From: Cellulomonas algicola
GTDB lineage: Bacteria; Actinomycetota; Actinomycetes; Actinomycetales; Cellulomonadaceae
Direction of reading: 5' to 3'
DNA: 61,576 nucleotides
Assembly (NCBI RefSeq): GCF_003851725.1
Contig: NZ_BHYL01000034.1
Coordinates: forward strand, 1 to 61,576
The notes below the pieces were generated by a model. That model was not told the origin of the DNA. It was given only the letters and a program-made list of their open reading frames with translations, and searched no databases. A program made the translations under genes and the position numbers. Shown in pieces: positions 1-61,576 of the stretch. Each line of letters starts with the position of its first letter. The stretch's first letter is position 1.

Positions 1-21
1 GTGCAGGACGTCGCCGTCTGA
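1..21 (+). CDS. 3' end of an unidentified plus-strand gene
   Basis: The first seven codons read V-Q-D-V-A-V-stop in frame 1 and are followed 18 bases later by a strong hairpin, as expected for the tail of a gene entering from the left. Only six residues are visible, so no function can be given. The tail could also be a chance reading frame. Confidence 0.35.
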   Translation: MQDVAV

Positions 22-39
22 GTCGACCCACGACCGTCC

Positions 40-73
40 GACGGGGGTGCTGCGTGCGCGCAGCACCCCCGTC
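40..73. terminator. Bidirectional terminator hairpin
   Basis: A perfect 15-bp inverted repeat, GACGGGGGTGCTGCG and its complement, closes a TGCG tetraloop. It lies between the presumed gene end at 21 and the end of the minus-strand LacI gene at 95, so it can serve both convergent transcripts. No U-tract follows, which is usual for high-GC actinobacteria. Confidence 0.75.
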
Positions 74-94
74 GTCGGTCGGGACAGCCGCTGG

Positions 95-1120
95 TCAGGG
101 CGCGGGCCGCGCCGGGCCTGTCGTCCCGCGCACGACGAGGTGCGTCGGCAGGAGGTCGACCGTCGGCGGGATGCCGTCGTCGCCGGCGCGACCGTCGAGG
201 CGCCGGGGCCGGTCGATGCGCGCGAGCAGCAGGTCGGCGGCGCGCTGGCCGGCGCGCTCGAGCGGCGCGGCGACGGTAGTGAGGCCGGGTCGGACCAGGT
301 CGGCGCCGAACACGTCGTCGCACCCGACGACGCTGAGGTCGCCCGGCACGTCGAGCCCGCGCGCGGTGAGGCGGTCGAGGATCCCGAACGCGAGCAGGTC
401 GTTGAAGGCGAGCACGCCGGTGACGCCCGCGCCGCACGCGGCGTCCGCGGCGGCGGCACCGGCTTCGCGCTGCGGGGCGTAGGGGCCGAGGACGACGAGC
501 TCGACGCCCAGGCGCCGGGCGGCGGGTCGCAGCGCGGCACGGCGGTGACGGTCCGACCAGGAGGTGCGTGGGCCGGACGCGTACGCGACGCGGCGGTGGC
601 CGAGCGACGCGAGGTGCTCGAGGGCCTGGACGGCACCGCCGGGCGTGTCGAGCACGATGCCGTCGCCGTCGACGGGTCGGTTGATCGTGACGAGGGGCAT
701 GTCCCGAGCCCAGCGCGCGAGCGTCGAGTCCTCGAGCCGCGGTGCGGCGAGGATCGCGCCGTCGGCGGACGAGCGGATCATGCGCAGCGCGCGCTCCTCC
801 GCGGGGACGGACTCCTCGGTGTCGACGAGGACGTGCGTGTACCCGTCGACGCGCAGGCGCGACTGGACGCCGCGCACGATGCCGAAGAAGAACGGGTTGG
901 TGACGTCGGGCAGCACGAGCGCGACGGTGCCGGTGCGGCCCGAGCTGAGCGCGCGGCCGGACGCGCTGGGGACGTAGCCGAGCTCCTCGGCGGCGGCCCG
1001 CACGCGCGCGGCGGTGTCCTCGGTGATGCGGCCGGGTCGCGTGAGCGCGCGCGACGCGGTGGAGACCGCGACGCCCGCCGCGTCGGCGACGTCGCGGAGG
1101 GTGGGCCGGGTGCCCGGCAT
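95..1120 (-). CDS. LacI-family transcriptional regulator
   Basis: A 341-residue repressor of the LacI/GalR family. The N-terminal helix-turn-helix (TLRDVADAAGVAVSTASR, about residues 6-23) is followed by a hinge and a periplasmic-binding-protein-like effector domain (NPFFFGIVRGVQ, SLGHRRVAYASGP, FNDLLAFGIL). The ATG at 1120 was chosen because the helix-turn-helix begins just after it; the longer upstream frame is antisense to manD. It is divergent from manD-aguA and is the nearest candidate to bind the operator at 1209-1234. It resembles the LacI protein at 33227-34420 (both have a SWSD motif after the GHRR strand), so the two may be paralogues sensing related uronate intermediates. The effector is inferred only. 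Confidence 0.93.
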   Translation of the reverse strand: MPGTRPTLRDVADAAGVAVSTASRALTRPGRITEDTAARVRAAAEELGYVPSASGRALSSGRTGTVALVLPDVTNPFFFGIVRGVQSRLRVDGYTHVLVDTEESVPAEERALRMIRSSADGAILAAPRLEDSTLARWARDMPLVTINRPVDGDGIVLDTPGGAVQALEHLASLGHRRVAYASGPRTSWSDRHRRAALRPAARRLGVELVVLGPYAPQREAGAAAADAACGAGVTGVLAFNDLLAFGILDRLTARGLDVPGDLSVVGCDDVFGADLVRPGLTTVAAPLERAGQRAADLLLARIDRPRRLDGRAGDDGIPPTVDLLPTHLVVRGTTGPARPAP

Positions 1121-1208
1121 CGATGGTCTCCTCTCGGCCGCAGGTCGTCCGGTCGTCGTCGTCCGGCCTCCTGCGGCGGTGTCCATGCTGGTCCACGCGG
1201 TGCCCGGT

Positions 1209-1234
1209 TGGCAATATCTGGCAAGCGATTGCCG
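1209..1234 (+). promoter_or_regulatory. LacI-type operator upstream of manD
   Basis: Two TGGCAA boxes lie 10 bp apart, start to start. The second opens the palindrome GGCAAGCGATTGCC (1220-1233). The same layout recurs at 16533-16558 on the other strand, with 20 of 26 bases identical. The right edge contains the manD -35 hexamer, so a bound repressor would block RNA polymerase. Confidence 0.75.
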
Positions 1235-1258
1235 CATCGCCACGACGGTGTCTAGGCT
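1229..1258 (+). promoter_or_regulatory. manD-aguA promoter
   Basis: TTGCCG (1229-1234), an 18-base spacer and TAGGCT (1253-1258) form a housekeeping-sigma promoter. It predicts a leader of about 48 bases before the manD ATG. The -35 overlaps the operator. Confidence 0.6.
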
Positions 1259-1312
1259 CGACGACGGAACGGACCGCACGCGGCGACGGCGCCGCGCACG
1301 ACGGGAGCACCG

Positions 1313-2674
1313 ATGACGCCGCAGCACCCCGAGCCCACGACCGGCACCCCCGCGAGCCCGACGACCGGTGCCGCCGACCCGCGCGACGTGACGACGACCG
1401 CACCGGCCGCCGCGGACGGAGCCCGCCCCGCGACCCGACCGTCGGGCAGCGCGATCCGGTCTGCCGAGGTGCTGGTCAGCAGCCCCGACCGCAACTTCGT
1501 CACGCTCCGCGTCACGACCGAGGACGGCGTCGTCGGGCTCGGCGACGCCACGCTCAACGGGCGCGAGCTGTCCGTCGTCTCCTACCTGCAGGACCACGTC
1601 GTGCCGCTGCTGATCGGCCGGGACGCGCACCGCATCGAGGACACGTGGCAGTTCCTCTACCGGTCGGCGTACTGGCGGCGCGGCCCGGTGACGATGGCCG
1701 CGATCGCGGCGGTCGACGTCGCGCTGTGGGACATCAAGGCCCGGTACGCGGGCATGCCGCTCTACCAGCTGCTCGGCGGCGCGAGCCGGACCGGGATCAT
1801 GGCGTACGGGCACGCGTCGGGCCGCGACCTGCCCGAGCTGTTCGACTCGATCCGCCACCACCAGGAGCTCGGCTTCCGGTCGATCCGCGTGCAGACGTCC
1901 GTGCCCGGCATCGACGCGGTCTACGGGGTCGCGGCGCAGCCGAGCAGCGGTGGGCGCTACGACTACGAGCCCGCCCAGCGCGCGCCGCTGCCCGCCGAGG
2001 AGGACTGGGACACCCGCGCGTACCTGCGGCACATCCCGCGCGTCTTCGAGGCCGTGCGCGGCGAGTTCGGTCCCGAGCTGCCGCTGCTGCACGACGGCCA
2101 CCACCGCATGACCCCGATCCAGGCGGCGCGGCTCGGCAAGGACCTCGAGCCGTTCGACCTGTTCTGGCTCGAGGACTGCACGCCCGCGGAGAACCAGGAG
2201 GCGCTGCGGCTCGTCCGGCAGCACACGACCACCCCGCTGGCCATCGGCGAGGTGTTCAACACCGTCTGGGACTACCAGACGGTGATCCGCGAGCAGCTCA
2301 TCGACTACGTGCGGTCCGCCGTCACGCACACCGGCGGGATCACCGCGCTGCGCCGCATCCTCGACTTCGCCGCGCAGTACCAGATCAAGTCCGGCATCCA
2401 CGGGCCGACCGACATCTCCCCCGTCGGCATGGCCGCTGCGCTGCACCTCGACCTCGCGATCCACAACTTCGGGATCCAGGAGTACATGCAGCACGGCGCA
2501 CGCACCGACGAGGTCTTCCGGCAGTCGTTCACGTTCACCGACGGGTTCCTGCACCCCGGCGACGCGCCCGGTCTCGGGGTCGTCTACGACGACGACGTCG
2601 CCGACCGCTTCCCGTACCAGCCGGCGTACCTGCCGTTCAACCGGCTCAAGGACGGCACCGTCCACGACTGGTGA
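1313..2674 (+). CDS. manD: D-mannonate dehydratase (enolase superfamily)
   Basis: Converts D-mannonate to 2-keto-3-deoxygluconate, the step after fructuronate reductase in glucuronate breakdown. The 453 residues carry the mandelate-racemase/enolase fold with metal ligands Asp261, Glu287 and Glu313 (LHDGHH, WLEDC, IGEVF). Their 26-residue spacing matches the ManD/RspA group, and a conserved His follows Asp261. The C-terminus ends in the characteristic DGTVHDW. The first ~45 residues are Thr/Ala/Pro-rich and precede the usual ManD start ([11 protein letters not shown]); this start is kept because GGGAG lies six bases before the ATG. aguA follows after 40 bases in the same operon. Some family members act only weakly on mannonate, so activity is likely but not certain. 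Confidence 0.9.
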
Positions 2675-2714
2675 CGCGCCGCGCCGACCGGAACCGCACC
2701 ACGGAAGGACCCGC

Positions 2715-4808
2715 GTGACCCGCACTGACGCCCACCCGATGTGGCTCCCCGACGAGGCGCTGCGTCCGCTCGGCGAGCGCCGCGTGCTCGTCGCCGCCGG
2801 CATCGACGACCCGGTCGTCGCGACCGTCGTGGCCGAGGTCCGCGCCGCGACCGCGCGATGGGGCGGTGCGGTGACGGTCGCCTCGCCCGACGCGTCGCTG
2901 ACGGGCGACGAGGTGCGCGGGCACGACGTCGTGCTCGCGCTCGTGCCGTCGTCGACCGCACCCGACGAGCCGACCCGTGCGCTCGCCGACGACGTGCCCA
3001 CCGCGAGCGGGTCGTTCGGCGTGCTGCGTGAGGGCGCGACGACGACGGTCCTCGGGCTGGACTCCCCCGGGCTGCTGTACGGGCTCCACCACCTCGTCCG
3101 GGCGGGTGCTGCTGCGGCAGAGGGCGACACACCGCTCACCTGGTACGCGCCGACCAACGACGTCCGGATGCTCGACCACTGGGACAACGTCGACGTGCAC
3201 CCCGTGATGGGGCAGGTCGAGCGCGGCTACGCGGGCGGGTCGATCTTCTACGCGGACGGTCGCGTCCGTGAGGACTTGTCTCGCGTCGCCTCCTACGGGC
3301 GGCTGCTCGGGTCGGTCGGCATCAACGCCGTCGCGATCAACAACGTCAACGTGCACCGCACCGAGGCGCGCCTGCTGACCGACGGCCTGCCCGACGTCGC
3401 GCGCATCGCGGATCTCTTCCGCCCGCACGGCATCCGCGTCCACCTGTCGGTGTCGTTCGCGGCGCCGATGACCGTCGGCGGCCTGCCCACGTCGGACCCG
3501 CTCGACCCGGACGTGCAGGCGTGGTGGGCGGCGCGCGTCGCGGACGTCTACGACGCGGTCCCCGACTTCGGCGGGTTCGTCGTCAAGGCGGACTCGGAGG
3601 GTCAGCCCGGCCCGTTCGCCTACGGGCGCGACCACGCCGACGGGGCGAACCTGCTGGCCCGGGCGCTCAAGCCGTTCGGCGGGACGGTGTTCTGGCGCGC
3701 GTTCGTCTACGACCACAAGCAGGACTGGCGCGACCGGTCGACGGACCGCGCGCGTGCCGCGCACGACCACTTCTCCCCGCTCGACGGGCGGTTCGACGAC
3801 AACGTCGTGCTCCAGGTGAAGTACGGGCCGACGGACTTCCAGACGCGCGAGCCCGTCTCCCCCGTGATCGCCGCGATGCCGCGCACGCGCCTCGCCGTAG
3901 AGCTCCAGGTCACGCAGGAGTACACCGGCCAGCAGAAGCACGCCGTCTGGCTGGGGCCGCAGTGGTCGGAGATCCTGCGCTTCCCGCTGTCGGGCGACGG
4001 TCCCGACGGCGGCCGTCCCGGGGGCCGGACCGTCGCGGACGTCGCCGCCGGGACCGCCGGGCCGCCCGACGCCCGTCGCGCCGGGCTGGTCGCGGTGTCG
4101 AACGTCGGCGACGACGCGTTCTGGACCGGCCACCCGCTCGCGCAGGCCAACCTCTACACGTTCGCGCGCCTCGCGTGGGACCCGTCGGCGGACCCGCAGA
4201 CGCTGCTCGACGAGTGGATCGGGCTCACCTTCCCGGACGCCGACCCCGTCGTGCGCGAGACGCTGCACCGGGTCCTCGACGACTCGTGGCGCACGTACGA
4301 GGACTACACGGCCCCGCTCGGCGTCGGGTTCATGGTCCGCCCCGGCCACCACTACGGCCCGGACGTCGACGGCTACGAGTACACGCCGTGGGGCACGTAC
4401 CACTTCGCCGATCGGGACGGCATCGGCGTCGACCGCACGCGCGCGACCGGCACGGGCTTCACCGGGCAGTTCCCCGCACCGTGGCGGGACGCCTACGAGG
4501 ACGTCACGACCTGCCCCGACGAGCTGCTCCTGTTCTTCCACCACGTGCCGTGGTCGCACGTGCTGCACAGCGGTGTCTCCGTCGCGCAGCACGTCTACGA
4601 CACGCACTGGGAGGGCGCCGCCCGCACGGTCGAGAACGCCGCCGCGTGGGACGCGATCGCCGGTCAGGTCCCCGCCGACCTGCACGCGCGCGTCGCCGAA
4701 CGGCTCGCCGAGCAGGTGCGCAGCGCCCACGAGTGGCGCGACCAGCTCCGCACGTACGTCTTCCGCCACAGCGGCATCCCGGACGCGACCGGCCGAACGG
4801 TGTACTGA
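2715..4808 (+). CDS. aguA: GH67 alpha-glucuronidase
   Basis: Intracellular enzyme removing (4-O-methyl)glucuronic acid from the non-reducing end of aldouronic xylo-oligosaccharides. It has 697 residues, the full family length. GH67 signatures are clear: KADSEGQPGP with candidate acid Glu295, VKYGPTDFQTREP with Asp374, and QVTQEYTGQQ with Glu402. The 28-residue gap between Asp374 and Glu402 equals that of the two catalytic carboxylates in characterised members. No signal peptide is seen, so the substrate must be imported, which fits the ABC transporter at 10.3-14.1 kb. The GTG start follows GGAAGGA. It is co-transcribed with manD, so uronate release and catabolism are coupled. Confidence 0.95.
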   Translation: MTRTDAHPMWLPDEALRPLGERRVLVAAGIDDPVVATVVAEVRAATARWGGAVTVASPDASLTGDEVRGHDVVLALVPSSTAPDEPTRALADDVPTASGSFGVLREGATTTVLGLDSPGLLYGLHHLVRAGAAAAEGDTPLTWYAPTNDVRMLDHWDNVDVHPVMGQVERGYAGGSIFYADGRVREDLSRVASYGRLLGSVGINAVAINNVNVHRTEARLLTDGLPDVARIADLFRPHGIRVHLSVSFAAPMTVGGLPTSDPLDPDVQAWWAARVADVYDAVPDFGGFVVKADSEGQPGPFAYGRDHADGANLLARALKPFGGTVFWRAFVYDHKQDWRDRSTDRARAAHDHFSPLDGRFDDNVVLQVKYGPTDFQTREPVSPVIAAMPRTRLAVELQVTQEYTGQQKHAVWLGPQWSEILRFPLSGDGPDGGRPGGRTVADVAAGTAGPPDARRAGLVAVSNVGDDAFWTGHPLAQANLYTFARLAWDPSADPQTLLDEWIGLTFPDADPVVRETLHRVLDDSWRTYEDYTAPLGVGFMVRPGHHYGPDVDGYEYTPWGTYHFADRDGIGVDRTRATGTGFTGQFPAPWRDAYEDVTTCPDELLLFFHHVPWSHVLHSGVSVAQHVYDTHWEGAARTVENAAAWDAIAGQVPADLHARVAERLAEQVRSAHEWRDQLRTYVFRHSGIPDATGRTVY

Positions 4809-4856
4809 CCCGATACCCACGAGCCGCGCCGGCGAGGTGGCGAGGAGACTGGCCCG

Positions 4857-5438
4857 ATGCCTCGCCTCACCGATGCCGAGCTCCGCGCGACTCTGGCCGC
4901 CGCCGTCCGCGAGCGCACCGCCGTGCGGGTCACGCGGCGCATCCGGAAGGCTGCCTCGATCGACGGCTACGTCGTCGACGTCGGACGCGCGTGGCTGCTG
5001 GTCGCGGTGCTCGGCGACGACATCCGCCTCGACGGGTGGACCGCGGTCCGGTTGTCCGACGTCCGCCGAGTGCGTGAGCGGGTCGACGAGAGCGCCGCGT
5101 TCTACCGCGCCGCTCTCACGGCCCGCGGCGAGTGGCCCCCCGGCCCGCCCTCCTCGACGGGATCGCTGGATCTCGACGACGTCGGCGGGCTCGTGCGGAC
5201 CGCCGGGGCTGCGGCTCCGCTCGTGACGATCCACGTCGAGGAGGACGACCCGTCGGTCTGCTTTGTCGGCCGGCCCGAGCGCGTCGGTCCGAAGCACCTG
5301 CGGCTGCGGGAGATCACCCCGGGCGCCACGTGGGACGACACGACCACGCGATGGCGCTTGCGCGACCTCACGCGGGTCGACGTGGGCGGCGGGTACGAGG
5401 ACGCGCTCGCGCTCGTGGGCGGCCCGCCGCCGGCCTGA
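4857..5438 (+). CDS. Hypothetical protein
   Basis: A 193-residue soluble protein I do not recognise. GAGGAG precedes the ATG by nine bases. The N-terminal ~70 residues (VRVTRRIRKAASIDGYVV, then WLLVAVLGDD) look like a small beta-barrel. The C-terminal part repeats a similar pattern of strand-rich segments (VTIHVEEDDPSVCFVG, LRDLTRVDVGGGYE), which could indicate two related Sm- or SH3-like modules. There are no membrane segments or catalytic motifs. It lies 48 bases after aguA and might be read through from it, but nothing ties it to sugar metabolism. Confidence 0.75.
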   Translation: MPRLTDAELRATLAAAVRERTAVRVTRRIRKAASIDGYVVDVGRAWLLVAVLGDDIRLDGWTAVRLSDVRRVRERVDESAAFYRAALTARGEWPPGPPSSTGSLDLDDVGGLVRTAGAAAPLVTIHVEEDDPSVCFVGRPERVGPKHLRLREITPGATWDDTTTRWRLRDLTRVDVGGGYEDALALVGGPPPA

Positions 5439-5494
5439 GCACGGGCCGGCTCGCGTCTCAGACGCCGACCTGATCGGGCCGTTCGTTGTGGGAT

Positions 5495-5764
5495 TCAGCA
5501 ATCTCGCGCGACGTCCCGCTCGAACGGGTCATCCACCGCGGAGTCGACCATTGCGAGGTCAGCGACGACGTCAGGATCGCCCACGGCGGGGAACAGAGCG
5601 GCGAGGTCGGCGACCGGGCGCCAGGTCGGACGCACCTCGGTGTGCGGGACGAGGTCCGCCACGGGACGGCCGTGCAGGGTGACGACGACACGCTCACCCT
5701 GGGCGGCGCGACGCAGCACGCCAGACGCGTCCCGCCTGAGCTCCCCCACGCCGATCGTCGTCAT
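5495..5764 (-). CDS. Phd/YefM-family antitoxin, apparently orphan
   Basis: The 89-residue product begins with the Phd/YefM dimerisation and DNA-binding fold (VGELRRDASGVLRRAAQGE, then VTLHGRPVADLVPH, about residues 6-42). It ends in an acidic, Asp/Val-rich tail typical of the toxin-wrapping segment. Such antitoxins normally precede a PIN or RelE toxin with a short overlap. Here the downstream minus-strand space is only about 60 bases before the convergent gene ending at 5438, and no toxin is seen. It is either a solitary transcription factor or the remnant of a system that lost its toxin. Confidence 0.8.
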   Translation of the reverse strand: MTTIGVGELRRDASGVLRRAAQGERVVVTLHGRPVADLVPHTEVRPTWRPVADLAALFPAVGDPDVVADLAMVDSAVDDPFERDVARDC

Positions 5765-5815
5765 GGAGCCAGGTGGAGCACCGAGTACCGCTCACCGGCA
5801 GCCCTGCGTCTTCAG

Positions 5816-6526
5816 TCAGGTGGTGAAGCGCGTGGTCGCGTCGGTGATCACCGGGGTGGCGTTGCGGACCAGGAGAGCGACCAGCGGGGACGCGAGCAGG
5901 ACGAGGAGCCAGTTGGTGGCGAGCAGCGCGATGCCGACCGCCACGACCACGAGCGCCAGCACCCCGAGCCCGCTGACCGGCTTCGCGGCGAGGTAGTGCG
6001 CGGACAGGCGAGCGACGTCGCGCGTGCGGAACGCGAACAGGGACGACAGGACGAGCGCGTTCCCCGCCCACACCAGGACGGCGACGGCGATCACGAGCGA
6101 GACGATCGCGAACGCACCGCCGGACCCGCCCAGCGCACCGGCGCCCGCGACGTTGATCGCGAGCACGGTCAGGACGACGAGCGTCGGCACCCACCACCGC
6201 AGCACGTCGCGCCAGTTCAGCCGGTACCCGCGCCAGTAGTGCCGCGCCGGTGACAGGTCGCGGTCGCCGGGCGGCGTCGTGAGCCAGTCGCGCCACGCGA
6301 AGACCGCGGCGGCGAGCGACGGTCCGAGGGGCACGGCCGCGAGCGCGAACAGCGGCGCGTTGCCGGGTGAGCGGTCGAGCAGGACGAACGCCAGGAGGGT
6401 GGGCAGGGACGTGAGGACGAGCAGGCCCTCGATCACGACGGCCCAGTAGACCGCCGCGGACCCGCGCGAGAACGGTCCGCGGCCGACCTCGGAGAACCGG
6501 TCGGCGTCCGCGCTCACGGCGCTCAC
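5816..6526 (-). CDS. DUF624 (YesL-like) integral membrane protein
   Basis: A 236-residue protein with about five or six hydrophobic segments (for example VIEGLLVLTSLPTLLAFVLL, LVVLTVLAINVAGAG, LVVVAVGIALLA) and the YRLNWRDVLRWWVPT region typical of YesL proteins. YesL genes accompany LplABC-type sugar transporters in Firmicutes and Actinobacteria; their role is unknown, with help to uptake or sensing suggested. The GTG at 6526 overlaps the GH39 stop as GTGA, which argues for translational coupling and for this start over the second GTG nine bases later. It is the last gene of the seven-gene xylo-oligosaccharide operon. Confidence 0.85.
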   Translation of the reverse strand: MSAVSADADRFSEVGRGPFSRGSAAVYWAVVIEGLLVLTSLPTLLAFVLLDRSPGNAPLFALAAVPLGPSLAAAVFAWRDWLTTPPGDRDLSPARHYWRGYRLNWRDVLRWWVPTLVVLTVLAINVAGAGALGGSGGAFAIVSLVIAVAVLVWAGNALVLSSLFAFRTRDVARLSAHYLAAKPVSGLGVLALVVVAVGIALLATNWLLVLLASPLVALLVRNATPVITDATTRFTT

Positions 6527-8202
6527 CCTGCCGGGCCGTCGTCGGGTGTGCGCGGTGTGGGCAGCTCCGCGTCGCCCACGTCGACGTGCGCCCGTGCGCC
6601 GCTGAGGAGCGCCACCGCGCGACCCGTGCCGGGCGGGTCGGCGACGAGCCGGTCGTCGTCGACGCCGAGCAGCCGCCGGTCGTCGAGGCCCTCGTGGAAC
6701 GTCTCGGCGACGGGCGTGACCTCGACGAACGTCACCTCGTGGCGGGCGAGGGACAGGTCGAGCGAGACGCGGCCGTCGACGACCGGGTAGGCCGCGTGCG
6801 CCGACGACGGGCGCGCGAGGTCGCGCAGGACGTCGACCTGGCGCTCGGTCGGCGAGAACGGGCGGCCGAGCTCGCGCCAGGCGGCGAAGGCGTTGCCCTC
6901 GTGCTCGTTGACGCGCTCGCGCACGACGAACGCGGTCGCCGGGCCGCCGACGACACCGTCCGCGTCGCCACCCGCACCGACACCGACCGGCACCGACAGT
7001 CGCAGCTCGTGCCGCTCGTGGGCGGGCGCACCGTCGGTTCCGCCGACGGGCTGCCAGGCGAGCACGGTGACGCGCCCGTCGTCGTCGACGCAGACCAGGT
7101 GGTCGTCGCCGCGCGCGAGGACGTGCCGGCCCATGCGGGCCAGGAACGCGAACAGGTGGTAGGTCGGCTTGGGCACCTGCCGGTGCGTGAGCAGCCCGAA
7201 CCCGCCGTGGAAGAACGACGTGGGGATCCACGCCTCCTCGAACACGTCGCAGAACGTCCAGTAGGAGAACGAGTCGACGTGGTCGCCGCCCCCGACCATG
7301 ACGGGCGCGAGGTAGGCCGCGTTGTAGGCGGTGTCGTGGATCGGGTTGTCCGGGCAGTACGAGGTGTTGAACTCCGTGACGTGCACGGGCAGGTCGGCGA
7401 GCGGGTGGCCGGCGAGCAGCCGGCGCGGGGTCGCGAACTGGTCGAGCAGGTCCTGCGGCGGCTTGAGCGTCTGGTAGCTGCCGAACGGGACGTGCTGCGC
7501 GGGGCCGGACGCGTACGCGTGCACGCTGAGGAAGTCGCACGGCACGTCGCGGCCGGTCACGAAGTCGGCGAACGGCTGCCACCAGTCGTCGGCCCCGGGC
7601 GAGATGGCCGGGCCGCCGACCTGGAGCGACGCGTCGACGTCCTTGATCGCGCGCGCGGTGACCTCGTACAGCCGCAGGTAGGCGTCCTGGTCGGCGTCCT
7701 TCCAGAACTGCACGAGGTTCGGCTCGTTCCACACCTCGATCGGCCACTGCCGGACCTCGTCGATCCCGTAGCGGTCGACCAGGTGCCGCACGAGCGCGGT
7801 CACGAGGTCGGTCCAGTCCGACCACGAGGACGGCGGCGTGATGTTGCCCTTCCACCAGAAAACGGTGTCGTCCCCCGACGCGAGCACCGACGGCATGAAC
7901 CCGAGCTCGACGAACGGTCTGATGCCGAGCGACAGGAACGCGTCGTGCACCTGGTCGACGTAGGTGAAGGAGTGCCGGCGCCCGGACCGGTCGCCGATCG
8001 ACCAGGGGCGCAGCACGCCCATGTCGTCGGACAGCAGCCCGTGCCCGCGGATGTGCCGGAACCCGATGTCGCGCTGCACCATCGCCAGGGACTCGCGGTA
8101 GTCGGCGCGCAGCGCGAGGTTGAGCCGGCCGGTGCCGACGCAGTGCCGCCACGCCTCGGGCAGCGGTCCGAGCGGGGTGGCCGGGACGACGACACGGGTC
8201 AC
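6523..8202 (-). CDS. GH39 beta-xylosidase
   Basis: A 559-residue cytoplasmic glycosidase that probably removes xylose from short xylo-oligosaccharides. The acid/base is Glu160 in VWNEPN and the nucleophile is Glu277 in HVTEFNTSY. These positions and contexts match characterised GH39 xylosidases. Other family marks are FRHIRGHGLLSDDM near residue 47 and SYWTFCDVFEE near 320. There is no signal peptide. The GTG start overlaps the GH42 stop by GTGA, and the stop overlaps the DUF624 start in the same way. Alpha-L-iduronidase is the other GH39 activity but does not fit the setting. Confidence 0.92.
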   Translation of the reverse strand: MTRVVVPATPLGPLPEAWRHCVGTGRLNLALRADYRESLAMVQRDIGFRHIRGHGLLSDDMGVLRPWSIGDRSGRRHSFTYVDQVHDAFLSLGIRPFVELGFMPSVLASGDDTVFWWKGNITPPSSWSDWTDLVTALVRHLVDRYGIDEVRQWPIEVWNEPNLVQFWKDADQDAYLRLYEVTARAIKDVDASLQVGGPAISPGADDWWQPFADFVTGRDVPCDFLSVHAYASGPAQHVPFGSYQTLKPPQDLLDQFATPRRLLAGHPLADLPVHVTEFNTSYCPDNPIHDTAYNAAYLAPVMVGGGDHVDSFSYWTFCDVFEEAWIPTSFFHGGFGLLTHRQVPKPTYHLFAFLARMGRHVLARGDDHLVCVDDDGRVTVLAWQPVGGTDGAPAHERHELRLSVPVGVGAGGDADGVVGGPATAFVVRERVNEHEGNAFAAWRELGRPFSPTERQVDVLRDLARPSSAHAAYPVVDGRVSLDLSLARHEVTFVEVTPVAETFHEGLDDRRLLGVDDDRLVADPPGTGRAVALLSGARAHVDVGDAELPTPRTPDDGPAG

Positions 8203-10256
8203 GGGGTCTCCTGGAGGACGAGCACGTCGGCGGGCGCGAGGGTCAGGGTGTCACCGCGGCGGACGACGCGTCCGGTGAGGGCGTCCGTGCCCTCCACCTC
8301 GGACGTCACCGTGAGCGGCGTGCTCCCATGGTGCAGCACGAAGCGGTACCGGGTGCCGTCGGGCTGCACGCGGTCGACGACCTCGAGCGCGGGCTCGTCG
8401 GCATGCGGACCCATGAGCCCGTGCTGGTCGAGCACGTGCCGCAGGACGCGTGCGACCCCGTCGTCGTCGAGGCCGGTGCCGACGTGCCAGGCGGCGCCCT
8501 CGCCGCGGGCGGCACGCGTGACCGCCGGCGTGCCCGCGTAGAAGTCGGCGCCGTACGTGCCGACGACCTCGGTGCCGTCGTGCGGGACGAGGAGCTCGAA
8601 GACGAGCGTCGCCGGGTGGGTCGTGGAACCGTTCCAGTCGATCGCGCCGTCGGTGCCGGGACCGCCGAGGCGCAGCGTGACGGGGTTCGCGACGTCGGGC
8701 GCGGCGGAGTCGGTCTCCTCGACGCGGACGCCGAGCAGCGCGTCGAGCGGCGGCTCCCCGAGGAACGCGTTGTCGTCCTCGTCGACCCGGCCGCCGTAGA
8801 AGGTGGTGACGAGCGAGCCGCCGCGGTGCACGAACGCGGTGAGCCGCTCGGCGACGTCGCCCTTGAGCAGGTGGAGCAGCGGCGCGACGACGACGTCGTA
8901 CCCCGCCAGGTCCGCGGTCACGGGTACGACGTCCACGGCGGCGTTCGCCGACCACAGCGCCCGGTGGTACTGGAGCAGCGTCTGGACGTAGGAGACGTGC
9001 CGGTTGTAGCCGTCGGTCATCTCGACCGCCCACCACGAGTCCCAGTCGAGCAGCAGCGCGACGCGCGCGGGCGTGCGCGCGCCGAGGACGCCGTCCCCCA
9101 GGGTCTTCAGCGACGACCCCAGGGCGGACGCCTCGCGGAACACGCGCGTGTCCGTCCGCCCCGAGTGGTCGATCACCGCGCCGTGGTACTTCTCGCACGC
9201 GCCCCTCGACTGGCGGAGCTGGAAGAACAGCGTCGCGTCGGCGCCGTGCGCGACCGACTGCCACGTCCACAGCGCGAGGACGCCGGGCCGCTTCACGGGG
9301 TTCACGTCGCGCGACGCCGTGATCGACGGCGTCTGCTCCATGACCCAGATCGGCGCACCGCCGCTGACCCCGCGCATCGCGGCGTGCGTGGCCGCCATCC
9401 GGGCGGCCGTGCGCAGCGGGGTGTCCGCGGGCGGGTAGTTGTCCCACGTCACGAGGTCGAGGTGCGGCGCCCACCGGTGGTAGTCGACCGGCTGGTACAG
9501 GCCCATGAAGTTCGTCGTGACGGGCGTCGTCGCGTCGTGCGCCCGGATCGCGGCCTTCTCCGCGACGAACCCGCCCAGCAGCGCGTCCGACATGAAGCGG
9601 CGGTAGTCGAGCGTCGTCCCCTGGAACGCGGTGTGGTGCGGGCCGCGCCAGTGCTCCGAGAGCATGGTCGGCGGCTGGATCTCGTCCCAGTCGGTGTACG
9701 TGTGCGACCAGAACGTCGCGTTCCACGCGTCGTTGAGGCGGTCGAGCGTGCCGTACCGCTCGCGCAGCCAGACGCGGAACGCCGCCGCGCACAGCGGGCA
9801 GTAGCACGCGCCGCCGTACTCGTTGCCGACGTGCCACGCGACGACCGCGGGGTGGCCCGCGTACCGCTGCGCGAGCCGCGACGCGAGCTCCACCGACAGC
9901 CGGCGGAAGTCCGGCGACGACGGGCAGTGGTTGTGCCGCTGCCCGAACACGTGCCGCCGGCCCTCGAAGTCCACGCGGCAGGCGTCCGGGTAGGCGCGCG
10001 CGAGCCACGGCGGCATCGCTCCCGACGGCGTGGCGAGCACGACCTCCCGCCCGGCCTGCGCCGCGCGGTCGACGATCGCGTCGAGCGTCGAGAAGTCGTA
10101 CCGGTCCTCCGCGGGCTGCAGGTGCGCCCACGCGAACACCCCGACCGTGACGGTCGTGATACCGGCCTCGTCGAACGCGCGGTGGTCGTCCTCCCACACG
10201 TCCTTCGGCCACTGCTCGGGGTTGTAGTCGCCGCCGTAGCGGACCTGGTTGCTCAC
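8199..10256 (-). CDS. GH42 beta-galactosidase or alpha-L-arabinopyranosidase
   Basis: A GH42 enzyme of 685 residues with the opening YGGDYNPEQWP, acid/base Glu146 (HVGNEYGG) and nucleophile Glu307 (WVMEQTPS). The CYCPLC cysteines belong to the zinc cluster of GH42 trimers. No signal peptide is present, so it acts on imported oligosaccharides, most likely beta-galactosyl or alpha-L-arabinopyranosyl decorations. I chose the GTG at 10256, close to the family start; an in-frame GTG at 10280 would add eight residues. It is preceded by a strong hairpin at 10295-10339, so its expression may be lower than that of the binding-protein gene. Confidence 0.9.
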   Translation of the reverse strand: MSNQVRYGGDYNPEQWPKDVWEDDHRAFDEAGITTVTVGVFAWAHLQPAEDRYDFSTLDAIVDRAAQAGREVVLATPSGAMPPWLARAYPDACRVDFEGRRHVFGQRHNHCPSSPDFRRLSVELASRLAQRYAGHPAVVAWHVGNEYGGACYCPLCAAAFRVWLRERYGTLDRLNDAWNATFWSHTYTDWDEIQPPTMLSEHWRGPHHTAFQGTTLDYRRFMSDALLGGFVAEKAAIRAHDATTPVTTNFMGLYQPVDYHRWAPHLDLVTWDNYPPADTPLRTAARMAATHAAMRGVSGGAPIWVMEQTPSITASRDVNPVKRPGVLALWTWQSVAHGADATLFFQLRQSRGACEKYHGAVIDHSGRTDTRVFREASALGSSLKTLGDGVLGARTPARVALLLDWDSWWAVEMTDGYNRHVSYVQTLLQYHRALWSANAAVDVVPVTADLAGYDVVVAPLLHLLKGDVAERLTAFVHRGGSLVTTFYGGRVDEDDNAFLGEPPLDALLGVRVEETDSAAPDVANPVTLRLGGPGTDGAIDWNGSTTHPATLVFELLVPHDGTEVVGTYGADFYAGTPAVTRAARGEGAAWHVGTGLDDDGVARVLRHVLDQHGLMGPHADEPALEVVDRVQPDGTRYRFVLHHGSTPLTVTSEVEGTDALTGRVVRRGDTLTLAPADVLVLQETP

Positions 10257-10294
10257 GATTCGGCACGTCTCCCGGGACACAGGGGTGGAACGGC

Positions 10295-10339
10295 GGACCC
10301 GGCCGCCCCGCGCACAGCGACGCGGGAGCGGCCGGGTCC
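10295..10339 (-). terminator. Intra-operon hairpin after the binding-protein gene
   Basis: GGACCCGGCCGC (10295-10306) pairs perfectly with 10328-10339. Directly inside it CCCGCG pairs with CGCGGG, giving about 18 bp of GC-rich stem with one bulge and an eight-base loop. It lies nine bases past the binding-lipoprotein stop and 39 bases before GH42. It is likely a partial terminator or 3'-end stabiliser setting the transporter-to-enzyme ratio. Confidence 0.7.
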
Positions 10340-10347
10340 GGGCGGCG

Positions 10348-12015
10348 TCAGCCCTTCGCGGCCAGCGCCTGGTTGTACGTGTCGACGTACTGGTCGACGT
10401 TGAGACCCTTGAGCTCGGTCATCCACGCGTCCCACTCCGACAGCGGGCGCGACCCGAGGATGAACGCGGCCGTGTTCTGCAGCACCGAGTCGTTGAGCGC
10501 GGACTGCCAGAGCGTGACCTGCTCCTGCTGCATCTCGTCGAGCGGCGCGGTCGGCGCGATCGGCAGCTCCTCCTTGTCCGCCATCGACTCGACGAACGCG
10601 CGGGTCGAGTCGGACTGCATCGAGCCGATGAGCTCGTCCGTCGTGCCGTTCGCGAACATGAACACGCCGTTGCTGAACCCGAAGTCGGCGTTGAGCTTCT
10701 TGGTGCCCGCCGGGTTGAGGCCGTTCCAGTCGACGTCCGCGGCGAGCGTGCGGGTGTCGCCGTCCTTCGTGTACGTCGTGCCCTCGACGCCCCACTGCGC
10801 GAACTCGATGCCCTGGTCGGAGTAGTACAGCCAGTCGATCCACTGCAGGAGCGCGAGGAAGTGCGGCGAGTCCTTCGCGGCCGACGACAGCATGAAGCCG
10901 GACGCGATGCGCGAGCCCGAGGCGACGTTGTCACCGGCCGGGCCGGCGGGCACGCGGATGAGCTTGACGTCGGCCGACGCGTTGCCCGCCTCGGTGAACG
11001 TCTTGCGGTACGTCGTGACCTCCTGCGTGTTGCCGGAGATCGCGAGCGACTGGCCCGAGCCGAACTTCTGGATCGCGGTGTCGTCGTCCTGGGTCAGCGA
11101 CTCGGGGTCGAGCAGTCCGTCCTCGACGAGCCCCGCGAAGTACTCGACGAGGTCCTTGTACCCGTCGGTCGTCGGCGCGTAGACGAACTTCTCCTCGTCC
11201 TCGTCGAACCACAGGCCCTGGCCGAAGCCCCAGCCGGCGATCGTGTCGAAGTTCGGCGCGGCGATGTTGAGCGTCGCACCCAGGGGGCTGTTGTTCGTCG
11301 TCGACCAGCGGTCCGACATCGGCCACACGCCCGGGTTCGCGGCCTTGAGCTTCTCGAGCGCGTCACGGAAGTCGTCCCAGGTCTCGGGGTCCTCGGTGAG
11401 GCCCGCCGCGTCCCACAGGTCCTTGCGGACCGCGATCGAGTACTGCGGCTGCGGCGACTCGTACAGGCCGGGGAGCATGTAGTACTTGCCGTCGGCCTGC
11501 TCGAGCGAGTCGAGGTAGTCCTGCATCCCCCACTCCTCGATCTTCTGCTGGAAGTTCGGCATGTACTGCACGTAGTCCGACAGCGGCAGGATCGCTCCGC
11601 CCGCGACGAACTGCGTCTCCTGGCCCTTGTAGGTCACCGGGATGAACTCGGGTGCGTCGCCCGAGGAGATGATGAGCGACTTCTTCTGGTCCCAGTCGGA
11701 CAGCGGCGCGCTCGTGATGTCGAAGTCGACGTTGTGCTTGTCCTTGAGCTCGGTGAGGAAGAGCCAGTCCTCCTTGAGCGGGTAGTTCGGGTGGTCGCGG
11801 TAGAGCAGGCCGAACGTGACCGGCTCGGTCGCGACGAACTCCGTGCCGGCCGCGAAGTCCTCCATCGCGCCGACGCGGTTCGCCTCCGGGATGCCGGCGT
11901 CGCCGCCGGTCTCCTCGGCCGTCGCACCGTCGCCGGACGAGCACGCCGCCGTCAGGGCGAGGGCGAGGACCGCGATCGACGCCGCGACGCCTGCGCGCTT
12001 TCGTGCTGACCTCAT
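10348..12015 (-). CDS. Extracellular sugar-binding lipoprotein (LplA/YtcQ-like)
   Basis: A 555-residue solute-binding lipoprotein of an ABC importer. A signal peptide ends in the lipobox LTAAC, with Cys25 the lipidation site, followed by a Ser/Gly/Glu-rich linker. The mature domain has LLYRDHPNYPLKEDW, SDWDQKKSLIISSGDAPEF and a C-terminal TELKGLNVDQYVDTYNQAL, typical of large LplA-type proteins that bind oligo-uronides or xylo-oligomers. The ATG follows AAGGAGA. It is the third component after the two permease genes. No ATPase gene is present, as is common where a shared MsmK-type ATPase serves many importers. The ligand (aldouronic acid or decorated xylo-oligomer) is inferred from AguA and the xylosidases. 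Confidence 0.93.
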   Translation of the reverse strand: MRSARKRAGVAASIAVLALALTAACSSGDGATAEETGGDAGIPEANRVGAMEDFAAGTEFVATEPVTFGLLYRDHPNYPLKEDWLFLTELKDKHNVDFDITSAPLSDWDQKKSLIISSGDAPEFIPVTYKGQETQFVAGGAILPLSDYVQYMPNFQQKIEEWGMQDYLDSLEQADGKYYMLPGLYESPQPQYSIAVRKDLWDAAGLTEDPETWDDFRDALEKLKAANPGVWPMSDRWSTTNNSPLGATLNIAAPNFDTIAGWGFGQGLWFDEDEEKFVYAPTTDGYKDLVEYFAGLVEDGLLDPESLTQDDDTAIQKFGSGQSLAISGNTQEVTTYRKTFTEAGNASADVKLIRVPAGPAGDNVASGSRIASGFMLSSAAKDSPHFLALLQWIDWLYYSDQGIEFAQWGVEGTTYTKDGDTRTLAADVDWNGLNPAGTKKLNADFGFSNGVFMFANGTTDELIGSMQSDSTRAFVESMADKEELPIAPTAPLDEMQQEQVTLWQSALNDSVLQNTAAFILGSRPLSEWDAWMTELKGLNVDQYVDTYNQALAAKG

Positions 12016-12089
12016 GATTCTCCTTTTCGTGGAACTCCGTCGTCCTGCACGGGAGGGGATGGGAAATGCGGTGCGCCAGCCAGAGGGCG

Positions 12090-13013
12090 TCACTGCTTGA
12101 CCGCGCCGAGCATCACGCCCGACACGAAGTACCTCTGGATGAAGGGGTAGAGGCAGATGATCGGCAGCACGGTGAGGAGCATCGTCACGGACTGCACGTT
12201 CGCCGCGATCTGCGTGAGGTTGTCCGTCGAGCCGCCCTGGATCGACGTCCCCGACGTCACGCCCGCGAGCAGGTTCCGCAGGTACATCGTCACGGGGTAG
12301 AGCTTCGGGTCGTCGATGTAGAGGAAGGCCGCGAACCAGGCGTTCCAGAACGACACCGCGTAGAACAGCAGCATCGTCGCGACGACCGCCTTGGACAGCG
12401 GCAGGACGACGCGGAAGAAGATCCCGTACGTCGTCATGCCGTCGATCGCGGCCGCTTCCTCGAGCTCGCTGGGGAAGTTCTCGAAGAACGACTTCATCAC
12501 CAGCAGGTTGAACACGCTGATCGCGTTCGGGAGCACGATCGCCCAGATCGTGTTGCGCATCCCGAGCTCGCTGATGAGCACGTAGTTCGGGATGAGCCCG
12601 CCGTTGAAGAACATGGTCGCGACGGCCACGCCGATGAAGAACTTGCGGCCCTTGAGGTTCCGCCGCGACAACGCGTACGCGTACGTCGTCGTGAGCGCCA
12701 TCGCGATCGTCGTGGCGACCACCGTGTAGACGACGGTGTTCCGGTAGTTGCGCCAGAACATGTCGTCGCCCATGACGACGCCGAACGTCGTCACGTTGAA
12801 CCCGCGCGGGAACAGGTTCACCTGGCCCGAGTTGATGTAGCCCTCGGACGAGAACGCCTGCGCGACGATGTTGACGAATGGGTACAGCACGAGCGCGCAG
12901 ACGACGATCAGCAGCGCCGCGTTGAGGAACCGGAACGACCGGTAGCCGCGGCTGTCCTTGACGACCCGCGGCTTCGTGCTGACCACGGCGGCGGGCTTCT
13001 GGTCGGTGGTCAC
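12090..13013 (-). CDS. ABC sugar permease (YtcP/LplC-like)
   Basis: A 307-residue inner-membrane permease with six predicted helices (FLNAALLIVVCALVLYPF through LLTVLPIICLYPF). The EAA loop, LEEAAAIDGMTTYGIFFRVV, couples to the ATPase. The length and the ending RYFVSGVMLGAVKQ are characteristic of YtcP/LplC proteins. The GTG at 13013 overlaps the preceding permease stop (GTGA), which decides between this and a GTG three bases upstream. With the LplB-like partner it forms the channel for the lipoprotein at 10348-12015. Confidence 0.93.
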   Translation of the reverse strand: MTTDQKPAAVVSTKPRVVKDSRGYRSFRFLNAALLIVVCALVLYPFVNIVAQAFSSEGYINSGQVNLFPRGFNVTTFGVVMGDDMFWRNYRNTVVYTVVATTIAMALTTTYAYALSRRNLKGRKFFIGVAVATMFFNGGLIPNYVLISELGMRNTIWAIVLPNAISVFNLLVMKSFFENFPSELEEAAAIDGMTTYGIFFRVVLPLSKAVVATMLLFYAVSFWNAWFAAFLYIDDPKLYPVTMYLRNLLAGVTSGTSIQGGSTDNLTQIAANVQSVTMLLTVLPIICLYPFIQRYFVSGVMLGAVKQ

Positions 13014-14092
13014 CACAGGGACGCCCCCACGGTCTTGCGCGAGATCGCGTTGGCGGACAGGACGAGCGTCACGCCGATGATCGCCTCGAACAGGCCGATC
13101 GCGGTGGCGTAGGAGACGCTGTTCGAGACGATGCCGACGCGGTACAGGTACGTCGAGATGACGTCGGCCGTCGAGTAGATGAGGGGGTTCTGCAGCAGCA
13201 GGATCTTCTCGAAGCCGACCGCCATGAACGTGCCGACGTTGAGGATGAGCAGCACGATCATCGTCGGGCGGATGCCCGGCAGCGTGATGTGCCACGTCTG
13301 CTGCCAGCGGTTGGCGCCGTCGATCCGGGCCGCCTCGTAGAGCTGGTCGTCGATCGTCGTGAGCGCCGCGAGGTAGAGGATCGTGCCCCACCCGACGGTC
13401 TGCCAGACCTCCGAGCTCAGGTAGATCGTCCGGAACCAGGACGCCTCCTGCATGAAGGTGATCGCGTCCCCGCCGAGCGCCGTGATGATCTGGTTGATCG
13501 TCCCGTTCACCGCGGTGAGCTGGAACACCACGCCCGCGACGATCACGATCGACATGAAGTGCGGCAGGTACGAGATCGTCTGCACCGACCGCTTGAAGTG
13601 CCGCGACCGCACCTCGTTGAGCATGAGCGCGAGCAGGATCGGCAGCGGGAAGACGATCACCAGCGTGAGCAGGCCCAGCACGACCGTGTTGGTGAACGCG
13701 TGCCAGAACTGCTGGTCGTTGATGAACATCCGGACGTAGTAGAGGCCGACCCACTCGTCGCCGAAGATGCTCGACCCGGGCCGGAACCGACGGAACGCGA
13801 CGACGTTGCCGAGGATCGGCAGGTACCGGAAGACGAGCAGGAAGACGAGCGGCAGGACGAGGAACGTGTAGAGCCGCCAGTCCTTCCTGAGCGCCTGCCG
13901 CCAGGTGGTGCGGCTGGGGCGGACGACGGTGCCGCCGGGGGTGGTGAACGGCTGTACGCGGCGGGTCCGCCGGGGCTTGCGCTGCTGCGGGGTGCCCGCC
14001 GGTGGCGGGGCGTTGTCGGCCACGCCGACGGGCGGCGGCGCGCCCGGCGTCGTCGCGACGCCCGCGACGACGGGCTCCTGGACGCTGCTCAT
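13010..14092 (-). CDS. ABC sugar permease (LplB-like)
   Basis: A 360-residue permease with a Pro/Arg-rich cytoplasmic N-terminus of about 70 residues, longer than usual, then six helices (LYTFLVLPLVFLLVF through AIGLFEAIIGVTLVLSA). The EAA motif is YEAARIDGANRWQQTWHITL. LplB features such as NDQQFWHAFTNTVVL and SRKTVGASLW at the end are clear. The ATG overlaps the GH3 stop by ATGA. It pairs with the next gene to form the heterodimeric channel. Confidence 0.93.
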   Translation of the reverse strand: MSSVQEPVVAGVATTPGAPPPVGVADNAPPPAGTPQQRKPRRTRRVQPFTTPGGTVVRPSRTTWRQALRKDWRLYTFLVLPLVFLLVFRYLPILGNVVAFRRFRPGSSIFGDEWVGLYYVRMFINDQQFWHAFTNTVVLGLLTLVIVFPLPILLALMLNEVRSRHFKRSVQTISYLPHFMSIVIVAGVVFQLTAVNGTINQIITALGGDAITFMQEASWFRTIYLSSEVWQTVGWGTILYLAALTTIDDQLYEAARIDGANRWQQTWHITLPGIRPTMIVLLILNVGTFMAVGFEKILLLQNPLIYSTADVISTYLYRVGIVSNSVSYATAIGLFEAIIGVTLVLSANAISRKTVGASLW

Positions 14093-16428
14093 GCGGTCAC
14101 CACCTCCGGTGCGTCGGCTCCGGTGAGCACGGCCACCTCGGTGACGAGGCGGCGGGTGTGGTCGACGGTCCGCAGCGGGCCGTCGAGGCGCGCGGTGAGG
14201 GTCGCGCGGTGCTCGGCGCTCGACCGCGAGACGCGCAGCTCGACGTCGCCCGGCTCGACGACGCGGCGGCCGTCGATGCCGGTGAACGCGGTGACGTCGG
14301 CCGGGACGGTGAACGTCACGCGGGCCTGCTCGCCGGGCGCGAGGTCGACGCGCGCGTACCCGACGAGCCGCACCACGGGCCGCGTCACCTGGGCGACGGG
14401 GTCGTGCAGGTAGAGCTGCACGACGTCGGCGCCGGCCGCGCCGCCCGTGTTCGTCACGTCGACCTCGACGACGGCCTCGCCGTCGACGGGCCAGGCATCG
14501 CCGGTCGCCAGGCGGGCGTCCCAGTCGAAGGTCGTGTACGACAGGCCGTGACCGAACGCGAAGGCGTGCGTGGGGTCGATGTTCGACACCTTCGTGCGCC
14601 GGCCCAGCGGCTGCGACAGGTACGTGCCGGGCTGCCCGGACGCGTCCGCGGGGAGGCTCACGGGCAGACGGCCCGACGGGTTGGTCGCCCCCGTCAGCAC
14701 CTCGCCGAGCGCCTGGCCGCCGCGCTGCCCCGGGAAGAACGCCTGCACGACGGCCGCGGAGCGGGTCGCGAGGTCGCCGAGCGCGTACGGGCGGCCCGTG
14801 AGCAGGACCAGGACGACGGGCGTGCCCGTGTCCAGGAGCGCGCGGACCAGGTCGGCCTGCACCCCAGGGAGGTGCAGGTCGGTCGCGTCGCACCCCTCCC
14901 CCGACGTGCCGCGGCCGAAGAGCCCGGCGCGGTCGCCGACGACCGCGACGACGACGTCGGCGGCCTCCGCCTGCGCGACCGCCTCGGCGAACCCGCTGCG
15001 GTCGGGGTCCGTCACGTCGCACCCGCGCGCGGTCGTGGTGGTGACGCCGGCGTCGCGCAGTCCGTCGAGCACCGTCGGGATGTCGAGGCCGATCGCGTGG
15101 TCCGGGTGGTGCACGCCGACGTGCGCGGGGAACGAGTAGCAGCCGAGCATCGCGTAGGGATCGTCGGCGAGCGGTCCGACGACGGCGACGCGCTGGCCGC
15201 CGCGCAGCGGGAGTGTCGCGCCCGGGTTGGTGAGGAGGACGATCGCCTCGCGTGCCAGGCGCAGCGCGACGTCCTGGCTCTCGGCGTCGTCGAGCGTCAG
15301 GGCGTCGACGTGGGCCGGGAGCGGCTCCCAGCCCTCGTCGAGCAGGCCGAGCTCGACCTTCTGCCGCAGCACGCGGTGCAGCGCACGGTCGACGAGCGCC
15401 TCGTCGACGTCACCACAGGCCAGGGCCTCGCGCAGCGGGCGGCCGTAGCAGTGCACGCTCGGCAGCTCGACGTCGACGCCCGCGCTCAGGGCCAGGGCGG
15501 CGGCGTGCCCGTCGTCGGCGGCGACCCCGTGCAGCGTGTGCAGGAACCGGACGCCGTAGTAGTCGGCGACGAGCGTGCCGTCGAAGCCCCACGTGTCCCG
15601 CAGCAGCGTCGTGAGCAGCCACGCGTCGGCCGCCGACGGGACGCCGTCGAGCTCGGCGTACGAGTGCATGACCGACCGGGCGCCGCCCTCGCGGACCGCC
15701 ATCTCGAACGGCGGCAGGATCACGTCGGCGAGCTCGCGCGGGCCGATCGAGACGGGCGCGAGGTTGCGGCCCGCGCGGCTGGCCGAGTACCCGGCGAAGT
15801 GCTTGAGCGTCGCGACGACGCCTGCGGACTCGATCCCCCGCACGTACGCGGTGCCGACCGTGCCGACGAGGTACGGGTCCTCGCCGATGGTCTCCTCGGT
15901 GCGGCCCCAGCGGTAGTCGCGCGTGACGTCGAGGACGGGCGCGAGTCCCTGGTGCACGCCCGCGGCCCGCATGCTCGCGCCGATCCGCGCGGCCATCGCC
16001 TCGACGAGGGCGGGGTCGAACGTCGCACCCCACGACAGCGGCGCCGGGTACGCGGTCGCCTGCCAGGCGGCGAACCCCGTGAGGCACTCCTCGTGGACGA
16101 GGGCCGGGATGCCGAACCGGTTGGCGGCGACGACCTGCTCCTGCGAGGCGGCGAGGCTGCGCGCGCCGGCGACCGGGTCGACGGGCGCCGAGCCGAACGG
16201 GCGGGTGAGCTGCCCGAGGCCGTCGGCGATGACCTCGTCCCAGGAGAGGTCCCCGGTCATGTCGGCCTGGTGCGGGGCGACGCCCCCGCCCGACGCGTCG
16301 GCGCCGACCCAGAGCCCGACGAGCTGCGACACCTTCTCGTCGACCGTCATCGCCGCCACGAGGGCGGCGGCGCGCTCGTCGGGGGTGCGGGTCGCGTCCC
16401 GCCAGGGGGCCTGCGGTGCGTCCGTCAT
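14089..16428 (-). CDS. GH3 beta-xylosidase / beta-glucosidase
   Basis: A 779-residue, two-domain GH3 enzyme with a C-terminal fibronectin-III-like domain. The nucleophile is Asp289 in VADYYGVRFL. KHFAGYSASRAGRN and SWGATFD match bacterial GH3 xylosidases, where ADYY replaces the usual SDW of glucosidases. The C-terminal sandwich (VAVVGPLADD, FFPGQRGGQALGEVLTG, FAFGHGLSYTTF) is complete. There is no signal peptide. It is the first gene of the operon and is driven by the promoter at 16509-16538. The ATG was chosen because the longer frame lacks family sequence; GGGAGG lies about ten bases upstream. Xylosidase activity is favoured by context, but alpha-L-arabinofuranosidase also occurs in this family. 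Confidence 0.93.
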   Translation of the reverse strand: MTDAPQAPWRDATRTPDERAAALVAAMTVDEKVSQLVGLWVGADASGGGVAPHQADMTGDLSWDEVIADGLGQLTRPFGSAPVDPVAGARSLAASQEQVVAANRFGIPALVHEECLTGFAAWQATAYPAPLSWGATFDPALVEAMAARIGASMRAAGVHQGLAPVLDVTRDYRWGRTEETIGEDPYLVGTVGTAYVRGIESAGVVATLKHFAGYSASRAGRNLAPVSIGPRELADVILPPFEMAVREGGARSVMHSYAELDGVPSAADAWLLTTLLRDTWGFDGTLVADYYGVRFLHTLHGVAADDGHAAALALSAGVDVELPSVHCYGRPLREALACGDVDEALVDRALHRVLRQKVELGLLDEGWEPLPAHVDALTLDDAESQDVALRLAREAIVLLTNPGATLPLRGGQRVAVVGPLADDPYAMLGCYSFPAHVGVHHPDHAIGLDIPTVLDGLRDAGVTTTTARGCDVTDPDRSGFAEAVAQAEAADVVVAVVGDRAGLFGRGTSGEGCDATDLHLPGVQADLVRALLDTGTPVVLVLLTGRPYALGDLATRSAAVVQAFFPGQRGGQALGEVLTGATNPSGRLPVSLPADASGQPGTYLSQPLGRRTKVSNIDPTHAFAFGHGLSYTTFDWDARLATGDAWPVDGEAVVEVDVTNTGGAAGADVVQLYLHDPVAQVTRPVVRLVGYARVDLAPGEQARVTFTVPADVTAFTGIDGRRVVEPGDVELRVSRSSAEHRATLTARLDGPLRTVDHTRRLVTEVAVLTGADAPEVVTA

Positions 16429-16508
16429 CGGGTCGGTTCCCTCCCGCGCCCACGTCGTCGTGAGCGTCCGCAACTATCGCCGTCGTTGGCGAAAGGTCAA
16501 CGCCTCGG

Positions 16509-16538
16509 AAACTAGACACTCCCGACAACGCGTGTCAA
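16509..16538 (-). promoter_or_regulatory. Promoter of the GH3-ABC-GH42-GH39 operon
   Basis: On the minus strand TTGACA (16538-16533), an 18-base spacer and TAGTTT (16514-16509) form a near-consensus housekeeping promoter. It has the same spacing as the manD promoter, and its -35 lies in the operator at 16533-16558. Confidence 0.7.
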
Positions 16539-16558
16539 TCGTTTGCCAAAACTTGCCA
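16533..16558 (-). promoter_or_regulatory. LacI-type operator, second copy
   Basis: Read on the minus strand: TGGCAA, four bases, TGGCAA, then A-CGATTG-ACA, with imperfect palindrome GGCAAACGATTGAC. It matches the manD operator at 20 of 26 positions, including both TGGCAA boxes and CGATTG. A possible weaker copy, TTGACCTTTCGCCAA, lies downstream at about 16484-16501. Confidence 0.75.
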
Positions 16559-16664
16559 GGACTCTCGCGCTTCACCCGTCCGGCTCCCCCGAGGCCGTCG
16601 GAATGCGCCGTTCGCGGTGCTACGTTCGGACGCGATACTTGCGGTTCGCGGGAAGGTTGCGAGG

Positions 16665-17735
16665 ATGACCAGCACGGATGCCGCAGGGCCGGCCGAGGGC
16701 GTCGACGCCCCTGCCTCCCCCGCGGGAGGCACCGCCACCATCGCGCTCATCGCCGCCGAGGCCGGCGTGTCGGTCCCGACCGTGTCGAAGGTCCTCAACG
16801 GCCGCACCGACGTCGCCGCCGTCACGCGCGCCCGCGTCGAGGAGGTCATCGACCGGTACCAGTACCGGCGTCGCCGCGGCCGCACCTCGACCGGCCCCGG
16901 CCTCATCGACCTCGTCTTCCACGAGCTCGACTCCGCGTGGGCCACCCAGATCATCAAGGGCGTCGAGGAGGTCGCCGGGCCCGCACGCGTCGGCGTGGTG
17001 CTCTCCGAGCTCGGCGGCGCGCACCGCCCGCGGCAGGAGTGGCTCGACGACGTGCTCGCACGCCGCCCGCGCGGCGTCATCCTCGTGCTGTCCGACCTCG
17101 ACCCCGCGCAACGTCGCCAGCTCGAGACCCGGTCCATCCCGTTCGTCGTCGTCGACACCGCCGGCGAGCAGCCGCCCGGCGTCCCCGTCGTCGGCTCCGC
17201 CAACTGGGCTGGCGGCCTCGCCGCGACGCGCCACCTGCTCGGCCTCGGCCACCGCCGCGTCGCCGTCATCTCCGGACCCGTCGACGTGCTGTGCTCGCGC
17301 GCCCGCATCGACGGCTACCGGTCCGCGCTCGACGAGGCCGGCATCGCGACCGACCCCGCGCTCATCCGCTACGGCGACTTCTTCGTCAACGGCGGCTACC
17401 GGCACGGGCTCGAGCTCCTGTCCCGCCCCGACCGCCCCACCGCGATCTTCGCCGGGTCCGACTTCCAGGCGCTCGGCGTCATGCGCGCCGCGCGCGAGCT
17501 CGGCCTGCGCGTCCCCGAGGACGTCTCGATCGTCGGGTTCGACGACCTGCCCGTGACCGAGTGGCTCGGCCCCGCCCTGACGACCGTCCACCAGCCGCTG
17601 CACGAGATGGCCGCGACCGCGACCCGCCTCGTGCTCGCGCTGGCCCGTGGCGAGACGCCCACCAACCAGCGCATCGACCTCGCCACCGAGCTCGTCGTGC
17701 GCGAGAGCACCGCCCCGCCGCCCGTCGCCGTCTGA
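16665..17735 (+). CDS. LacI-family transcriptional regulator
   Basis: A 356-residue regulator. The N-terminal ~22 residues are Ala/Pro-rich, then the helix-turn-helix ALIAAEAGVSVPTVSKVLNG (about residues 26-45) and a full effector domain (GLGHRRVAVISGPVDVLCS, FAGSDFQALGVMRAA, VSIVGFDDLPVTEWLGP). The VPTVSKVL recognition helix is common in actinobacterial xylan and cello-oligosaccharide regulators. It is divergent from the GH3 operon across a 236-bp gap holding the operator at 16533-16558, so it competes with the 95-1120 protein as the regulator of that site. The ATG follows GGAAGG. Confidence 0.93.
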   Translation: MTSTDAAGPAEGVDAPASPAGGTATIALIAAEAGVSVPTVSKVLNGRTDVAAVTRARVEEVIDRYQYRRRRGRTSTGPGLIDLVFHELDSAWATQIIKGVEEVAGPARVGVVLSELGGAHRPRQEWLDDVLARRPRGVILVLSDLDPAQRRQLETRSIPFVVVDTAGEQPPGVPVVGSANWAGGLAATRHLLGLGHRRVAVISGPVDVLCSRARIDGYRSALDEAGIATDPALIRYGDFFVNGGYRHGLELLSRPDRPTAIFAGSDFQALGVMRAARELGLRVPEDVSIVGFDDLPVTEWLGPALTTVHQPLHEMAATATRLVLALARGETPTNQRIDLATELVVRESTAPPPVAV

Positions 17736-17866
17736 CGCCCCACGGGTCCGCCCGTCCTTCCCGCGCGCACCGACGACCGCGGCGGTCGCGCGTCGGCCGC
17801 CGTCCCGCACCGACCACCACGCCCGACGACCCGTCGCGACGACGCGACCCGAACCGGAGGACCGCC

Positions 17867-18847
17867 GTGGCCCTGTTCGACCTCCCGCTCGCCGAGCTCC
17901 GCACCTACCGTCCCGACATCGCCGAGCCCGACGACCTCGACGCCTTCTGGTCGGCGACCCTCGCCGAGGCCCGCACGCACGACACGCCCGTCACCGCGAC
18001 GCGCGTCGACACGGGGCTCACGCTCGTCGACACCTGGGACGTCACGTTCCCCGGCTTCGGCGGCCACCCCGTGCGCGCCTGGTACACGCGGCCCGCGGGC
18101 GTCGACGGCGACCTCCCGGCGGTCGTCGAGTACCTCGGGTACGGGCGCGGTCGCGGCGAGCCGATCGAGCGGCTGACCTGGGCCAACGCCGGGTACGCGC
18201 ACCTGCTCATGGACTCGCGCGGCCAGGGCGGCCAGTACGGCAACGGGGGCTCCACACCCGACCCGGTCGGGTCCGACCCCGCGGCACCGGGGTTCGTCAC
18301 GCGCGGCATCCGCTCACCGCACACCGCCTACTACCGGCGGCTCTACACCGACGCCGTGCGGGCGGTCGACGCCGTGCGCACGCTGCCCGGGGTCGACGCG
18401 TCGCGCGTCGCGGCGCTCGGCAACAGCCAGGGCGGCGGCATCGCGATCGCCGTCGCCGGGCTCGTCCCGGACCTGACCGCCGTCGCCGCGAGCGCCCCGT
18501 TCCTGTGCCACGTGCAGCGGGCGATCGGGCTGGTCGACACCGAGCCGTACGCCGAGATCGTGCGCTACCTGGCCGTGCACCGCGGCGCCGAGGAGTCGGT
18601 GCTGCGCACGCTGTCCTACCTCGACGGCGTGCACCTCGCCCGTCGCGCCCGGGCCGCCGCGCTGTTCGGCACCGGCCTGCGCGACACCGTGTGCCCGCCG
18701 TCCACCGCCTTCGCCGCGTTCAACGCGTGGGCCGACGGCGACCCGTCGGTGCCGCGCGACATCGCCGTCTACCCGTTCAACCACCACGAGAACGGCGACG
18801 CGGTCCACCACCGCCGCATCCTGACTTGGTTCGCGACCCACCTCTGA
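17867..18847 (+). CDS. CE7 acetyl xylan esterase / cephalosporin-C deacetylase
   Basis: A 326-residue alpha/beta hydrolase of carbohydrate esterase family 7, removing acetyl groups from short xylo-oligosaccharides. The nucleophile is Ser187 in GNSQGG; GTGLRDTVCPPST supplies the acid and FNHHENGD the His. The family motif MDSRGQGGQ is present near residue 121. There is no signal peptide, as usual for CE7. GTG preceded by CCGGAGG. It lies 131 bases after the LacI gene on the same strand, possibly co-transcribed, and completes the set for acetylated glucuronoxylan. Confidence 0.92.
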   Translation: MALFDLPLAELRTYRPDIAEPDDLDAFWSATLAEARTHDTPVTATRVDTGLTLVDTWDVTFPGFGGHPVRAWYTRPAGVDGDLPAVVEYLGYGRGRGEPIERLTWANAGYAHLLMDSRGQGGQYGNGGSTPDPVGSDPAAPGFVTRGIRSPHTAYYRRLYTDAVRAVDAVRTLPGVDASRVAALGNSQGGGIAIAVAGLVPDLTAVAASAPFLCHVQRAIGLVDTEPYAEIVRYLAVHRGAEESVLRTLSYLDGVHLARRARAAALFGTGLRDTVCPPSTAFAAFNAWADGDPSVPRDIAVYPFNHHENGDAVHHRRILTWFATHL

Positions 18848-18883
18848 CGGTCCGACGCCGTCCGGACCCGCGAGGACCGTCAG
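18844..18883 (+). terminator. Possible terminator after the CE7 gene
   Basis: CTGACGGTCC (18844-18853, overlapping the stop codon) is inverted at 18874-18883 with a 20-base loop. The 10-bp arms are perfect, but the loop is large, so the call is tentative. Confidence 0.4.
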
Positions 18884-18990
18884 GACGACGACGGCCAGAA
18901 CCGCGGTCGACCACCAGGACCGTCGAACCCCGGCGGGCCCCTGATGTCGTGCTCGCCCCGTGAAACGGCGACGGGACGGCTTCAGGCGCA

Positions 18991-19052
18991 CCTCGAACGC
19001 GCCATCACGGACGTGTGAGGTGCCTCAGACGCACGTGATGGCGCGTTCGAGG
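18991..19052. repeat. 62-bp interrupted palindrome between convergent genes
   Basis: CCTCGAACGCGCCATCACG (18991-19009) is perfectly inverted at 19034-19052. The 24-base loop contains a second small hairpin, TGAGG-TG-CCTCA (19015-19026). It sits between the convergent CE7 and hydrolase genes, so it may be a bidirectional terminator, but 19 perfect bp with AT-containing arms is more than a terminator needs and resembles a REP-type element. Confidence 0.7.
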
Positions 19053-19100
19053 ACACAGGACTGTCGTCCGGCCCGGGCGCGGGCGGCGCGTGGTCCGGCG

Positions 19101-19844
19101 TCAGGACGACGCGAGGACCGTGTCCAGGGTGCGGAGGAACGCCGGGCGGGCGTCGCGGTGGACGCTGTGGCCCGTCCCCGGCAGGTTGACGATCGTCAGG
19201 CGCGCGGCGTCGGGGCCCGCGTCGGCGACGGCCGCGAGGGCGCGTGCGACGAGCGCCGGGCCGACGATCGTGCGGTCCGGGTCGCCCGTGACGAGCGTGA
19301 CCGGGATGCCGGTCGCCGTGATCTCGCCGACGGACGCGGGCCAGTCGCGCTCGGCCCACCGGTGCGGCACCGCGGCCAGCTGGGGGTGCAGGCCCGAGCG
19401 GGCCGCCGCCCAGGGAGCGCGCTCGTCCTCGGGCCAGGCCGGGTCGTCGCGGCGCGACTGCGCGACGAGCTCCTCGACGGGCGTGTGCCGCGCGGCGACC
19501 GCGTCGGCGAGCCACTCGGGCGGGACGTCGCCCGCGGTCCACGCGGGGTCGACGAGCACGACGGCTGCGACGAGGTCCGGTGCCGTGAGCGCGACCTCCT
19601 GCGCGATCAGCCCGCCCATCGAGTGCCCCACGACGACGGCCCGCTCGGTGCCGAGCTCGGACCGCAGCGTCGCGACGACGTCCGCGCCCAGGGCGCTGAT
19701 CGCGACGACGTCGGGCAGCGGCCGGCCGCCGTGCCCGAGCGCGGTCGGCGTCAGGACGCGCCGGTCGCCGACGTGGGCGACGACGCCCGGCCAGCAGTCG
19801 CCGGAGTCCGAGAGCCCGTGCAGCAGGACGAGCGGCGCACTCAC
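19101..19844 (-). CDS. Alpha/beta-fold hydrolase
   Basis: A 247-residue cytoplasmic alpha/beta hydrolase: oxyanion HGLSDSGDCW near the N-terminus, nucleophile elbow GHSMGG (about residues 93-98), acid in VTGDPDR, and catalytic His in PGTGHSVHRD. The substrate cannot be read from sequence; esterase or lactonase activity is likely. Its GTG start overlaps the stop of the aldo/keto reductase by GTGA, so the two form an operon. Confidence 0.85.
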   Translation of the reverse strand: MSAPLVLLHGLSDSGDCWPGVVAHVGDRRVLTPTALGHGGRPLPDVVAISALGADVVATLRSELGTERAVVVGHSMGGLIAQEVALTAPDLVAAVVLVDPAWTAGDVPPEWLADAVAARHTPVEELVAQSRRDDPAWPEDERAPWAAARSGLHPQLAAVPHRWAERDWPASVGEITATGIPVTLVTGDPDRTIVGPALVARALAAVADAGPDAARLTIVNLPGTGHSVHRDARPAFLRTLDTVLASS

Positions 19845-20878
19845 CGGCCGGTGCCGTCGACGGCGTGGGGCTCGATCGCGGCGATCTCGTCGTCGGTCAG
19901 CGGGGGTGCGGACAGCGCGGCGACGTTGTCCTCGAGCTGCGCGACGGACGACGCGCCGACGAGCGCGGACGTGATGCGCGGGTCCCGCAGCACCCAGGTG
20001 AGCGCGAGCTGCGCGAGCGACTGACCGCGCCCGGCGGCGATGTCGTTCAGCGCCCGGGCGCGCGCCAGGTACGTCTCGGACAGCGCGGACGGCTTGAGGA
20101 AGTGCCCGACGGCGGCGCGCGAGTCGGACGGCACGTCGCCGGACAGGTAGCGGCCGGTCAGCAGGCCCTGCGCGAGCGGCGAGAAGACGATCGTGCCGAT
20201 CCCGAGGTCCCCGACGACGTCGAGCAGCGACTCCGACTCCCCGTCGGCGACGTACTCGACGTGCCGGTTGAACATCGAGTACGACGGCTGGTGGATGAGC
20301 AGCGGCGTACCCAGGTCGGCGAGCACGCGCTGCGCGGTGCGCGTCTGCGACGGCGAGTAGTTGGAGATGCCCGCGTACAGCGCCTTGCCGCTGGTCACCG
20401 CGGTGTGCAGCGCACCCATCGTCTCCTCGATCGGGACGCTCGGGTCAGGGCGGTGCGAGTAGAAGACGTCGACGTAGTCGAGCCCGAGCCGCGCGAGCGA
20501 CTGGTCGAGCGACGCGAGCAGGTACTTGCGCGAGCCGCCGTCGCCGTACGGGCCCGGCCACATGTCGTAGCCGGCCTTGGAGGAGATGACGAGCTCGTCG
20601 CGGTACGGCTTGAGGTCGCGCTGCAGGACCCGGCCGAAGTTCGCCTCGGCCGAGCCGTACGGCGGCCCGTAGTTGTTGGCGAGGTCGACGTGCGTGATGC
20701 CCAGGTCGAACGCGCGGCGCAGGACGGCCCGCTGCGTCTCGAGCGGGGTCGTGTCACCGAAGTTGTGCCACAGGCCCAGGGACAGCGCGGGCAGGTCGAG
20801 GCCGCTGTGCCCGGTGCGACGGTAGGTCATGGCGTCGTAGCGCTCGTCCGCGGCGCGGTAGACGGGCTCGGTGGGCAT
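19841..20878 (-). CDS. Aldo/keto reductase (YghZ / GAP-reductase type)
   Basis: A 345-residue NADPH-dependent aldo/keto reductase in the AKR14 style. YRRTGHSGLDLPALSLGLW, DLANNYGPPYGSAE (Asp and Tyr of the tetrad), VISSKAGYDMWPGPYG (Lys) and VDVFYSHRPDP (His) are all present. The MWPGPYGDGGSRKYLL segment marks the YghZ/L-glyceraldehyde-3-phosphate reductase subgroup, which detoxifies methylglyoxal and reduces small aldehydes. It is coupled to the hydrolase gene and divergent from trmL. Confidence 0.9.
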   Translation of the reverse strand: MPTEPVYRAADERYDAMTYRRTGHSGLDLPALSLGLWHNFGDTTPLETQRAVLRRAFDLGITHVDLANNYGPPYGSAEANFGRVLQRDLKPYRDELVISSKAGYDMWPGPYGDGGSRKYLLASLDQSLARLGLDYVDVFYSHRPDPSVPIEETMGALHTAVTSGKALYAGISNYSPSQTRTAQRVLADLGTPLLIHQPSYSMFNRHVEYVADGESESLLDVVGDLGIGTIVFSPLAQGLLTGRYLSGDVPSDSRAAVGHFLKPSALSETYLARARALNDIAAGRGQSLAQLALTWVLRDPRITSALVGASSVAQLEDNVAALSAPPLTDDEIAAIEPHAVDGTGR

Positions 20879-20969
20879 CGCGGGGCGTCCTCTCGGCGGT
20901 GGGAGCGTGCGTCGCCACGCTAGCCCGCCGCGCGCCGCTCGGCCGAATCGTTCCGACCGGGCCGCCGCC

Positions 20970-20975
20970 TAGGAT
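20970..20975 (+). promoter_or_regulatory. -10 element of leaderless trmL
   Basis: TAGGAT ends six bases before the GTG start and there is no Shine-Dalgarno sequence. The transcript would start at or next to the GTG, a leaderless arrangement. No convincing -35 is seen. Confidence 0.5.
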
Positions 20976-20981
20976 CGGCGC

Positions 20982-21446
20982 GTGCTGCACGTCGTGTTCT
21001 TCGAGCCCCGCATCCCCGGGAACACCGGCAACGCGATCCGCATGGCCGCGGGCACGGGCGCGACGCTCCACCTGGTCGAGCCGCTCGGGTTCGACCTGTC
21101 CGAGGCACGGCTCAAGCGGGCCGGTCTCGACTACCACGACCTCGCGCACGTCATCGTGCACGCCACCTTCTCCGCCCTGCTCGACGCCCTGCCGGACGCC
21201 CGGGTGCTCGCCTTCACGACGCAGGCGACGACGTCCTTCGCCGACGTGACCTACCGCGACGGCGACGCGCTGCTGTTCGGCCCGGAGCCGACCGGGCTGC
21301 CCGCCGACGTGCTCGCGCACGACCGCGTCGACGCCCAGCTCCGCATCCCGATGCTGCCCGGCCGTCGCTCGATGAACCTGTCGAACGCGGCTGCCGTCGC
21401 CACCTACGAGGCGTGGCGCCAGCTCGGCTTCCCGGGCGGCGCCTGA
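20982..21446 (+). CDS. trmL: tRNA (cytidine/uridine-34 2'-O)-methyltransferase
   Basis: A 154-residue SPOUT methyltransferase that methylates the ribose of the wobble base of tRNA-Leu isoacceptors, using SAM. The knot motifs are intact: FEPRIPGNTGNAIRMAA at the N-terminus, LFGPEPTGLP, and the SAM-binding end IPMLPGRRSMNLSNAAAV. Its length is normal for TrmL, which lacks extra RNA-binding domains. It is divergent from the AKR and convergent with the GGDEF-like gene. Confidence 0.93.
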   Translation: MLHVVFFEPRIPGNTGNAIRMAAGTGATLHLVEPLGFDLSEARLKRAGLDYHDLAHVIVHATFSALLDALPDARVLAFTTQATTSFADVTYRDGDALLFGPEPTGLPADVLAHDRVDAQLRIPMLPGRRSMNLSNAAAVATYEAWRQLGFPGGA

Positions 21447-21569
21447 CGCGAGGGCAGGCGGGGCCCGGAGGCCCGCCGACGTCCGTGCGCCGGCGACGTC
21501 CGGGCGTCGTCGCCGGACGCGCGGCGTCGGCCGGTGCGCGTCGGGCCGCTCCCGGGCGGCGCACCGACG

Positions 21570-22604
21570 TCAGAGGTCGACGACCTCGACGAGCTCGTCA
21601 CCCCCGAGCAGCGACCGGACCTCCGGCAGCCCTGACGCGCGCAGCCGCCAGCGGTCCTTCGCCTCGCCGAGCCGGCGCTGCGCGAGCCGCAGCAGCTCGT
21701 CGGGCGTCCCGCCGCCGGGCTCCGACCAGACGACGACCGCATGCAGGGACGGCCAGTCCGCCGCCTCGATGCCTGACGCCGGCACGGCCAGCCGTTCGAC
21801 GAGCTGCTGCCGCAGCCCCTCGGCGACCTGCGCGGCGTGCTGCTCGTCGCGCGCGTGGAGCGTCGCCGCGAGCGCGAGCTCGTCGCCGCCCACGCGGGCC
21901 GCGTCGGACCGGACGGGTGCGATCCCGCGCAGCCGGGCGCTGAGGGCGGCGAGGACGACGTCCGCGAAGGCGAACCCGCGGGTCGCGTTGAGGTGCCGGA
22001 AGCCCCGCACGTCGAGCAGCACGAGGACGACACGGCCCGCGGTGCCGTGCAGGTCGGCGCACCGTTCCGCGAGCCGGTGCTGGAGCATCGCGCGGTGCTC
22101 GAGCCCGGTCAGCGAGTCGTGCAGCGACCGGACCGCGAGCAGCGTCGACAGGGCGTGCACGAGGTCGGACGTGCTCGCGACCGCCCACACGTCGCCCGCG
22201 ACGATCACGTCGTCGTACCGGCGCTCGTCGTGCCGCTCCATCGCGCGGACCGCGACCTCGGAGACGGGCGCGGACGGCGGCGCGACGAGCGGTGCCCAGT
22301 CGGCGATCTCGCCGGTCTCGCGGCGTGCGTGCACGGCGCGCCCGAAGCCGAGGCGGCCGGTCATCGCGGCGGTGAACCGGGTGCGCGTGACGAGCCCGAT
22401 GCGGGCGGGGTCGGCGGGGTCGCGGACCGCGACGGTCGTGACGTGCGGCGAGCGGAAGAGGACCTCGAGGCGCGCGATCGGCATGTCGGCGTCGACCACG
22501 TCGACGGCACGCGCGAGCTCCTTCACGGTCGCGGCGGCGGTGGTCCGGTAGTCACCGAGGGCGTGCTGGAGCCGGTCGGCGAGAAGCGTCAGGTCGTCGT
22601 CCAC
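21570..22604 (-). CDS. GGDEF-domain protein with degenerate signature
   Basis: A 344-residue protein. Residues ~1-160 carry an N-terminal module with CBS-like features (ARLEVLFRSPHVTTVAVRDP, then YDDVIVAGDVWAVAS). From HDSLTGLEHRAML a GGDEF domain follows. The signature is GGDEL (residues 239-243) instead of GGDEF/GGEEF, and the helix normally holding ND..GH reads NATRGFAF. The first metal Asp (LLDVRGFRHL) is kept. It may be a weak diguanylate cyclase or a GTP/c-di-GMP sensor; there is no EAL domain. The GTG at 22604 was chosen because upstream sequence is antisense-like. No membrane segments are seen. Confidence 0.8.
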   Translation of the reverse strand: MDDDLTLLADRLQHALGDYRTTAAATVKELARAVDVVDADMPIARLEVLFRSPHVTTVAVRDPADPARIGLVTRTRFTAAMTGRLGFGRAVHARRETGEIADWAPLVAPPSAPVSEVAVRAMERHDERRYDDVIVAGDVWAVASTSDLVHALSTLLAVRSLHDSLTGLEHRAMLQHRLAERCADLHGTAGRVVLVLLDVRGFRHLNATRGFAFADVVLAALSARLRGIAPVRSDAARVGGDELALAATLHARDEQHAAQVAEGLRQQLVERLAVPASGIEAADWPSLHAVVVWSEPGGGTPDELLRLAQRRLGEAKDRWRLRASGLPEVRSLLGGDELVEVVDL

Positions 22605-22790
22605 CCGGGCATCATTCTCGCAGGTCAGCGGGCAGAACGGACAGGTCGTCCGAAGTTCACGGACCGTTCGCCGCGGGCTCGGTGAGGGTTCATCCCGCCG
22701 GTCGGTGCGCTGCGCCGATCGGGGCGACGCGAGGCGCAGCGGCGTCGTCCCGGTGCGGCGGCGACGTCGCGCGTGGGAGACGATCGGTCG

Positions 22791-24596
22791 ATGTTCACCA
22801 CGCGCCCCGAGCTCACCGGGACCTTCGGCATGGTCGCGTCGACGCACTGGCTCGCGAGCGGCGTCGGGATGCGCGTGCTCGAGGCGGGCGGGAACGCGTT
22901 CGACGCGGCCGTCGCCGCCGGGTTCGTCGTGAGCGTCGTCGAGCCGCACCTGTGCGGGCCGGGCGGCGACGCGCCGATCATCGGGCACCGCGCGTCCGAC
23001 GGGCACACGTTCGTCGTCTGCGGCCAGGGCACCGCACCCGCGGGCGCGACGATCGACGCCTACCGCGACCTCGGCCTCGACCTCGTACCCGGCACGGGCC
23101 ACCTCGCGGCCGTCGTCCCCGGCGCGTTCGGCGCCTGGCTCGACCTGCTCGCGCGCTACGGGACCATGACGCTCGAGGACGTGCTCGCCCCCGCGGCCGG
23201 GTACGCGCGCGACGGCTTCCCGCTGCTGCCGACGGCCGCCCGGACCGTCGAGACGGTGCGGGACCTGTTCGCCGAGCACTGGCCGACGTCCGCCGCGGTC
23301 TACCTGCCGGGCGGCGCGCTGCCGGGGGCTGGCGCGCGGTTCCGCAACCCGTCGCTCGCCGACACCTTCGACCGCATCGTCGCCGAGGCGCGCTCCGCGG
23401 GGCCCGACCGCGAGGCGCAGATCGAGGCGGGGCGACGCGCGTTCTACGAGGGGTTCGTCGCCGAGGCCGTCGACGCGTTCGTCACCGGGACGCCCGTGCG
23501 GGACTCGTCGGGCCGCGCGCACACGGGATTCCTCACCGCGTCCGACCTGGCGGCCTGGCGACCGACCGAGGAGCCGACGACGACCCTGCGGTTCGCCGGC
23601 CGGACGGTGCACAAGACAGCCGCGTGGGGGCAGGGGCCGGTCCTGCTCCAGCAGCTCGCGATGCTCGACGCGCTCGACGTGGGGCCGCTCGTCCGCGCCG
23701 CGTCCGGCGAGGCGGCGCCGTCGGGGGCCGTGACGGAGCTCGTGCACACCGTCGTCGAGGTCGCGAAGCTCGCGTTCGCCGACCGCGAGGCCTGGTACGG
23801 GGACGCGCCCGACGTCCCGCTCGGGACGCTCCTGTCGGCGGCGTACGCGGCGGACCGGGCACGGCTCGTCGGGCCGGACGCTGCGGACGGCTTGCGTCCC
23901 GGGCGGCCCGACGACCGCGACCCGGTGCTGTCACACGTCCTGCAGCGGATCGAGCGGCCCGCCGCCGTCGCGGGCGTCGGCGAGCCGACGGTCTCGACGA
24001 GCGGCGTCACCACGGGCGACACCTGCCACGTCGACGTCGTCGACCGGTGGGGCAACCGCGTGTCCGCGACGCCGTCGGGCGGCTGGCTGCAGTCGAGCCC
24101 GATCGTGCCCGGCCTGGGCTTCCCGCTGCCGACGCGCGCGCAGATGTTCTGGCTCACGCCGGGCCTGCCGGGCTCGCTCGCGCCGGGGCGTCGCCCGCGC
24201 ACGACCCTCAGCCCGGGACTCGTCCTCGACGACGACGGCACCGGCTTCGCGTTCGGCACCCCGGGCGGGGACCAGCAGGACCAGTGGACCGTGCCGTTCC
24301 TGCTGCGGCACCTGCTCGGCGGGCTCGACCTGCAGGCCGCGATCGACGCCCCGTCCTGGCACTCGTCGCACGTCCCCGAGTCGTTCTACCCGCGCACGCA
24401 CGTCGCCCGCGGGCTCGTCGCCGAGTCGCGGCTCGGTGCCGAGGTCCTCGCCGCGCTCGCCGACCGCGGGCACGCCGTGCAGGACGCCGGGCCGTGGTCG
24501 CTCGGCCGGATCAGCGCCGCGGGCGTGCGCGCGGACGGTTTCCTCGTCGCGGCCGCCAACCCGCGCGGCATGCAGGGGTACGCGGTCGGGCGCTGA
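22791..24596 (+). CDS. ggt: Gamma-glutamyltranspeptidase family protein
   Basis: A 601-residue Ntn-hydrolase of the GGT family, hydrolysing or transferring gamma-glutamyl groups. The nucleophile is Thr411 in GDTCHVDVVDRWGN, where self-cleavage would give the two subunits. GGNAFDAAVAAGF near residue 34, GGDAP in the N-terminal half, and RPRTTLSPGLVL with FGTPGGDQQ in the small subunit are typical. The nucleophile context TCH differs from the classical TTH. No signal peptide is evident, so it may act in the cytoplasm like the actinobacterial YwrD-type branch. The ATG at 22791 is preferred over a GTG 18 bases upstream. Confidence 0.9.
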   Translation: MFTTRPELTGTFGMVASTHWLASGVGMRVLEAGGNAFDAAVAAGFVVSVVEPHLCGPGGDAPIIGHRASDGHTFVVCGQGTAPAGATIDAYRDLGLDLVPGTGHLAAVVPGAFGAWLDLLARYGTMTLEDVLAPAAGYARDGFPLLPTAARTVETVRDLFAEHWPTSAAVYLPGGALPGAGARFRNPSLADTFDRIVAEARSAGPDREAQIEAGRRAFYEGFVAEAVDAFVTGTPVRDSSGRAHTGFLTASDLAAWRPTEEPTTTLRFAGRTVHKTAAWGQGPVLLQQLAMLDALDVGPLVRAASGEAAPSGAVTELVHTVVEVAKLAFADREAWYGDAPDVPLGTLLSAAYAADRARLVGPDAADGLRPGRPDDRDPVLSHVLQRIERPAAVAGVGEPTVSTSGVTTGDTCHVDVVDRWGNRVSATPSGGWLQSSPIVPGLGFPLPTRAQMFWLTPGLPGSLAPGRRPRTTLSPGLVLDDDGTGFAFGTPGGDQQDQWTVPFLLRHLLGGLDLQAAIDAPSWHSSHVPESFYPRTHVARGLVAESRLGAEVLAALADRGHAVQDAGPWSLGRISAAGVRADGFLVAAANPRGMQGYAVGR

Positions 24597-24725
24597 CGCG
24601 CGTCCTCGGGTGCGGAGGAGGTCCGACGTCTGGCGCGGTCGAGCCGCCTCGCTGTGCGCCGGCTGTGGGCACGTTGCGCAAGTCGTCCGATGTCTACCCG
24701 GCGGTACGGCTGGTTGATGAGGGTT

Positions 24726-24743
24726 GCATGAGGATCTTCATGC
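24726..24743. promoter_or_regulatory. Inverted repeat upstream of the amidohydrolase
   Basis: GCATGA and TCATGC flank a six-base spacer (GGATCT). It lies about 29 bases upstream of the presumed -10 (TAGCGT, 24772-24777), in the region where RNA polymerase or an activator would bind. It may be the site for the GntR protein encoded downstream. Confidence 0.45.
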
Positions 24744-24771
24744 GTACGGAGGCAAGAGGTCGGACCACTGC

Positions 24772-24777
24772 TAGCGT
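24772..24777 (+). promoter_or_regulatory. -10 element of the amidohydrolase gene
   Basis: TAGCGT ends seven bases before the ATG at 24785. The mRNA would be leaderless, in keeping with the lack of a ribosome-binding site. Confidence 0.5.
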
Positions 24778-24784
24778 CCGAGCC

Positions 24785-25654
24785 ATGCACGATGTCGTGG
24801 ATGCTCATCTCCAGGTGTGGAACCCCGACGCCGTCCACTACCCCTGGATGACCGGGGATGTCGCCGCCGTCGAGCGCCCCTTCCGGGTCCCGGACGTCGA
24901 GTGCGACCTGGCCGACGAAGGCGTCGGGAAGGTCGTGCTCGTGCAGGCCGCGGACAACCGGGCGGACTCCGAGCTCATGCTCTTCCAGGCTCTCTCGTGC
25001 CCCCGCGTCGCCGGGGTCGTCGCGTGGGTGCCGCTCACCCAGCCCGAGGACGCCGCCGCACAGCTCGACGCGTGGCGCATGGAGCCCGTCGTCGGCGTCG
25101 GGCACCGTGTCCACGAGGAGCCCGACCCCGCGTGGCTGCTCCAGCCGGCCGTCGACGAGTCCCTCGGCCTGCTCGCCGAGCGCCGCCTCACGCTCGACCT
25201 GCCCGCGTACACGCCGACCCTGCTCGGCCACGTCGCGACGCTCGCCGAGAACCACCCCAAGCTCACGTTCGTCGTCCAGCACCTCGGCGCACCGCCGCTC
25301 GCCGCGCTGCGCCACGGCGAGCGCGACGCATGGACCCACTGGTCCGCGATGCTCGGCGCCGTCGCCCAGCTCCCCAACGTCGTCGCCAAGCTCTCCGGCC
25401 TCGGCGCCGCCGCCGGACCCGGCTGGACGCCCGAGCACCTGCAGCCCGCCGTCGACCGCGCGCTCGACCTGTTCGGACCCGACCGGCTCATGCTCGGCTC
25501 CGACTGGCCGTACGCCCTCGCCGACGGCGACTCCTACGGGCGCGTCTGGCACGGGCTGCGCAGCACCATCGACCAGCTGCCCGACGACGCACGCGACCTG
25601 GTCCTCGGCGGGACGGCCAACCGCGTCTACGGCCTCCCGCTGGACGACCTCTGA
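24785..25654 (+). CDS. Amidohydrolase-2 family protein, fuconolactonase-like
   Basis: A 289-residue TIM-barrel hydrolase resembling the COG3618 group, which opens sugar lactones such as L-fuconolactone and L-rhamnonolactone. Recognisable parts are VVDAHLQVWNP at the N-terminus, VLVQAADN, FVVQHLGAPP, LSGLGAAAG and the end LMLGSDWPYALADGDSYG with its conserved Asp. The usual H-x-H metal pair at the first strand reads H-L-Q, so the second His is replaced by Gln. It is followed after 43 bases by a GntR regulator. A lactonase role in deoxysugar or uronate breakdown is plausible but unproven. Confidence 0.85.
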   Translation: MHDVVDAHLQVWNPDAVHYPWMTGDVAAVERPFRVPDVECDLADEGVGKVVLVQAADNRADSELMLFQALSCPRVAGVVAWVPLTQPEDAAAQLDAWRMEPVVGVGHRVHEEPDPAWLLQPAVDESLGLLAERRLTLDLPAYTPTLLGHVATLAENHPKLTFVVQHLGAPPLAALRHGERDAWTHWSAMLGAVAQLPNVVAKLSGLGAAAGPGWTPEHLQPAVDRALDLFGPDRLMLGSDWPYALADGDSYGRVWHGLRSTIDQLPDDARDLVLGGTANRVYGLPLDDL

Positions 25655-25697
25655 CCGACCGGGCCCGCGACGGCGCGCCACACGGAATACTGCAGAC

Positions 25698-26411
25698 GTG
25701 TCCCGATCCGAGGATGTCGTCGACGGCATCAAGCAGATGATCCTGGACGGCCTGCTCGGGCCGGGTGACCGCCTGCCCGCGGAGAAGGAGCTCGCCGGCA
25801 CGCTCGGCGTCTCCCGCGGCTCCCTGCGGGAGGGCGTCCGCGCGCTCGGCACCCTCGGGATCCTCGACTCCCGGCACGGCGACGGCACCTACGTCACGAC
25901 GCTCGACCCGGCCCGCCTGCTCGCGCCCGTCTCGTTCGTCGCCGACCTCCAGCACGACGCCGAGTTCCACGCCGTCCGCCGCCTCCTCGAGACCGAGGCC
26001 GCCGGTCTTGCCGCCCTGCACATCGACGACGAGGACGTGCAGCTCGCGCGCGCCGCGCTCGACGAGTCCGCGCGCGCCCTGTCCGCCGACCCCCTCGACC
26101 ACGACCGGCTCGCCGCCGCCGACGTCGCCTTCCACGCCGTGATCGCCAGCGCGTCCGGCAACTCCGTGCTCGCCGCGCTCATCGACGGCATCGCCGGCCG
26201 CACCTCCCGGCGTCGCCGTTCCCCGCACGACGACGGGCTCGAGGACCGCACCTTCGTCGAGCACGAGGCGATCCTCGCGGCGATCGTCGCGCGCGACCCC
26301 GACCGCGCACGGCTGCGCATGGCCACGCACCTGCTGAGCCTCGAGGACGCGCTCACGGGGTCCGACGTCGCGACCGCAGACTCCGTGGCCGAGCCCGTCA
26401 ACGCCCGCTGA
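25698..26411 (+). CDS. GntR-family regulator (FadR subfamily)
   Basis: A 237-residue regulator. The winged helix spans about residues 1-70 (DGIKQMILDGLLGPGDRLPA, VSRGSLREGVRAL, SRHGDGTYV). The all-helical FCD domain follows (FHAVRRLLETEAAGLAALH, DVAFHAVIASASGNSVLAAL, EHEAILAAIVARDPDRARL) and keeps an Asp and His residues able to bind a metal. FadR-type FCD regulators commonly sense organic or sugar acids, which suits the lactonase-like gene upstream. The GTG start has no Shine-Dalgarno; GAATAC lies about eight bases before it, suggesting a leaderless message. Confidence 0.92.
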   Translation: MSRSEDVVDGIKQMILDGLLGPGDRLPAEKELAGTLGVSRGSLREGVRALGTLGILDSRHGDGTYVTTLDPARLLAPVSFVADLQHDAEFHAVRRLLETEAAGLAALHIDDEDVQLARAALDESARALSADPLDHDRLAAADVAFHAVIASASGNSVLAALIDGIAGRTSRRRRSPHDDGLEDRTFVEHEAILAAIVARDPDRARLRMATHLLSLEDALTGSDVATADSVAEPVNAR

Positions 26412-26509
26412 CGCGTCGACGGGCGCGTCGTTCGCCGATCACCGGGCGGCGAACACGTCGATCGTCGACGGTCACCGCCGCGAGCGAGCGCCTCGTCGCA
26501 GCCCGACGG

Positions 26510-27532
26510 TCAGCGGGCGGGCGTCGAGTCGCGCAGGACGACCTGGGTCGGGACGTGCGTGAGGCGCGGCTCGTCCGACGGCTCGGCGAGCGCGAGCTCG
26601 GTCGCGGCGATGCCGATGTCGACGAGCGGGATGCGGACCGTCGTCAGCGGCGGGACCACGTCACGCAGGGTCGAGATGTCGTCAAAACCGGCCAGCGCCA
26701 CGTCGCGCGGGACCTCGACGCCCGCGTCCCGCGCCGCCGCGAGCGCGCCGAGCGCCATGACGTCGTTGACCGCGAACACGACCTCGGGCAGGTCACCCGC
26801 GCGGAGCAGCGCGCGCATCGCGTCCTCGCCACCCTCGTGCGTGAAGGCGCTCGCGATGACCGACTCTGCCGGGACCTCGACGCCGAGCTCCGCGAGCGCG
26901 GCGACGAACGCCTCGCGCCGCTCGCGGGCGGTGAGGTGCCCGTCGGGTCCGCCCAGCACCGCGAACGACCGGTAGCCGCGCTCGTGCAGCGCGCGGGCCA
27001 GGTCCGCCGCACCCTGCGCGTTCGCGACGACGACCGCGTCGACGCCGAGCACCGGCTGGCCGATGACCGCCGCCGAACCGCCGACCGCGCGGTAGTCGGC
27101 CAGCGCGTCGCGCAGCTCGCCCGTCGTCTCGGGGTCGTCGAGGCGACCGCCCGCGATGACGATCGCGCGCGCCCGCTGGCGCTTGAGCAGGTCGACCAGT
27201 CCGGCCTCGCGGCTAGGGTCGTGCTGGGTGCTCGCCAGCGTGACCTGCAGGCCGGCACGGTCCGCGGCACGCGTGACGCCCGCCGCGATCGAGGAGAAGT
27301 AGGGGTCGGCGATGTCGTGGACGACGAGGCCGAGCGACGTCGTGCGGCCGCGCGCCATCGCCTGCGCGTTGGCGTCGGGGGTGTAGCGCAGCTTGGCCGC
27401 CGCGGCGAGCACGCGGTCGCGGAGGTCGGCGCGGACCGTGCGGTTCGCGCTGCCGTTGATGGCGCGCGACGCGGTCGCCAACGACACGCCCGCCTCGCGC
27501 GCGACGTCGCTGAGAGTCACCGATCCCGCCAT
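26510..27532 (-). CDS. LacI-family regulator, divergent from uxaA
   Basis: A 340-residue regulator with helix-turn-helix LSDVAREAGVSLATASRAIN at the N-terminus and effector motifs DIADPYFSSIAAGV, ERGYRSFAVLGGPDG and FAVNDVMALGALAAA. The ATG at 27532 was chosen because it places the helix-turn-helix at residue ~6; a longer frame to 27583 adds unrelated residues. Its -10 (TACCCT, 27545-27540) ends seven bases before the ATG, so the mRNA is probably leaderless. Its position, back to back with uxaA across 139 bp, makes it the likely regulator of altronate catabolism. Confidence 0.92.
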   Translation of the reverse strand: MAGSVTLSDVAREAGVSLATASRAINGSANRTVRADLRDRVLAAAAKLRYTPDANAQAMARGRTTSLGLVVHDIADPYFSSIAAGVTRAADRAGLQVTLASTQHDPSREAGLVDLLKRQRARAIVIAGGRLDDPETTGELRDALADYRAVGGSAAVIGQPVLGVDAVVVANAQGAADLARALHERGYRSFAVLGGPDGHLTARERREAFVAALAELGVEVPAESVIASAFTHEGGEDAMRALLRAGDLPEVVFAVNDVMALGALAAARDAGVEVPRDVALAGFDDISTLRDVVPPLTTVRIPLVDIGIAATELALAEPSDEPRLTHVPTQVVLRDSTPAR

Positions 27533-27556
27533 GGTCGCAAGGGTAGGGGCTCGCCG

Positions 27557-27572
27557 TGTCACAGCGGTGGCA
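27557..27572. promoter_or_regulatory. Candidate operator between lacI and uxaA
   Basis: TGTCACAGCGGTGGCA is an imperfect palindrome (one mismatch per arm of six) upstream of the regulator's start. A separate 10-bp perfect palindrome, GCTGATCAGC, lies at 27597-27606. Either could be the autoregulatory site. Confidence 0.3.
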
Positions 27573-27623
27573 CAGTCCGGCACGGGATGGGCCGACGCTG
27601 ATCAGCGGGCTGCTCGGCGTGGT

Positions 27624-27639
27624 GGGAAAGCGGTATCCT
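27624..27639 (+). promoter_or_regulatory. uxaA -10 with overlapping CRE-like box
   Basis: GGGAAAGCGGTATCC (27624-27638) resembles the GGGAAAGCGNTTTCC boxes elsewhere in this window. Its right half is the -10 TATCCT (27634-27639). The -35 is weak, suggesting dependence on an activator or a low-level promoter. Confidence 0.45.
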
Positions 27640-27671
27640 GAGCGTCTTCCTCCTCGAAGGGGCTCTCGACG

Positions 27672-29348
27672 ATGACAGCCACCACCGCCCTGGCCGACGC
27701 CGTGCTCGTGCTGCGGCCCGACGACCATGTCGGCGTCGCCACGCGCGACCTGCAGGACGGCACCGTGCTCACGCTCGCGCCCGCGGGCCTACCCGCGACC
27801 GTCGACGCCACGCCCGCGCCGAAGGCGACGTCCGCGAACCCTCTCGGTGAGGCCGCGCTCCCCCGTGTCGACGCGAGCGTCGACGACACCGACGCAACAC
27901 CCGCTTCCGCGAACGGTGGGGTCCTGGTCGTCCGGCAGAGCGTCCCGCGCGGGCACAAGCTCGCACTGCGTCCCGTCGCCGCCGGCGAGCAGGTGCGGAA
28001 GTACGGGCAGTCGATCGGACGCGCGACGCGTGACATCGCCGTCGGCGACCACGTGCACACGCACAACCTCGGCATGGACGACGAGGACCGCGAGTACGAG
28101 TTCGGCACCGCGCGCGTGCTCCTGGCGGCACCCGAGGGGCAGCCGCGCACGTTCGACGGCTACCGCCGCGCTGACGGGCGCTGGGGCACCCGCAACTACG
28201 TCGGCATCGTCACCTCCGTGAACTGCTCCGCGTCCACCGCGCGACTCATCGCGGACCAGTTCCGCGGCCGCGCGCTCGACGCGTTCCCGCACGTCGACGG
28301 GGTCGTCGCCCTCACCCACGACACCGGCTGCGGGCTCGTCCCGACCTCCGAGGGTGCGCAGATCACCCGACGCACCCTGCGCGGGTACGCCGACCACCCC
28401 AACATCGCCGCCCTGCTCGTCCTCGGCCTCGGCTGCGAGATGCTGCCCGCGCAGTCACTGCTCGACGGCCTCGACCTGCCCGCCGACAAGCCGGTGCGCA
28501 CCCTCGTCATCCAGGAGAACGGCGGCATCCGCGCAACCGTCCGCGCCGGCGTCGCCGCGATCGAGGAGATGCTCCCGGCGATCGACGCACTGCGCCGCTC
28601 CCCCGCCCCCGTGTCCGAGCTCGTGCTCGGCCTCAACTGCGGCGGCTCCGACGGGTACTCCGGCATCACCGCCAACCCCGCGCTCGGGTACGCGTCCGAC
28701 CTGCTCGTCGCGCGCGGCGGCACGTCGATCCTCGCCGAGACGCCCGAGGTGTTCGGCGCCGAGCACCTGCTGCTGCGACGCGCCGTGTCCCGCGACGTCG
28801 GTCAGAAGCTGCTCGACCGCATCGACTGGTGGAAGCAGTACACCGCAGCCGGCGGCGGCACCCTCGACAACAACCCGTCGCCCGGCAACAAGGCCGGCGG
28901 GCTCACGACGATCCTCGAGAAGTCGCTCGGCGCCGTCGCCAAGGGCGGCACCGCGGAGCTCGCGGCCGTGTACGAGTACGCCGAGCCCGTCCGTGCACGC
29001 GGGTTCACCTTCATGGACACGCCCGGCTACGACCCGGTGTCCGTGACCGGCATCGTCGCCGGCGGCGCGACCGTCGTCGTCTTCACCACGGGGCGCGGGT
29101 CCGTCCTCGGCTGCAAGCCGACACCGTCCATCAAGGTCGCGACCAACACCGCGACCTACCTGCGGATGCGCGAGGACATGGACCTCAACGCCGGGCGGAT
29201 CGTCGACGGCACGGCGACCGTCGCGTCCGTCGGCGAGGAGCTGTTCGACCTCATCATCGAGGTCGCGTCCGGCCGCCAGACGGTCTCGGAGGAGCTCGAC
29301 CTCGGCGCCGACGAGTTCGTCCCGTGGCAGCTCGGCGCCGTCACCTGA
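27672..29348 (+). CDS. uxaA: Altronate dehydratase
   Basis: A 558-residue UxaA/GarD-type dehydratase turning D-altronate into 2-keto-3-deoxygluconate. The N-terminal SAF-like domain (to about residue 155) has VLVVRQSVPRGHKLALRPV and HTHNLGM. The C-terminal domain carries YRRADGRWGTRNYVGI, HDTGCGL, LGLGCE, LGLNCGGSDGYSGITANPALG and GCKPTPSIKVATNT, with the conserved Cys of the iron site. The length is about 60 residues over the E. coli enzyme because of an Ala/Pro/Thr-rich insertion (residues ~35-80) in the SAF domain. It stands alone, convergent with kdgK. Galactarate dehydratase is a related alternative, but the kdgK-eda neighbourhood favours altronate. Confidence 0.92.
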   Translation: MTATTALADAVLVLRPDDHVGVATRDLQDGTVLTLAPAGLPATVDATPAPKATSANPLGEAALPRVDASVDDTDATPASANGGVLVVRQSVPRGHKLALRPVAAGEQVRKYGQSIGRATRDIAVGDHVHTHNLGMDDEDREYEFGTARVLLAAPEGQPRTFDGYRRADGRWGTRNYVGIVTSVNCSASTARLIADQFRGRALDAFPHVDGVVALTHDTGCGLVPTSEGAQITRRTLRGYADHPNIAALLVLGLGCEMLPAQSLLDGLDLPADKPVRTLVIQENGGIRATVRAGVAAIEEMLPAIDALRRSPAPVSELVLGLNCGGSDGYSGITANPALGYASDLLVARGGTSILAETPEVFGAEHLLLRRAVSRDVGQKLLDRIDWWKQYTAAGGGTLDNNPSPGNKAGGLTTILEKSLGAVAKGGTAELAAVYEYAEPVRARGFTFMDTPGYDPVSVTGIVAGGATVVVFTTGRGSVLGCKPTPSIKVATNTATYLRMREDMDLNAGRIVDGTATVASVGEELFDLIIEVASGRQTVSEELDLGADEFVPWQLGAVT

Positions 29349-29520
29349 CCGTCCGTGCCATCACCCGACCGTCGGTGCCTCCACCTGACCATCGGCGCAG
29401 TCACCTGACCGACCGTGCCATCAAACGACCGCCGGCGCCCTCACCTGACCATCGGCGCAGTCACCTGACCGACCGTGCCATCACCCGACCGCCGGCGCAG
29501 TCACCTGACCGCCCGCTGCG
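29341..29520. repeat. Tandem repeat: nine 20-bp units in three 60-bp blocks
   Basis: Three consecutive 60-bp blocks (29341-29400, 29401-29460, 29461-29520) each consist of three diverged 20-bp units of the type GTCACCTGACCGACCGTGCC. The first unit contains the uxaA stop codon (GTCACCTGA), so the array looks as if it grew from the gene's own 3' end. No open frame with coding character is present. Confidence 0.9.
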
Positions 29521-29557
29521 TCACAGGCAACGCTCGGTCCCCGCACGCACGACGACG

Positions 29558-29585
29558 CCCCGCCCGGCGCGACCCGGGCGGGGCT
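29558..29585. terminator. Bidirectional terminator between uxaA and kdgK
   Basis: GCCCCGCCCGG (29558-29568) is perfectly inverted at 29575-29585 around a six-base loop. It lies between the convergent ends of uxaA (29348) and kdgK (29629). Confidence 0.7.
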
Positions 29586-29628
29586 TGGGCTGCCGGCGGT
29601 CAGCCAGCGGCTGGTGCGACCGGCGCGG

Positions 29629-30732
29629 TCAGCGGTCGACGCGGGCGCCGCCACCGCCCGCGAGCTTGAGCACCTCGGCCTTCGTCACCATCGTCGTGTC
29701 GCCGGGCGTCGTCATCGCGAGCGCGCCGTGCGCTGCGCCGTACTCGACCGCCGTTGCGAGCCCCTCGCCGGCGATGAGGCCGTACGCCAGCCCGGACGCG
29801 AACGAGTCGCCGCCGCCGACGCGGTCGAGGATCTCGAGCCGCTCACGGTGGGTCGCTCGGACGACACCGGTCTCGCGGGACCAGGCCAGCGCGCCCCAGT
29901 CGTTGACGGACGCGCTGCGGACCGTCCGCAGGGTGGTCGCGATGACCTTGAAGTTCGGGTACGCCTCGGCGACACGGTCGATCATCGCGGCGAACGACCC
30001 GATCTCGAGCTCGCTGAGGTTCTCGTCGACGCCCTCGACCTCGAAGCCGAGCGAGGCGGTGAAGTCCTCCTCGTTGCCGATCATGACGTCGATGAACGGG
30101 GCGATCGCGCGGTTGACCTCCTGCGCCCGGGCCTGGCCGCCGATCGCCTTCCAGAGGCTCGGCCGGTAGTTGAGGTCGTACGAGACGACCGTCCCGTGCT
30201 TGCGCGCGACCGTGACGGCCTCGATGACGGTCTCAGCAGCGCTCTCCGAGAGCGCCGCGAAGATCCCGCCGGTGTGGAACCAGCGGACGCCCAGGTCACC
30301 GAACAGGTGCTCCCAGTCGATGTCTCCGGGCGCCAGCTGTGCGGCGGCGGTGTGGCCGCGGTCGCTCACGCCGACGGCGCCGCGGACGCCGAAGCCTCGC
30401 TCGGTGAAGTTGAGGCCGTTGCGCACGGCCCGCCCCACTCCGTCGTACGGGACCCACTTGACGAACTGCGTGTCCAGCCCGCCCGTGAGGATGCAGTCCT
30501 CGACGAGTCGGCCGACCTCGTTGTCGGCGAGCGCCGTGACGATCGCCGTCCGCAGCCCGAAGGCACGTCGCAGGCCGCGCGAGACGTTGTACTCACCGCC
30601 GCCCTCCCACACGCGGAACGACCGCGTCGTGCGGATGCGACTCTCGCCCGGGTCGAGCCGCAGCATGACCTCCCCGAGCGACACCGCGTCGTAGCGCGTC
30701 TCCTCGGCCGGGCGGATCACCAGGTCGGACAT
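29629..30732 (-). CDS. kdgK: 2-keto-3-deoxygluconate kinase (PfkB family)
   Basis: A 367-residue ribokinase-fold sugar kinase phosphorylating KDG to KDPG. The N-terminal SLGEVMLRLDPGE and WEGGGEYNVSRGLRRAFG bind sugar. The C-terminal PfkB signature EILDRVGGGDSFASGLAYG holds the catalytic Asp. The opening strand pattern and length match KdgK rather than fructokinase. ATG preceded by GAGGAGC. It lies 139 bases downstream of eda on the same strand, probably one transcript uxaC-eda-kdgK although the gap could hold a separate promoter. Confidence 0.93.
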   Translation of the reverse strand: MSDLVIRPAEETRYDAVSLGEVMLRLDPGESRIRTTRSFRVWEGGGEYNVSRGLRRAFGLRTAIVTALADNEVGRLVEDCILTGGLDTQFVKWVPYDGVGRAVRNGLNFTERGFGVRGAVGVSDRGHTAAAQLAPGDIDWEHLFGDLGVRWFHTGGIFAALSESAAETVIEAVTVARKHGTVVSYDLNYRPSLWKAIGGQARAQEVNRAIAPFIDVMIGNEEDFTASLGFEVEGVDENLSELEIGSFAAMIDRVAEAYPNFKVIATTLRTVRSASVNDWGALAWSRETGVVRATHRERLEILDRVGGGDSFASGLAYGLIAGEGLATAVEYGAAHGALAMTTPGDTTMVTKAEVLKLAGGGGARVDR

Positions 30733-30871
30733 GGGTCAGCTCCTCGTGCTGTCGTGCGGTCCCGGAGGACGGCGGTCAGTCGGTCGCCCTGCGGGCCGTG
30801 AGGAACCGGGGCGCCGGACGGTCAGGACGGGTGGTGGACGAGAGAGGGTGAGTCAGGCTCTGAGGTGGGTG

Positions 30872-31510
30872 TCACGACCCCGTCGTCGTGAGGGCGACGG
30901 CTGCCGCGGTCAGGGCACGGATGCCGTCGAGGTCGCCCGCGTTGACGAGGTCCTTCGGCACCATCCAGGAGCCGCCGACGGCGCGGACGCTCGGCAGCGC
31001 GAGGTACTCGGCGAGGTTGCCGGGGCCGATGCCGCCGGTGGGCACGAAGCCGACGCCACCGAACGGGGCGGCGAGCGCGGCGACGGCCGCGGCTCCGCCC
31101 GACGACCCGGCGGGGAAGAACTTGACGGTCGCCACGCCGAGCTCGAGCGCGGCCATGACCTCGGTCGCGGTGACGGCCCCGGGGAGCGCGAGCACACCGT
31201 GCTCCTGGCACCGCTCGACGACGGCGCGGCTCGTCCCGGGCGAGACGACGAACTGCGCGCCCGCGGCGACCGCCTGGTCGACCTGCGCGACGGTGAGGAC
31301 GGTCCCGGCGCCGACGAGCACGTCGCCACGAGCGCTCATCGCGCGGATCGCGTCGGGAGCCGCGGCGGTCCGGAAGGTCACCTCGGCGACCGGCAGGCCG
31401 CCGGCCACGAGCGCCTTCGCGAGCGGGTCGGCGTGCGCCGCGTCGTCCAGGACGACCACGGGCACGAGGCGGTGCGCCCCGAGACGGTCGAGGATGTCGG
31501 TGTCGCTCAC
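30872..31510 (-). CDS. eda: KDPG aldolase
   Basis: A 212-residue class I aldolase cleaving 2-keto-3-deoxy-6-phosphogluconate to pyruvate and glyceraldehyde-3-phosphate. PVVVLDD at the N-terminus, AEVTFRTAAAPDAI with the conserved Glu, VGAGTVLT, and GVATVKFFPAGSSGG with the Schiff-base Lys are present, as is PTGGIGPGNL for phosphate binding. The GTG at 31510 overlaps the uxaC stop (GTGA), which fixes the start. A CRE-like palindrome lies 39 bases upstream inside uxaC. Confidence 0.95.
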   Translation of the reverse strand: MSDTDILDRLGAHRLVPVVVLDDAAHADPLAKALVAGGLPVAEVTFRTAAAPDAIRAMSARGDVLVGAGTVLTVAQVDQAVAAGAQFVVSPGTSRAVVERCQEHGVLALPGAVTATEVMAALELGVATVKFFPAGSSGGAAAVAALAAPFGGVGFVPTGGIGPGNLAEYLALPSVRAVGGSWMVPKDLVNAGDLDGIRALTAAAVALTTTGS

Positions 31511-32988
31511 GCGTGCTCCTTCGCAGCGGTGGCCAGGGCCGGCTCCAGCGGGAAAGCGTTTCCCGTCTTCGGAGCAGCATACGCCTCCCGCGGGATCCGG
31601 TAGGCCAGGTCGACCGCGGACTCGATCGCCTCGTCGAGGTCGAGCCGGTGCTCGGCCACCAGCCGCGCGAGGAAGCCGGCGTCGATCCTGCGGGCGAGGT
31701 CGTGCCGCGCCGGGATCGAGCAGAACGCGCGCGTGTCGTCGACGAAGCCGGTCGTGTTGTAGAGCCCGGCCGTGTCCGTGACGGCCTCCCGGTACCGACG
31801 CATGCCGTCGGGGGTGTCGAGGAACCACCACGGCGCGCCCAGCCGGACCGCGGGGTACACGCCCGCCAGCGGTGCCAGCTCACGACTGAAGGTGTCCTCG
31901 TCGACCGTGAACAGCACGAGCCGCAGGTTCGGGTGGTGCCCGAACGACTCGAGCAGCGGGCGCAGGGCGTGCACATACTCGGTCGGCACGGGGATGTCGT
32001 AGCCGACGTCCGGTCCTCGCGCGGCGAACACCGCCGGGTCGTGGTCCCGCAGCACGCCGGGATGGAGCTGCATGACGAGCCCGTCCTCGGTGGACATGCG
32101 CGCCATCTCGAACAGCATGTGACCCGAGAACGCCGCCGCGTCCCGGTCGTCGACCCGGCCCCGCAGCGCATCGGCGACGATCCTCTCCGCGACCGAGTCG
32201 TCGAGCGGCACGGCGTCGGCGGACAGGTGCCCGTGGTCGGTGGCTCGCGCGCCCGCCGCGACGAAGGCCCGGCGACACTCCTCGAGCGCCGACACCAGGT
32301 CTCGGTAGCTCCCGATGCTCGTACCCGTCACCGCGCCCAGCCGCTCGACGTCGGCACGCCAGCCGGGGCGCGCGACGTGCAGGAGCGCGTCGGGCCGGAA
32401 GGTCGGCACGACCTTCTCGCCCCAGCCCTCGGCAGCGAGCGCGGCGTGGTCGGGCAGCGTCGATGTCGCGGGGTCGGTCGTCGCCAGGATCTCGATCCCG
32501 AACCGCTCGAACAGCGCCCGCGGCCGGTAGGCCGGGTCCGAGAGCCGCTCCACCAGGTGGTCGTAGACGCGGTCGGCGGAGTCGGCCGAGAGCCGCTCCC
32601 GCACGCCGAGCACGTCCACGAGCACGTGCTCCATCCAGTACCGCGTGGGCGTGCCGCGGAACAGGTGCCAGTGCGACGCGAAGGTCCGCCAGACGGCGCG
32701 AGGATCCGTCTCGACCGGACGCCCGTCGAGCCGGGGGACGCCGAGCGCGTCGTGCGGGACCCCCTGCGAGACGAGCATGCGGACGAGGTAGTGGTCGGGG
32801 ACCACGAGCAGCGCGGCGGGGTCGGGGAACGGCTCGTCGCGCGCGAGGAGGCCGGCGTCGACATGGCCGTGCATCGAGACGATCGGCAGCCGCAGCGTCT
32901 GGTCGACGATCGTCCGCGCGATGGGACGGACGACGGGGTCGCTCGGCAGCGCGCGGTCGGGGTGAAGGGTCCAGTCGGCGTGCACCAT
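31507..32988 (-). CDS. uxaC: Uronate isomerase
   Basis: A 493-residue TIM-barrel isomerase converting glucuronate to fructuronate and galacturonate to tagaturonate. VSMHGHVDAGLLA gives the metal-binding H-x-H, and RYWMEHVLVDVLGV, VVPTFRPDALL, MQLHPGVLRDHD and PPWWFLDTPDGM-like WWFLDTPDGM are family marks. I place the start at the ATG at 32988 (MVHADWTLHPD) because GAGGAGG lies eight bases before it. The longer frame to 33051 would begin with a TTG inside an operator. It is the first gene of uxaC-eda-kdgK, divergent from the LacI-uxuB pair. Confidence 0.93.
   Translation of the reverse strand: MVHADWTLHPDRALPSDPVVRPIARTIVDQTLRLPIVSMHGHVDAGLLARDEPFPDPAALLVVPDHYLVRMLVSQGVPHDALGVPRLDGRPVETDPRAVWRTFASHWHLFRGTPTRYWMEHVLVDVLGVRERLSADSADRVYDHLVERLSDPAYRPRALFERFGIEILATTDPATSTLPDHAALAAEGWGEKVVPTFRPDALLHVARPGWRADVERLGAVTGTSIGSYRDLVSALEECRRAFVAAGARATDHGHLSADAVPLDDSVAERIVADALRGRVDDRDAAAFSGHMLFEMARMSTEDGLVMQLHPGVLRDHDPAVFAARGPDVGYDIPVPTEYVHALRPLLESFGHHPNLRLVLFTVDEDTFSRELAPLAGVYPAVRLGAPWWFLDTPDGMRRYREAVTDTAGLYNTTGFVDDTRAFCSIPARHDLARRIDAGFLARLVAEHRLDLDEAIESAVDLAYRIPREAYAAPKTGNAFPLEPALATAAKEHA
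31549..31565. promoter_or_regulatory. CRE-like palindrome inside the 3' end of uxaC
   Basis: CGGGAAAGCGTTTCCCG has perfect 7-bp arms around GCG. It lies in the uxaC coding sequence (codons for G-N-A-F-P), 39 bases upstream of the eda start, where it could regulate an internal promoter or act as a roadblock. Confidence 0.5.
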
Positions 32989-33046
32989 CGGTGCGACCTC
33001 CTCGTCGAGCCGGTCGCGCATCGGCGAGGCGATGCCATGAACGGCG

Positions 33047-33064
33047 TGCAATCGGTTTCATCGC
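33047..33064. promoter_or_regulatory. Operator near uxaC
   Basis: TGCAATCGGTTTCATCGC, with dyad core TGCAATCGGTTTCA. It matches 33157-33174 at 16 of 18 positions. It is about 60 bases upstream of the uxaC start in the divergent uxaC/lacI region and probably binds the LacI protein encoded at 33227. Confidence 0.65.
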
Positions 33065-33156
33065 CGAGCCAAGCAGGTGGACGCGCGATCCGCAAGCCTC
33101 TGCCGCACATCTGTTCGAAGCGTGGGAACGGGTTGTCGCGCGGGTCGCGGACGTGC

Positions 33157-33174
33157 TGCAATCGCATTCATCGC
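33157..33174. promoter_or_regulatory. Operator near lacI-uxuB
   Basis: TGCAATCGCATTCATCGC, 110 bp from its partner at 33047. The first six bases (TGCAAT) sit 18 bases after TTGTCG (33133-33138), a candidate -10/-35 pair for lacI, so binding would be autoregulatory. The paired sites could allow looping. Confidence 0.6.
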
Positions 33175-33226
33175 TGCGGCACCGACTCGTCGTCGATCGA
33201 GCAGCACGACCGGGAGGAGGGCACCT

Positions 33227-34420
33227 GTGGTGGTGACGCTGCGCGACGTCGCACGCCTGGCAGGGGTGTCCCCTGCCACGGCGTCCCGGGCGCTGAGCGC
33301 CCCCGACCTCGTCGCGCCCGAGCGTCGCGAGCAGGTGCAGCGCGCCGCGCGCGAGCTCGGCTACCGACCCAACCGCGCGGCGCGCGAGCTCATCACCGGA
33401 CGCACGGGGAACCTCTGCCTCGTCGTGCCCGACCTCGAGAACCCGTTCTTCGCCGCCGTCGCCAAGGGGGTGCAGGCGCGCGCCCGGACGCTCGGCCACG
33501 CCGTCTTCGTCGCGGACGCCGAGGAGGACCCGCGCATGGAGTCCGAGCTGGTCGCGCACCTGGGCGGCCAGGTGGACGGCGCGATCCTCTGCTCCCCGCG
33601 GATGGCCGACGCCGACCTGGACCGCCTCGCGGAGGACGTCCCGCTCGTCCTGGTCAACCGCGAGCACGGCACGCTGCCCTCCGTCGTGATCGACAACGCC
33701 GACGGCGTCCGACAGGCCGTCGCGCACCTGCACGCGCTGGGCCACCGGCGCCTCGCCTACGCGGGCGGACCGACCGACTCATGGTCGGACACCCGGCGCC
33801 GGCACGGGTTGCGAGACGTGTCGCACGGCCTCAACGACGTCGAGGTGGTCGACCTCGGTCACTTCGCCCCGGTGTTCGCGGGCGGTGTCGCGGCGGCCGA
33901 CCTCGTCGCGGCGAGCGGTGCGACGGCGGTCCTCGCGCACAACGACCTCGTCGCGCTCGGCATCCTCAACCGGCTCCAGGCGCGCGGCCTGCGCGTGCCG
34001 GAGGACGTCTCCGTCGTGGGCTACGACGACATCCCCGCCGCGACGCTCGTGTCCCCGGCGCTCACGACGGTGACCGTGCCGCTCGCCCGCCTCGGTCGCG
34101 AGTCGGTCGACCTGCTCGTCGCGAGCGGCCTGCGCGCCGGCCGGCAGACGCCCGCCGAGCGTGCGATCGCCGCGGCCGTCGCTGCGGCGACCGGCGCGCC
34201 CGGCGACACCCGCCCGGCTGGGGCCTCGAGCACTGCCGCCGCGTCCCCGCGCGCCGCGACCACGCCAGCAACTGCCTCCGCGACGGGCTCGGACGGCCCG
34301 AACGGGACGACGAGCGGCACGAGCACGGACGCCGCCCGCGTCCGCCTGCGGGTCGAGCTCGTGGTCCGCAGCTCGACCAGCACCGCACCCCATCTGCCGA
34401 CCACGGAGAGCGACCGATGA
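33227..34420 (+). CDS. LacI-family regulator with C-terminal low-complexity insertion
   Basis: A 397-residue regulator, about 60 longer than its relatives. Helix-turn-helix TLRDVARLAGVSPATASRAL is at residues 4-23; effector domain motifs are DLENPFFAAVAKGV, ALGHRRLAYAGGP and AHNDLVALGILNRL. Between the last helix (AERAIAAAVAAATG) and the final strand (VRLRVELVVRSST) lies a stretch of about 60 residues almost entirely Ala, Thr, Ser, Pro and Gly. Start: three consecutive GTG codons; the first, at 33227, lies six bases after GGAGGAGG. The stop overlaps uxuB (ATGA). It is divergent from uxaC with two matching operators between, so it is probably the hexuronate repressor. Confidence 0.92.
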   Translation: MVVTLRDVARLAGVSPATASRALSAPDLVAPERREQVQRAARELGYRPNRAARELITGRTGNLCLVVPDLENPFFAAVAKGVQARARTLGHAVFVADAEEDPRMESELVAHLGGQVDGAILCSPRMADADLDRLAEDVPLVLVNREHGTLPSVVIDNADGVRQAVAHLHALGHRRLAYAGGPTDSWSDTRRRHGLRDVSHGLNDVEVVDLGHFAPVFAGGVAAADLVAASGATAVLAHNDLVALGILNRLQARGLRVPEDVSVVGYDDIPAATLVSPALTTVTVPLARLGRESVDLLVASGLRAGRQTPAERAIAAAVAAATGAPGDTRPAGASSTAAASPRAATTPATASATGSDGPNGTTSGTSTDAARVRLRVELVVRSSTSTAPHLPTTESDR

Positions 34421-35946
34421 CGCCCCGCCTGAGCCGCACGACGCTGTCCGGCACCGACCTGACCGGCACCGACCTGTCCCACGCCGGGCCGGCCGGCCGC
34501 ACCCCGGTCCGCGGTCCCGCCGTCGACCCCGCCTCGACGACGGTCGGCCTGGTGCACCTCGGGCTCGGCGCGTTCCACCGGGCGCACCAGGCGGTGTACA
34601 CGGAGGACGCGGCGGCCGCCGCGGGCGCCACGGGCTGGGGCATCCTCGGCGTCACGCAGCGCAGCGCGCGGGTGGCGGACCAGCTCGCGCCGCAGGACGG
34701 GCTGTACGGCGTCCTCACCAAGGGCGCGGACGAGACGTCCCTCCGCATCGTCGGCTCGCTGCGCGACGTCGCCTTCCCGGGCACGAGCACGCCGTACGTC
34801 GTCCGCACGATCGCGGCCCCCACCACGCACGTCGTCACGCTGACGGTCACCGAGAAGGGCTACCGCCGCGCCGCGGACGGCCGGCCCGACCTCGCCGACC
34901 CCGATCTGGCCTCGGATGTCGACGCGCTCGCCGCCGAGCTCGCGGGCGCCGAGCCCGAGCGGCCCGCGCGGTCCCCGATCGGGCTGCTCGTCCGGGGACT
35001 CGCGCAGCGCCACCGGTCCGACGCGGGACCGATGACCGTGGTCTGCTGCGACAACCTCGCCGAGAACGGGCCGGTCGTCGCCGGCCTCGTGCACGCGATC
35101 CTCGCGGCCGTCCCGGGAGGAGACCGCCTGGCCGCGTGGGTGGCCACGTCCGTGGCGTTCCCGTCGACGATGGTCGACCGCATCGTCCCGGCGACGACCG
35201 ACCAGCACCGGGCGGAGGCCGTCCGCCTGACCGGCCTCGAGGACCAAGGGCTCGTCGTCGGCGAGCCCTTCTCGCAGTGGGTCGTCGAGGACACGTTCGC
35301 CGGCGACCGACCCGCCTGGGAGCTTGCCGGCGCCACGCTCACCGCCGACGTCGCGCCGTACGAGCGCGCCAAGCTGCGGGTGCTCAACGCGTCGCACTCC
35401 ACGCTGGCCTACCTCGGGGCGCTCCGGGGGTACGAGACGATCGCCCAGGCCGTCGCCGACCCGTCACTCGAGGCGGTCGTCCGTTCACTCGTCGACGAGG
35501 ACGTCCTGCCGACGCTCCAGGCGCCCGACGGGCTCGACCTGGCGCAGTACCGCGAGGACGTGCTCACCCGGTTCGCCAACCCGAACACGGGTCACACGAC
35601 GGTGCAGGTCGCCATGGACGGTTCCGCGAAGCTGCCGCAGCGCCTCCTGGGCACCGTGCGCGACCGGCTCGCGGCGGGGGCGGTGCCGACGGCCGCGGCG
35701 GCGACGTTGGCTGCGTGGATGTCATACGTGCACGCGACGACGCTGACGGGGCTCGAGGTCGCAGGTCGACGCGTGACGCTCGACGACCCGCTGGCGGACG
35801 TGCTCGCGTCGGCCGCGGCAGGGCCCCTGGACGGGCTGCCCGGACGGTTGCTGGCCGTGCGGCAGATCTTCGGCGACGACCTCGCCGAGTCCGAGGTGCT
35901 CCGCCGGGAGGTCCAGGCGCACCTGCGCACGCTCGCCGTCGTCTGA
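34417..35946 (+). CDS. uxuB: Fructuronate reductase (mannitol dehydrogenase family)
   Basis: A 509-residue NAD(H)-dependent long-chain polyol dehydrogenase reducing fructuronate to mannonate. The Rossmann start VGLVHLGLGAFHRAHQAVY, LTVTEKGY, VVCCDNLAENG, ATSVAFPSTMVDRIVP and KLRVLNASHS (the lysine and asparagine of the active site) are all present. It feeds ManD at 1313. Tagaturonate reductase (UxaB) belongs to the same superfamily; one enzyme may serve both, since uxaA is present but no second reductase is seen. The ATG overlaps the LacI stop. The first ~30 residues are Thr/Gly-rich and may not be structured. Confidence 0.9.
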   Translation: MTPRLSRTTLSGTDLTGTDLSHAGPAGRTPVRGPAVDPASTTVGLVHLGLGAFHRAHQAVYTEDAAAAAGATGWGILGVTQRSARVADQLAPQDGLYGVLTKGADETSLRIVGSLRDVAFPGTSTPYVVRTIAAPTTHVVTLTVTEKGYRRAADGRPDLADPDLASDVDALAAELAGAEPERPARSPIGLLVRGLAQRHRSDAGPMTVVCCDNLAENGPVVAGLVHAILAAVPGGDRLAAWVATSVAFPSTMVDRIVPATTDQHRAEAVRLTGLEDQGLVVGEPFSQWVVEDTFAGDRPAWELAGATLTADVAPYERAKLRVLNASHSTLAYLGALRGYETIAQAVADPSLEAVVRSLVDEDVLPTLQAPDGLDLAQYREDVLTRFANPNTGHTTVQVAMDGSAKLPQRLLGTVRDRLAAGAVPTAAAATLAAWMSYVHATTLTGLEVAGRRVTLDDPLADVLASAAAGPLDGLPGRLLAVRQIFGDDLAESEVLRREVQAHLRTLAVV

Positions 35947-36089
35947 CACGCAGCGCGGGGAACAGGTCACCGAGGAACGGGTCCGCAGCGCGACGAGGCA
36001 CGCCCGCACGCTCACCGTCGCCCGCCCCCCCGGAAGCGGCTCCGCGCCCGAAGCGCCCGGAGTGCATGCCGGCGTCGTCCGATCGACCA

Positions 36090-36372
36090 GGGGGTCCGCG
36101 GAGCAGGACCGGCGCGCTCACCGTCGCCGGTCCGAGCGCGACGACGGCTCGCGGGTCCGCCGGGCAGGACCGGCGCGCTCACGGTCGCCGGTCCCTGTGC
36201 GACGGAGGGCTCGCGGGTCCGCGGGGCAGGACCGGCGCTCACCGTCGCCGGCCCCTGTGCGACGAAGGGCTCGCGGGTCCGCGGGGCAGGACCGGCGCTC
36301 ACCGTCGCCGGCCCCTGTGCGACGAAGGGCTCGCGGGTCCGCGGGGCAGGACCGGCGCTCACCGTCGCCGAT
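36090..36372. repeat. About five tandem 60-bp repeats
   Basis: Units carry ACCGTCGCCGG, GGGCTCGCGGGTCCGC and GGGGCAGGACCGGCGCTC. The copies at 36241-36300 and 36301-36360 are identical over all 60 bases; copies to the left are increasingly diverged (one is 61 bp). The array lies downstream of uxuB and ends just before a terminator. It holds no convincing gene. The rest of the gap (35947-36089) shows nothing recognisable. Confidence 0.9.
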
Positions 36373-36380
36373 CGTCCGTG

Positions 36381-36404
36381 ACGGAGGGCTCGGGAGCCCT
36401 CCGT
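36381..36404 (+). terminator. Terminator of the lacI-uxuB transcript
   Basis: ACGGAGGGCT (36381-36390) and its exact complement (36395-36404) enclose a CGGG loop. It insulates the promoter that begins 14 bases later. Confidence 0.75.
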
Positions 36405-36417
36405 GTCCGGTCGGCAC

Positions 36418-36445
36418 TTGACTCCGTCGGGTCCTGCGCTAGGCT
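36418..36445 (+). promoter_or_regulatory. Promoter of the Gfo/Idh-isomerase operon
   Basis: TTGACT (36418-36423), 16 bases, TAGGCT (36440-36445). A 45- to 50-base leader precedes the ATG at 36499. Confidence 0.6.
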
Positions 36446-36459
36446 GGAAAGCGCATTCC
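36446..36459. promoter_or_regulatory. CRE-like operator over the start site
   Basis: GGAAAGCGCATTCC begins directly after the -10 hexamer and so covers the transcription start. The arms are GGAA/TTCC with a GCGC centre. It belongs to the same box family as 43913-43926 and 52154-52167. Confidence 0.6.
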
Positions 36460-36498
36460 CCTCCGACCGACAACGCGGTCCTGAACCTCGGAGCGACC

Positions 36499-37662
36499 AT
36501 GACGTCCCGCACCCTGCGCATCGCCATGAACGGCATCACCGGCCGCATGGGCTACCGGCAGCACCTCGTCCGCTCGATCCTGCCGATCCGCGACCAGGGC
36601 GGCGTGACGCTCGAGGACGGGACGCGCCTGCAGGTCGAGCCGATCCTCGTCGGCCGGAACGCCGACAAGGTCAAGGAGCTCGCCGCGCTGCACGGCGTCG
36701 AGCACTGGACGACCGACGCCGACGCCGTGATCGACGACCCGACGGTCGACGTCTACTTCGACGCGCAGGTCACGTCGCGCCGCTACGCGGCGCTCACGGC
36801 CGCGATGAAGGCCGGCAAGCACATCTTCACGGAGAAGCCGACGGCCGAGACCCTCGAGGAGGCGATCGACCTCGCGCGCCTGCGCGAGACGACGGGCGTC
36901 ACCGCGGGCGTCGTGCACGACAAGCTCTACCTGCCGGGCCTCGTGAAGCTGCGCCGGCTCGTCGACGAGGGCTTCTTCGGCCGGATCCTGTCGCTGCGCG
37001 GCGAGTTCGGCTACTGGGTCTTCGAGGGTGACGTGCAGGAGGCGCAGCGGCCGAGCTGGAACTACCGCAAGGAGGACGGCGGCGGCATCGTCGTCGACAT
37101 GTTCTGCCACTGGAACTACGTGCTCGAGGGGATCCTCGGGCAGGTCCGGACGGTGAACGCGCAGGCCGTCACGCACATCCCGACGCGCTGGGACGAGCAG
37201 GGCCACGAGTACGCGGCGACGGCCGACGACGCGGCGTACGGGATCTTCGAGATCGAGACGCCGGGCGGCGACCCGGTGATCGCGCAGATCAACTCGTCGT
37301 GGGCGGTCCGCGTGTTCCGCGACGAGCTCGTCGAGTTCCAGGTCGACGGCACGCACGGCTCGGCCGTCGCGGGGCTGCGCAACTGCGTCGCGCAGCAGCG
37401 TGCGCACACGCCCAAGCCGGTGTGGAACCCCGACCTGCCGGTGACCGAGCCGTTCCGCGACCAGTGGCTCGAGGTCCCGGCGAACGCGGACCTCGACAAC
37501 GGGTTCAAGCTGCAGTGGGAGGAGTTCCTCCGCGACGTGGCGGCGGGCCGGACCCACCGGTTCGACCTGCTGTCGGCGGCACGCGGTGTGCAGCTCGCGG
37601 AGCTCGGGCTCCAGTCGTCGGCGGAGGGTCGTCGGCTCCCGGTCCCCGAGATCTCGCTGTGA
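36499..37662 (+). CDS. Gfo/Idh/MocA-family sugar oxidoreductase
   Basis: A 387-residue NAD(P)-dependent dehydrogenase. The Rossmann start reads LRIAMNGITGRMGYRQHL in place of the usual GxGxxG loop. It is followed by VDVYFDAQVT and AGKHIFTEKP, with the conserved Lys of this family, and GVVHDKLYLPGLVKLRRL in the catalytic domain. The C-terminal domain has GGGIVVDMFCHW with the His. The ATG follows CGGAG. Its stop overlaps the TIM-barrel isomerase start (GTGA). Such pairs work in inositol-like and oxidoreductive (3-keto-sugar) glycoside pathways; the substrate here is unknown. Confidence 0.88.
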   Translation: MTSRTLRIAMNGITGRMGYRQHLVRSILPIRDQGGVTLEDGTRLQVEPILVGRNADKVKELAALHGVEHWTTDADAVIDDPTVDVYFDAQVTSRRYAALTAAMKAGKHIFTEKPTAETLEEAIDLARLRETTGVTAGVVHDKLYLPGLVKLRRLVDEGFFGRILSLRGEFGYWVFEGDVQEAQRPSWNYRKEDGGGIVVDMFCHWNYVLEGILGQVRTVNAQAVTHIPTRWDEQGHEYAATADDAAYGIFEIETPGGDPVIAQINSSWAVRVFRDELVEFQVDGTHGSAVAGLRNCVAQQRAHTPKPVWNPDLPVTEPFRDQWLEVPANADLDNGFKLQWEEFLRDVAAGRTHRFDLLSAARGVQLAELGLQSSAEGRRLPVPEISL

Positions 37663-38624
37663 CGACCGACCTCGCGGCCGAGGGCGCGCCCGTGGCCCCG
37701 GAGGGGCAGGACGTCCGCGCCGGCACCGTGCCGGGCGACCTGTCCCGCCTGTCGCTGAACACGGCCACGACGAAGCACTGGACGCTGCGCGAGGCCGTCG
37801 ACGGCGCCGCGCGCGCGGGGCTGTCGTCGATCGGTCCGTGGCGCGACCGCGTGCAGGAGGTCGGCACGGTCGAGGCGGCGCGGATCATCGAGGACGCCGG
37901 TCTGCGCGTGTCGTCGCTGTGCCGCGGGGGCTTCCTCACCACGGACGACGACGTGGCCGCGCAGGCGGCGCTCGACGACAACCGCCGGGCGATCGTCGAG
38001 GCGGCCACGCTCGGCACACGCGAGCTCGTCATGGTCGTCGGCGGGCTGCCGGCGGCGAGCGCGCCGGGCGGACCGGCGCTGCCCTACCCCGCCCGAGGCG
38101 ACGTCGACCCGGCGCGCGACCTCGTCGCCGCCCGCCGGCGCGTCGCCGACCGGATCGGCGAGCTCGCTCCGTTCGCCGCGGGTCACGGTGTGCGGCTCGT
38201 GCTCGAGCCGCTGCACCCGATCTTCGCGGCGGACCGCGCGGTCATCTCGACCCTGGGCCAGGCGCTCGACATCGCGGAGCCGTTCCCGGCCGAGGTCGTG
38301 GGCGTCGTCGTCGACACCTACCACGTGTGGTGGGACCCGGACCTGCAGCGCCAGATCGCGCGGGCGGGAGCGGCGCGCAGGATCGCGGGCTACCAGGTGT
38401 GCGACTGGATCCTGCCGCTCGCGTCCGACCCGCTGCTCTCGCGCGGGCACGTCGGCGACGGGTACGTGGACTTCGCCACGATCACCCGCTGGGTCCGCGA
38501 CGCAGGCTACACCGGGGACGTCGAGGTGGAGATCTTCAACGAGTCCGTGTGGTCCGCGCCGGGCGACCAGACGCTCGCCACCATGGCCGAGCGGTACGTC
38601 CGGCACGTGCTGCCGCACCTGTGA
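37659..38624 (+). CDS. Sugar phosphate isomerase/epimerase-like TIM barrel
   Basis: A 321-residue AP-endonuclease-2-type barrel. The metal-binding residues appear in VLEPLHP (Glu), GVVVDTYHVWWDP (Asp, His), GHVGDGYVDFATI and EVEIFNE (Glu). LSRLSLNTATTKHWTL opens the barrel after a ~30-residue extension. GTG overlaps the dehydrogenase stop. Relatives isomerise or epimerise keto-sugars, or catalyse elimination from 3-keto-glycosides, which matches its coupling to a Gfo/Idh dehydrogenase. The exact reaction cannot be told. Confidence 0.87.
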   Translation: MTTDLAAEGAPVAPEGQDVRAGTVPGDLSRLSLNTATTKHWTLREAVDGAARAGLSSIGPWRDRVQEVGTVEAARIIEDAGLRVSSLCRGGFLTTDDDVAAQAALDDNRRAIVEAATLGTRELVMVVGGLPAASAPGGPALPYPARGDVDPARDLVAARRRVADRIGELAPFAAGHGVRLVLEPLHPIFAADRAVISTLGQALDIAEPFPAEVVGVVVDTYHVWWDPDLQRQIARAGAARRIAGYQVCDWILPLASDPLLSRGHVGDGYVDFATITRWVRDAGYTGDVEVEIFNESVWSAPGDQTLATMAERYVRHVLPHL

Positions 38625-38673
38625 CGAGGGTCCGCTCGGACCGTCCAGCAGGCCGCCCGAGCGGACCCTCGTC
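38623..38673 (+). terminator. Terminator overlapping the isomerase stop
   Basis: GACGAGGGTCCGCTCGG (38623-38639) is perfectly inverted at 38657-38673 with a 17-base loop. The left arm begins within the stop codon. Confidence 0.75.
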
Positions 38674-38717
38674 GCAGGGTGCGGGGTCGCGTCGCCTGCC
38701 GATCCGGGTGACGTGAC

Positions 38718-38768
38718 GACGACGGCGGTGCGCCCGGGGAGGGGTCCCTCCGGCGCACCGCCGTCGTC
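38718..38768. terminator. Second long hairpin downstream
   Basis: GACGACGGCGGTGCGCC (38718-38734) is inverted at 38752-38768, again with 17-bp arms and a 17-base loop. The two tandem hairpins have unrelated sequences but the same dimensions. Confidence 0.7.
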
Positions 38769-38896
38769 GCGTCCGGCAGCGCTCGTCAGACGGCGGTCGC
38801 CTGGCGGACCCACGCCGCGACGCGAGACCGTCCGGCACGGCCGGCGAGCGGAGAGCCGGCGCGGCAGTCGTCCGGCACGCTCGGAGCTGACGCCGC

Positions 38897-39070
38897 CGCA
38901 CGTCCGGCGATCAGGACGACGCGACCGCACGTCCGGCAATCAGGACCGCGCGGCCGCACGTCCGGCGATCAGGACCACGCGACCGCACGTCCGGCGATGG
39001 GGACCACGCGGTCACACGGCCGACGACCAGGCCCACGCGACCGCACGTCCGGCACTCAGGACCACGCGGC
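38897..39070. repeat. Six tandem 29-bp repeats
   Basis: Units start at 38897, 38926, 38955, 38984, 39013 and 39042. The consensus opens CGCACGTCCGGCGATCAGG and closes CACGCGAC. They are 60-95% alike, and the fifth is the most diverged. The array fills the space before the convergent SGNH esterase gene. It is too short and lacks spacers, so it is not a CRISPR array. Confidence 0.88.
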
Positions 39071-39107
39071 CGCACGCCGCACCTCCGGAGACGCGCGGAC
39101 GTCGGCG

Positions 39108-40550
39108 TCAGGCCCGGGACGCGCCGCCCGCGTACCCCAGCAGCCCGCGCAGGACGTCCGCGAACCGCTCCCCCACGAGCCGCTGCGCGGGCGCGTCGGG
39201 GTGCAGGAGGTCGGCCATCGGAAGCGCGTCCCAGTCGGCGTCCCCGTACAGGTCGAGGCCGTCGACGAGGTGGAGCGCCCCGTCACCGGCCGCCCGCCGC
39301 GGCGCGACGACCTCCGCGAGCGCGGCGCGGATCACGCGCAGCGTCAGTCGTCCGTCGGCGACGTCCTCCGGCCGGCCACGCGTCGCGAAGACGGGGGCAC
39401 CGGGAGGGGACGCGGGGTCGATGAACGTGGGGCCGGGGGTGTCCTCGACGAGCGGGCAGAGCAGTGGTGAGACGACGACGAGCGGCGTCGTCGGGTGCCC
39501 CTCGCGGATGGTGTCGAGGAACCCGTGCACGGCGGGCACGAAGGCCCGGAGCCGCATCGCGTCGTGGTTGACGACGTTGATGCCGAGCTTCACCGAGATG
39601 ACGTCGGCGGGCGCGTCGCGCAGCGTGCGGGCGACGAACGGGTCGAGCACCGCGTTGCCGGACATGCCGAGGTTGACGAGGTCGAGGCCGGTCGCGCGCG
39701 CGGCGACCACGGGCCACGTGCCCGTGGGCCGGTCGGCCGCCGCGCCGTGGCTGATGGACGAGCCGTGGTGCACCCAGCGTCGGCCTCGAGTACGGGACGG
39801 GGCGAGCACGGGCGCGTCGGCGTGCAGGGCGACGAGACGCACGACCTCGCCGTACGGCAGCCACACCTCGACGTCGCGCACGACGCCCGACGACCCGTCG
39901 AGCCCGGCTGCACCCGACCCGTCGAGTCCGGCTGCACCCGACCCGTCGAGCCCGGCTGCCCCCGACCCGTCGAGCCCGGTGCGACCCGGCGTCGGGTCGA
40001 GCCCGACGCCGCGCGGCAGCCCGTCGACCCGTGCGACGACCGGCCGCCCGTCGAGGTCGGCGTCCGCGAGCCCGGCCGTCCCGGCACCCGCACGCGCACC
40101 CGCCCGGAGGGCGGTCGGGACGAGGGCGAGGTCCACCGAGGACGTCGGGCCGGGACGCTCGACGGTCGTGCCGTGGTGCGGCTCGAGCTCGACGACACCT
40201 GCCCCGGCGGCGACGCCCCACCCGTCGGGCTGCTCGACGAGCACCCCGTCGACGACGACGTCGAACGGCTGGGGTGCACCGGGCGGCTGCGGGCCGACGG
40301 CGACGCGGAGCACGTCGACGTCGAGGCGCAGGCGCGTCGCGGCGGTGCGCAGGCGGAGCCGCAGGCCGGCGGGCTGCTCGTCGCACAGCGCGACGAACCG
40401 GTCGGGGAACTGCGCGCGCGTCCACGCGGGCAGCCGGTGCGGCAGGAGCCCGCGGTCGGTGGTCTCCAGCCAGGCGGCGCCCCGGACCTCGACGCGCTCG
40501 TCGGGCAGCGGCACCACGACGCGCAGCGGGGCGACCGTCGCCGTCGACAT
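39108..40550 (-). CDS. SGNH/GDSL-type carbohydrate esterase
   Basis: A 480-residue protein. The N-terminal ~220 residues form a beta-rich domain. The SGNH hydrolase follows: WVHHGSSISHG with the nucleophile Ser, LGMSGNAVL (Gly/Asn oxyanion), LGINVVNHD, and DLLHPDAPAQ with the Asp-His pair. Between the domains is an 8-residue tandem repeat, GLDGSGAA three and a half times, encoded at 39893-39985. There is no signal peptide, so it probably deacetylates imported oligosaccharides. Its ATG overlaps the flavoprotein stop (TGATG), and it is last in the SDR-flavoprotein-esterase operon. Confidence 0.85.
   Translation of the reverse strand: MSTATVAPLRVVVPLPDERVEVRGAAWLETTDRGLLPHRLPAWTRAQFPDRFVALCDEQPAGLRLRLRTAATRLRLDVDVLRVAVGPQPPGAPQPFDVVVDGVLVEQPDGWGVAAGAGVVELEPHHGTTVERPGPTSSVDLALVPTALRAGARAGAGTAGLADADLDGRPVVARVDGLPRGVGLDPTPGRTGLDGSGAAGLDGSGAAGLDGSGAAGLDGSSGVVRDVEVWLPYGEVVRLVALHADAPVLAPSRTRGRRWVHHGSSISHGAAADRPTGTWPVVAARATGLDLVNLGMSGNAVLDPFVARTLRDAPADVISVKLGINVVNHDAMRLRAFVPAVHGFLDTIREGHPTTPLVVVSPLLCPLVEDTPGPTFIDPASPPGAPVFATRGRPEDVADGRLTLRVIRAALAEVVAPRRAAGDGALHLVDGLDLYGDADWDALPMADLLHPDAPAQRLVGERFADVLRGLLGYAGGASRA
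39893..39985 (-). repeat. 24-bp coding repeat inside the SGNH gene
   Basis: Three and a half copies of a 24-bp unit (plus strand CCCGACCCGTCGAGCCCGG followed by CTGCA) encode repeated GLDGSGAA. The array forms the linker between the N-terminal domain and the catalytic domain and could vary in copy number without shifting the frame. Confidence 0.85.
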
Positions 40551-42763
40551 CAGTAGACGTTCCCGTGCGTGCGGAACTCGCGCCACACGTTCTCGAAGAA
40601 GTCGTCGTCCTCGGGGATGGGCCGTCGCGGCCGCCAGCGGAAGACGGGCAGGCCGGCGGGGTCGTCGGACTTCCGCTCCACGACGGGCGACCAGTCGACG
40701 CCCGGCGTCTCGGACGCGGGCGGCACCCAGCCGGTCTCCTGGACGACGTCGTCGAGCGCTCCCCCGTCGAGCCGGAACCGGAACACGTCGGGCAGGTCGA
40801 GCTCGTCGTCGGCCGCCGGGCCGTACCCGACGTGCGGCAGCGTCCCCTCGGGGTCGCTGTAGAGGACGGAGCCGCGCGAGCGGCCGCCGTGCGCGACGTA
40901 GTCGGCCATCGCGGACAGGTAGACGTAGGCGCTCGTGAGGATGTCGCGGACCAGGAACGTGCGGTTCACCGAGCGCCGCGACGTGGCGTCCGCCGTGACC
41001 AGGTCGGAGTACGCCGACAGCCACTCGTGCACCTGGACGAGCGCCTCGTGGATCGACGCCGCCGACCGGACCGGACCGGCCTTGGCGCTCATGAGCACCT
41101 GGACGTCGCGCAGCAGGTCGCCGGTGTTGTCGGGCACGCCGGACGCGGCCCGCGACGAGGCCCGCGCGACGAGGTCGAGCGCGCCGTCGAGCACGGGTCC
41201 CGCCGCCGCCGCGAAGTCCGCGACCCCCACGGGGTCGACCGACCGGCGGGCCGCGATGAACTGCGCCGCGCGCGTCGCGCCGACCTGGCCGCTGTTGAGC
41301 GCCGCGCCGCCGGGCCGGTAGACGCCGTGCGCGCCGCCCGCCTCGCCGACGGGGAAGAAGCCGGTGACGTTGGACTGCCACCACGCGTCGACGACGAGCC
41401 CGCCGTTGTTGTGCTGCGCGCAGACGTCGACCTCGAGCAGGTCGGTCTCGAGGTCCACGTACGGGTTCTTCTGCAGGTAGAACTGGTAGGCGGGCTCGTT
41501 CATGCGGCGCAGGCGCTCGATCGGCGTGCCGAACAGGACGCCGGCGCGGTCGAGGTACTCGTACGCCTCCGGGGACAGCGCGCTCGGGTCGAAGGTGTCC
41601 TGGACGGGGTTGCGGCGGAAGTCGAGGAACACGCGCCGCCCCCGCAGGACGGTCTCCCGGTACACGAGCAGGTCGATCAGCGACGACCCGTCGAGCGCCT
41701 TCCGGATGTCGAAGGGCCACTGGTAGCCCTTGAGGAAGACGAGCGACAGGAGCCGGCCGTAGTCGCCGATGGCCTCGGTGAGGAACTCGCGCTCGTCGCC
41801 GCCGTCGGCGTCGGTCGACACGAACCGCGGGACGACCTGCATGTAGGTGCCGGAGACGTTCCACCGCGGGTGCGTCGACGCGAGACCGAACTGCCACTCG
41901 GTGAGGTTCTTGCCGTGCACGCCCGCGCGGTACGCGGCCCCCGACGCTCCCCACTGGCCGTTCGGGAAGACGCGCGTCGCGTACATGCCCGCCGGCCCGC
42001 CCGTCGCGTAGACGATGTTCGTGCAGCGGAACAGCAGGAACGGCGAGCGCGAGCCGTCGTGCGGGACGTCGGTGCGCAGGACGAGCAGGCCGACGACCTC
42101 GGTCTCCCGCTCGGCGGCGGTGGGGGCGTCGTCCACGGGGGCTCCGTCGGCGGGCCCGGCAGCGCCGGACGCCGTGCCCGGCGCACCGGCCGCGGCCGGC
42201 GGCGCACCCACCGGGCGCACCACGACGTCCACCACGCGGCACTCGTCGAAGATCCGTGTGCCGTTGCGGTGCACCTTCTTCTCGAGCTGCTCGACCATCG
42301 ACCGGCTCGTGTACGGCCCGACGGACGTGGCCCGGCGGCGCGGGTCGTGGTCCGTCTTGTAGCCGATGAACTCCCCGAACCGGTTCTGCGGGAACGGCAC
42401 GCCGAGGTCGCACAGCCGCAGGAACCCGCGCGCGGACAACGCGGCCTCGGCGAGCGCGTTGTCGCCGTCCATCGCGCCGCCCGCGTACAGCGTCTCCGCC
42501 ATCTCCCGCACGGAGTCGCCGTCGCCTCCGGACAGCGTGAGCTTGTAGTACGTCTGCTTGTCGGAGCCGGCGTTGCGCGACGCGCCCGCGTTGACCTTGT
42601 CGGCGACCATGACGACGTCGTCGTGGCCGAGCTCCCACAGCCGGTCGGCGGCGCTGAAGCCGGCGGAGCCGGTGCCGACGACGACGGTCCGCGCGGTGAC
42701 GACGGGCACGTCGTGGCCGCCGATGCGCACGGTCTCGGGCTCGTGGCGGGTGGTGTCGCTCAT
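40550..42763 (-). CDS. Large FAD-dependent oxidoreductase (fumarate reductase-like)
   Basis: A 737-residue flavoprotein. The FAD-binding fold starts [19 protein letters not shown] (about residues 24-42). Later come [36 protein letters not shown] and the second FAD segment [19 protein letters not shown] with [12 protein letters not shown], as in succinate dehydrogenase/fumarate reductase flavoproteins. An Ala/Pro/Gly-rich insertion lies near residues 190-215. The C-terminal ~250 residues are helical and unfamiliar to me. No secretion signal or heme motif is present, so it is a soluble single-subunit enzyme. ATG with GAGGA upstream. It lies between an SDR and an SGNH esterase gene, suggesting oxidation or dehydration of a sugar-derived acid; the substrate is unknown. 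Confidence 0.85.
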
Positions 42764-42784
42764 CGCTGCGTCCTCGTCGTCGGG

Positions 42785-42928
42785 GTGCTCGTCGTGCGGG
42801 CCGTGCTCGCCGTGCTGGTCGTGCTCGCCGTGCGGGTCGTGCTCGCCGTGCGGGCCGTGCTCGTCGCGCGGGTCGTGCTCGCCGTTCGGGTCGTGCTCGC
42901 CGTGCTGGTCGTGCTCGCCGTGCGGTGC
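42785..42928 (-). repeat. Eight tandem 18-bp repeats upstream of the flavoprotein
   Basis: Plus-strand units of the type GTGCTCGCCGTGCGGGTC run eight times with few changes. On the minus strand, in the same frame as the flavoprotein gene, the array reads H-G-E-H-D-P repeated. No ATG, GTG or TTG opens that frame between the SDR stop and the ATG at 42763, so I treat it as intergenic. It occupies most of the 212-bp gap inside an operon. Confidence 0.88.
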
Positions 42929-42975
42929 GCGCCGGGTGTCCGGGCCGTCCCGGGCGGCGGCGTCGCCGGGACCGG

Positions 42976-43770
42976 TCAGAGGACCGGGATGTGCATGCCG
43001 CCGTCGACGTGGAAGACCTCGCCGGTCGAGTACGGCGTCTGGCCGGACGCGAGGATCGCGACGGCCCCGGCGACGTCGGCGGGACGCCCCCAGCGGGCGA
43101 TCGGTGCGAGCCCGCCCTCGAACAGCGCGTCGTACTTCGACGAGACGCCCGCGGTCATGTCGGTCGCGATGACGCCGGGCCGCACCTCGTAGACGACGAT
43201 CCCCTCGGGTGCGAGGCGCACGGCGTAGAGCTGCGTGGCCATCGCGACGCCCGCCTTGGAGACGCAGTAGTCGCCGCGGTTGGTCGAGACGGTCGTCGCG
43301 GACACGGACGACACGTTGACGACCGTCGCGACGGGGCCGGCGGGCGGCTCGGGGAGCGCGTCGAGCGGGCCGCGGAGCTCGATGACGCGGTTCGCGAACG
43401 TCTGCGTGAGGAAGTACGGGCCGCGCAGGTTGATGCCGAGGACGCGGTCGAACGACTCGGCGCCGGCCTCGAGGAGGTCGGCACGGACGGTCGGGGCGAC
43501 GCCCGCGTTGTTGACGAGCAGGTCGAGCCGGCCCCACGCGTCGACGGCGTCGTCGACGTAGCGCCGGTGGTCGTCGAGGTCGGCGACGGACCCGCGGACG
43601 TAGCGCACGCGGTCGTCGGCGCCGGCGGTCTCGCGGAGCTCGGCGAGGACGTCGGTCGGCTCCTCGCGCGTCGCGAGGATGGACACGGCGTACCCGTCGG
43701 CGAGCAGCCGCCGCGTGATCCCGAGGCCGATGCCCCTGTTCCCCCCGGTCACCAGTGCGACTGCCGGCAT
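42976..43770 (-). CDS. Short-chain dehydrogenase/reductase
   Basis: A 264-residue classical SDR: nucleotide loop [20 protein letters not shown], catalytic Ser in NVSSVSATT, Tyr and Lys in [11 protein letters not shown], and the C-terminal [12 protein letters not shown]. It probably oxidises or reduces a sugar or sugar acid with NAD(P). It is close to 3-oxoacyl-ACP reductase-like sugar dehydrogenases. The ATG follows AGGAGA. It is the first gene of the three-gene operon, behind the CRE-like operator at 43913. Confidence 0.9.
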
Positions 43771-43887
43771 CGTTGCCTTCTCCTGTCGAGTCGGTGCTCA
43801 CCCCGGGCGGGCACCGCTGCCGGAGCGGCGGTGCGGACCTGCGCGGGGCCGTGCGGGCGGACCCGTCGTCGGGTGCCGCCGACGTCG

Positions 43888-43917
43888 ATCGTGACACGGC
43901 GGACCCCGTCGAGGCAA
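43888..43917 (-). promoter_or_regulatory. Promoter of the SDR operon
   Basis: Minus strand TTGCCT (43917-43912), 18 bases, CACGAT (43893-43888). Its -35 lies within the operator 43913-43926. The predicted leader is about 110 bases. Confidence 0.5.
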
Positions 43918-43926
43918 GCGCTTTCC
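43913..43926. promoter_or_regulatory. CRE-like operator in a divergent promoter region
   Basis: GGCAAGCGCTTTCC (minus strand GGAAAGCGCTTGCC). It overlaps the -35 of the SDR promoter. It also overlaps a possible plus-strand -35, TTTCCG (43922-43927), which is 18 bases before CAGGAT (43946-43951), so one site may control both directions. Confidence 0.6.
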
Positions 43927-43984
43927 GGCTGGCGGACGGCCGTGACAGGATGGACGACGTGCACCTCACGAGCGACCGGACCTG

Positions 43985-45028
43985 ATGGGCGCCGTCCTCA
44001 CCGCGCTCGGCACGCTCACCGCCGTCGTCGTCGCCGGCTGGGTGCTCGGCCGGCTCCGCATCCTCGGCCCGCACGCGTCCGCGGTGCTCGCACGCCTCGT
44101 CTTCACCGTCGCGACCCCCGCCCTGCTGCTCGTGAGCATCGGGCGCACCGACCTGCACGTCCTCGCGTCCCGCGCCGCGCTCGCCACCTGGACCAGCACG
44201 GCCGCCGTCGCGGTCGTCGCCGCGCTCGTCCTGCGGTTCGCGCTGCGCCGCGACGCCGGCGACGTCACCCTCGGGACGCTCGCGTCGTCGTACGTCAACG
44301 CCGGGAACCTCGGCCTCGCGCTCGCCGTCTTCCTGCTCGGCGACCCCGTCGCCGCCGTCCCGACGCTGCTCTTCCAGCTCCTCGTGCTCGCGCCGATCGC
44401 GTTCACCGTCCTCGACGCCCACCGCGACGGCACCGGCGCGACCTCACCGCAGCCCGCCGCGCCCCGCGCGCGCCTGGACCCGCGTCCCGACGCCGACGCA
44501 CGCGACCTCGCACCGGACGACGGGACCGACCCACCCCCGCCCGGCGGGGCGCGCCGCGTGGCCGCCGCGCTCCGCGCGACCCTGCGGCGCACGCTGACCA
44601 ACCCGATCATCGTCGGCACCCTCACGGGCCTCGTCCTCGCCGCGCTCCCGTGGGAGCTGCCCGACGTCGTCTACGGACCGTTCGAGCTCGTCGGCGCCAC
44701 GGCCGCACCGCTCGCGCTGCTCACGTTCGGCATGTCGCTCGCGGTCCCCGCCGCCGACCGCGAGCGCGCCCCGCGCGCCGACCTCACGCTCGCCGTCGTC
44801 CTGCGGTCCGTCGTGCACCCCGCCCTGGCCGCGCTCGTCGCGACCGCGTTCGGGCTGCACGGCGAGGCCCGGCTCGCCGTCGTCGCGATGGCCGCGCTGC
44901 CCACCGCCCAGAACGTGCTCGTGTACGCGATCCAGTACGGGCGCGGCCAGGCGCTCGCGCGCGATGCGGGGCTGGTGACGACGCTGCTCGCCCTGCCCGT
45001 CCTGCTCGTCGTCACCGCACTCCTGTAG
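43985..45028 (+). CDS. AEC-family transporter (auxin efflux carrier type)
   Basis: A 347-residue membrane protein with about ten helices in two five-helix halves (LTALGTLTAVVVAGWVLGRL, ATPALLLVSIG, SYVNAGNLGLALAVFLLGD, then FGMSLAVPAADRERAPRADL, PTAQNVLVYAIQYG). The Asn-Gly motifs of the crossover helices are kept. A Pro/Asp/Arg-rich cytoplasmic loop of about 50 residues joins the halves. Bacterial AEC proteins carry organic acids such as malate or malonate. It is divergent from the SDR operon and may move its acid substrate or product. ATG at 43985 without a clear Shine-Dalgarno. Confidence 0.87.
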   Translation: MGAVLTALGTLTAVVVAGWVLGRLRILGPHASAVLARLVFTVATPALLLVSIGRTDLHVLASRAALATWTSTAAVAVVAALVLRFALRRDAGDVTLGTLASSYVNAGNLGLALAVFLLGDPVAAVPTLLFQLLVLAPIAFTVLDAHRDGTGATSPQPAAPRARLDPRPDADARDLAPDDGTDPPPPGGARRVAAALRATLRRTLTNPIIVGTLTGLVLAALPWELPDVVYGPFELVGATAAPLALLTFGMSLAVPAADRERAPRADLTLAVVLRSVVHPALAALVATAFGLHGEARLAVVAMAALPTAQNVLVYAIQYGRGQALARDAGLVTTLLALPVLLVVTALL

Positions 45029-45111
45029 GACGCCCCTCAGAGGCCGGTCCGCGGGTCAGGGGTGCGCGGCGTGAACCGCCCCGGTGACCGACGGCGTCGG
45101 CGGGGGCTGCC

Positions 45112-45498
45112 TCAGGCCGGGAGGCTCGCGTCGGCTGCGGCGACGTCGGCGGAGTGGTCGACGAAGCCGCGGATCTCGACGCCCTCGGACAGCGTCTCGG
45201 CGAGCAGCGCCGCGAGGTCGCGCACGTCGTCGGTGTCGACGAGGTAGTACCCGCCGACCTGCTCGACGAGCTCGGTGTACGGACCGTCGCTCACGGTGCC
45301 CGTGCCGTCGGCGCTGCGCCGCACGACGAGCGCGCTGCCCGGATGCGTGAGCTCCTCGCCGCCGACGATCACGTGCCCGCGCGCCGGGGCGAGGCGGGCG
45401 AGCGCGGCGTGCCGGGCGCTGTTGCGCTCGACGTCGTCGTCGGTCCACGCGTCCCACGTCGCCTGGTCGCCGCGGAGCATCACGAGGTAGCGGGCCAT
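45112..45498 (-). CDS. YCII-family protein (DGPF domain)
   Basis: A 128-residue ferredoxin-like-fold protein: MARYLVMLRGDQATWDAWT, then SDGPYTELVEQVGGYYLVD, the DGPF-type motif, here DGPY. The family is often linked to ECF sigma factors, but none is beside it here. Function unknown. The ATG at 45498 is preceded by AGGAGGA; upstream in-frame residues were left out for that reason. Confidence 0.85.
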   Translation of the reverse strand: MARYLVMLRGDQATWDAWTDDDVERNSARHAALARLAPARGHVIVGGEELTHPGSALVVRRSADGTGTVSDGPYTELVEQVGGYYLVDTDDVRDLAALLAETLSEGVEIRGFVDHSADVAAADASLPA

Positions 45499-45611
45499 GT
45501 CAGTCCTCCTCACCGGGGCACCCACTGTGCCCACGCACCCCCATGACGCGCGACCCCCGGCCCGCTCGACACGAGCGCACGGAGCAGCGGACGCGAGTCA
45601 CACCCCGCTCG

Positions 45612-47171
45612 TCAGACGAAGGCGCGCGCCTCGGCCGCCGACCACTGGGCGGCACCGGGCATGCCGGGGCCACCGGGCTCGTACCGGCGCAGGTCCAGAC
45701 CGCGGGCGCCGACGGTGCGGAGGTCGGCGAGCGAGCCGGACAGCACCCCGGCGGCGCGGGCCTGGACGAGCACGTTGCCGAGCGCGGCTCCCTCGACGGG
45801 ACCGGCGACGACGGGCAGGCCGGTCGCGTCGGCGGTGAGGCGGCACAGCAGCTCGTTGCGGACGCCCCCGCCGACGACGTGCACGACCTGCACGTCCCGT
45901 CCCGACAGCGAGACGGCCTGCCGGACGGCCCGCCGGTACGCGAGCGCGAGCGAGTCGAGGATGCAGCGGACGACCTCGGCCTGCGTCTGCGGCGGGGTCT
46001 GGCCGGTCCGGGCCGCGGCGGCCGCGAGGCGCGCGGGCATGTCGCCGGGCGGCAGGAAGGCGGGCGCGTCGATGTCGACGACCGTCGTGAGCGCGGGCAC
46101 CTGGGAGGCGGCGGCGAGCAGGTCGGGCAGGTCGGCGGGCAGGCCTGCCTCGTTCCAGACCCGCAGCGTCTCCTGCAGGACCCACAGTCCCATGACGTTC
46201 TTCAGGTAGCGGACGGTGCCGTCGACGCCGGCCTCGTTGGTGAAGTTGGCGGCGCGCGACGCCTCGGTGAGCACGGGCGCGTCGAGCTCGAGCCCGACGA
46301 GCGACCACGTGCCGCACGAGACGTACGCGAAGTCGGGTCGGGTCGCGGGCACGGCGACGACGGCTGACGCGGTGTCATGGGACCCGACGGTCCACACGGG
46401 CAGTGGCGCGTGGTGGCCGACGTCGGCGCGCACGTCGTCGCGGACGTGCCCGAGCAGCACGCCGGGATCCCGCAGCGGCGGCAGCAGGCGCGTGTCGATG
46501 CCGAGCCGGTCGGCGACGTCGAGCGCCCAGGTGCGGTTCGTCGCGTCGAGCAGCCCGGTCGTCGACGCGTTGGTGACCTCGGCGACGGGGACGCCCGTGA
46601 GCCAGGCGCCGAGCAGGTCGGGGACGAGCAGCGCCTGCCGGGCGGCCGCGAGCGCGGCGGTGCCCTGCGCGGCGACGAGCTGGAAGACGGTGTTGAACGG
46701 CTGCACCTGCAGGCCCGTGCGTGCGTAGAGCTCGGCGGCGGGGACGGTCGCGAATGCCTTGTCGGGGATGCCGTCGGTGCGCGCGTCGCGGTAGTGGACG
46801 GGGTTGCCGAGCAGGCGCCCGTCGGCGTCGAGGAGCCCGTGGTCGACGGCCCAGGAGTCGATGCCGACGCCGGCCAGCGTGCCGACCTCGCGCGTCGCGG
46901 CCCGCAGCCCGTCGAGCACGCCCCGGTAGAGGTGGAGCACGTCCCAGAAGAGCGTCGCCTCCCCCGTCGTCGCGCCCGGTCCGCCCGTCTGCGCGCCCGC
47001 GGTCGACGAGCCGGATGCACCGCCCACCACCGCGGGGACGCGGACGGGCCCGTTGGGGAACCGGTTGACCTCGTGCAGCGCAGCTCGCGGCCCGTCGACC
47101 CCGTCGACGACCCGGCCGACGATGACCCGCCCGGACGACGCCCCGAGGTCGACGGCCGCGAACGCGCTCAT
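45612..47171 (-). CDS. rhaB: L-rhamnulokinase
   Basis: A 519-residue FGGY-family kinase forming L-rhamnulose-1-phosphate. FAAVDLGASSGRVIVGRV (phosphate loop), GIDSWAVDHGLLD with the catalytic Asp, VGSHDTASAV, YVSCGTWSLVGLE, and VHVVGGGVRNELLCRLTADA are diagnostic. A Gly/Ser/Ala insertion of about 20 residues lies near residue 55. It is the last gene of rhaM-rhaI-rhaD-rhaB; its ATG overlaps the rhaD stop. Confidence 0.95.
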   Translation of the reverse strand: MSAFAAVDLGASSGRVIVGRVVDGVDGPRAALHEVNRFPNGPVRVPAVVGGASGSSTAGAQTGGPGATTGEATLFWDVLHLYRGVLDGLRAATREVGTLAGVGIDSWAVDHGLLDADGRLLGNPVHYRDARTDGIPDKAFATVPAAELYARTGLQVQPFNTVFQLVAAQGTAALAAARQALLVPDLLGAWLTGVPVAEVTNASTTGLLDATNRTWALDVADRLGIDTRLLPPLRDPGVLLGHVRDDVRADVGHHAPLPVWTVGSHDTASAVVAVPATRPDFAYVSCGTWSLVGLELDAPVLTEASRAANFTNEAGVDGTVRYLKNVMGLWVLQETLRVWNEAGLPADLPDLLAAASQVPALTTVVDIDAPAFLPPGDMPARLAAAAARTGQTPPQTQAEVVRCILDSLALAYRRAVRQAVSLSGRDVQVVHVVGGGVRNELLCRLTADATGLPVVAGPVEGAALGNVLVQARAAGVLSGSLADLRTVGARGLDLRRYEPGGPGMPGAAQWSAAEARAFV

Positions 47172-49225
47172 CGCAGGAAGGCTGCGGCGACGCCGGAGTC
47201 GACCGGGACGTGCAGGCCGGTGGTCTGCACCAGGTCGGGGCCGGTGAGGGCGAAGACCGCGGCGGCGACGTGCTCCGGGAGGACCTCGCGCTTGAGGAGC
47301 GTGCGCTGCGCGTAGTAGGCACCGAGCTCGGACTCCGGCACGCCGTAGACGGCGGCCCGCTGCGCACCCCACCCGCCGGCGAAGATGCCGGACCCGCGCA
47401 CGACGCCGTCGGGGTTGACGCCGTTGACGCGGATGCCGTGCTCGCCGAGCTCGGCGGCGAGCAGCCGGACCTGGTGGGCCTGGTCGGCCTTGGTCGCGGA
47501 GTAGGCGATGTTGTTGGGGCCGGCGAACAGCGAGTTCTTCGACGCGATGTAGACGATGTCGCCGCCGAGGCCCTGGGCGATCATGGCGCGCGCCGCCTCG
47601 CGGGCGACGAGGAACGAGCCGCGGGCCATGACGTCGTGCTGCAGGTCCCAGTCGCGGACGGTCGTCTCGAGCAGCGGCTTCGAGATGGACAGGCCGGCGT
47701 TGTTGACGACCAGGTCGACCCCGCCGAAGGCGAGCACGGTCTCGCGGACGAGCGCGGCGACCGCGTCCTCGGACGTCACGTCGGCCTCGACGGCGACGGC
47801 GCGGTCCGGGCCGCCGAGCGCGTCGGCCACCTCCTGCGCCCCCGCGAGGTTGAGGTCGGCGATCACGACGCACGCCCCCTCGGCCGCGAGCCGCTCGGCG
47901 ATGGCCCGCCCGATGCCGGACCCGGCGCCGGTCACGAGCGCGACGCGCGTCGCGAGCGGCTTGGGCGCGGGCATGCGCTGGAGCTTGGCCTCCTCGAGCG
48001 CCCAGTACTCGATGCGGAACTTCTCCGACTCGTCGATCGGCCGGTACGTCGAGATCGCCTCGGCGCCGCGCATGACGTTGATCGCGTTGACGTAGAACTC
48101 GCCCGCGACGCGCGCGGTCTGCTTGTCCTTGCCGAACGAGAACATCCCGACGCCGGGGACGAGCACGATCGCCGGGTCGGCGCCGCGGATCGCCGGCGAG
48201 TCGGCGGTCGCGTGCCGGTCGTAGTACGCCTGGTACGCCTCGCGGTACTCGGCGTGCAGCTCGTGCAGCCGCGCGACGACGTCGTCGACGGGCGCGGTCG
48301 CGGGCAGGTCGACGACGAGCGGCGACACCTTGGTCCGCAGGAAGTGGTCGGGGCACGACGTCCCGAGCGCGGCGAGCGGTGCCAGGCGCTCGCGGGACAG
48401 GAAGTCGAGCACGACGTCGGAGTCGGTGAAGTGCCCGACCTGCGGGCGGTCGGCGGACGCGAGGCCGCGGATCACGGGCGCGAGGGCCGCCGCGCGCTCC
48501 CGCCGGGCCGCGGGGTCGAGCGCCTCGAAGCCCGGCACGACCGCGCCGAAGGGGTGCCCGCCGTCGGCGGCGAGCGCGCGCGTGCGCTCCTCGATGTACG
48601 CCTCGGCGGACCGGATGATCTCGAGCGACCGCTGCTCGGCCTCGGCCGAGGTGTCGCCCCACGCGGTGATGCCGTGCCCGCCGAGGACGCAGCCGATGGC
48701 CTGCGGGTTCTTCTCCTTGATCTCGGCGATGTCGAGGCCGAGCTGGAACCCGGGCCGACGCCAGGGCACCCACACGACGGAGTCGCCGAAGATCTCGTGC
48801 GTGAGCTCCTCGCCGTCGGCCGCCGTCGCGATCGCGATCCCGGAGTCGGGGTGCAGGTGGTCGACGTGCGCGGCGTCGACGAGCCCGTGCATCGCGGTGT
48901 CGATCGACGGAGCGGCGCCGCCCTTGCCGTGCAGGCAGTAGTCGAACGCGGCGACCATCTCGTCCTCGCGGTCGACGCCCGGGTACACGTCGACGAGGGC
49001 GCGCAGCCGGTCGAGCCGCAGCACGGCGAGGTGCTGAGCGGTCAGCGTGCCGAGGTCACCGCCCGAGCCCTTGACCCAGAGCAGCTCGACGTCCTGGCCG
49101 GTGACGGGGTCGGTCGCGACCCCCTTGGCGGACGTGTTGCCGCCCGCGTAGTTGGTGACGCGCGGGTCGGAGCCCAGGCGGTTGGAGCGGGCGATCAGGT
49201 CGGCCGCGGCCGTCGTCTCGGTCAT
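47168..49225 (-). CDS. rhaD: Bifunctional rhamnulose-1-phosphate aldolase / lactaldehyde dehydrogenase
   Basis: A 685-residue fusion. Residues ~1-400 are a class II aldolase (SDPRVTNYAGGNTSAKG, HVDHLHPDSGIAIA and VLGGHGITAWGD with zinc histidines) cutting rhamnulose-1-phosphate to DHAP and L-lactaldehyde. Residues ~425-685 are a short-chain dehydrogenase (VTGAGSGIGRAIAERLA, VVNNAGLSIS, YSATKADQ) oxidising lactaldehyde to lactate. This RhaEW-type fusion is common in Actinobacteria. It starts three bases after the rhaI stop. Confidence 0.95.
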   Translation of the reverse strand: MTETTAAADLIARSNRLGSDPRVTNYAGGNTSAKGVATDPVTGQDVELLWVKGSGGDLGTLTAQHLAVLRLDRLRALVDVYPGVDREDEMVAAFDYCLHGKGGAAPSIDTAMHGLVDAAHVDHLHPDSGIAIATAADGEELTHEIFGDSVVWVPWRRPGFQLGLDIAEIKEKNPQAIGCVLGGHGITAWGDTSAEAEQRSLEIIRSAEAYIEERTRALAADGGHPFGAVVPGFEALDPAARRERAAALAPVIRGLASADRPQVGHFTDSDVVLDFLSRERLAPLAALGTSCPDHFLRTKVSPLVVDLPATAPVDDVVARLHELHAEYREAYQAYYDRHATADSPAIRGADPAIVLVPGVGMFSFGKDKQTARVAGEFYVNAINVMRGAEAISTYRPIDESEKFRIEYWALEEAKLQRMPAPKPLATRVALVTGAGSGIGRAIAERLAAEGACVVIADLNLAGAQEVADALGGPDRAVAVEADVTSEDAVAALVRETVLAFGGVDLVVNNAGLSISKPLLETTVRDWDLQHDVMARGSFLVAREAARAMIAQGLGGDIVYIASKNSLFAGPNNIAYSATKADQAHQVRLLAAELGEHGIRVNGVNPDGVVRGSGIFAGGWGAQRAAVYGVPESELGAYYAQRTLLKREVLPEHVAAAVFALTGPDLVQTTGLHVPVDSGVAAAFLR

Positions 49226-49228
49226 CGG

Positions 49229-50407
49229 TCAGGCTCCCCATCCGGCCTGCGTGCCACCGACACGCTCGGCGACGATCGTCTCGGCGTACCCCGACCGCGC
49301 GTAGGCGGCCAGGGGCTCAGGGTCGAGTCCCTGCTCGGCGCGCAGCTCGGCGAGCAGCGGCCGCACGTCGGTGTTGTACGCGTCCATGAGGACGCCGTTG
49401 GCCCCGAGCACGTCGCCGGCCGTCTGTGCGGCGAGCAGCGCGGACCGGTCGACGAGCAGCGCCTTGGCCGTCGCCTCCTGCACGTTCATGACGGACCGGA
49501 TCTGGCCCGGGATCTTCGGCTCGATGTTGTGGCACTGGTCGAGCATGAAGTTGACGCCGCTGTCGGGCGCGAGCGCCCCGGCCTGCACGATCTCGTGCAT
49601 GATCCGGAACAGCTGGAACGGGTCCGCGGCGCCGACCATGAGGTCGTCGTCGGCGTAGAACCGGCTGTTGAAGTCGAACGCCCCGAGCCGACCCGCGCGC
49701 AGCAGCTGCGCGACGATGAACTCGATGTTGGTGCCCGGCGCGTGGTGCCCGGTGTCGAGCACGACCATCGCCCGGTCGCCGAGCGCGAGGCAGTGCAGCA
49801 GCGACGTGCCCCAGTCGGGGATGTCCATCGAGTAGAACGCGGGCTCGAAGAACTTGTACTCGAGGATCAGCCGGTGCTGCGGGTCGAGCGCCGCGTAGAT
49901 CTCCTGCAGGCCCTCGGCGAGACGGTCCTGCCGCGCGCGGATCGAGTCCTGGCCCGGGTAGTTGAGGCCGTCGGGCAGCCAGAGCTTGAGGTCCTGCGAC
50001 CCCGTCGCGCGCATGACGTCGATGCACTGCAGGTGGTGCTGCACGGCCTTGGCGCGCACCCGGGCGTCGGGGTGCGTGAGCGAGCCGAGCATGTAGTCGT
50101 CGTCCTGGAACAGGTTCGAGTTGATCGCGCCGATCGTCACGCCGAGGTCCTTGGCGTGCCGCGCGAGCGCGTCGTAGTCGTCGACGAGGTCCCACGGGAT
50201 GTGCAGGCTGACGCGCGGCGCGACGCCCGTGTACCGGTGCACCTGGGCGGCGTCGGCGATCTTCTCGAACGGGTCGCGCGGGACGCCCTGCTGGGCGAAC
50301 ACCTTGAACCGCGTGCCGGAGTTGCCGAACGCCCACGAGGGCAGCTCGATCGTCTGCTGGGCGAGGGCGCCGCGCGCGGCGGCGAGGGCCTCGGGGGTGG
50401 GGCTCAT
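49229..50407 (-). CDS. rhaI: L-rhamnose isomerase (RhaI type)
   Basis: A 392-residue TIM-barrel isomerase converting L-rhamnose to L-rhamnulose, of the Pseudomonas/Actinobacteria type, unrelated to RhaA. IELPSWAFGNSGTRFKVF, VSLHIPWDLVDDYD, LEYKFFEPAFY, VVLDTGHHAPGTNIEF and FDFNSRFYADDDLMVG hold the metal-binding Glu, Asp and His residues. The ATG overlaps the rhaM stop. Confidence 0.95.
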   Translation of the reverse strand: MSPTPEALAAARGALAQQTIELPSWAFGNSGTRFKVFAQQGVPRDPFEKIADAAQVHRYTGVAPRVSLHIPWDLVDDYDALARHAKDLGVTIGAINSNLFQDDDYMLGSLTHPDARVRAKAVQHHLQCIDVMRATGSQDLKLWLPDGLNYPGQDSIRARQDRLAEGLQEIYAALDPQHRLILEYKFFEPAFYSMDIPDWGTSLLHCLALGDRAMVVLDTGHHAPGTNIEFIVAQLLRAGRLGAFDFNSRFYADDDLMVGAADPFQLFRIMHEIVQAGALAPDSGVNFMLDQCHNIEPKIPGQIRSVMNVQEATAKALLVDRSALLAAQTAGDVLGANGVLMDAYNTDVRPLLAELRAEQGLDPEPLAAYARSGYAETIVAERVGGTQAGWGA

Positions 50408-50853
50408 GCGAGGTCCTCCAGTCGGGCGGGGTCGGTCGTGGTGGGGCGGGGCGCGGCGTCGTCGGCGGCGCGGTCCGGGTCGGCGTGCGGCGAGCGCGCG
50501 GTCGACGGCGTCGTCGGGAGCCCGGCGGCGCGCAGCTGGTCCTCGAGGTGGAAGACCTCGTCGAGCACCTGGAACCCCTCGTCGGGGTTGCCGTCGTCGA
50601 CGAAGAACGCGGCCATCTCGGCCTGCCAGCGCGGGTTGACGGCGGTGCGCGTCATCGCCTCCTGCGCGGCGGCGTAGTCGTCGGTCTCGAGGTGCCCGAC
50701 GAGGAGCCCGTCGGGCGCCAGGTACAGGGAGTAGTCGCGCCACCCGGTGTCGCGGAGCGCCTCGAGCATCTCCGGCCACACGGCGGCGTGCCGTGCGCGG
50801 TACTCGTCGAGGCGGTCCGGGCGGACCCGGGAGACGAAGCAGACTCGCGTCAC
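50404..50853 (-). CDS. rhaM: L-rhamnose mutarotase
   Basis: A 149-residue protein interconverting the anomers of L-rhamnose. VCFVSRVRPDRLDEYRARHA with the catalytic His, WRDYSLYLAPDGLLVGHLE, and MAAFFVDDG are family signatures. The core is ~105 residues; the C-terminal ~40 (Pro/Asp/Ala-rich) is extra and probably disordered. The start is the GTG at 50853, six bases after GGAGG, not the upstream ATG at 50898. First gene of the rhamnose operon. Confidence 0.92.
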   Translation of the reverse strand: MTRVCFVSRVRPDRLDEYRARHAAVWPEMLEALRDTGWRDYSLYLAPDGLLVGHLETDDYAAAQEAMTRTAVNPRWQAEMAAFFVDDGNPDEGFQVLDEVFHLEDQLRAAGLPTTPSTARSPHADPDRAADDAAPRPTTTDPARLEDLA

Positions 50854-50878
50854 GGCCTGCCTCCGATCGTCGCGTCGT

Positions 50879-50890
50879 TGAAACGATTCA
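50879..50890. promoter_or_regulatory. Operator of the rhamnose operon
   Basis: TGAAACGATTCA, a near-perfect dyad, lies ten bases downstream of the rhaM -10, in the start-site region. A one-mismatch copy occurs at 52175-52186. Confidence 0.7.
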
Positions 50891-50899
50891 TCGCGTAGC

Positions 50900-50929
50900 A
50901 CTCTAGGAACGGGCCGTCCCGGGCGTCAA
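50900..50929 (-). promoter_or_regulatory. rhaM-rhaI-rhaD-rhaB promoter
   Basis: Minus strand TTGACG (50929-50924), 18 bases, TAGAGT (50905-50900). The leader to the GTG at 50853 is about 40 bases and contains the operator. Confidence 0.7.
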
Positions 50930-50949
50930 CCCTTCCGGGCACATCGGTT

Positions 50950-50966
50950 CGGGAAGCCCTTTCCCG
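50950..50966. promoter_or_regulatory. CRE-like palindrome upstream of the rhamnose promoter
   Basis: CGGGAAGCCCTTTCCCG, with 6-bp arms around GCCCT, lies about 20 bases upstream of the -35. It resembles the box at 31549-31565 in its arms but not its centre. Confidence 0.4.
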
Positions 50967-51090
50967 ACGCAGCGTACTGCGCTCGCCCCGACCTGCGGCG
51001 CGCCGGGAGACCGCCGACCGGTCGTGCCGACTGTCGGCCCGTGGCCGCCGATACCATCGGGGCGCGAGGACGCAGAGCGGAGGACCACGG

Positions 51091-52134
51091 ATGGCCACCA
51101 CGACCCGGGGGCGAGCGGAACGCCGCCCGTCGATCACCGACGTCGCCAAGCGCGCGGGCGTGAGCGTCGGCACCGTGTCGAACGTCCTCAACCGTCCCGA
51201 CCAGGTCACCCCGGCCACGCGCGACCGCGTGCAGGCCGCGATCGACGAGCTGCAGTTCGTCCGCAACGCGTCCGCGCGTCAGCTGCGGGCCGGGACGATC
51301 CAGACCGTCGGCGCGATCGTCCTCGACATCGCCAACCCGTTCTTCACCGAGGTCGCGCGCGGAGTCGAGGACCGGCTCGCGGCCGAGGACTACACGCTCA
51401 TGCTGTCGTCGTCGGACGAGGACCCCGAGCGCGAGTCGCGCTACCTGCGGCTGTTCGAGGAGCACGGCGTGCAGGGCGTCATGGTGACGCCGTCGGCCGG
51501 GTCGATCGACGCGCTGCTCGCGGCGCGCGACCGCGGCGTCGACGTCGTCCTGCTCGACGCGACGTCGCCGTTCGACGACATCTCGTCGGTCGCGGTCGAC
51601 GACGTCCGCGGCGCGGCCCTCGCGATCGAGCACCTCGTCGCGCTCGGGCACCGGCGCATCGCGTTCGTCAACGGCCCGCTGAGCATCCGCCAGTGCGCCG
51701 ATCGCCGCGCGGGCGTGCTGCAGGCGCTGCTCGCGGCCGGGCTGGACCCCGAGCGGGCGCTGGTCGAGGTCACCATCGGGTCGCTCAACGCGGACGGCGG
51801 CGAGGAGGGCATCGCGCGGGTGCTCGACGAGTCCGACCGGCCGACCGCGGTCTTCTGCGTCAACGACCTCGCGGCGCTCGGCGTGCTGCGCGGCCTGCGG
51901 GCGCGCGACGTCGCCGTGCCGGCCGAGATGGCCGTCGTCGGGTACGACGACGTGACGTTCGCGTCGATGCTCACCGTGCCGCTGACGTCGGTCCGGCAGC
52001 CGACGCACCAGCTCGGCTGGACCGCCGCCGACCTGCTGCTGCGCCAGCGCACCGAGGGCGAGCGGTTCCAGCACCAGCGCGTGCAGTTCCAGCCGGAGCT
52101 GGTCGTGCGGGGCTCGTCCGACCCGAACGCCTGA
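51091..52134 (+). CDS. LacI-family regulator, probable rhamnose repressor
   Basis: A 347-residue LacI protein. Helix-turn-helix SITDVAKRAGVSVGTVSNVL at about residues 14-33; effector domain with DIANPFFTEVARGVEDRL, ALGHRRIAFVNGPLSIRQC, FCVNDLAALGVLRGL and VVGYDDVTFASMLTVPLTS. It is divergent from the rhaMIDB operon, and matching TGARACGATTCA sites lie before rhaM and before 52208, which supports a RhaR-like role. A possible -10, TACCAT, lies at 51052-51057. Start ATG preceded by GCGGAGGA. Confidence 0.93.
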   Translation: MATTTRGRAERRPSITDVAKRAGVSVGTVSNVLNRPDQVTPATRDRVQAAIDELQFVRNASARQLRAGTIQTVGAIVLDIANPFFTEVARGVEDRLAAEDYTLMLSSSDEDPERESRYLRLFEEHGVQGVMVTPSAGSIDALLAARDRGVDVVLLDATSPFDDISSVAVDDVRGAALAIEHLVALGHRRIAFVNGPLSIRQCADRRAGVLQALLAAGLDPERALVEVTIGSLNADGGEEGIARVLDESDRPTAVFCVNDLAALGVLRGLRARDVAVPAEMAVVGYDDVTFASMLTVPLTSVRQPTHQLGWTAADLLLRQRTEGERFQHQRVQFQPELVVRGSSDPNA

Positions 52135-52153
52135 CCACCTCCCCTGGACAGGA

Positions 52154-52167
52154 GGCAAGCGCTTCCC
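52154..52167. promoter_or_regulatory. CRE-like box before the Gfo/Idh-GH42 operon
   Basis: GGCAAGCGCTTCCC lies directly upstream of a -10-like TACAGT (52170-52175). TGGACA at 52145-52150 could be the -35, with a long 19-base spacer. Confidence 0.5.
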
Positions 52168-52174
52168 CGTACAG

Positions 52175-52186
52175 TGAGACGATTCA
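52175..52186. promoter_or_regulatory. Second rhamnose-type operator
   Basis: TGAGACGATTCA differs by one base from the site at 50879. It overlaps the end of the TACAGT hexamer and would block initiation. Confidence 0.6.
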
Positions 52187-52207
52187 ATCCGTCGCAAAGG
52201 AGCGCAC

Positions 52208-53350
52208 GTGACCGACTCGACCTCCGCGCCCGACGCCGTCCTGCGCGTCGCGATCGTCGGCACCGGCGCCATCGCGCACGCCCACCAGCAGGTCCTCGAC
52301 GCCGACCCGGGCGCGGCCGTCGTCGCCGTCGCGGACCCGAACCCCGAGGTCCGGGACGTCTTCGCGGACCGCTACGGGATCGCGGGCCGGTACGGCTCGC
52401 TCGACGAGCTGCTCGCCGCCGAGGCCGTCGACGTCGTCCACCTGTGCACCCCGCCCGGCCTGCACCGCGACCAGGCGATCACCGCGCTGCGCGCCGGTGC
52501 GCACGTCGTCTGCGAGAAGCCGCCCGTCCTGTCGCTCGCCGACCTCGACGCCGTCCTCGACGTCGCGCGCGCGGCCGGGCGCGAGTACGCGGTCGTGTTC
52601 CAGCAGCGCACCGGCACCGCCGTCGGGCACGTGCAGCGGCTGCTCGCCGACGGAGCGCTCGGCCGGCCGCTCGTCGGCGTCTGCCACACGCTCTGGTACC
52701 GCCGGCAGGAGGACTACTACGCCGTGCCCTGGCGCGGGAGGTGGGCGACCGAGGGCGGCGGTCCCCTGCTCGGGCTCGGCATCCACCAGCTCGACCTGCT
52801 CGCGTTCCTGCTCGGCGACTGGGCGGAGGTCGACGCGCGCGCGTTCCGGCTGGACCGGGACCTCGAGACCGAGGACACGTCGACGGCCGTCGTGCGGTTC
52901 GCGAACGGCGCGGTCGTGTCGGTCCTGACGACGGCGCTCGCGCCCCGCCAGACGAGCTACGTGCGCGTCGACACGACGCTCGGCACCGTCGAGGTCGAGC
53001 ACCTGTACGGGCACGACGCCCGCGCATGGCGGCTCACGCCCGCCCCGGCCGTGACCGGCGGCCCCGCCGAGCCCGCGCCGGACTCCTGGACCCTGCCCGT
53101 CGACGACGAGCCCAGCGGCCACACCCCGCTGCTGCGCGCCGTCTACGACGCGTTCCGCACCGGCGCGCCGCTGCCGCCCGTCGCCTCCGACCCCGCCCGG
53201 TCGCTCGAGCTCGTCACCGCGATCTACGCGTCCGCCGCGCTGGGGCGGCCCGTCACGAAGGCCGACCTCGCCCCCGGGAGCGAGCTGCGCGGCGGCTTCC
53301 TGCACGGGATCGAGGACCTGCGGCCGGTCGTGGCGGGGACGGACGCGTGA
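52208..53350 (+). CDS. Gfo/Idh/MocA-family oxidoreductase
   Basis: A 380-residue dehydrogenase: LRVAIVGTGAIAHAHQQVL (NAD(P) loop), VDVVHLCTPPGLH, AGAHVVCEKPPVLS with the conserved Lys, and GGPLLGLGIHQLDLLAFLLG with the catalytic His. GTG start after AAGGAG. It heads an operon with a beta-propeller hydrolase (GTGA overlap) and GH42, so it probably oxidises a sugar freed by these. The substrate is unknown. Confidence 0.9.
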   Translation: MTDSTSAPDAVLRVAIVGTGAIAHAHQQVLDADPGAAVVAVADPNPEVRDVFADRYGIAGRYGSLDELLAAEAVDVVHLCTPPGLHRDQAITALRAGAHVVCEKPPVLSLADLDAVLDVARAAGREYAVVFQQRTGTAVGHVQRLLADGALGRPLVGVCHTLWYRRQEDYYAVPWRGRWATEGGGPLLGLGIHQLDLLAFLLGDWAEVDARAFRLDRDLETEDTSTAVVRFANGAVVSVLTTALAPRQTSYVRVDTTLGTVEVEHLYGHDARAWRLTPAPAVTGGPAEPAPDSWTLPVDDEPSGHTPLLRAVYDAFRTGAPLPPVASDPARSLELVTAIYASAALGRPVTKADLAPGSELRGGFLHGIEDLRPVVAGTDA

Positions 53351-54495
53351 GCGGAGGCGTCACCGACGCGGCCGCCTCCGTCGCGCCAGCCACCGGCCGC
53401 GGGCCGACTGACGGCCCCGGCTCGACCGACGTGCGCGCGACGACGGAGGGGCACGCGTCAGCGAGCCGCACCACGAAGCCGCGTGTCGCGCCCGCGCCGC
53501 TGTTCACGGACCCGCTCGGCGCGCCGACCGACCCGACGCTGGTCCGCGGCCCCGACGGCACGTGGTGGCTGTTCGCGACGCAACGGCGACCCGACGACCC
53601 CGGTCCGGGCGTCACCTGGGTGCACGGCACCGACATCGCCGTCGCGACGTCCGACGACGGCGGGCTCACGTGGACGCACCGCGGCGTCGTCGCCGGCCTC
53701 GACCCGCACGACGGCCGCAACACGCTCTGGGCGCCCGAGGTCGTGCACGCCGAGGGCCGGTTCCACATGTTCGTGTCGTACATCCGCGGCGTCCCCGACC
53801 GCTGGGAGGGCCACGACCGGCACGTGCTGCACCACGTCTCGGACGACCTCGTCACGTGGGAGCACCGCGGCGTCGTGCCGCTGTCGTCGGACCGCGTCAT
53901 CGACGCGTGCGTCGCCCCGCTCCCCGGCGGCGGGTACCGGATGTGGTTCAAGGACGAGGCCGCGGACTCGACGACGTGGTGCGCGGACTCCCCCGACCTC
54001 GAGTCGTGGGGGCCGTCGCGCGCGGTGATCACGGGCCGCCCGCACGAGGGGCCGAACGTCTTCGCGCTCGGCGGGTGGCACTGGATGCTCGTCGACGAGT
54101 GGCGCGGGCAGGCCGTCCACCGCTCGTCGGACCTGGAGACGTGGACCTACGACGGGCACGTGCTCGACCGCCCGGGCCGCCGCCCGGCCGACAGGTCGGT
54201 CGGGCACCACGCCGACGTCGTCGTCGGGTCCGACGCGGCCGGCGAGCCCGTCGCGTGGGTCTTCTACTTCACGCACCTCGTGTCGCCGTTCTCCGACGAG
54301 GGACGCACGCTGGAGGCGGCGCACGACGCGACGCGCTCCGACGGCGACCCGGTCGGCGGCGCCGCGGACGGCGAGACCCCCGCGACCCGGCGGGCTGTCG
54401 TCCAGGTCGCCGTGGCGCGCGTCGTCGACGGGCACCTGGTGTGCGACCGCGACGAGCCCGTCGACCTGGACCTGCGCCGCGTCCCGCTCCCCTGA
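53347..54495 (+). CDS. Five-bladed beta-propeller glycoside hydrolase (GH43-like)
   Basis: A 382-residue protein. After a ~50-residue Thr/Gly/Ala-rich N-terminal stretch, the propeller repeats appear: FTDPLGAPTDPTLVRGPDGT with the expected base Asp, TLWAPEVVHAEGRFHMFVS with a Trp-Ala-Pro-Glu motif typical of GH43/GH32-like enzymes, DACVAPLPGGGYRMWFKD, and EGPNVFALGGWHWMLVDEW with a likely acid Glu. No signal peptide is evident. Family assignment within the GH43/GH117/DUF-propeller superfamily is uncertain, as is the substrate. GTG overlaps the preceding stop; GH42 follows after 68 bases. Confidence 0.78.
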   Translation: MSGGVTDAAASVAPATGRGPTDGPGSTDVRATTEGHASASRTTKPRVAPAPLFTDPLGAPTDPTLVRGPDGTWWLFATQRRPDDPGPGVTWVHGTDIAVATSDDGGLTWTHRGVVAGLDPHDGRNTLWAPEVVHAEGRFHMFVSYIRGVPDRWEGHDRHVLHHVSDDLVTWEHRGVVPLSSDRVIDACVAPLPGGGYRMWFKDEAADSTTWCADSPDLESWGPSRAVITGRPHEGPNVFALGGWHWMLVDEWRGQAVHRSSDLETWTYDGHVLDRPGRRPADRSVGHHADVVVGSDAAGEPVAWVFYFTHLVSPFSDEGRTLEAAHDATRSDGDPVGGAADGETPATRRAVVQVAVARVVDGHLVCDRDEPVDLDLRRVPLP

Positions 54496-54563
54496 CCCGC
54501 ACTCGTCCACGCTCCACGCTCGACCCTGCACCCCGACCGCACCACCCTCGCGAGGTACACCCC

Positions 54564-56561
54564 ATGACGAACCCCTGGCCGCTCGGCGTCGACGGCATCG
54601 CCTACGGCGGCGACTACAACCCGGAGCAGTGGCCGCTCGCGACCCGCGTCGAGGACGTCGAGCTCATGCAGCAGGCGGGCGTGACGCTCGTGAGCGTCGG
54701 CATCTTCTCGTGGGCGCAGCTCGAGCCGCGTCCGGGCGAGTACGACTTCGGCTGGCTCGACGACATCCTCGACCGCCTCGCGGCCGCGGGGATCAAGGTC
54801 GCGCTGGCGACGGCAACCGCGAGCCCGCCCCCGTGGCTGACCCGCAAGCACCCCGAGCTGTTGCCCGAGCTGGCCGACGGCACGGTGCTGCACCCGGGCG
54901 GCCGGCAGGCGTACCGGGTGGCCGCACCGCTGTGGCGCGAGTACGCGGTCGCGATGACGCGCCGGATGGCCGAGCGGTACCGCGCGCACCCTGCGCTCGC
55001 GCTGTGGCACGTCGACAACGAGCTCGGCTGCCACGTGCCGCACGACTTCTCCGACGACGCGGCCGCCGCGTTCCGCCGCTGGCTCGAGTCGCGGTACGGG
55101 ACGGTCGAGGCGCTCAACGCGGCGTGGGGCACGGCGTTCTGGTCGCAGCGGTACGACTCCTTCGACGAGGTGCTGCCCCCGCGCTCCGCGCCGACCTACC
55201 CGAACCCGACGCAGCAGCTCGACTTCGCGCGGTACTCCTCCGACGAGCTGCTCGTGCACTACCGCGCGCTGCGCGACGTGCTGCGCGAGGTCACGCCCCA
55301 CGTACCGACGACGACGAACCTCATGCTCTCGACGGGCACGAAGTGGATGGACTACTTCTCGTGGGCCGGCGACCTCGACCTCATCGCCAACGACCACTAC
55401 ACGCGTGCGCACGACCCGCTCGCGCACGTCGAGCTCGCGCTGAGCGCCGACCTCACGCGCGGCGTCGCGGGCGGCGACCCGTGGGTGCTCATGGAGCACT
55501 CGACGTCGGCCGTGAACTGGCAGCCCCGCAACCGCACCAAGCGGCCGGGCGAGATGCTGCGGCACTCGCTCGCGCACGTCGCGCACGGCGCCGACGCGGT
55601 CATGTACTTCCAGTGGCGGCAGTCGGCGGCGGGTGCCGAGAAGTACCACTCGGCGATGCTGCCGCACGCGGGGACGGACACCGACGTGTGGCGCTCGACC
55701 GTCGAGCTCGGCGCGGCGCTGAAGGCGATCGGCGAGGTCAAGGGGTCGCGCGTGCGGTCCGACGTCGCGATCGTCTGGGACTACCCGTCATGGTGGGGCG
55801 TCGAGCTCGACTCGCACCCGTCGACCGACGTCACCTACCCCGACCGCGTGCTCGCCCACTACCGGGCGCTGTGGGAGCGGCACGTCTCGGTCGACGTCGT
55901 CGCCCCGTCGGCGGACCTGTCGCGCTACCGGCTCGTCGTCGTCCCGACGCTCTACGTGACGTCCGACGCGGACGCCGCGAACATCGCCGCCGCGGCCGCC
56001 GCGGGCGCGACCGTGCTGGTCACGTACTTCTCGGGGATCGTCGACGAGCACGACCACGTGCGCCTCGGCGGCTACCCGGGCGCGTTCCGCGACCTGCTCG
56101 GCGTCCGGACCGAGGAGTTCTGGGCGCTGCAGGAGGGCGAGACGCTGACGCTCGACGACGGTTCCGTCGCCGACGTGTGGTCGGAGCGCATCCACCCGGC
56201 GGACGGGACCGAGGTCGTGCGCACGTTCGTCGACGGCGACCTGGCTGGTGGTCCCGCGGTGACGCGCCGGGCCGTCGGCGAGGGGTCCGCCTGGTACCTG
56301 GCGACACGTCTGGACGATGCGGCGCTGGGGGCGCTGACCGAGGCGCTGCTGGTCGAGGCGGGCGTCGAGCCGGTGCTCTCCGGGGTGCCCGCGGGCGTCG
56401 AGGTCGCGCGCCGGCAGGCCGACGACGGCCGCTCGTGGCTGTTCGTGCTCAACCACACCGACGCGCCGGTGGACCTGCCGCCGGGCGAGGTCCTCACAGG
56501 CCGCACGTCCGGCGGCCAGGTGCACGCGGGCGGGTACGCGGTGCTGCGCGAACAGGTGTAG
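54564..56561 (+). CDS. GH42 beta-galactosidase
   Basis: A 665-residue GH42 enzyme: YGGDYNPEQWPLATR, acid/base Glu153 (WHVDNELG), nucleophile Glu311 (WVLMEHSTSAVNW), and the trimerisation and C-terminal domains complete. It lacks the Cys cluster seen in the GH42 at 8199-10256. DNELG and MEHSTSAVNWQ resemble the bifidobacterial beta-galactosidases active on galacto-oligosaccharides. There is no signal peptide. It ends the rhamnose-linked operon, consistent with trimming galactan or arabinogalactan side chains of rhamnogalacturonan. Confidence 0.92.
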   Translation: MTNPWPLGVDGIAYGGDYNPEQWPLATRVEDVELMQQAGVTLVSVGIFSWAQLEPRPGEYDFGWLDDILDRLAAAGIKVALATATASPPPWLTRKHPELLPELADGTVLHPGGRQAYRVAAPLWREYAVAMTRRMAERYRAHPALALWHVDNELGCHVPHDFSDDAAAAFRRWLESRYGTVEALNAAWGTAFWSQRYDSFDEVLPPRSAPTYPNPTQQLDFARYSSDELLVHYRALRDVLREVTPHVPTTTNLMLSTGTKWMDYFSWAGDLDLIANDHYTRAHDPLAHVELALSADLTRGVAGGDPWVLMEHSTSAVNWQPRNRTKRPGEMLRHSLAHVAHGADAVMYFQWRQSAAGAEKYHSAMLPHAGTDTDVWRSTVELGAALKAIGEVKGSRVRSDVAIVWDYPSWWGVELDSHPSTDVTYPDRVLAHYRALWERHVSVDVVAPSADLSRYRLVVVPTLYVTSDADAANIAAAAAAGATVLVTYFSGIVDEHDHVRLGGYPGAFRDLLGVRTEEFWALQEGETLTLDDGSVADVWSERIHPADGTEVVRTFVDGDLAGGPAVTRRAVGEGSAWYLATRLDDAALGALTEALLVEAGVEPVLSGVPAGVEVARRQADDGRSWLFVLNHTDAPVDLPPGEVLTGRTSGGQVHAGGYAVLREQV

Positions 56562-56672
56562 TCGGGCGCCGGGCGACCGCTCTCCCGCGGATTTCCGGCC
56601 CACGGACGGCCTCGCGCCCCTACCATCACCGCCACGGGCCGACGGGGGCCCGTGGCGGCTGAGGGGACGCGC

Positions 56673-57158
56673 ATGGTCGGCAGCGGTGCGGGGACTGCGG
56701 CACGCGACAGGTCGGCGCGCCCACGCGGTCGGAGTCGCGGGGTCGTGATCGGCGTCGTCGCGGGCGTGGTGGTCGCGGTCGCGGCCGTCGTCGTCCTGGT
56801 GGTCCTGCCCATGATCCGCACACCCGATCCCGGGGCGCTGCTGGCCGAGCAGGGCGTGACCGACGCGACGCTCGCCCGGGGTGCGGGGACCGGCCGCGTC
56901 CGGGTCGTGGTGAGCCCGCAGGACCGGCCCGCGACCGGTGTGACGGTGACCGTGTCGTGCACGGGGCGCGACGTCGCCCGCGTGTACCTCGACGGCACGT
57001 GGGAGGGCGGTGTGCCGTGCGGCGGCGACCCACGGACCGTCGCGGGCGGTGACGTCACGGTGGGCGAGGTGGTCGACCTCGGCGTCGAGCACGTGGTCGA
57101 GGTCGAGGCAGCACCCGGCGCGGTGATCGCCGTCACGGTGGCGACCGCGGGCGGCTGA
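56673..57158 (+). CDS. Hypothetical membrane-anchored protein
   Basis: A 161-residue protein: Arg-rich cytoplasmic N-terminus, one transmembrane helix (GVVIGVVAGVVVAVAAVVVL, about residues 24-43), then a small extracellular beta-rich domain with two cysteines (VSCTGR and VPCGGD) that could pair. The ATG follows GAGGGG. No family recognised and no link to its neighbours. Confidence 0.7.
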   Translation: MVGSGAGTAARDRSARPRGRSRGVVIGVVAGVVVAVAAVVVLVVLPMIRTPDPGALLAEQGVTDATLARGAGTGRVRVVVSPQDRPATGVTVTVSCTGRDVARVYLDGTWEGGVPCGGDPRTVAGGDVTVGEVVDLGVEHVVEVEAAPGAVIAVTVATAGG

Positions 57159-57260
57159 CCTGCGCCGCGGCGTCACGTCTGACTTTTCACCCGGTGGTGT
57201 GACGCACGACCCGGACGATCCGGTTGCAACTGGACGCTTGTCCCGGTGAGGATGCGCCAC

Positions 57261-57923
57261 ATGGCAGCGACCCCGTCCGAGCCGCCTGCCTCACGGCCGG
57301 CTCCCCCTGACGTCGTCGAGCCGCTCACGCGCGCCGACCTCCCCGCCGCCGCCGCCGTCCTGGCCGCGGCGCTCGCCGACGACCCCGGATTCCGGCACCT
57401 GTTCCCCGTGGACTCGCGGCGCGAGTCCGAGCTGCGCGCGCTCTACCGGATGACACTCTCGGACGCCCTGCGCTACGGCCTCACCTACGTGACGAAGCTC
57501 GACGGCGTCGTCACCGGCGCGGTCGCGCTGTACGCGCCCGGCGGCTACCCCATGACGGCGGCCCGATGGTGGCGGCAGGCGTTCCGCATCGCCGCGATCG
57601 CGCTGCGCACCCGCGAGCACTCGTTCGGTCTGATCAAGTTCGGCGACCTGACGGCGGAGGGTGTCCCGGCGGACGCGTGGTACGTCGAGGCGCTCGGCGT
57701 CCGGCCCGACCTGCAGCGAGCGGGCCGCGGCAAGCTGCTCATGGCGCGCGTGTTCGCGGACATCGACGCGGGCGAGGCGCCCGGCTACCTCGAGACCACC
57801 AAGCCGCTCAACGTCACCTACTACTCCGCGCTCGGGTACGCGGAGACGAGCGCGCGCGTCGCGCTGACGCCCGAGGGGCCGTGGATCATCCCGATGGCCC
57901 GCGACCCGCGCAAGGCCGCCTGA
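57261..57923 (+). CDS. GNAT-family acetyltransferase
   Basis: A 220-residue acetyltransferase. After EPLTRADLPAAAAVLAAALA, the acetyl-CoA segment is WYVEALGVRPDLQRAGRGKLLM, with motif A reading R-A-G-R-G-K, then YLETTKPLNVTYYSALGY. The arrangement is like that of N-acetyltransferases near polyketide or antibiotic self-protection genes, but the substrate is unknown. ATG at 57261 chosen, eight bases after GGTGAGG; earlier GTG (57246) and ATG (57252) are in frame. Confidence 0.85.
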   Translation: MAATPSEPPASRPAPPDVVEPLTRADLPAAAAVLAAALADDPGFRHLFPVDSRRESELRALYRMTLSDALRYGLTYVTKLDGVVTGAVALYAPGGYPMTAARWWRQAFRIAAIALRTREHSFGLIKFGDLTAEGVPADAWYVEALGVRPDLQRAGRGKLLMARVFADIDAGEAPGYLETTKPLNVTYYSALGYAETSARVALTPEGPWIIPMARDPRKAA

Positions 57924-58090
57924 CCCGCCAGGCTGCCTGACCGCCGGTCAAATTCAGGTCAAGAGAAGCCTTCCCTCCGGGAAAGACAGCGTGGGATGCT
58001 GGCCTCCTCACACCCCGCACCGGGTGCATGCACCCGGGACGCGGGGACCGTCCGCCCGGTCCGCCGGGCCCGTTCGGCGAGGGGTGCGCG

Positions 58091-58429
58091 ATGGCTCTGT
58101 TCGGTGGAGGGCGACGCAAGGACCGGTCCACGGAGACCGCCGCGACGGCGGCCGTGATCCTGCCGATCGCCGACGGCGGTGCGGCGCCCGGCGGCACCCC
58201 TGACCCCGTGGTGCCCCCGACGCCCGACGTGACGCCCGCCGCGCACGGCGGCGGGTGGTTCAGCGGCTGGTTCCACGGGTGGGGCGACGGCGGTGGGCAC
58301 GGAGGACACGGCCACGGCGGGTACGACGGCGGCGGGTCCAGCGGGTTCGACGGCGGGGGGTTCGGCGGCGGCGGGTTCGACGGCGGCGGCTTCGGCGGCG
58401 GGGGCGACGGCGGGGGCGGCGGCTACTGA
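58091..58429 (+). CDS. Small Gly-rich protein
   Basis: A 112-residue product. The N-terminus (MALFGGGRRKDRSTET) is basic; a Pro/Thr-rich middle leads to GGGWFSGWFHGWGDGGG and a C-terminal ~45 residues almost wholly Gly with Phe, Asp and His. The tail resembles YgiB/TPM-type C-termini, but no TPM domain is present. GAGGGG precedes the ATG. Function unknown. Confidence 0.65.
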   Translation: MALFGGGRRKDRSTETAATAAVILPIADGGAAPGGTPDPVVPPTPDVTPAAHGGGWFSGWFHGWGDGGGHGGHGHGGYDGGGSSGFDGGGFGGGGFDGGGFGGGGDGGGGGY

Positions 58430-58442
58430 CGCGACGCTCCGC

Positions 58443-58558
58443 GGCGGTGTCGGTGGCCGGCACGACACATGGGGCGGTGTCGGTGGCCGGCACGACACAT
58501 GGGGCGGTGTCGGTGGCCGGCACGACACATGGGGCGGTGTCGGTGGCCGGCACGACAA
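58443..58558. repeat. Four tandem 30-bp repeats
   Basis: GGCGGTGTCGGTGGCCGG plus CACGACACATGG is repeated exactly three times, and a fourth copy is truncated at CACGACAATG. It lies directly upstream of the polymerase gene. Because 30 is a multiple of three, each copy offers an in-frame ATG (58469, 58499, 58529) to the polymerase. Confidence 0.92.
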
Positions 58559-58564
58559 TGGCAC

Positions 58565-60265
58565 GTGCCCTACGTGCTGCTCACCGACGACCCGGACCGG
58601 GCGGGCGGTGTGCTCCTGCGGCACGCGTCGGACGACGGCGAGCCGGCCCTCGACGCCGAGCGCGTCGCCGCGCGTGACCTCCCGGCGGCCGTCGCGCGGT
58701 ACGAGACGGACCGCCCGCGCTGGGTGTGGGACGACACCGCACGCCGCTACCCGCCCCTGCTGCGCGCGGGCGTCCGCGTCGAGCGCTGCCACGACCTGCG
58801 CCTGTGCCACGCGATCCTGCGCGGCAGCGCGTACGCGAGCGGCTCGGACCTGGCCCGTGCCCCGCGGGGACCGTGGGACGGGCGCCGGCCGGAGGAGCCG
58901 CCGCCGGCCGAGCCGGACCTGCTCGACGAGCTGACGCTCCTCGACGACCCGGGCGCTCCGGCCACCGCACCGGTCGACGCCGACGACGTCCCGCTCGACG
59001 TCGCCGACGAGCTCGCGCGACAGCTGGCCGCGGTCGCGCGCTCGACGCACCCGGGCCGCCTGCGTCTGCTGCTCGCCGCGGAGTCGACGGGTGCGCTGAT
59101 CGCTCAGGAGATGCGGCACGACGGCATGCCGTGGGACACCGCGGTGCACGACGCGCTGCTCACCGACCTGCTGGGCCCGCGCCCGCGGGGCGGCCGGCCG
59201 GCGCGCCTGGAGGGGCTGGTCGAGCAGATCCGCGAGCACCTGGTCCAGCCGACGCTCAACCCCGACTCGCAGCCGGACCTGCTGCGCGGCCTGCGGCTCG
59301 CCGGGTTCGCCGTGCAGTCGACGTCGAAGTGGGAGATCCGCGCGCTCGACCACCCCGTGCGCGAGCCGCTCCTCGAGTACAAGTCGCTCTCGCGCCTGCT
59401 CTCGGCGAACGGCTGGGCGTGGATGGACACGTGGATCCACGACGGCCGGTTCCGGCCCGAGTACGTGCCCGGCGGCGTCGTGTCGGGCCGGTGGGCGACG
59501 AACGGCGGGGGCGCGCTCCAGCTCCCCGCGGCGATCCGGGCGGCGGTGCGGGCGGACGACGGCTGGCGGCTGGTCGTCGCCGACGCGTCCCAGCTCGAGC
59601 CGCGCGTGCTCGCGGCCATGTCGGGCGACGCCGCGATGGCAGCTGCGGGACGGCAGGCGGACCTGTACCAGGGCGTCGTCGACGCGGGCATCGTCGCGAC
59701 GCGCTCGGACGCGAAGTACGCGATGCTCGGCGCGATCTACGGCGCGACGACGGGGGCCAGCGCGGCCCTCATGCCGCAGCTCACGCGGGCGTACCCGCAC
59801 GCGGTCGCGCTCGTCGAGGCGGCGGCGCGGGCGGGCGAGCGCGGCGAGGTCGTGACGACGTGGCTCGGCCGCTCGTCGCCCGCGCCGGACGCGGCCTGGC
59901 AGGCGGAGCTCACGGCGGCGTCGGCCGAGGGCGCGGCCGCGGAGGACGTGCGGGCCGTGCGCCGACGGGCGCGGGACTGGGGACGGTTCACGCGCAACTT
60001 CGTCGTGCAGGGCACCGCGGCGGAGTGGGCGCTGTGCTGGATGGCGTCGCTGCGGCGACGGCTGCGCGAGGTCGACGGGCGGCCGCACCTCGTGTTCTTC
60101 CTGCACGACGAGGTCATGGTGCACTCCCCCGCCGCGGTCGCCGACGAGGTCGCCGAGGCCGTGCGGGCGGCGGCCGTGGAGGCGGGCCGCCTGCTGTTCG
60201 GCGCGACGCCCGTGGACTTCGCGCTGACCGTGTCCGTGGTCGAGAGCTACGACCGCGCGAAGTGA
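58565..60265 (+). CDS. Family A DNA polymerase with degenerate exonuclease domain
   Basis: A 566-residue polymerase lacking the 5'-nuclease of PolI. The N-terminal ~150 residues look like a decayed 3'-5' exonuclease fold (RWVWDDTARRYPPLLRAG, CHDLRLCHAIL). The polymerase domain is complete: motif A DASQLEPRVLAAMSGD with Asp340, motif B SDAKYAMLGAIYGATTG with Lys and Tyr, and motif C FFLHDEVMVHS with Asp515 and Glu516. It is usually annotated bifunctional 3'-5' exonuclease/DNA polymerase in Actinobacteria; its role may be repair or translesion synthesis. The start is the GTG at 58565, the natural family start. In-frame ATGs inside the 30-bp repeats would add 12, 22 or 32 Arg/Trp-rich residues. 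Confidence 0.88.
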   Translation: MPYVLLTDDPDRAGGVLLRHASDDGEPALDAERVAARDLPAAVARYETDRPRWVWDDTARRYPPLLRAGVRVERCHDLRLCHAILRGSAYASGSDLARAPRGPWDGRRPEEPPPAEPDLLDELTLLDDPGAPATAPVDADDVPLDVADELARQLAAVARSTHPGRLRLLLAAESTGALIAQEMRHDGMPWDTAVHDALLTDLLGPRPRGGRPARLEGLVEQIREHLVQPTLNPDSQPDLLRGLRLAGFAVQSTSKWEIRALDHPVREPLLEYKSLSRLLSANGWAWMDTWIHDGRFRPEYVPGGVVSGRWATNGGGALQLPAAIRAAVRADDGWRLVVADASQLEPRVLAAMSGDAAMAAAGRQADLYQGVVDAGIVATRSDAKYAMLGAIYGATTGASAALMPQLTRAYPHAVALVEAAARAGERGEVVTTWLGRSSPAPDAAWQAELTAASAEGAAAEDVRAVRRRARDWGRFTRNFVVQGTAAEWALCWMASLRRRLREVDGRPHLVFFLHDEVMVHSPAAVADEVAEAVRAAAVEAGRLLFGATPVDFALTVSVVESYDRAK

Positions 60266-60268
60266 GGC

Positions 60269-60889
60269 TCAGGCGGCGTCGCAGTCCTCGAGGTACGTCG
60301 GCGCCGCGAGGGCCGGGAGGTGCTCGGTGACGGGGCCGACGAGGGTGCGGAGCCGGACCTGCGGACCCTCGACGAGGCGCTGCACGACCGCGCAGTCCGT
60401 GACGTCCCAGAGGACGACGAGCGAGGAGTCCGCGTCGCCCGGCACGCGCGCAGGCAGCGGGACGGCGTCCGCGAACGGCTCGCCGGGGACCGGGACCGGT
60501 CCGTCCTCGACGAAGATCCCGCCCGTCGACGAGCCGACCCCGGGCTGCGCCGTCGCCGGTGCGACCCACGCGCCGAGCACACGGGCGCCGGGCACGTCGC
60601 CGACCGACTCGACCGTCAGGCGTCCGACGCCGCCGGGCACGAGGTCGACGCCGACGAGCACCTGGTCGCCGCCGAGCTCCCGAGCGGCTCCGCCGGCGGC
60701 ACCGCTGGGGTCGACGACCGAGGGCCGCGCGCCGGCCGACGCCCACCCGCCGACGAGCACCGCGACGACGAGCGCGCCGACCGCGAGCGCCGCGCTGCGG
60801 CGGGGCCGCGGGACGAGCCCGTCGACGTCGGGGTCGTCGGCGACGGCGAGCGGTCCGTCGGGGTCTGTCGTGGTGCCGTCCGCGGTCAT
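60269..60889 (-). CDS. Hypothetical membrane-anchored protein
   Basis: A 206-residue protein with an Asp-rich cytoplasmic start, one transmembrane segment (SAALAVGALVVAVLVGGWAS, about residues 32-51) and an extracellular domain with two cysteines (VTDCAVVQ and LEDCDAA) likely to form a disulfide. No family recognised. It is convergent with the polymerase, three bases from its stop. The ATG overlaps the inverted repeat at 60887-60912 and the mRNA is probably leaderless. Confidence 0.75.
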   Translation of the reverse strand: MTADGTTTDPDGPLAVADDPDVDGLVPRPRRSAALAVGALVVAVLVGGWASAGARPSVVDPSGAAGGAARELGGDQVLVGVDLVPGGVGRLTVESVGDVPGARVLGAWVAPATAQPGVGSSTGGIFVEDGPVPVPGEPFADAVPLPARVPGDADSSLVVLWDVTDCAVVQRLVEGPQVRLRTLVGPVTEHLPALAAPTYLEDCDAA

Positions 60890-60912
60890 TGGCCTAATGT
60901 ACTATGCCAATG
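60887..60912. promoter_or_regulatory. Compact divergent promoter with inverted repeat
   Basis: CATTGGC (60887-60893) and GCCAATG (60906-60912) flank 12 bases that contain a plus-strand -10, TACTAT (60900-60905), and a minus-strand -10, TACATT (60901-60896). The left arm includes the start codon of the minus gene. One dimeric regulator here would control both genes; the AT-rich centre resembles GntR/YtrA-type sites. Confidence 0.6.
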
Positions 60913-60949
60913 GGCCAGACGGTGGCTCGTCGACGCACAGGAGGACGCG

Positions 60950-61576
60950 ATGGCGACGCTCACGGGACTCGTGGCGCTGCTCCTGGTCGGCGGGCTCGTC
61001 GTCGTGCTCGTGACGGCCGCGCGCACGGCCCCAACCGCCGCCGACCTCGCGTGGCTCACCGGGGACCCGGTCCCGCCGCACGACGAGGCCGAGGTCGTGT
61101 CCCGCTACCTGCGGCGGCACCGCACGGACCGCGTCGTCGGCGCGCTCACCGGCGTGTGCCTTGCGGTCGTCGTCGGGATCCGCTGGTACGGCACGCTCGT
61201 GGTCGGGGTCGGCGGACGCAGCCCGCTGGCCGACCCGCTGTTCCTCGGCCTCACGGGCGTCGTCGTCGGGGCGCTCGCCGCCGAGTCCTTCCGGCTCCCC
61301 CGTCCGAGGGGACCCGTCCGCGCCTCGCTCGCGCCGCGCACCGACGGAGCGGGCGCCGGGCACGTCCGGGCGGCGCGCGCGACGGCGGCCGGCGCGACCC
61401 TCCTCACCACCGCCGACCTGCTGCACGCCGGGCTCGTCCGCGACGACGTGGCCGCGGCGACCGGCACCGCGGCCACGCTGCTGCTCGGTCTCGCGGTCGT
61501 CGCGCTCGCCGAGGCCACGCGCGCGCGGGTCGTCGGCCGCCGACGGCCCGTGCTGTCCGCGCGCGCCACCCGGCTC
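60950..61576 (+). CDS. Multi-pass membrane protein, runs off the window
   Basis: An open frame of 209 codons with no stop to the window end. AGGAGG lies five bases before the ATG. The product has an N-terminal helix (LVALLLVGGLVVVLVTA), a loop with HDEAEVVSRYLRRHRTDRVVG, then helices around ALTGVCLAVVVGI, FLGLTGVVVGALAAESF, and a pair near the end (LLTTADLL, TLLLGLAVVALAEATRA). The pattern of paired helices and an ESFRLPRPRG loop is typical of actinobacterial membrane proteins coupled to a YtrA-type GntR gene, which would lie just outside. Function unknown. Confidence 0.8.
   Translation, partial: MATLTGLVALLLVGGLVVVLVTAARTAPTAADLAWLTGDPVPPHDEAEVVSRYLRRHRTDRVVGALTGVCLAVVVGIRWYGTLVVGVGGRSPLADPLFLGLTGVVVGALAAESFRLPRPRGPVRASLAPRTDGAGAGHVRAARATAAGATLLTTADLLHAGLVRDDVAAATGTAATLLLGLAVVALAEATRARVVGRRRPVLSARATRL

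Follow-up and report, generated by a model that had tools for sequence, protein, structure and literature searches.

A repressor-type site with a third box one DNA turn out, common to two sugar-use operons of a Cellulomonas genome

Described LacI-family operators and the site studied here

Operators of the LacI family have been surveyed in RegPrecise (PMC4052901), where, according to section 9, the distances between sites peak at 13, 22 and 32 bp. Here, we analyzed a repressor-type site that is common to two sugar-use operons of a Cellulomonas genome and carries a third box one DNA turn out. Like the RegPrecise operators in the part of the survey available, it is an even palindrome with a central CG, located close upstream of carbohydrate genes, whereas a single extra half-site 10 bp out is absent from section 9. 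No pair of LacI sites spaced at 13, 22 or 32 bp was found; each site has a single palindrome, to which only a half-site at 10 bp is added. The first-pass annotation had called tandem boxes of this kind unusual for LacI proteins, and this view was supported.

Four individual regulators provide closer comparisons, each taken from the accessible part of its source. BxlR of Streptomyces (PMC12772271) resembles the regulator named LacI2 below in being a LacI regulator located by a beta-xylosidase/ABC operon, with a site like CGAANNTTTCG; however, no TGGCAA operator is mentioned in that part, whereas one is present here in one subclade. CytR of Escherichia coli (PMC3454398) is a LacI-family protein able to use half-site direct repeats, and a direct repeat is also present here, but the CytR repeats are spaced by 1 bp in a weak motif tied to CRP, in contrast with the strong CG palindrome here, which is accompanied by a single directly repeated half-site. 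The crevar sites of CcpA (PMC5263246), another LacI-family protein, likewise have an unusual half-site spacing, although they are inverted repeats with a variable spacer, whereas the extra repeat here is direct and mostly at 10 bp. XynR of Anaerocellum bescii (PMC12285236) is a LacI repressor whose targets are an alpha-glucuronidase/uxuBA operon together with xylan genes, but its operators, as listed in the portion seen, are single palindromes of 20 bp that differ in sequence. No description of a TGGCAA three-box operator was found in the titles and abstract starts of the open-licence papers retrieved, and a literature search for Cellulomonas LacI operators for xylan found none. The accessible part of a LacI recognition-code paper (PMC2978694) offered no usable rule for the helices discussed below.

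Layout of the two operators

The window, that is, the whole 61,576-nucleotide stretch analyzed, contains the layout TGGCAA-N4-TGGCAA-N-CGATTG at 1209-1231 (plus strand) and 16536-16558 (minus strand), perfect at both places as had been claimed. A search with TGGCAANNNNTGGCAANCGATTG allowing up to 3 mismatches gave exactly 2 matches in the window, a mean of 0.00 matches in dinucleotide shuffles (n=100) and the same 2 matches only in the whole genome (4.5 Mb, 535 contigs), in which the reversed control pattern had 1 match. Relaxed half-sites again returned the same 2 sites. A chance origin of the layout was ruled out by the shuffles, the genome scan and gap scans. Counted by eye, the two 26-mers share 20 of 26 bases, as had been stated, and inspection of both promoters bore out a -35 element at the same point followed by 18-nt spacers to TAGGCT or TAGTTT. 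The palindrome that had been reported beside the tandem boxes is present as well, GGCAAGCGATTGCC and GGCAAACGATTGAC (one arm imperfect), even and with a central CG; however, the -35 is its right arm rather than a neighbor. As read from the sequence, the layout is thus a predicted CG-centred LacI-type palindrome whose right arm serves as the -35, with a further half-site located 10 bp upstream of it. Palindromes with one mismatch showed no genome-wide enrichment (53 matches in total vs 77 for the reversed control), and the claim therefore depends on the full motif. Half-sites 1 and 2 form a direct repeat at both operators. A reading as two complete overlapping palindromes was rejected because the gap lacks a central CG.

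The putative operator 1 (1209-1234, plus strand) comprises half-sites GGCAA (1210-1214), GGCAA (1220-1224) and TTGCC (1229-1233) with its central CG at 1226-1227, and half-site 3 overlaps the -35 of the predicted manD promoter (1229-1258, plus; TTGCCG 1229-1234, 18-nt spacer, -10 TAGGCT 1253-1258). A TAGGCT-like hexamer occupies the position of this -10 in relatives. The promoter precedes manD (D-mannonate dehydratase, 1313-2674, plus; NF043051 above cut-off) and a GH67 alpha-glucuronidase gene (2715-4808, plus). On the other side lies the gene for a LacI-family repressor, LacI1 (95-1120, minus), with PF00356 (LacI HTH) and PF13377 (periplasmic-binding-protein-like domain) both above cut-off. 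Its putative divergent promoter (1185-1214, minus) consists of -35 TTGCCA (1214-1209), an 18-nt spacer and -10 CAGCAT (1190-1185), the -35 being half-site 1 on the opposite strand.

The putative operator 2 (16524-16558, minus) has half-sites GGCAA (16557-16553), GGCAA (16547-16543) and TTGAC (16538-16534, within the -35) and a fourth half-site-like TTGTC (16528-16524), again 10 bp out. The predicted promoter (16509-16538, minus; -35 TTGACA 16538-16533, 18-nt spacer, -10 TAGTTT 16514-16509) precedes a GH3 beta-xylosidase/alpha-L-arabinosidase gene (14089-16428, minus; NF052329 above cut-off) and an ABC transporter (10348-14092, minus; permeases 13010-14092 and 12090-13016, binding protein 10348-12015). 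Genes for GH42 (8199-10256), GH39 (6523-8202) and DUF624 (5816-6526), at 5816-10256 on the same strand, are perhaps in the GH3 transcript, with the operon extent inferred from gene spacing only. A BxlR-like, putative LacI2 operator, CGATAGTTGCG, follows the -10 and precedes the GH3 gene (16469-16479, minus), and another is located, as CGATACTTGCG, before lacI2 (16633-16643, plus). LacI2, a BxlR-like LacI-family regulator, is encoded at 16665-17735 (plus), with an AXE1 acetyl xylan esterase gene (17867-18847, plus) downstream.

Gene context of the motif and its probable regulator

In gap scans allowing 0-30 bp, the 10-bp phasing was family-wide (83 of 104 matches). Among 85 distinct tandem sites, 62 were located directly before manD, uxaC (glucuronate isomerase), gusA (beta-glucuronidase) or uxuB-like (fructuronate-reductase-like) genes, and on this sequence basis the tandem motif is a predicted marker of a glucuronate regulon. 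For other families of the order, uxaC, uxuB-like, gusA or manD genes were present in 11 of 20 fetched regions and a related LacI in 17. The motif was kept before orthologous manD-GH67 operons and, in four of the closest relatives, before the GH3-ABC operon; therefore, the lack of conservation that the first-pass annotation had named as refuting its regulon was not observed. In contrast, its proposal that the motif controls uronate metabolism as a whole was not supported for this strain: the motif is missing from the glucuronate isomerase gene (31507-33021), and the genome-wide scan found no TGGCAA layout at its promoter. Control of this gene by the motif was rejected; the region 33022-33226 carries two copies of a different motif, TGCAATCGnnTTCATCGC.

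Of the 81 genomes analyzed from the genus, 38 had a LacI1 ortholog (at least 66% identity). In the LacI1-anchored set (40 regions, including two loci from other genera), the gene across from LacI1 was manD in 39 regions and GH67 in one, and all 40 contained the core GCA(A/C)NCGNTTG(C/T)C. It had been suggested that one LacI protein, encoded at either 95-1120 or 16665-17735, serves both operons. LacI1 fits better and is the likely owner of the TGGCAA operators, whereas LacI2 has BxlR-like sites of its own, and the recognition helices differ (GVSVPTVSK in LacI2 vs GVAVSTASR in LacI1). Judged by the BxlR-type pattern CGAA-Nx-TTCG, related palindromes occur in all 22 aligned orthologous GH3-lacI2 intergenic regions, many of them close to CGAAAGTTTCG or CGATACTTTCG; however, both copies in the window have the sequence CGATASTTGCG, and TTTCC ends 5 of the 22 copies on the GH3 side. 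LacI2 also adjoins a GH3 beta-xylosidase and sugar ABC operon, as expected of a BxlR-type regulator. Elsewhere in the genome, CGATASTTGCG has three more exact copies, one before a GH10 xylanase gene and the other two before polysaccharide-deacetylase/CBM genes. That the TGGCAA operator belongs to LacI2, with both operons under its control, is very improbable in our view. It is the LacI neighboring the GH3 operator, but its BxlR-like sites are present in 22/22 intergenic regions and the tandem TGGCAA operator in only 5/22, and 3 genomes without LacI1 carry LacI2 without a TGGCAA-type operator.

Scanning the GH3-lacI2 intergenic regions with a matrix derived from LacI1 sites revealed a LacI1-type operator at GH3 in 15 of 19 genomes with LacI1 vs 0 of 3 without it, the latter three clustering together in GH3 identity. 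These operators, matched in quality by at most 1 of 200 shuffles, had three forms or placements; in G026, G081, G049 and G069, which have LacI1, the scan gave no significant LacI1 operator at GH3. This co-occurrence in three forms suggests that a LacI1 operator was recruited to the GH3/ABC promoter and that the promoter is under two-repressor control.

A possible mechanism and the role of the extra half-site

On balance, we lean towards reading the shared module as the operator of a glucuronate-responsive LacI1, with the extra half-site as a second register and with an added layer of control at GH3. The computed basis comprises the layout with its phasing and gene context, the finding that it co-occurs with LacI1, and the distinct set of BxlR-like sites that are conserved. 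A LacI1 dimer would bind the CG-centred palindrome (half-sites 2 and 3) and, since its right arm is the -35, would block RNA polymerase. The extra half-site one helical turn upstream would offer a second, overlapping register and thus higher occupancy where the right arm doubles as the -35; such a register is the favored role for it. At manD-GH67, the extra half-site also covers a plausible -35 of the divergent lacI1, which might allow autoregulation. At GH3/ABC, the LacI1 operator would be a layer added over conserved LacI2 (BxlR-like) sites, so full expression should need both glucuronate-type and xylo-oligosaccharide-type signals. The reading predicts a glucuronate regulon, with a proposed regulator and operator, throughout a large group of actinobacteria that degrade plant matter. 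It also illustrates how an operon for xylan uptake could have acquired a second signal, and the extra half-site calls into question whether one palindrome is all that a LacI dimer needs. Clades with vs without the box, and genomes with vs without LacI1, are natural controls.

The outer box itself has a more complex distribution. Half-site 1 lies at exactly 10 bp in 26 of the 40 LacI1-anchored loci, and [CG]A[GC][GC]AT, a hexamer defined after reading the sequences, follows it by 17-18 nt in 23 of these 26 loci and in both loci whose box is shifted to 9 or 11 bp, but is present in none of the 12 loci that have no box. Together with the reverse strand at manD, which reads TTGCCA-18-CAGCAT, and a looser reverse -10 at 18 of 55 divergent vs 0 of 26 codirectional sites (85-site set), this is what would be expected if half-site 1 were just the -35 of the divergent regulator promoter and the palindrome alone sufficed for the repressor. 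We consider this unlikely, and as a sole explanation it was rejected, though it is strong at manD: no reverse -10 to match was seen by eye at the GH3 site, 26 of the 85 tandem sites keep the 10-bp box despite a codirectional upstream gene, L203-L205 have the box but not the hexamer, and in other families the box can lie on the promoter-spacer side, inside the spacer (by reading).

The favored second register is in keeping with one LacI1 clade (12 genomes; support 100/100), in which the outer box has been lost and the palindrome is extended and perfect. Some observations also weigh against this register. The loss is a single event, and compensation and promoter change are indistinguishable in the clade because the same 12 loci lack the putative lacI1 -10 (hexamer in 0/12). 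Perfect six-base arms coexist with the box at L155, L181 and L139. In addition, the directly repeated half-sites 1 and 2, with no central CG in their gap, should be poorly suited to a symmetric LacI dimer.

Four-half-site forms occur at the GH3 promoters of G000, G055, G036 and G024 and at L218 and L228, and some genomes have up to 5 LacI1-like matches, as might be expected if the outer half-site were bound by another regulator, or by a further dimer of either LacI1 or one of its LacI paralogs. This appears improbable, since the outer box has the same two forms, GGCAA or GACAA, as the palindrome arms (TTGCC or TTGTC), which points to one protein, and dimers centred 10 bp from each other should clash. 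A broader idea, which we regard as possible but doubtful, is that actinobacterial glucuronate repressors read operators with three or four half-sites, each phased one helical turn apart, by an undescribed LacI binding mode. Such a mode might be a dimer that alternates between an inverted and a direct register, or a dimer of dimers with a single palindrome in common.

Also weighing against the favored reading, 8 of 20 LacI_B loci had no G(G/A)CAA located 10 bp before a CG palindrome. As controls, TGCAA-type operators gave 5 matches, 0 of them at 10 bp, and GGAA-type operators gave 10 of 130 matches (10 of 115 distinct) at 10 bp, the largest class being gap 30. On the basis of this mild excess, the occurrence of the 10-bp box may extend beyond the glucuronate LacI group.

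The TGGCAA module and its 10-bp phasing

The spaced motif TGGCAA-N4-TGGCAA-N-CGATTG occurs twice in the window, as the first-pass annotation had described: before the manD-GH67 operon (1209-1231, plus strand; the manD site) and before the GH3-ABC operon (16536-16558, minus strand; the GH3 site). Inspection by eye also bore out the 18-nt spacer of the promoter into which each copy leads and the 20/26 identity between the two 26-base stretches. When up to three mismatches were allowed, no further copy was found in the genome, and the reversed control pattern gave one match. At the core of the motif is a palindrome centred on CG, GGCAANCGNTTGNC, of which the right arm forms the -35 hexamer. Upstream of its left arm, at exactly 10 bp, lies a further half-site, GGCAA, and the GH3 site also has a TTGTC on the downstream side, 10 bp from the right arm. 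Taken by itself and with one mismatch allowed, the palindrome showed no genome-wide enrichment: it gave 53 matches in total and the reversed control 77.

Among relatives, the free-gap pattern GGCAA-N(0-30)-GGCAANCGNTTG, in which a gap of 5 corresponds to 10 bp, was found at 104 places in 67 of the 221 family genomes scanned (backwards control, 24 places summed over columns). Gap 5 accounted for 83 of these places and for 61/81 distinct strings (binomial P<1e-70 against equal gaps, a figure that ignores relatedness). The scan of 396 genomes drawn from the order gave 72 places in 51 genomes (control 16, summed), and the 60 places outside the family included 24 with gap 5, 7 with gap 6 and 5 with gap 7. 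As for control operators, none of five TGCAA-type matches had a half-site at 10 bp, and GGAANCGNTTCC palindromes of the GGAA type in family genomes showed a mild excess of direct half-sites at 10 bp (10/130; 10/115 distinct). A bigger GGAA-type class, at gap 30, represented pairs of whole palindromes.

Sequence layout, conservation and gene context are what the comparison shows; the TGGCAA module is judged to be a genuine and conserved variant operator for a regulator type that is already known. LacI1, the LacI-family repressor encoded at 95-1120 (minus strand), would repress by covering the -35, with glucuronate or a derivative as the putative inducer. The outer box and the left arm (half-sites 1 and 2) form a direct repeat, and a dimer on this pair cannot at the same time occupy half-sites 2 and 3 (the two arms); the outer half-site may contribute an overlapping register. 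Unusual spacing has LacI-family precedents in passages on CytR (PMC3454398) and on the crevar sites of CcpA (PMC5263246), and ArdK, of a different family, is described as binding direct repeats by turning one HTH domain (PMC9723621). In section 9 of a LacI survey, intersite distances peak at 13, 22 and 32 bp, and no 10-bp half-site is listed (PMC4052901).

Genes associated with the module

Gene calling relied on a codon-usage script, and names were taken from Pfam and NCBIfam. On the plus strand, manD (1313-2674) is followed by GH67 (2715-4808), whose product has its closest named relatives in Cellulomonas septica and C. fimi records (92-93% identity), an indication that the strain belongs to Cellulomonas. 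GH3 (14089-16428, minus strand) precedes genes for two permeases, a binding protein, GH42, GH39 and a DUF624 protein on the same strand; the BxlR-like LacI2 (16665-17735, plus strand) is divergent from it together with an AXE1 acetyl xylan esterase. A Phd/YefM-type antitoxin gene (5495-5764) and an unassigned 193-aa gene (4857-5438) lie between the two regulated operons.

The proposed glucuronoxylan regulon could be only partly retained: in this strain, comparative inference places the manD-GH67 and GH3-ABC operons in it, and its own glucuronate isomerase (31507-33021) falls outside. The latter adjoins another LacI (33227-34420), and the gap between them (33022-33226) carries two copies of TGCAATCGnnTTCATCGC, a motif distinct from TGGCAA and probably that LacI's own operator. 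Intergenic near-palindromes were also seen at 52154-52167 (GGCAAGCGCTTCCC, between a LacI at 51091-52134 and a Gfo/Idh-type gene) and 43913-43926 (GGCAAGCGCTTTCC), possibly operators of other LacI paralogs.

We classed by next gene 85 distinct 10-bp-phased sites (second box GGCAA or GGCAC; near-identical species counted separately) from the window and 76 fetched regions, most of them around tandem matches. The next gene was manD (26), glucuronate isomerase (17), beta-glucuronidase (13), a fructuronate-reductase-like gene (6), GH3 of the window type (5), a family-5 binding protein (3), another GH3 (2), 6-phosphogluconate dehydrogenase (2), HAD (2), an unassigned 258-aa type (2), a gluconokinase-like gene (1), others (5) or none (1). 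Divergent upstream genes were seen at 55 sites and codirectional ones at 26, and four sites lacked an upstream gene. Twenty regions from other families of the order were picked from order-scan matches with short gaps; uxaC, uxuB-like, gusA or manD genes were present in 11, and a LacI resembling LacI1 or LacI_B (a second, related LacI group) in 17, neither type being found within fetched regions L217, L219 and L223. By reading, the outer box in other families may be located inside the spacer of the promoter, or on both sides, a placement that links it less to the promoter than to the palindrome. A lactate-racemase N-domain (Lar_N) protein, which may be an uncharacterised uronate enzyme, repeatedly occurs near relatives' glucuronate isomerase (L187, 3565-4854; L225; L226).

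Loss of the outer box and the putative lacI1 promoter

LacI1 (at least 66% identity) was present in 38/81 genomes of the genus, and 40 LacI1-anchored regions were read, including two loci from other genera of the family. Half-site 1, with at least 5/6 bases right, was located at 10 bp in 26 loci and at 9 or 11 bp in two, and was absent from 12. The box-less loci form a single clade on the LacI1 protein tree (100/100), so that a single loss suffices. All 12 carry the extended perfect palindrome GCTGGCAAACGATTGCCAGC; both six-base arms are perfect in only two of the 26 loci with a 10-bp box (L155 and L181) and in the shifted L139. This fits compensation for the lost half-site by a perfect palindrome, although it represents one evolutionary event only. 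Around the hinge leucine, the box-less clade (L262-L273) reads ALLSG, vs ALSSG in LacI1 proteins with a 10-bp box; L136, with its box at 11 bp, also has ALLSG.

On the opposite strand of the manD site, half-site 1 reads TTGCCA, with CAGCAT 18 nt on. The hexamer [CG]A[GC][GC]AT, defined after the sequences had been read, followed half-site 1 by 17-18 nt in 23/26 loci with a 10-bp box, 2/2 shifted loci and 0/12 box-less loci. Thus, half-site 1 at manD probably doubles as the -35 of lacI1, and loss of the box was accompanied by a change in the lacI1 promoter. However, this role cannot be the whole explanation at the GH3 site and the 26 codirectional sites.

Twenty LacI_B loci were collected by protein match and chosen for having no family-scan tandem match nearby. 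By eye, 12 had GACAA at 10 bp (L274-L282, L284-L286), and in the other eight no CG palindrome was preceded by G(G/A)CAA at 10 bp; L283 has GGCAA at 10 bp, but its palindrome is TG-centred.

Proposed LacI1 and LacI2 sites at the GH3 operon

Of 23 close GH3 orthologs (67-100% identity; lower-identity paralogs dropped), 22 were usable, G037 lying at a contig edge. All 22 intergenic regions retain the -35, the CTA of the -10 and a pair of BxlR-like elements, and the tandem operator occurred in only five (G000, G055, G036, G024 and G035). A matrix built from LacI1-anchored sites matched significantly at GH3 in 15 of the 19 genomes with LacI1 (five tandem at the -35, seven single inverted upstream, three within the spacer), the remaining four (G026, G081, G049 and G069) giving no significant match. 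No significant match to this matrix was found at GH3 in the three genomes lacking LacI1 (G042, G050 and G096), in which LacI2 and a LacI_B-type protein are still present. The sequence comparison is consistent with a GH3-ABC operon that would be under joint LacI1 and LacI2 control.

The BxlR-like element CGATASTTGCG resembles the BxlR motif CGAANNTTTCG of a published account (PMC12772271). At one mismatch the backwards control exceeded the pattern, and hence only exact copies were considered. Of the five in the genome, two are at the GH3 locus. The other three (L296-L298) comprise one upstream of a GH10 xylanase gene and a pair located beside CBM4_9/polysaccharide-deacetylase genes. The GH10 xylanase gene has its own LacI upstream.
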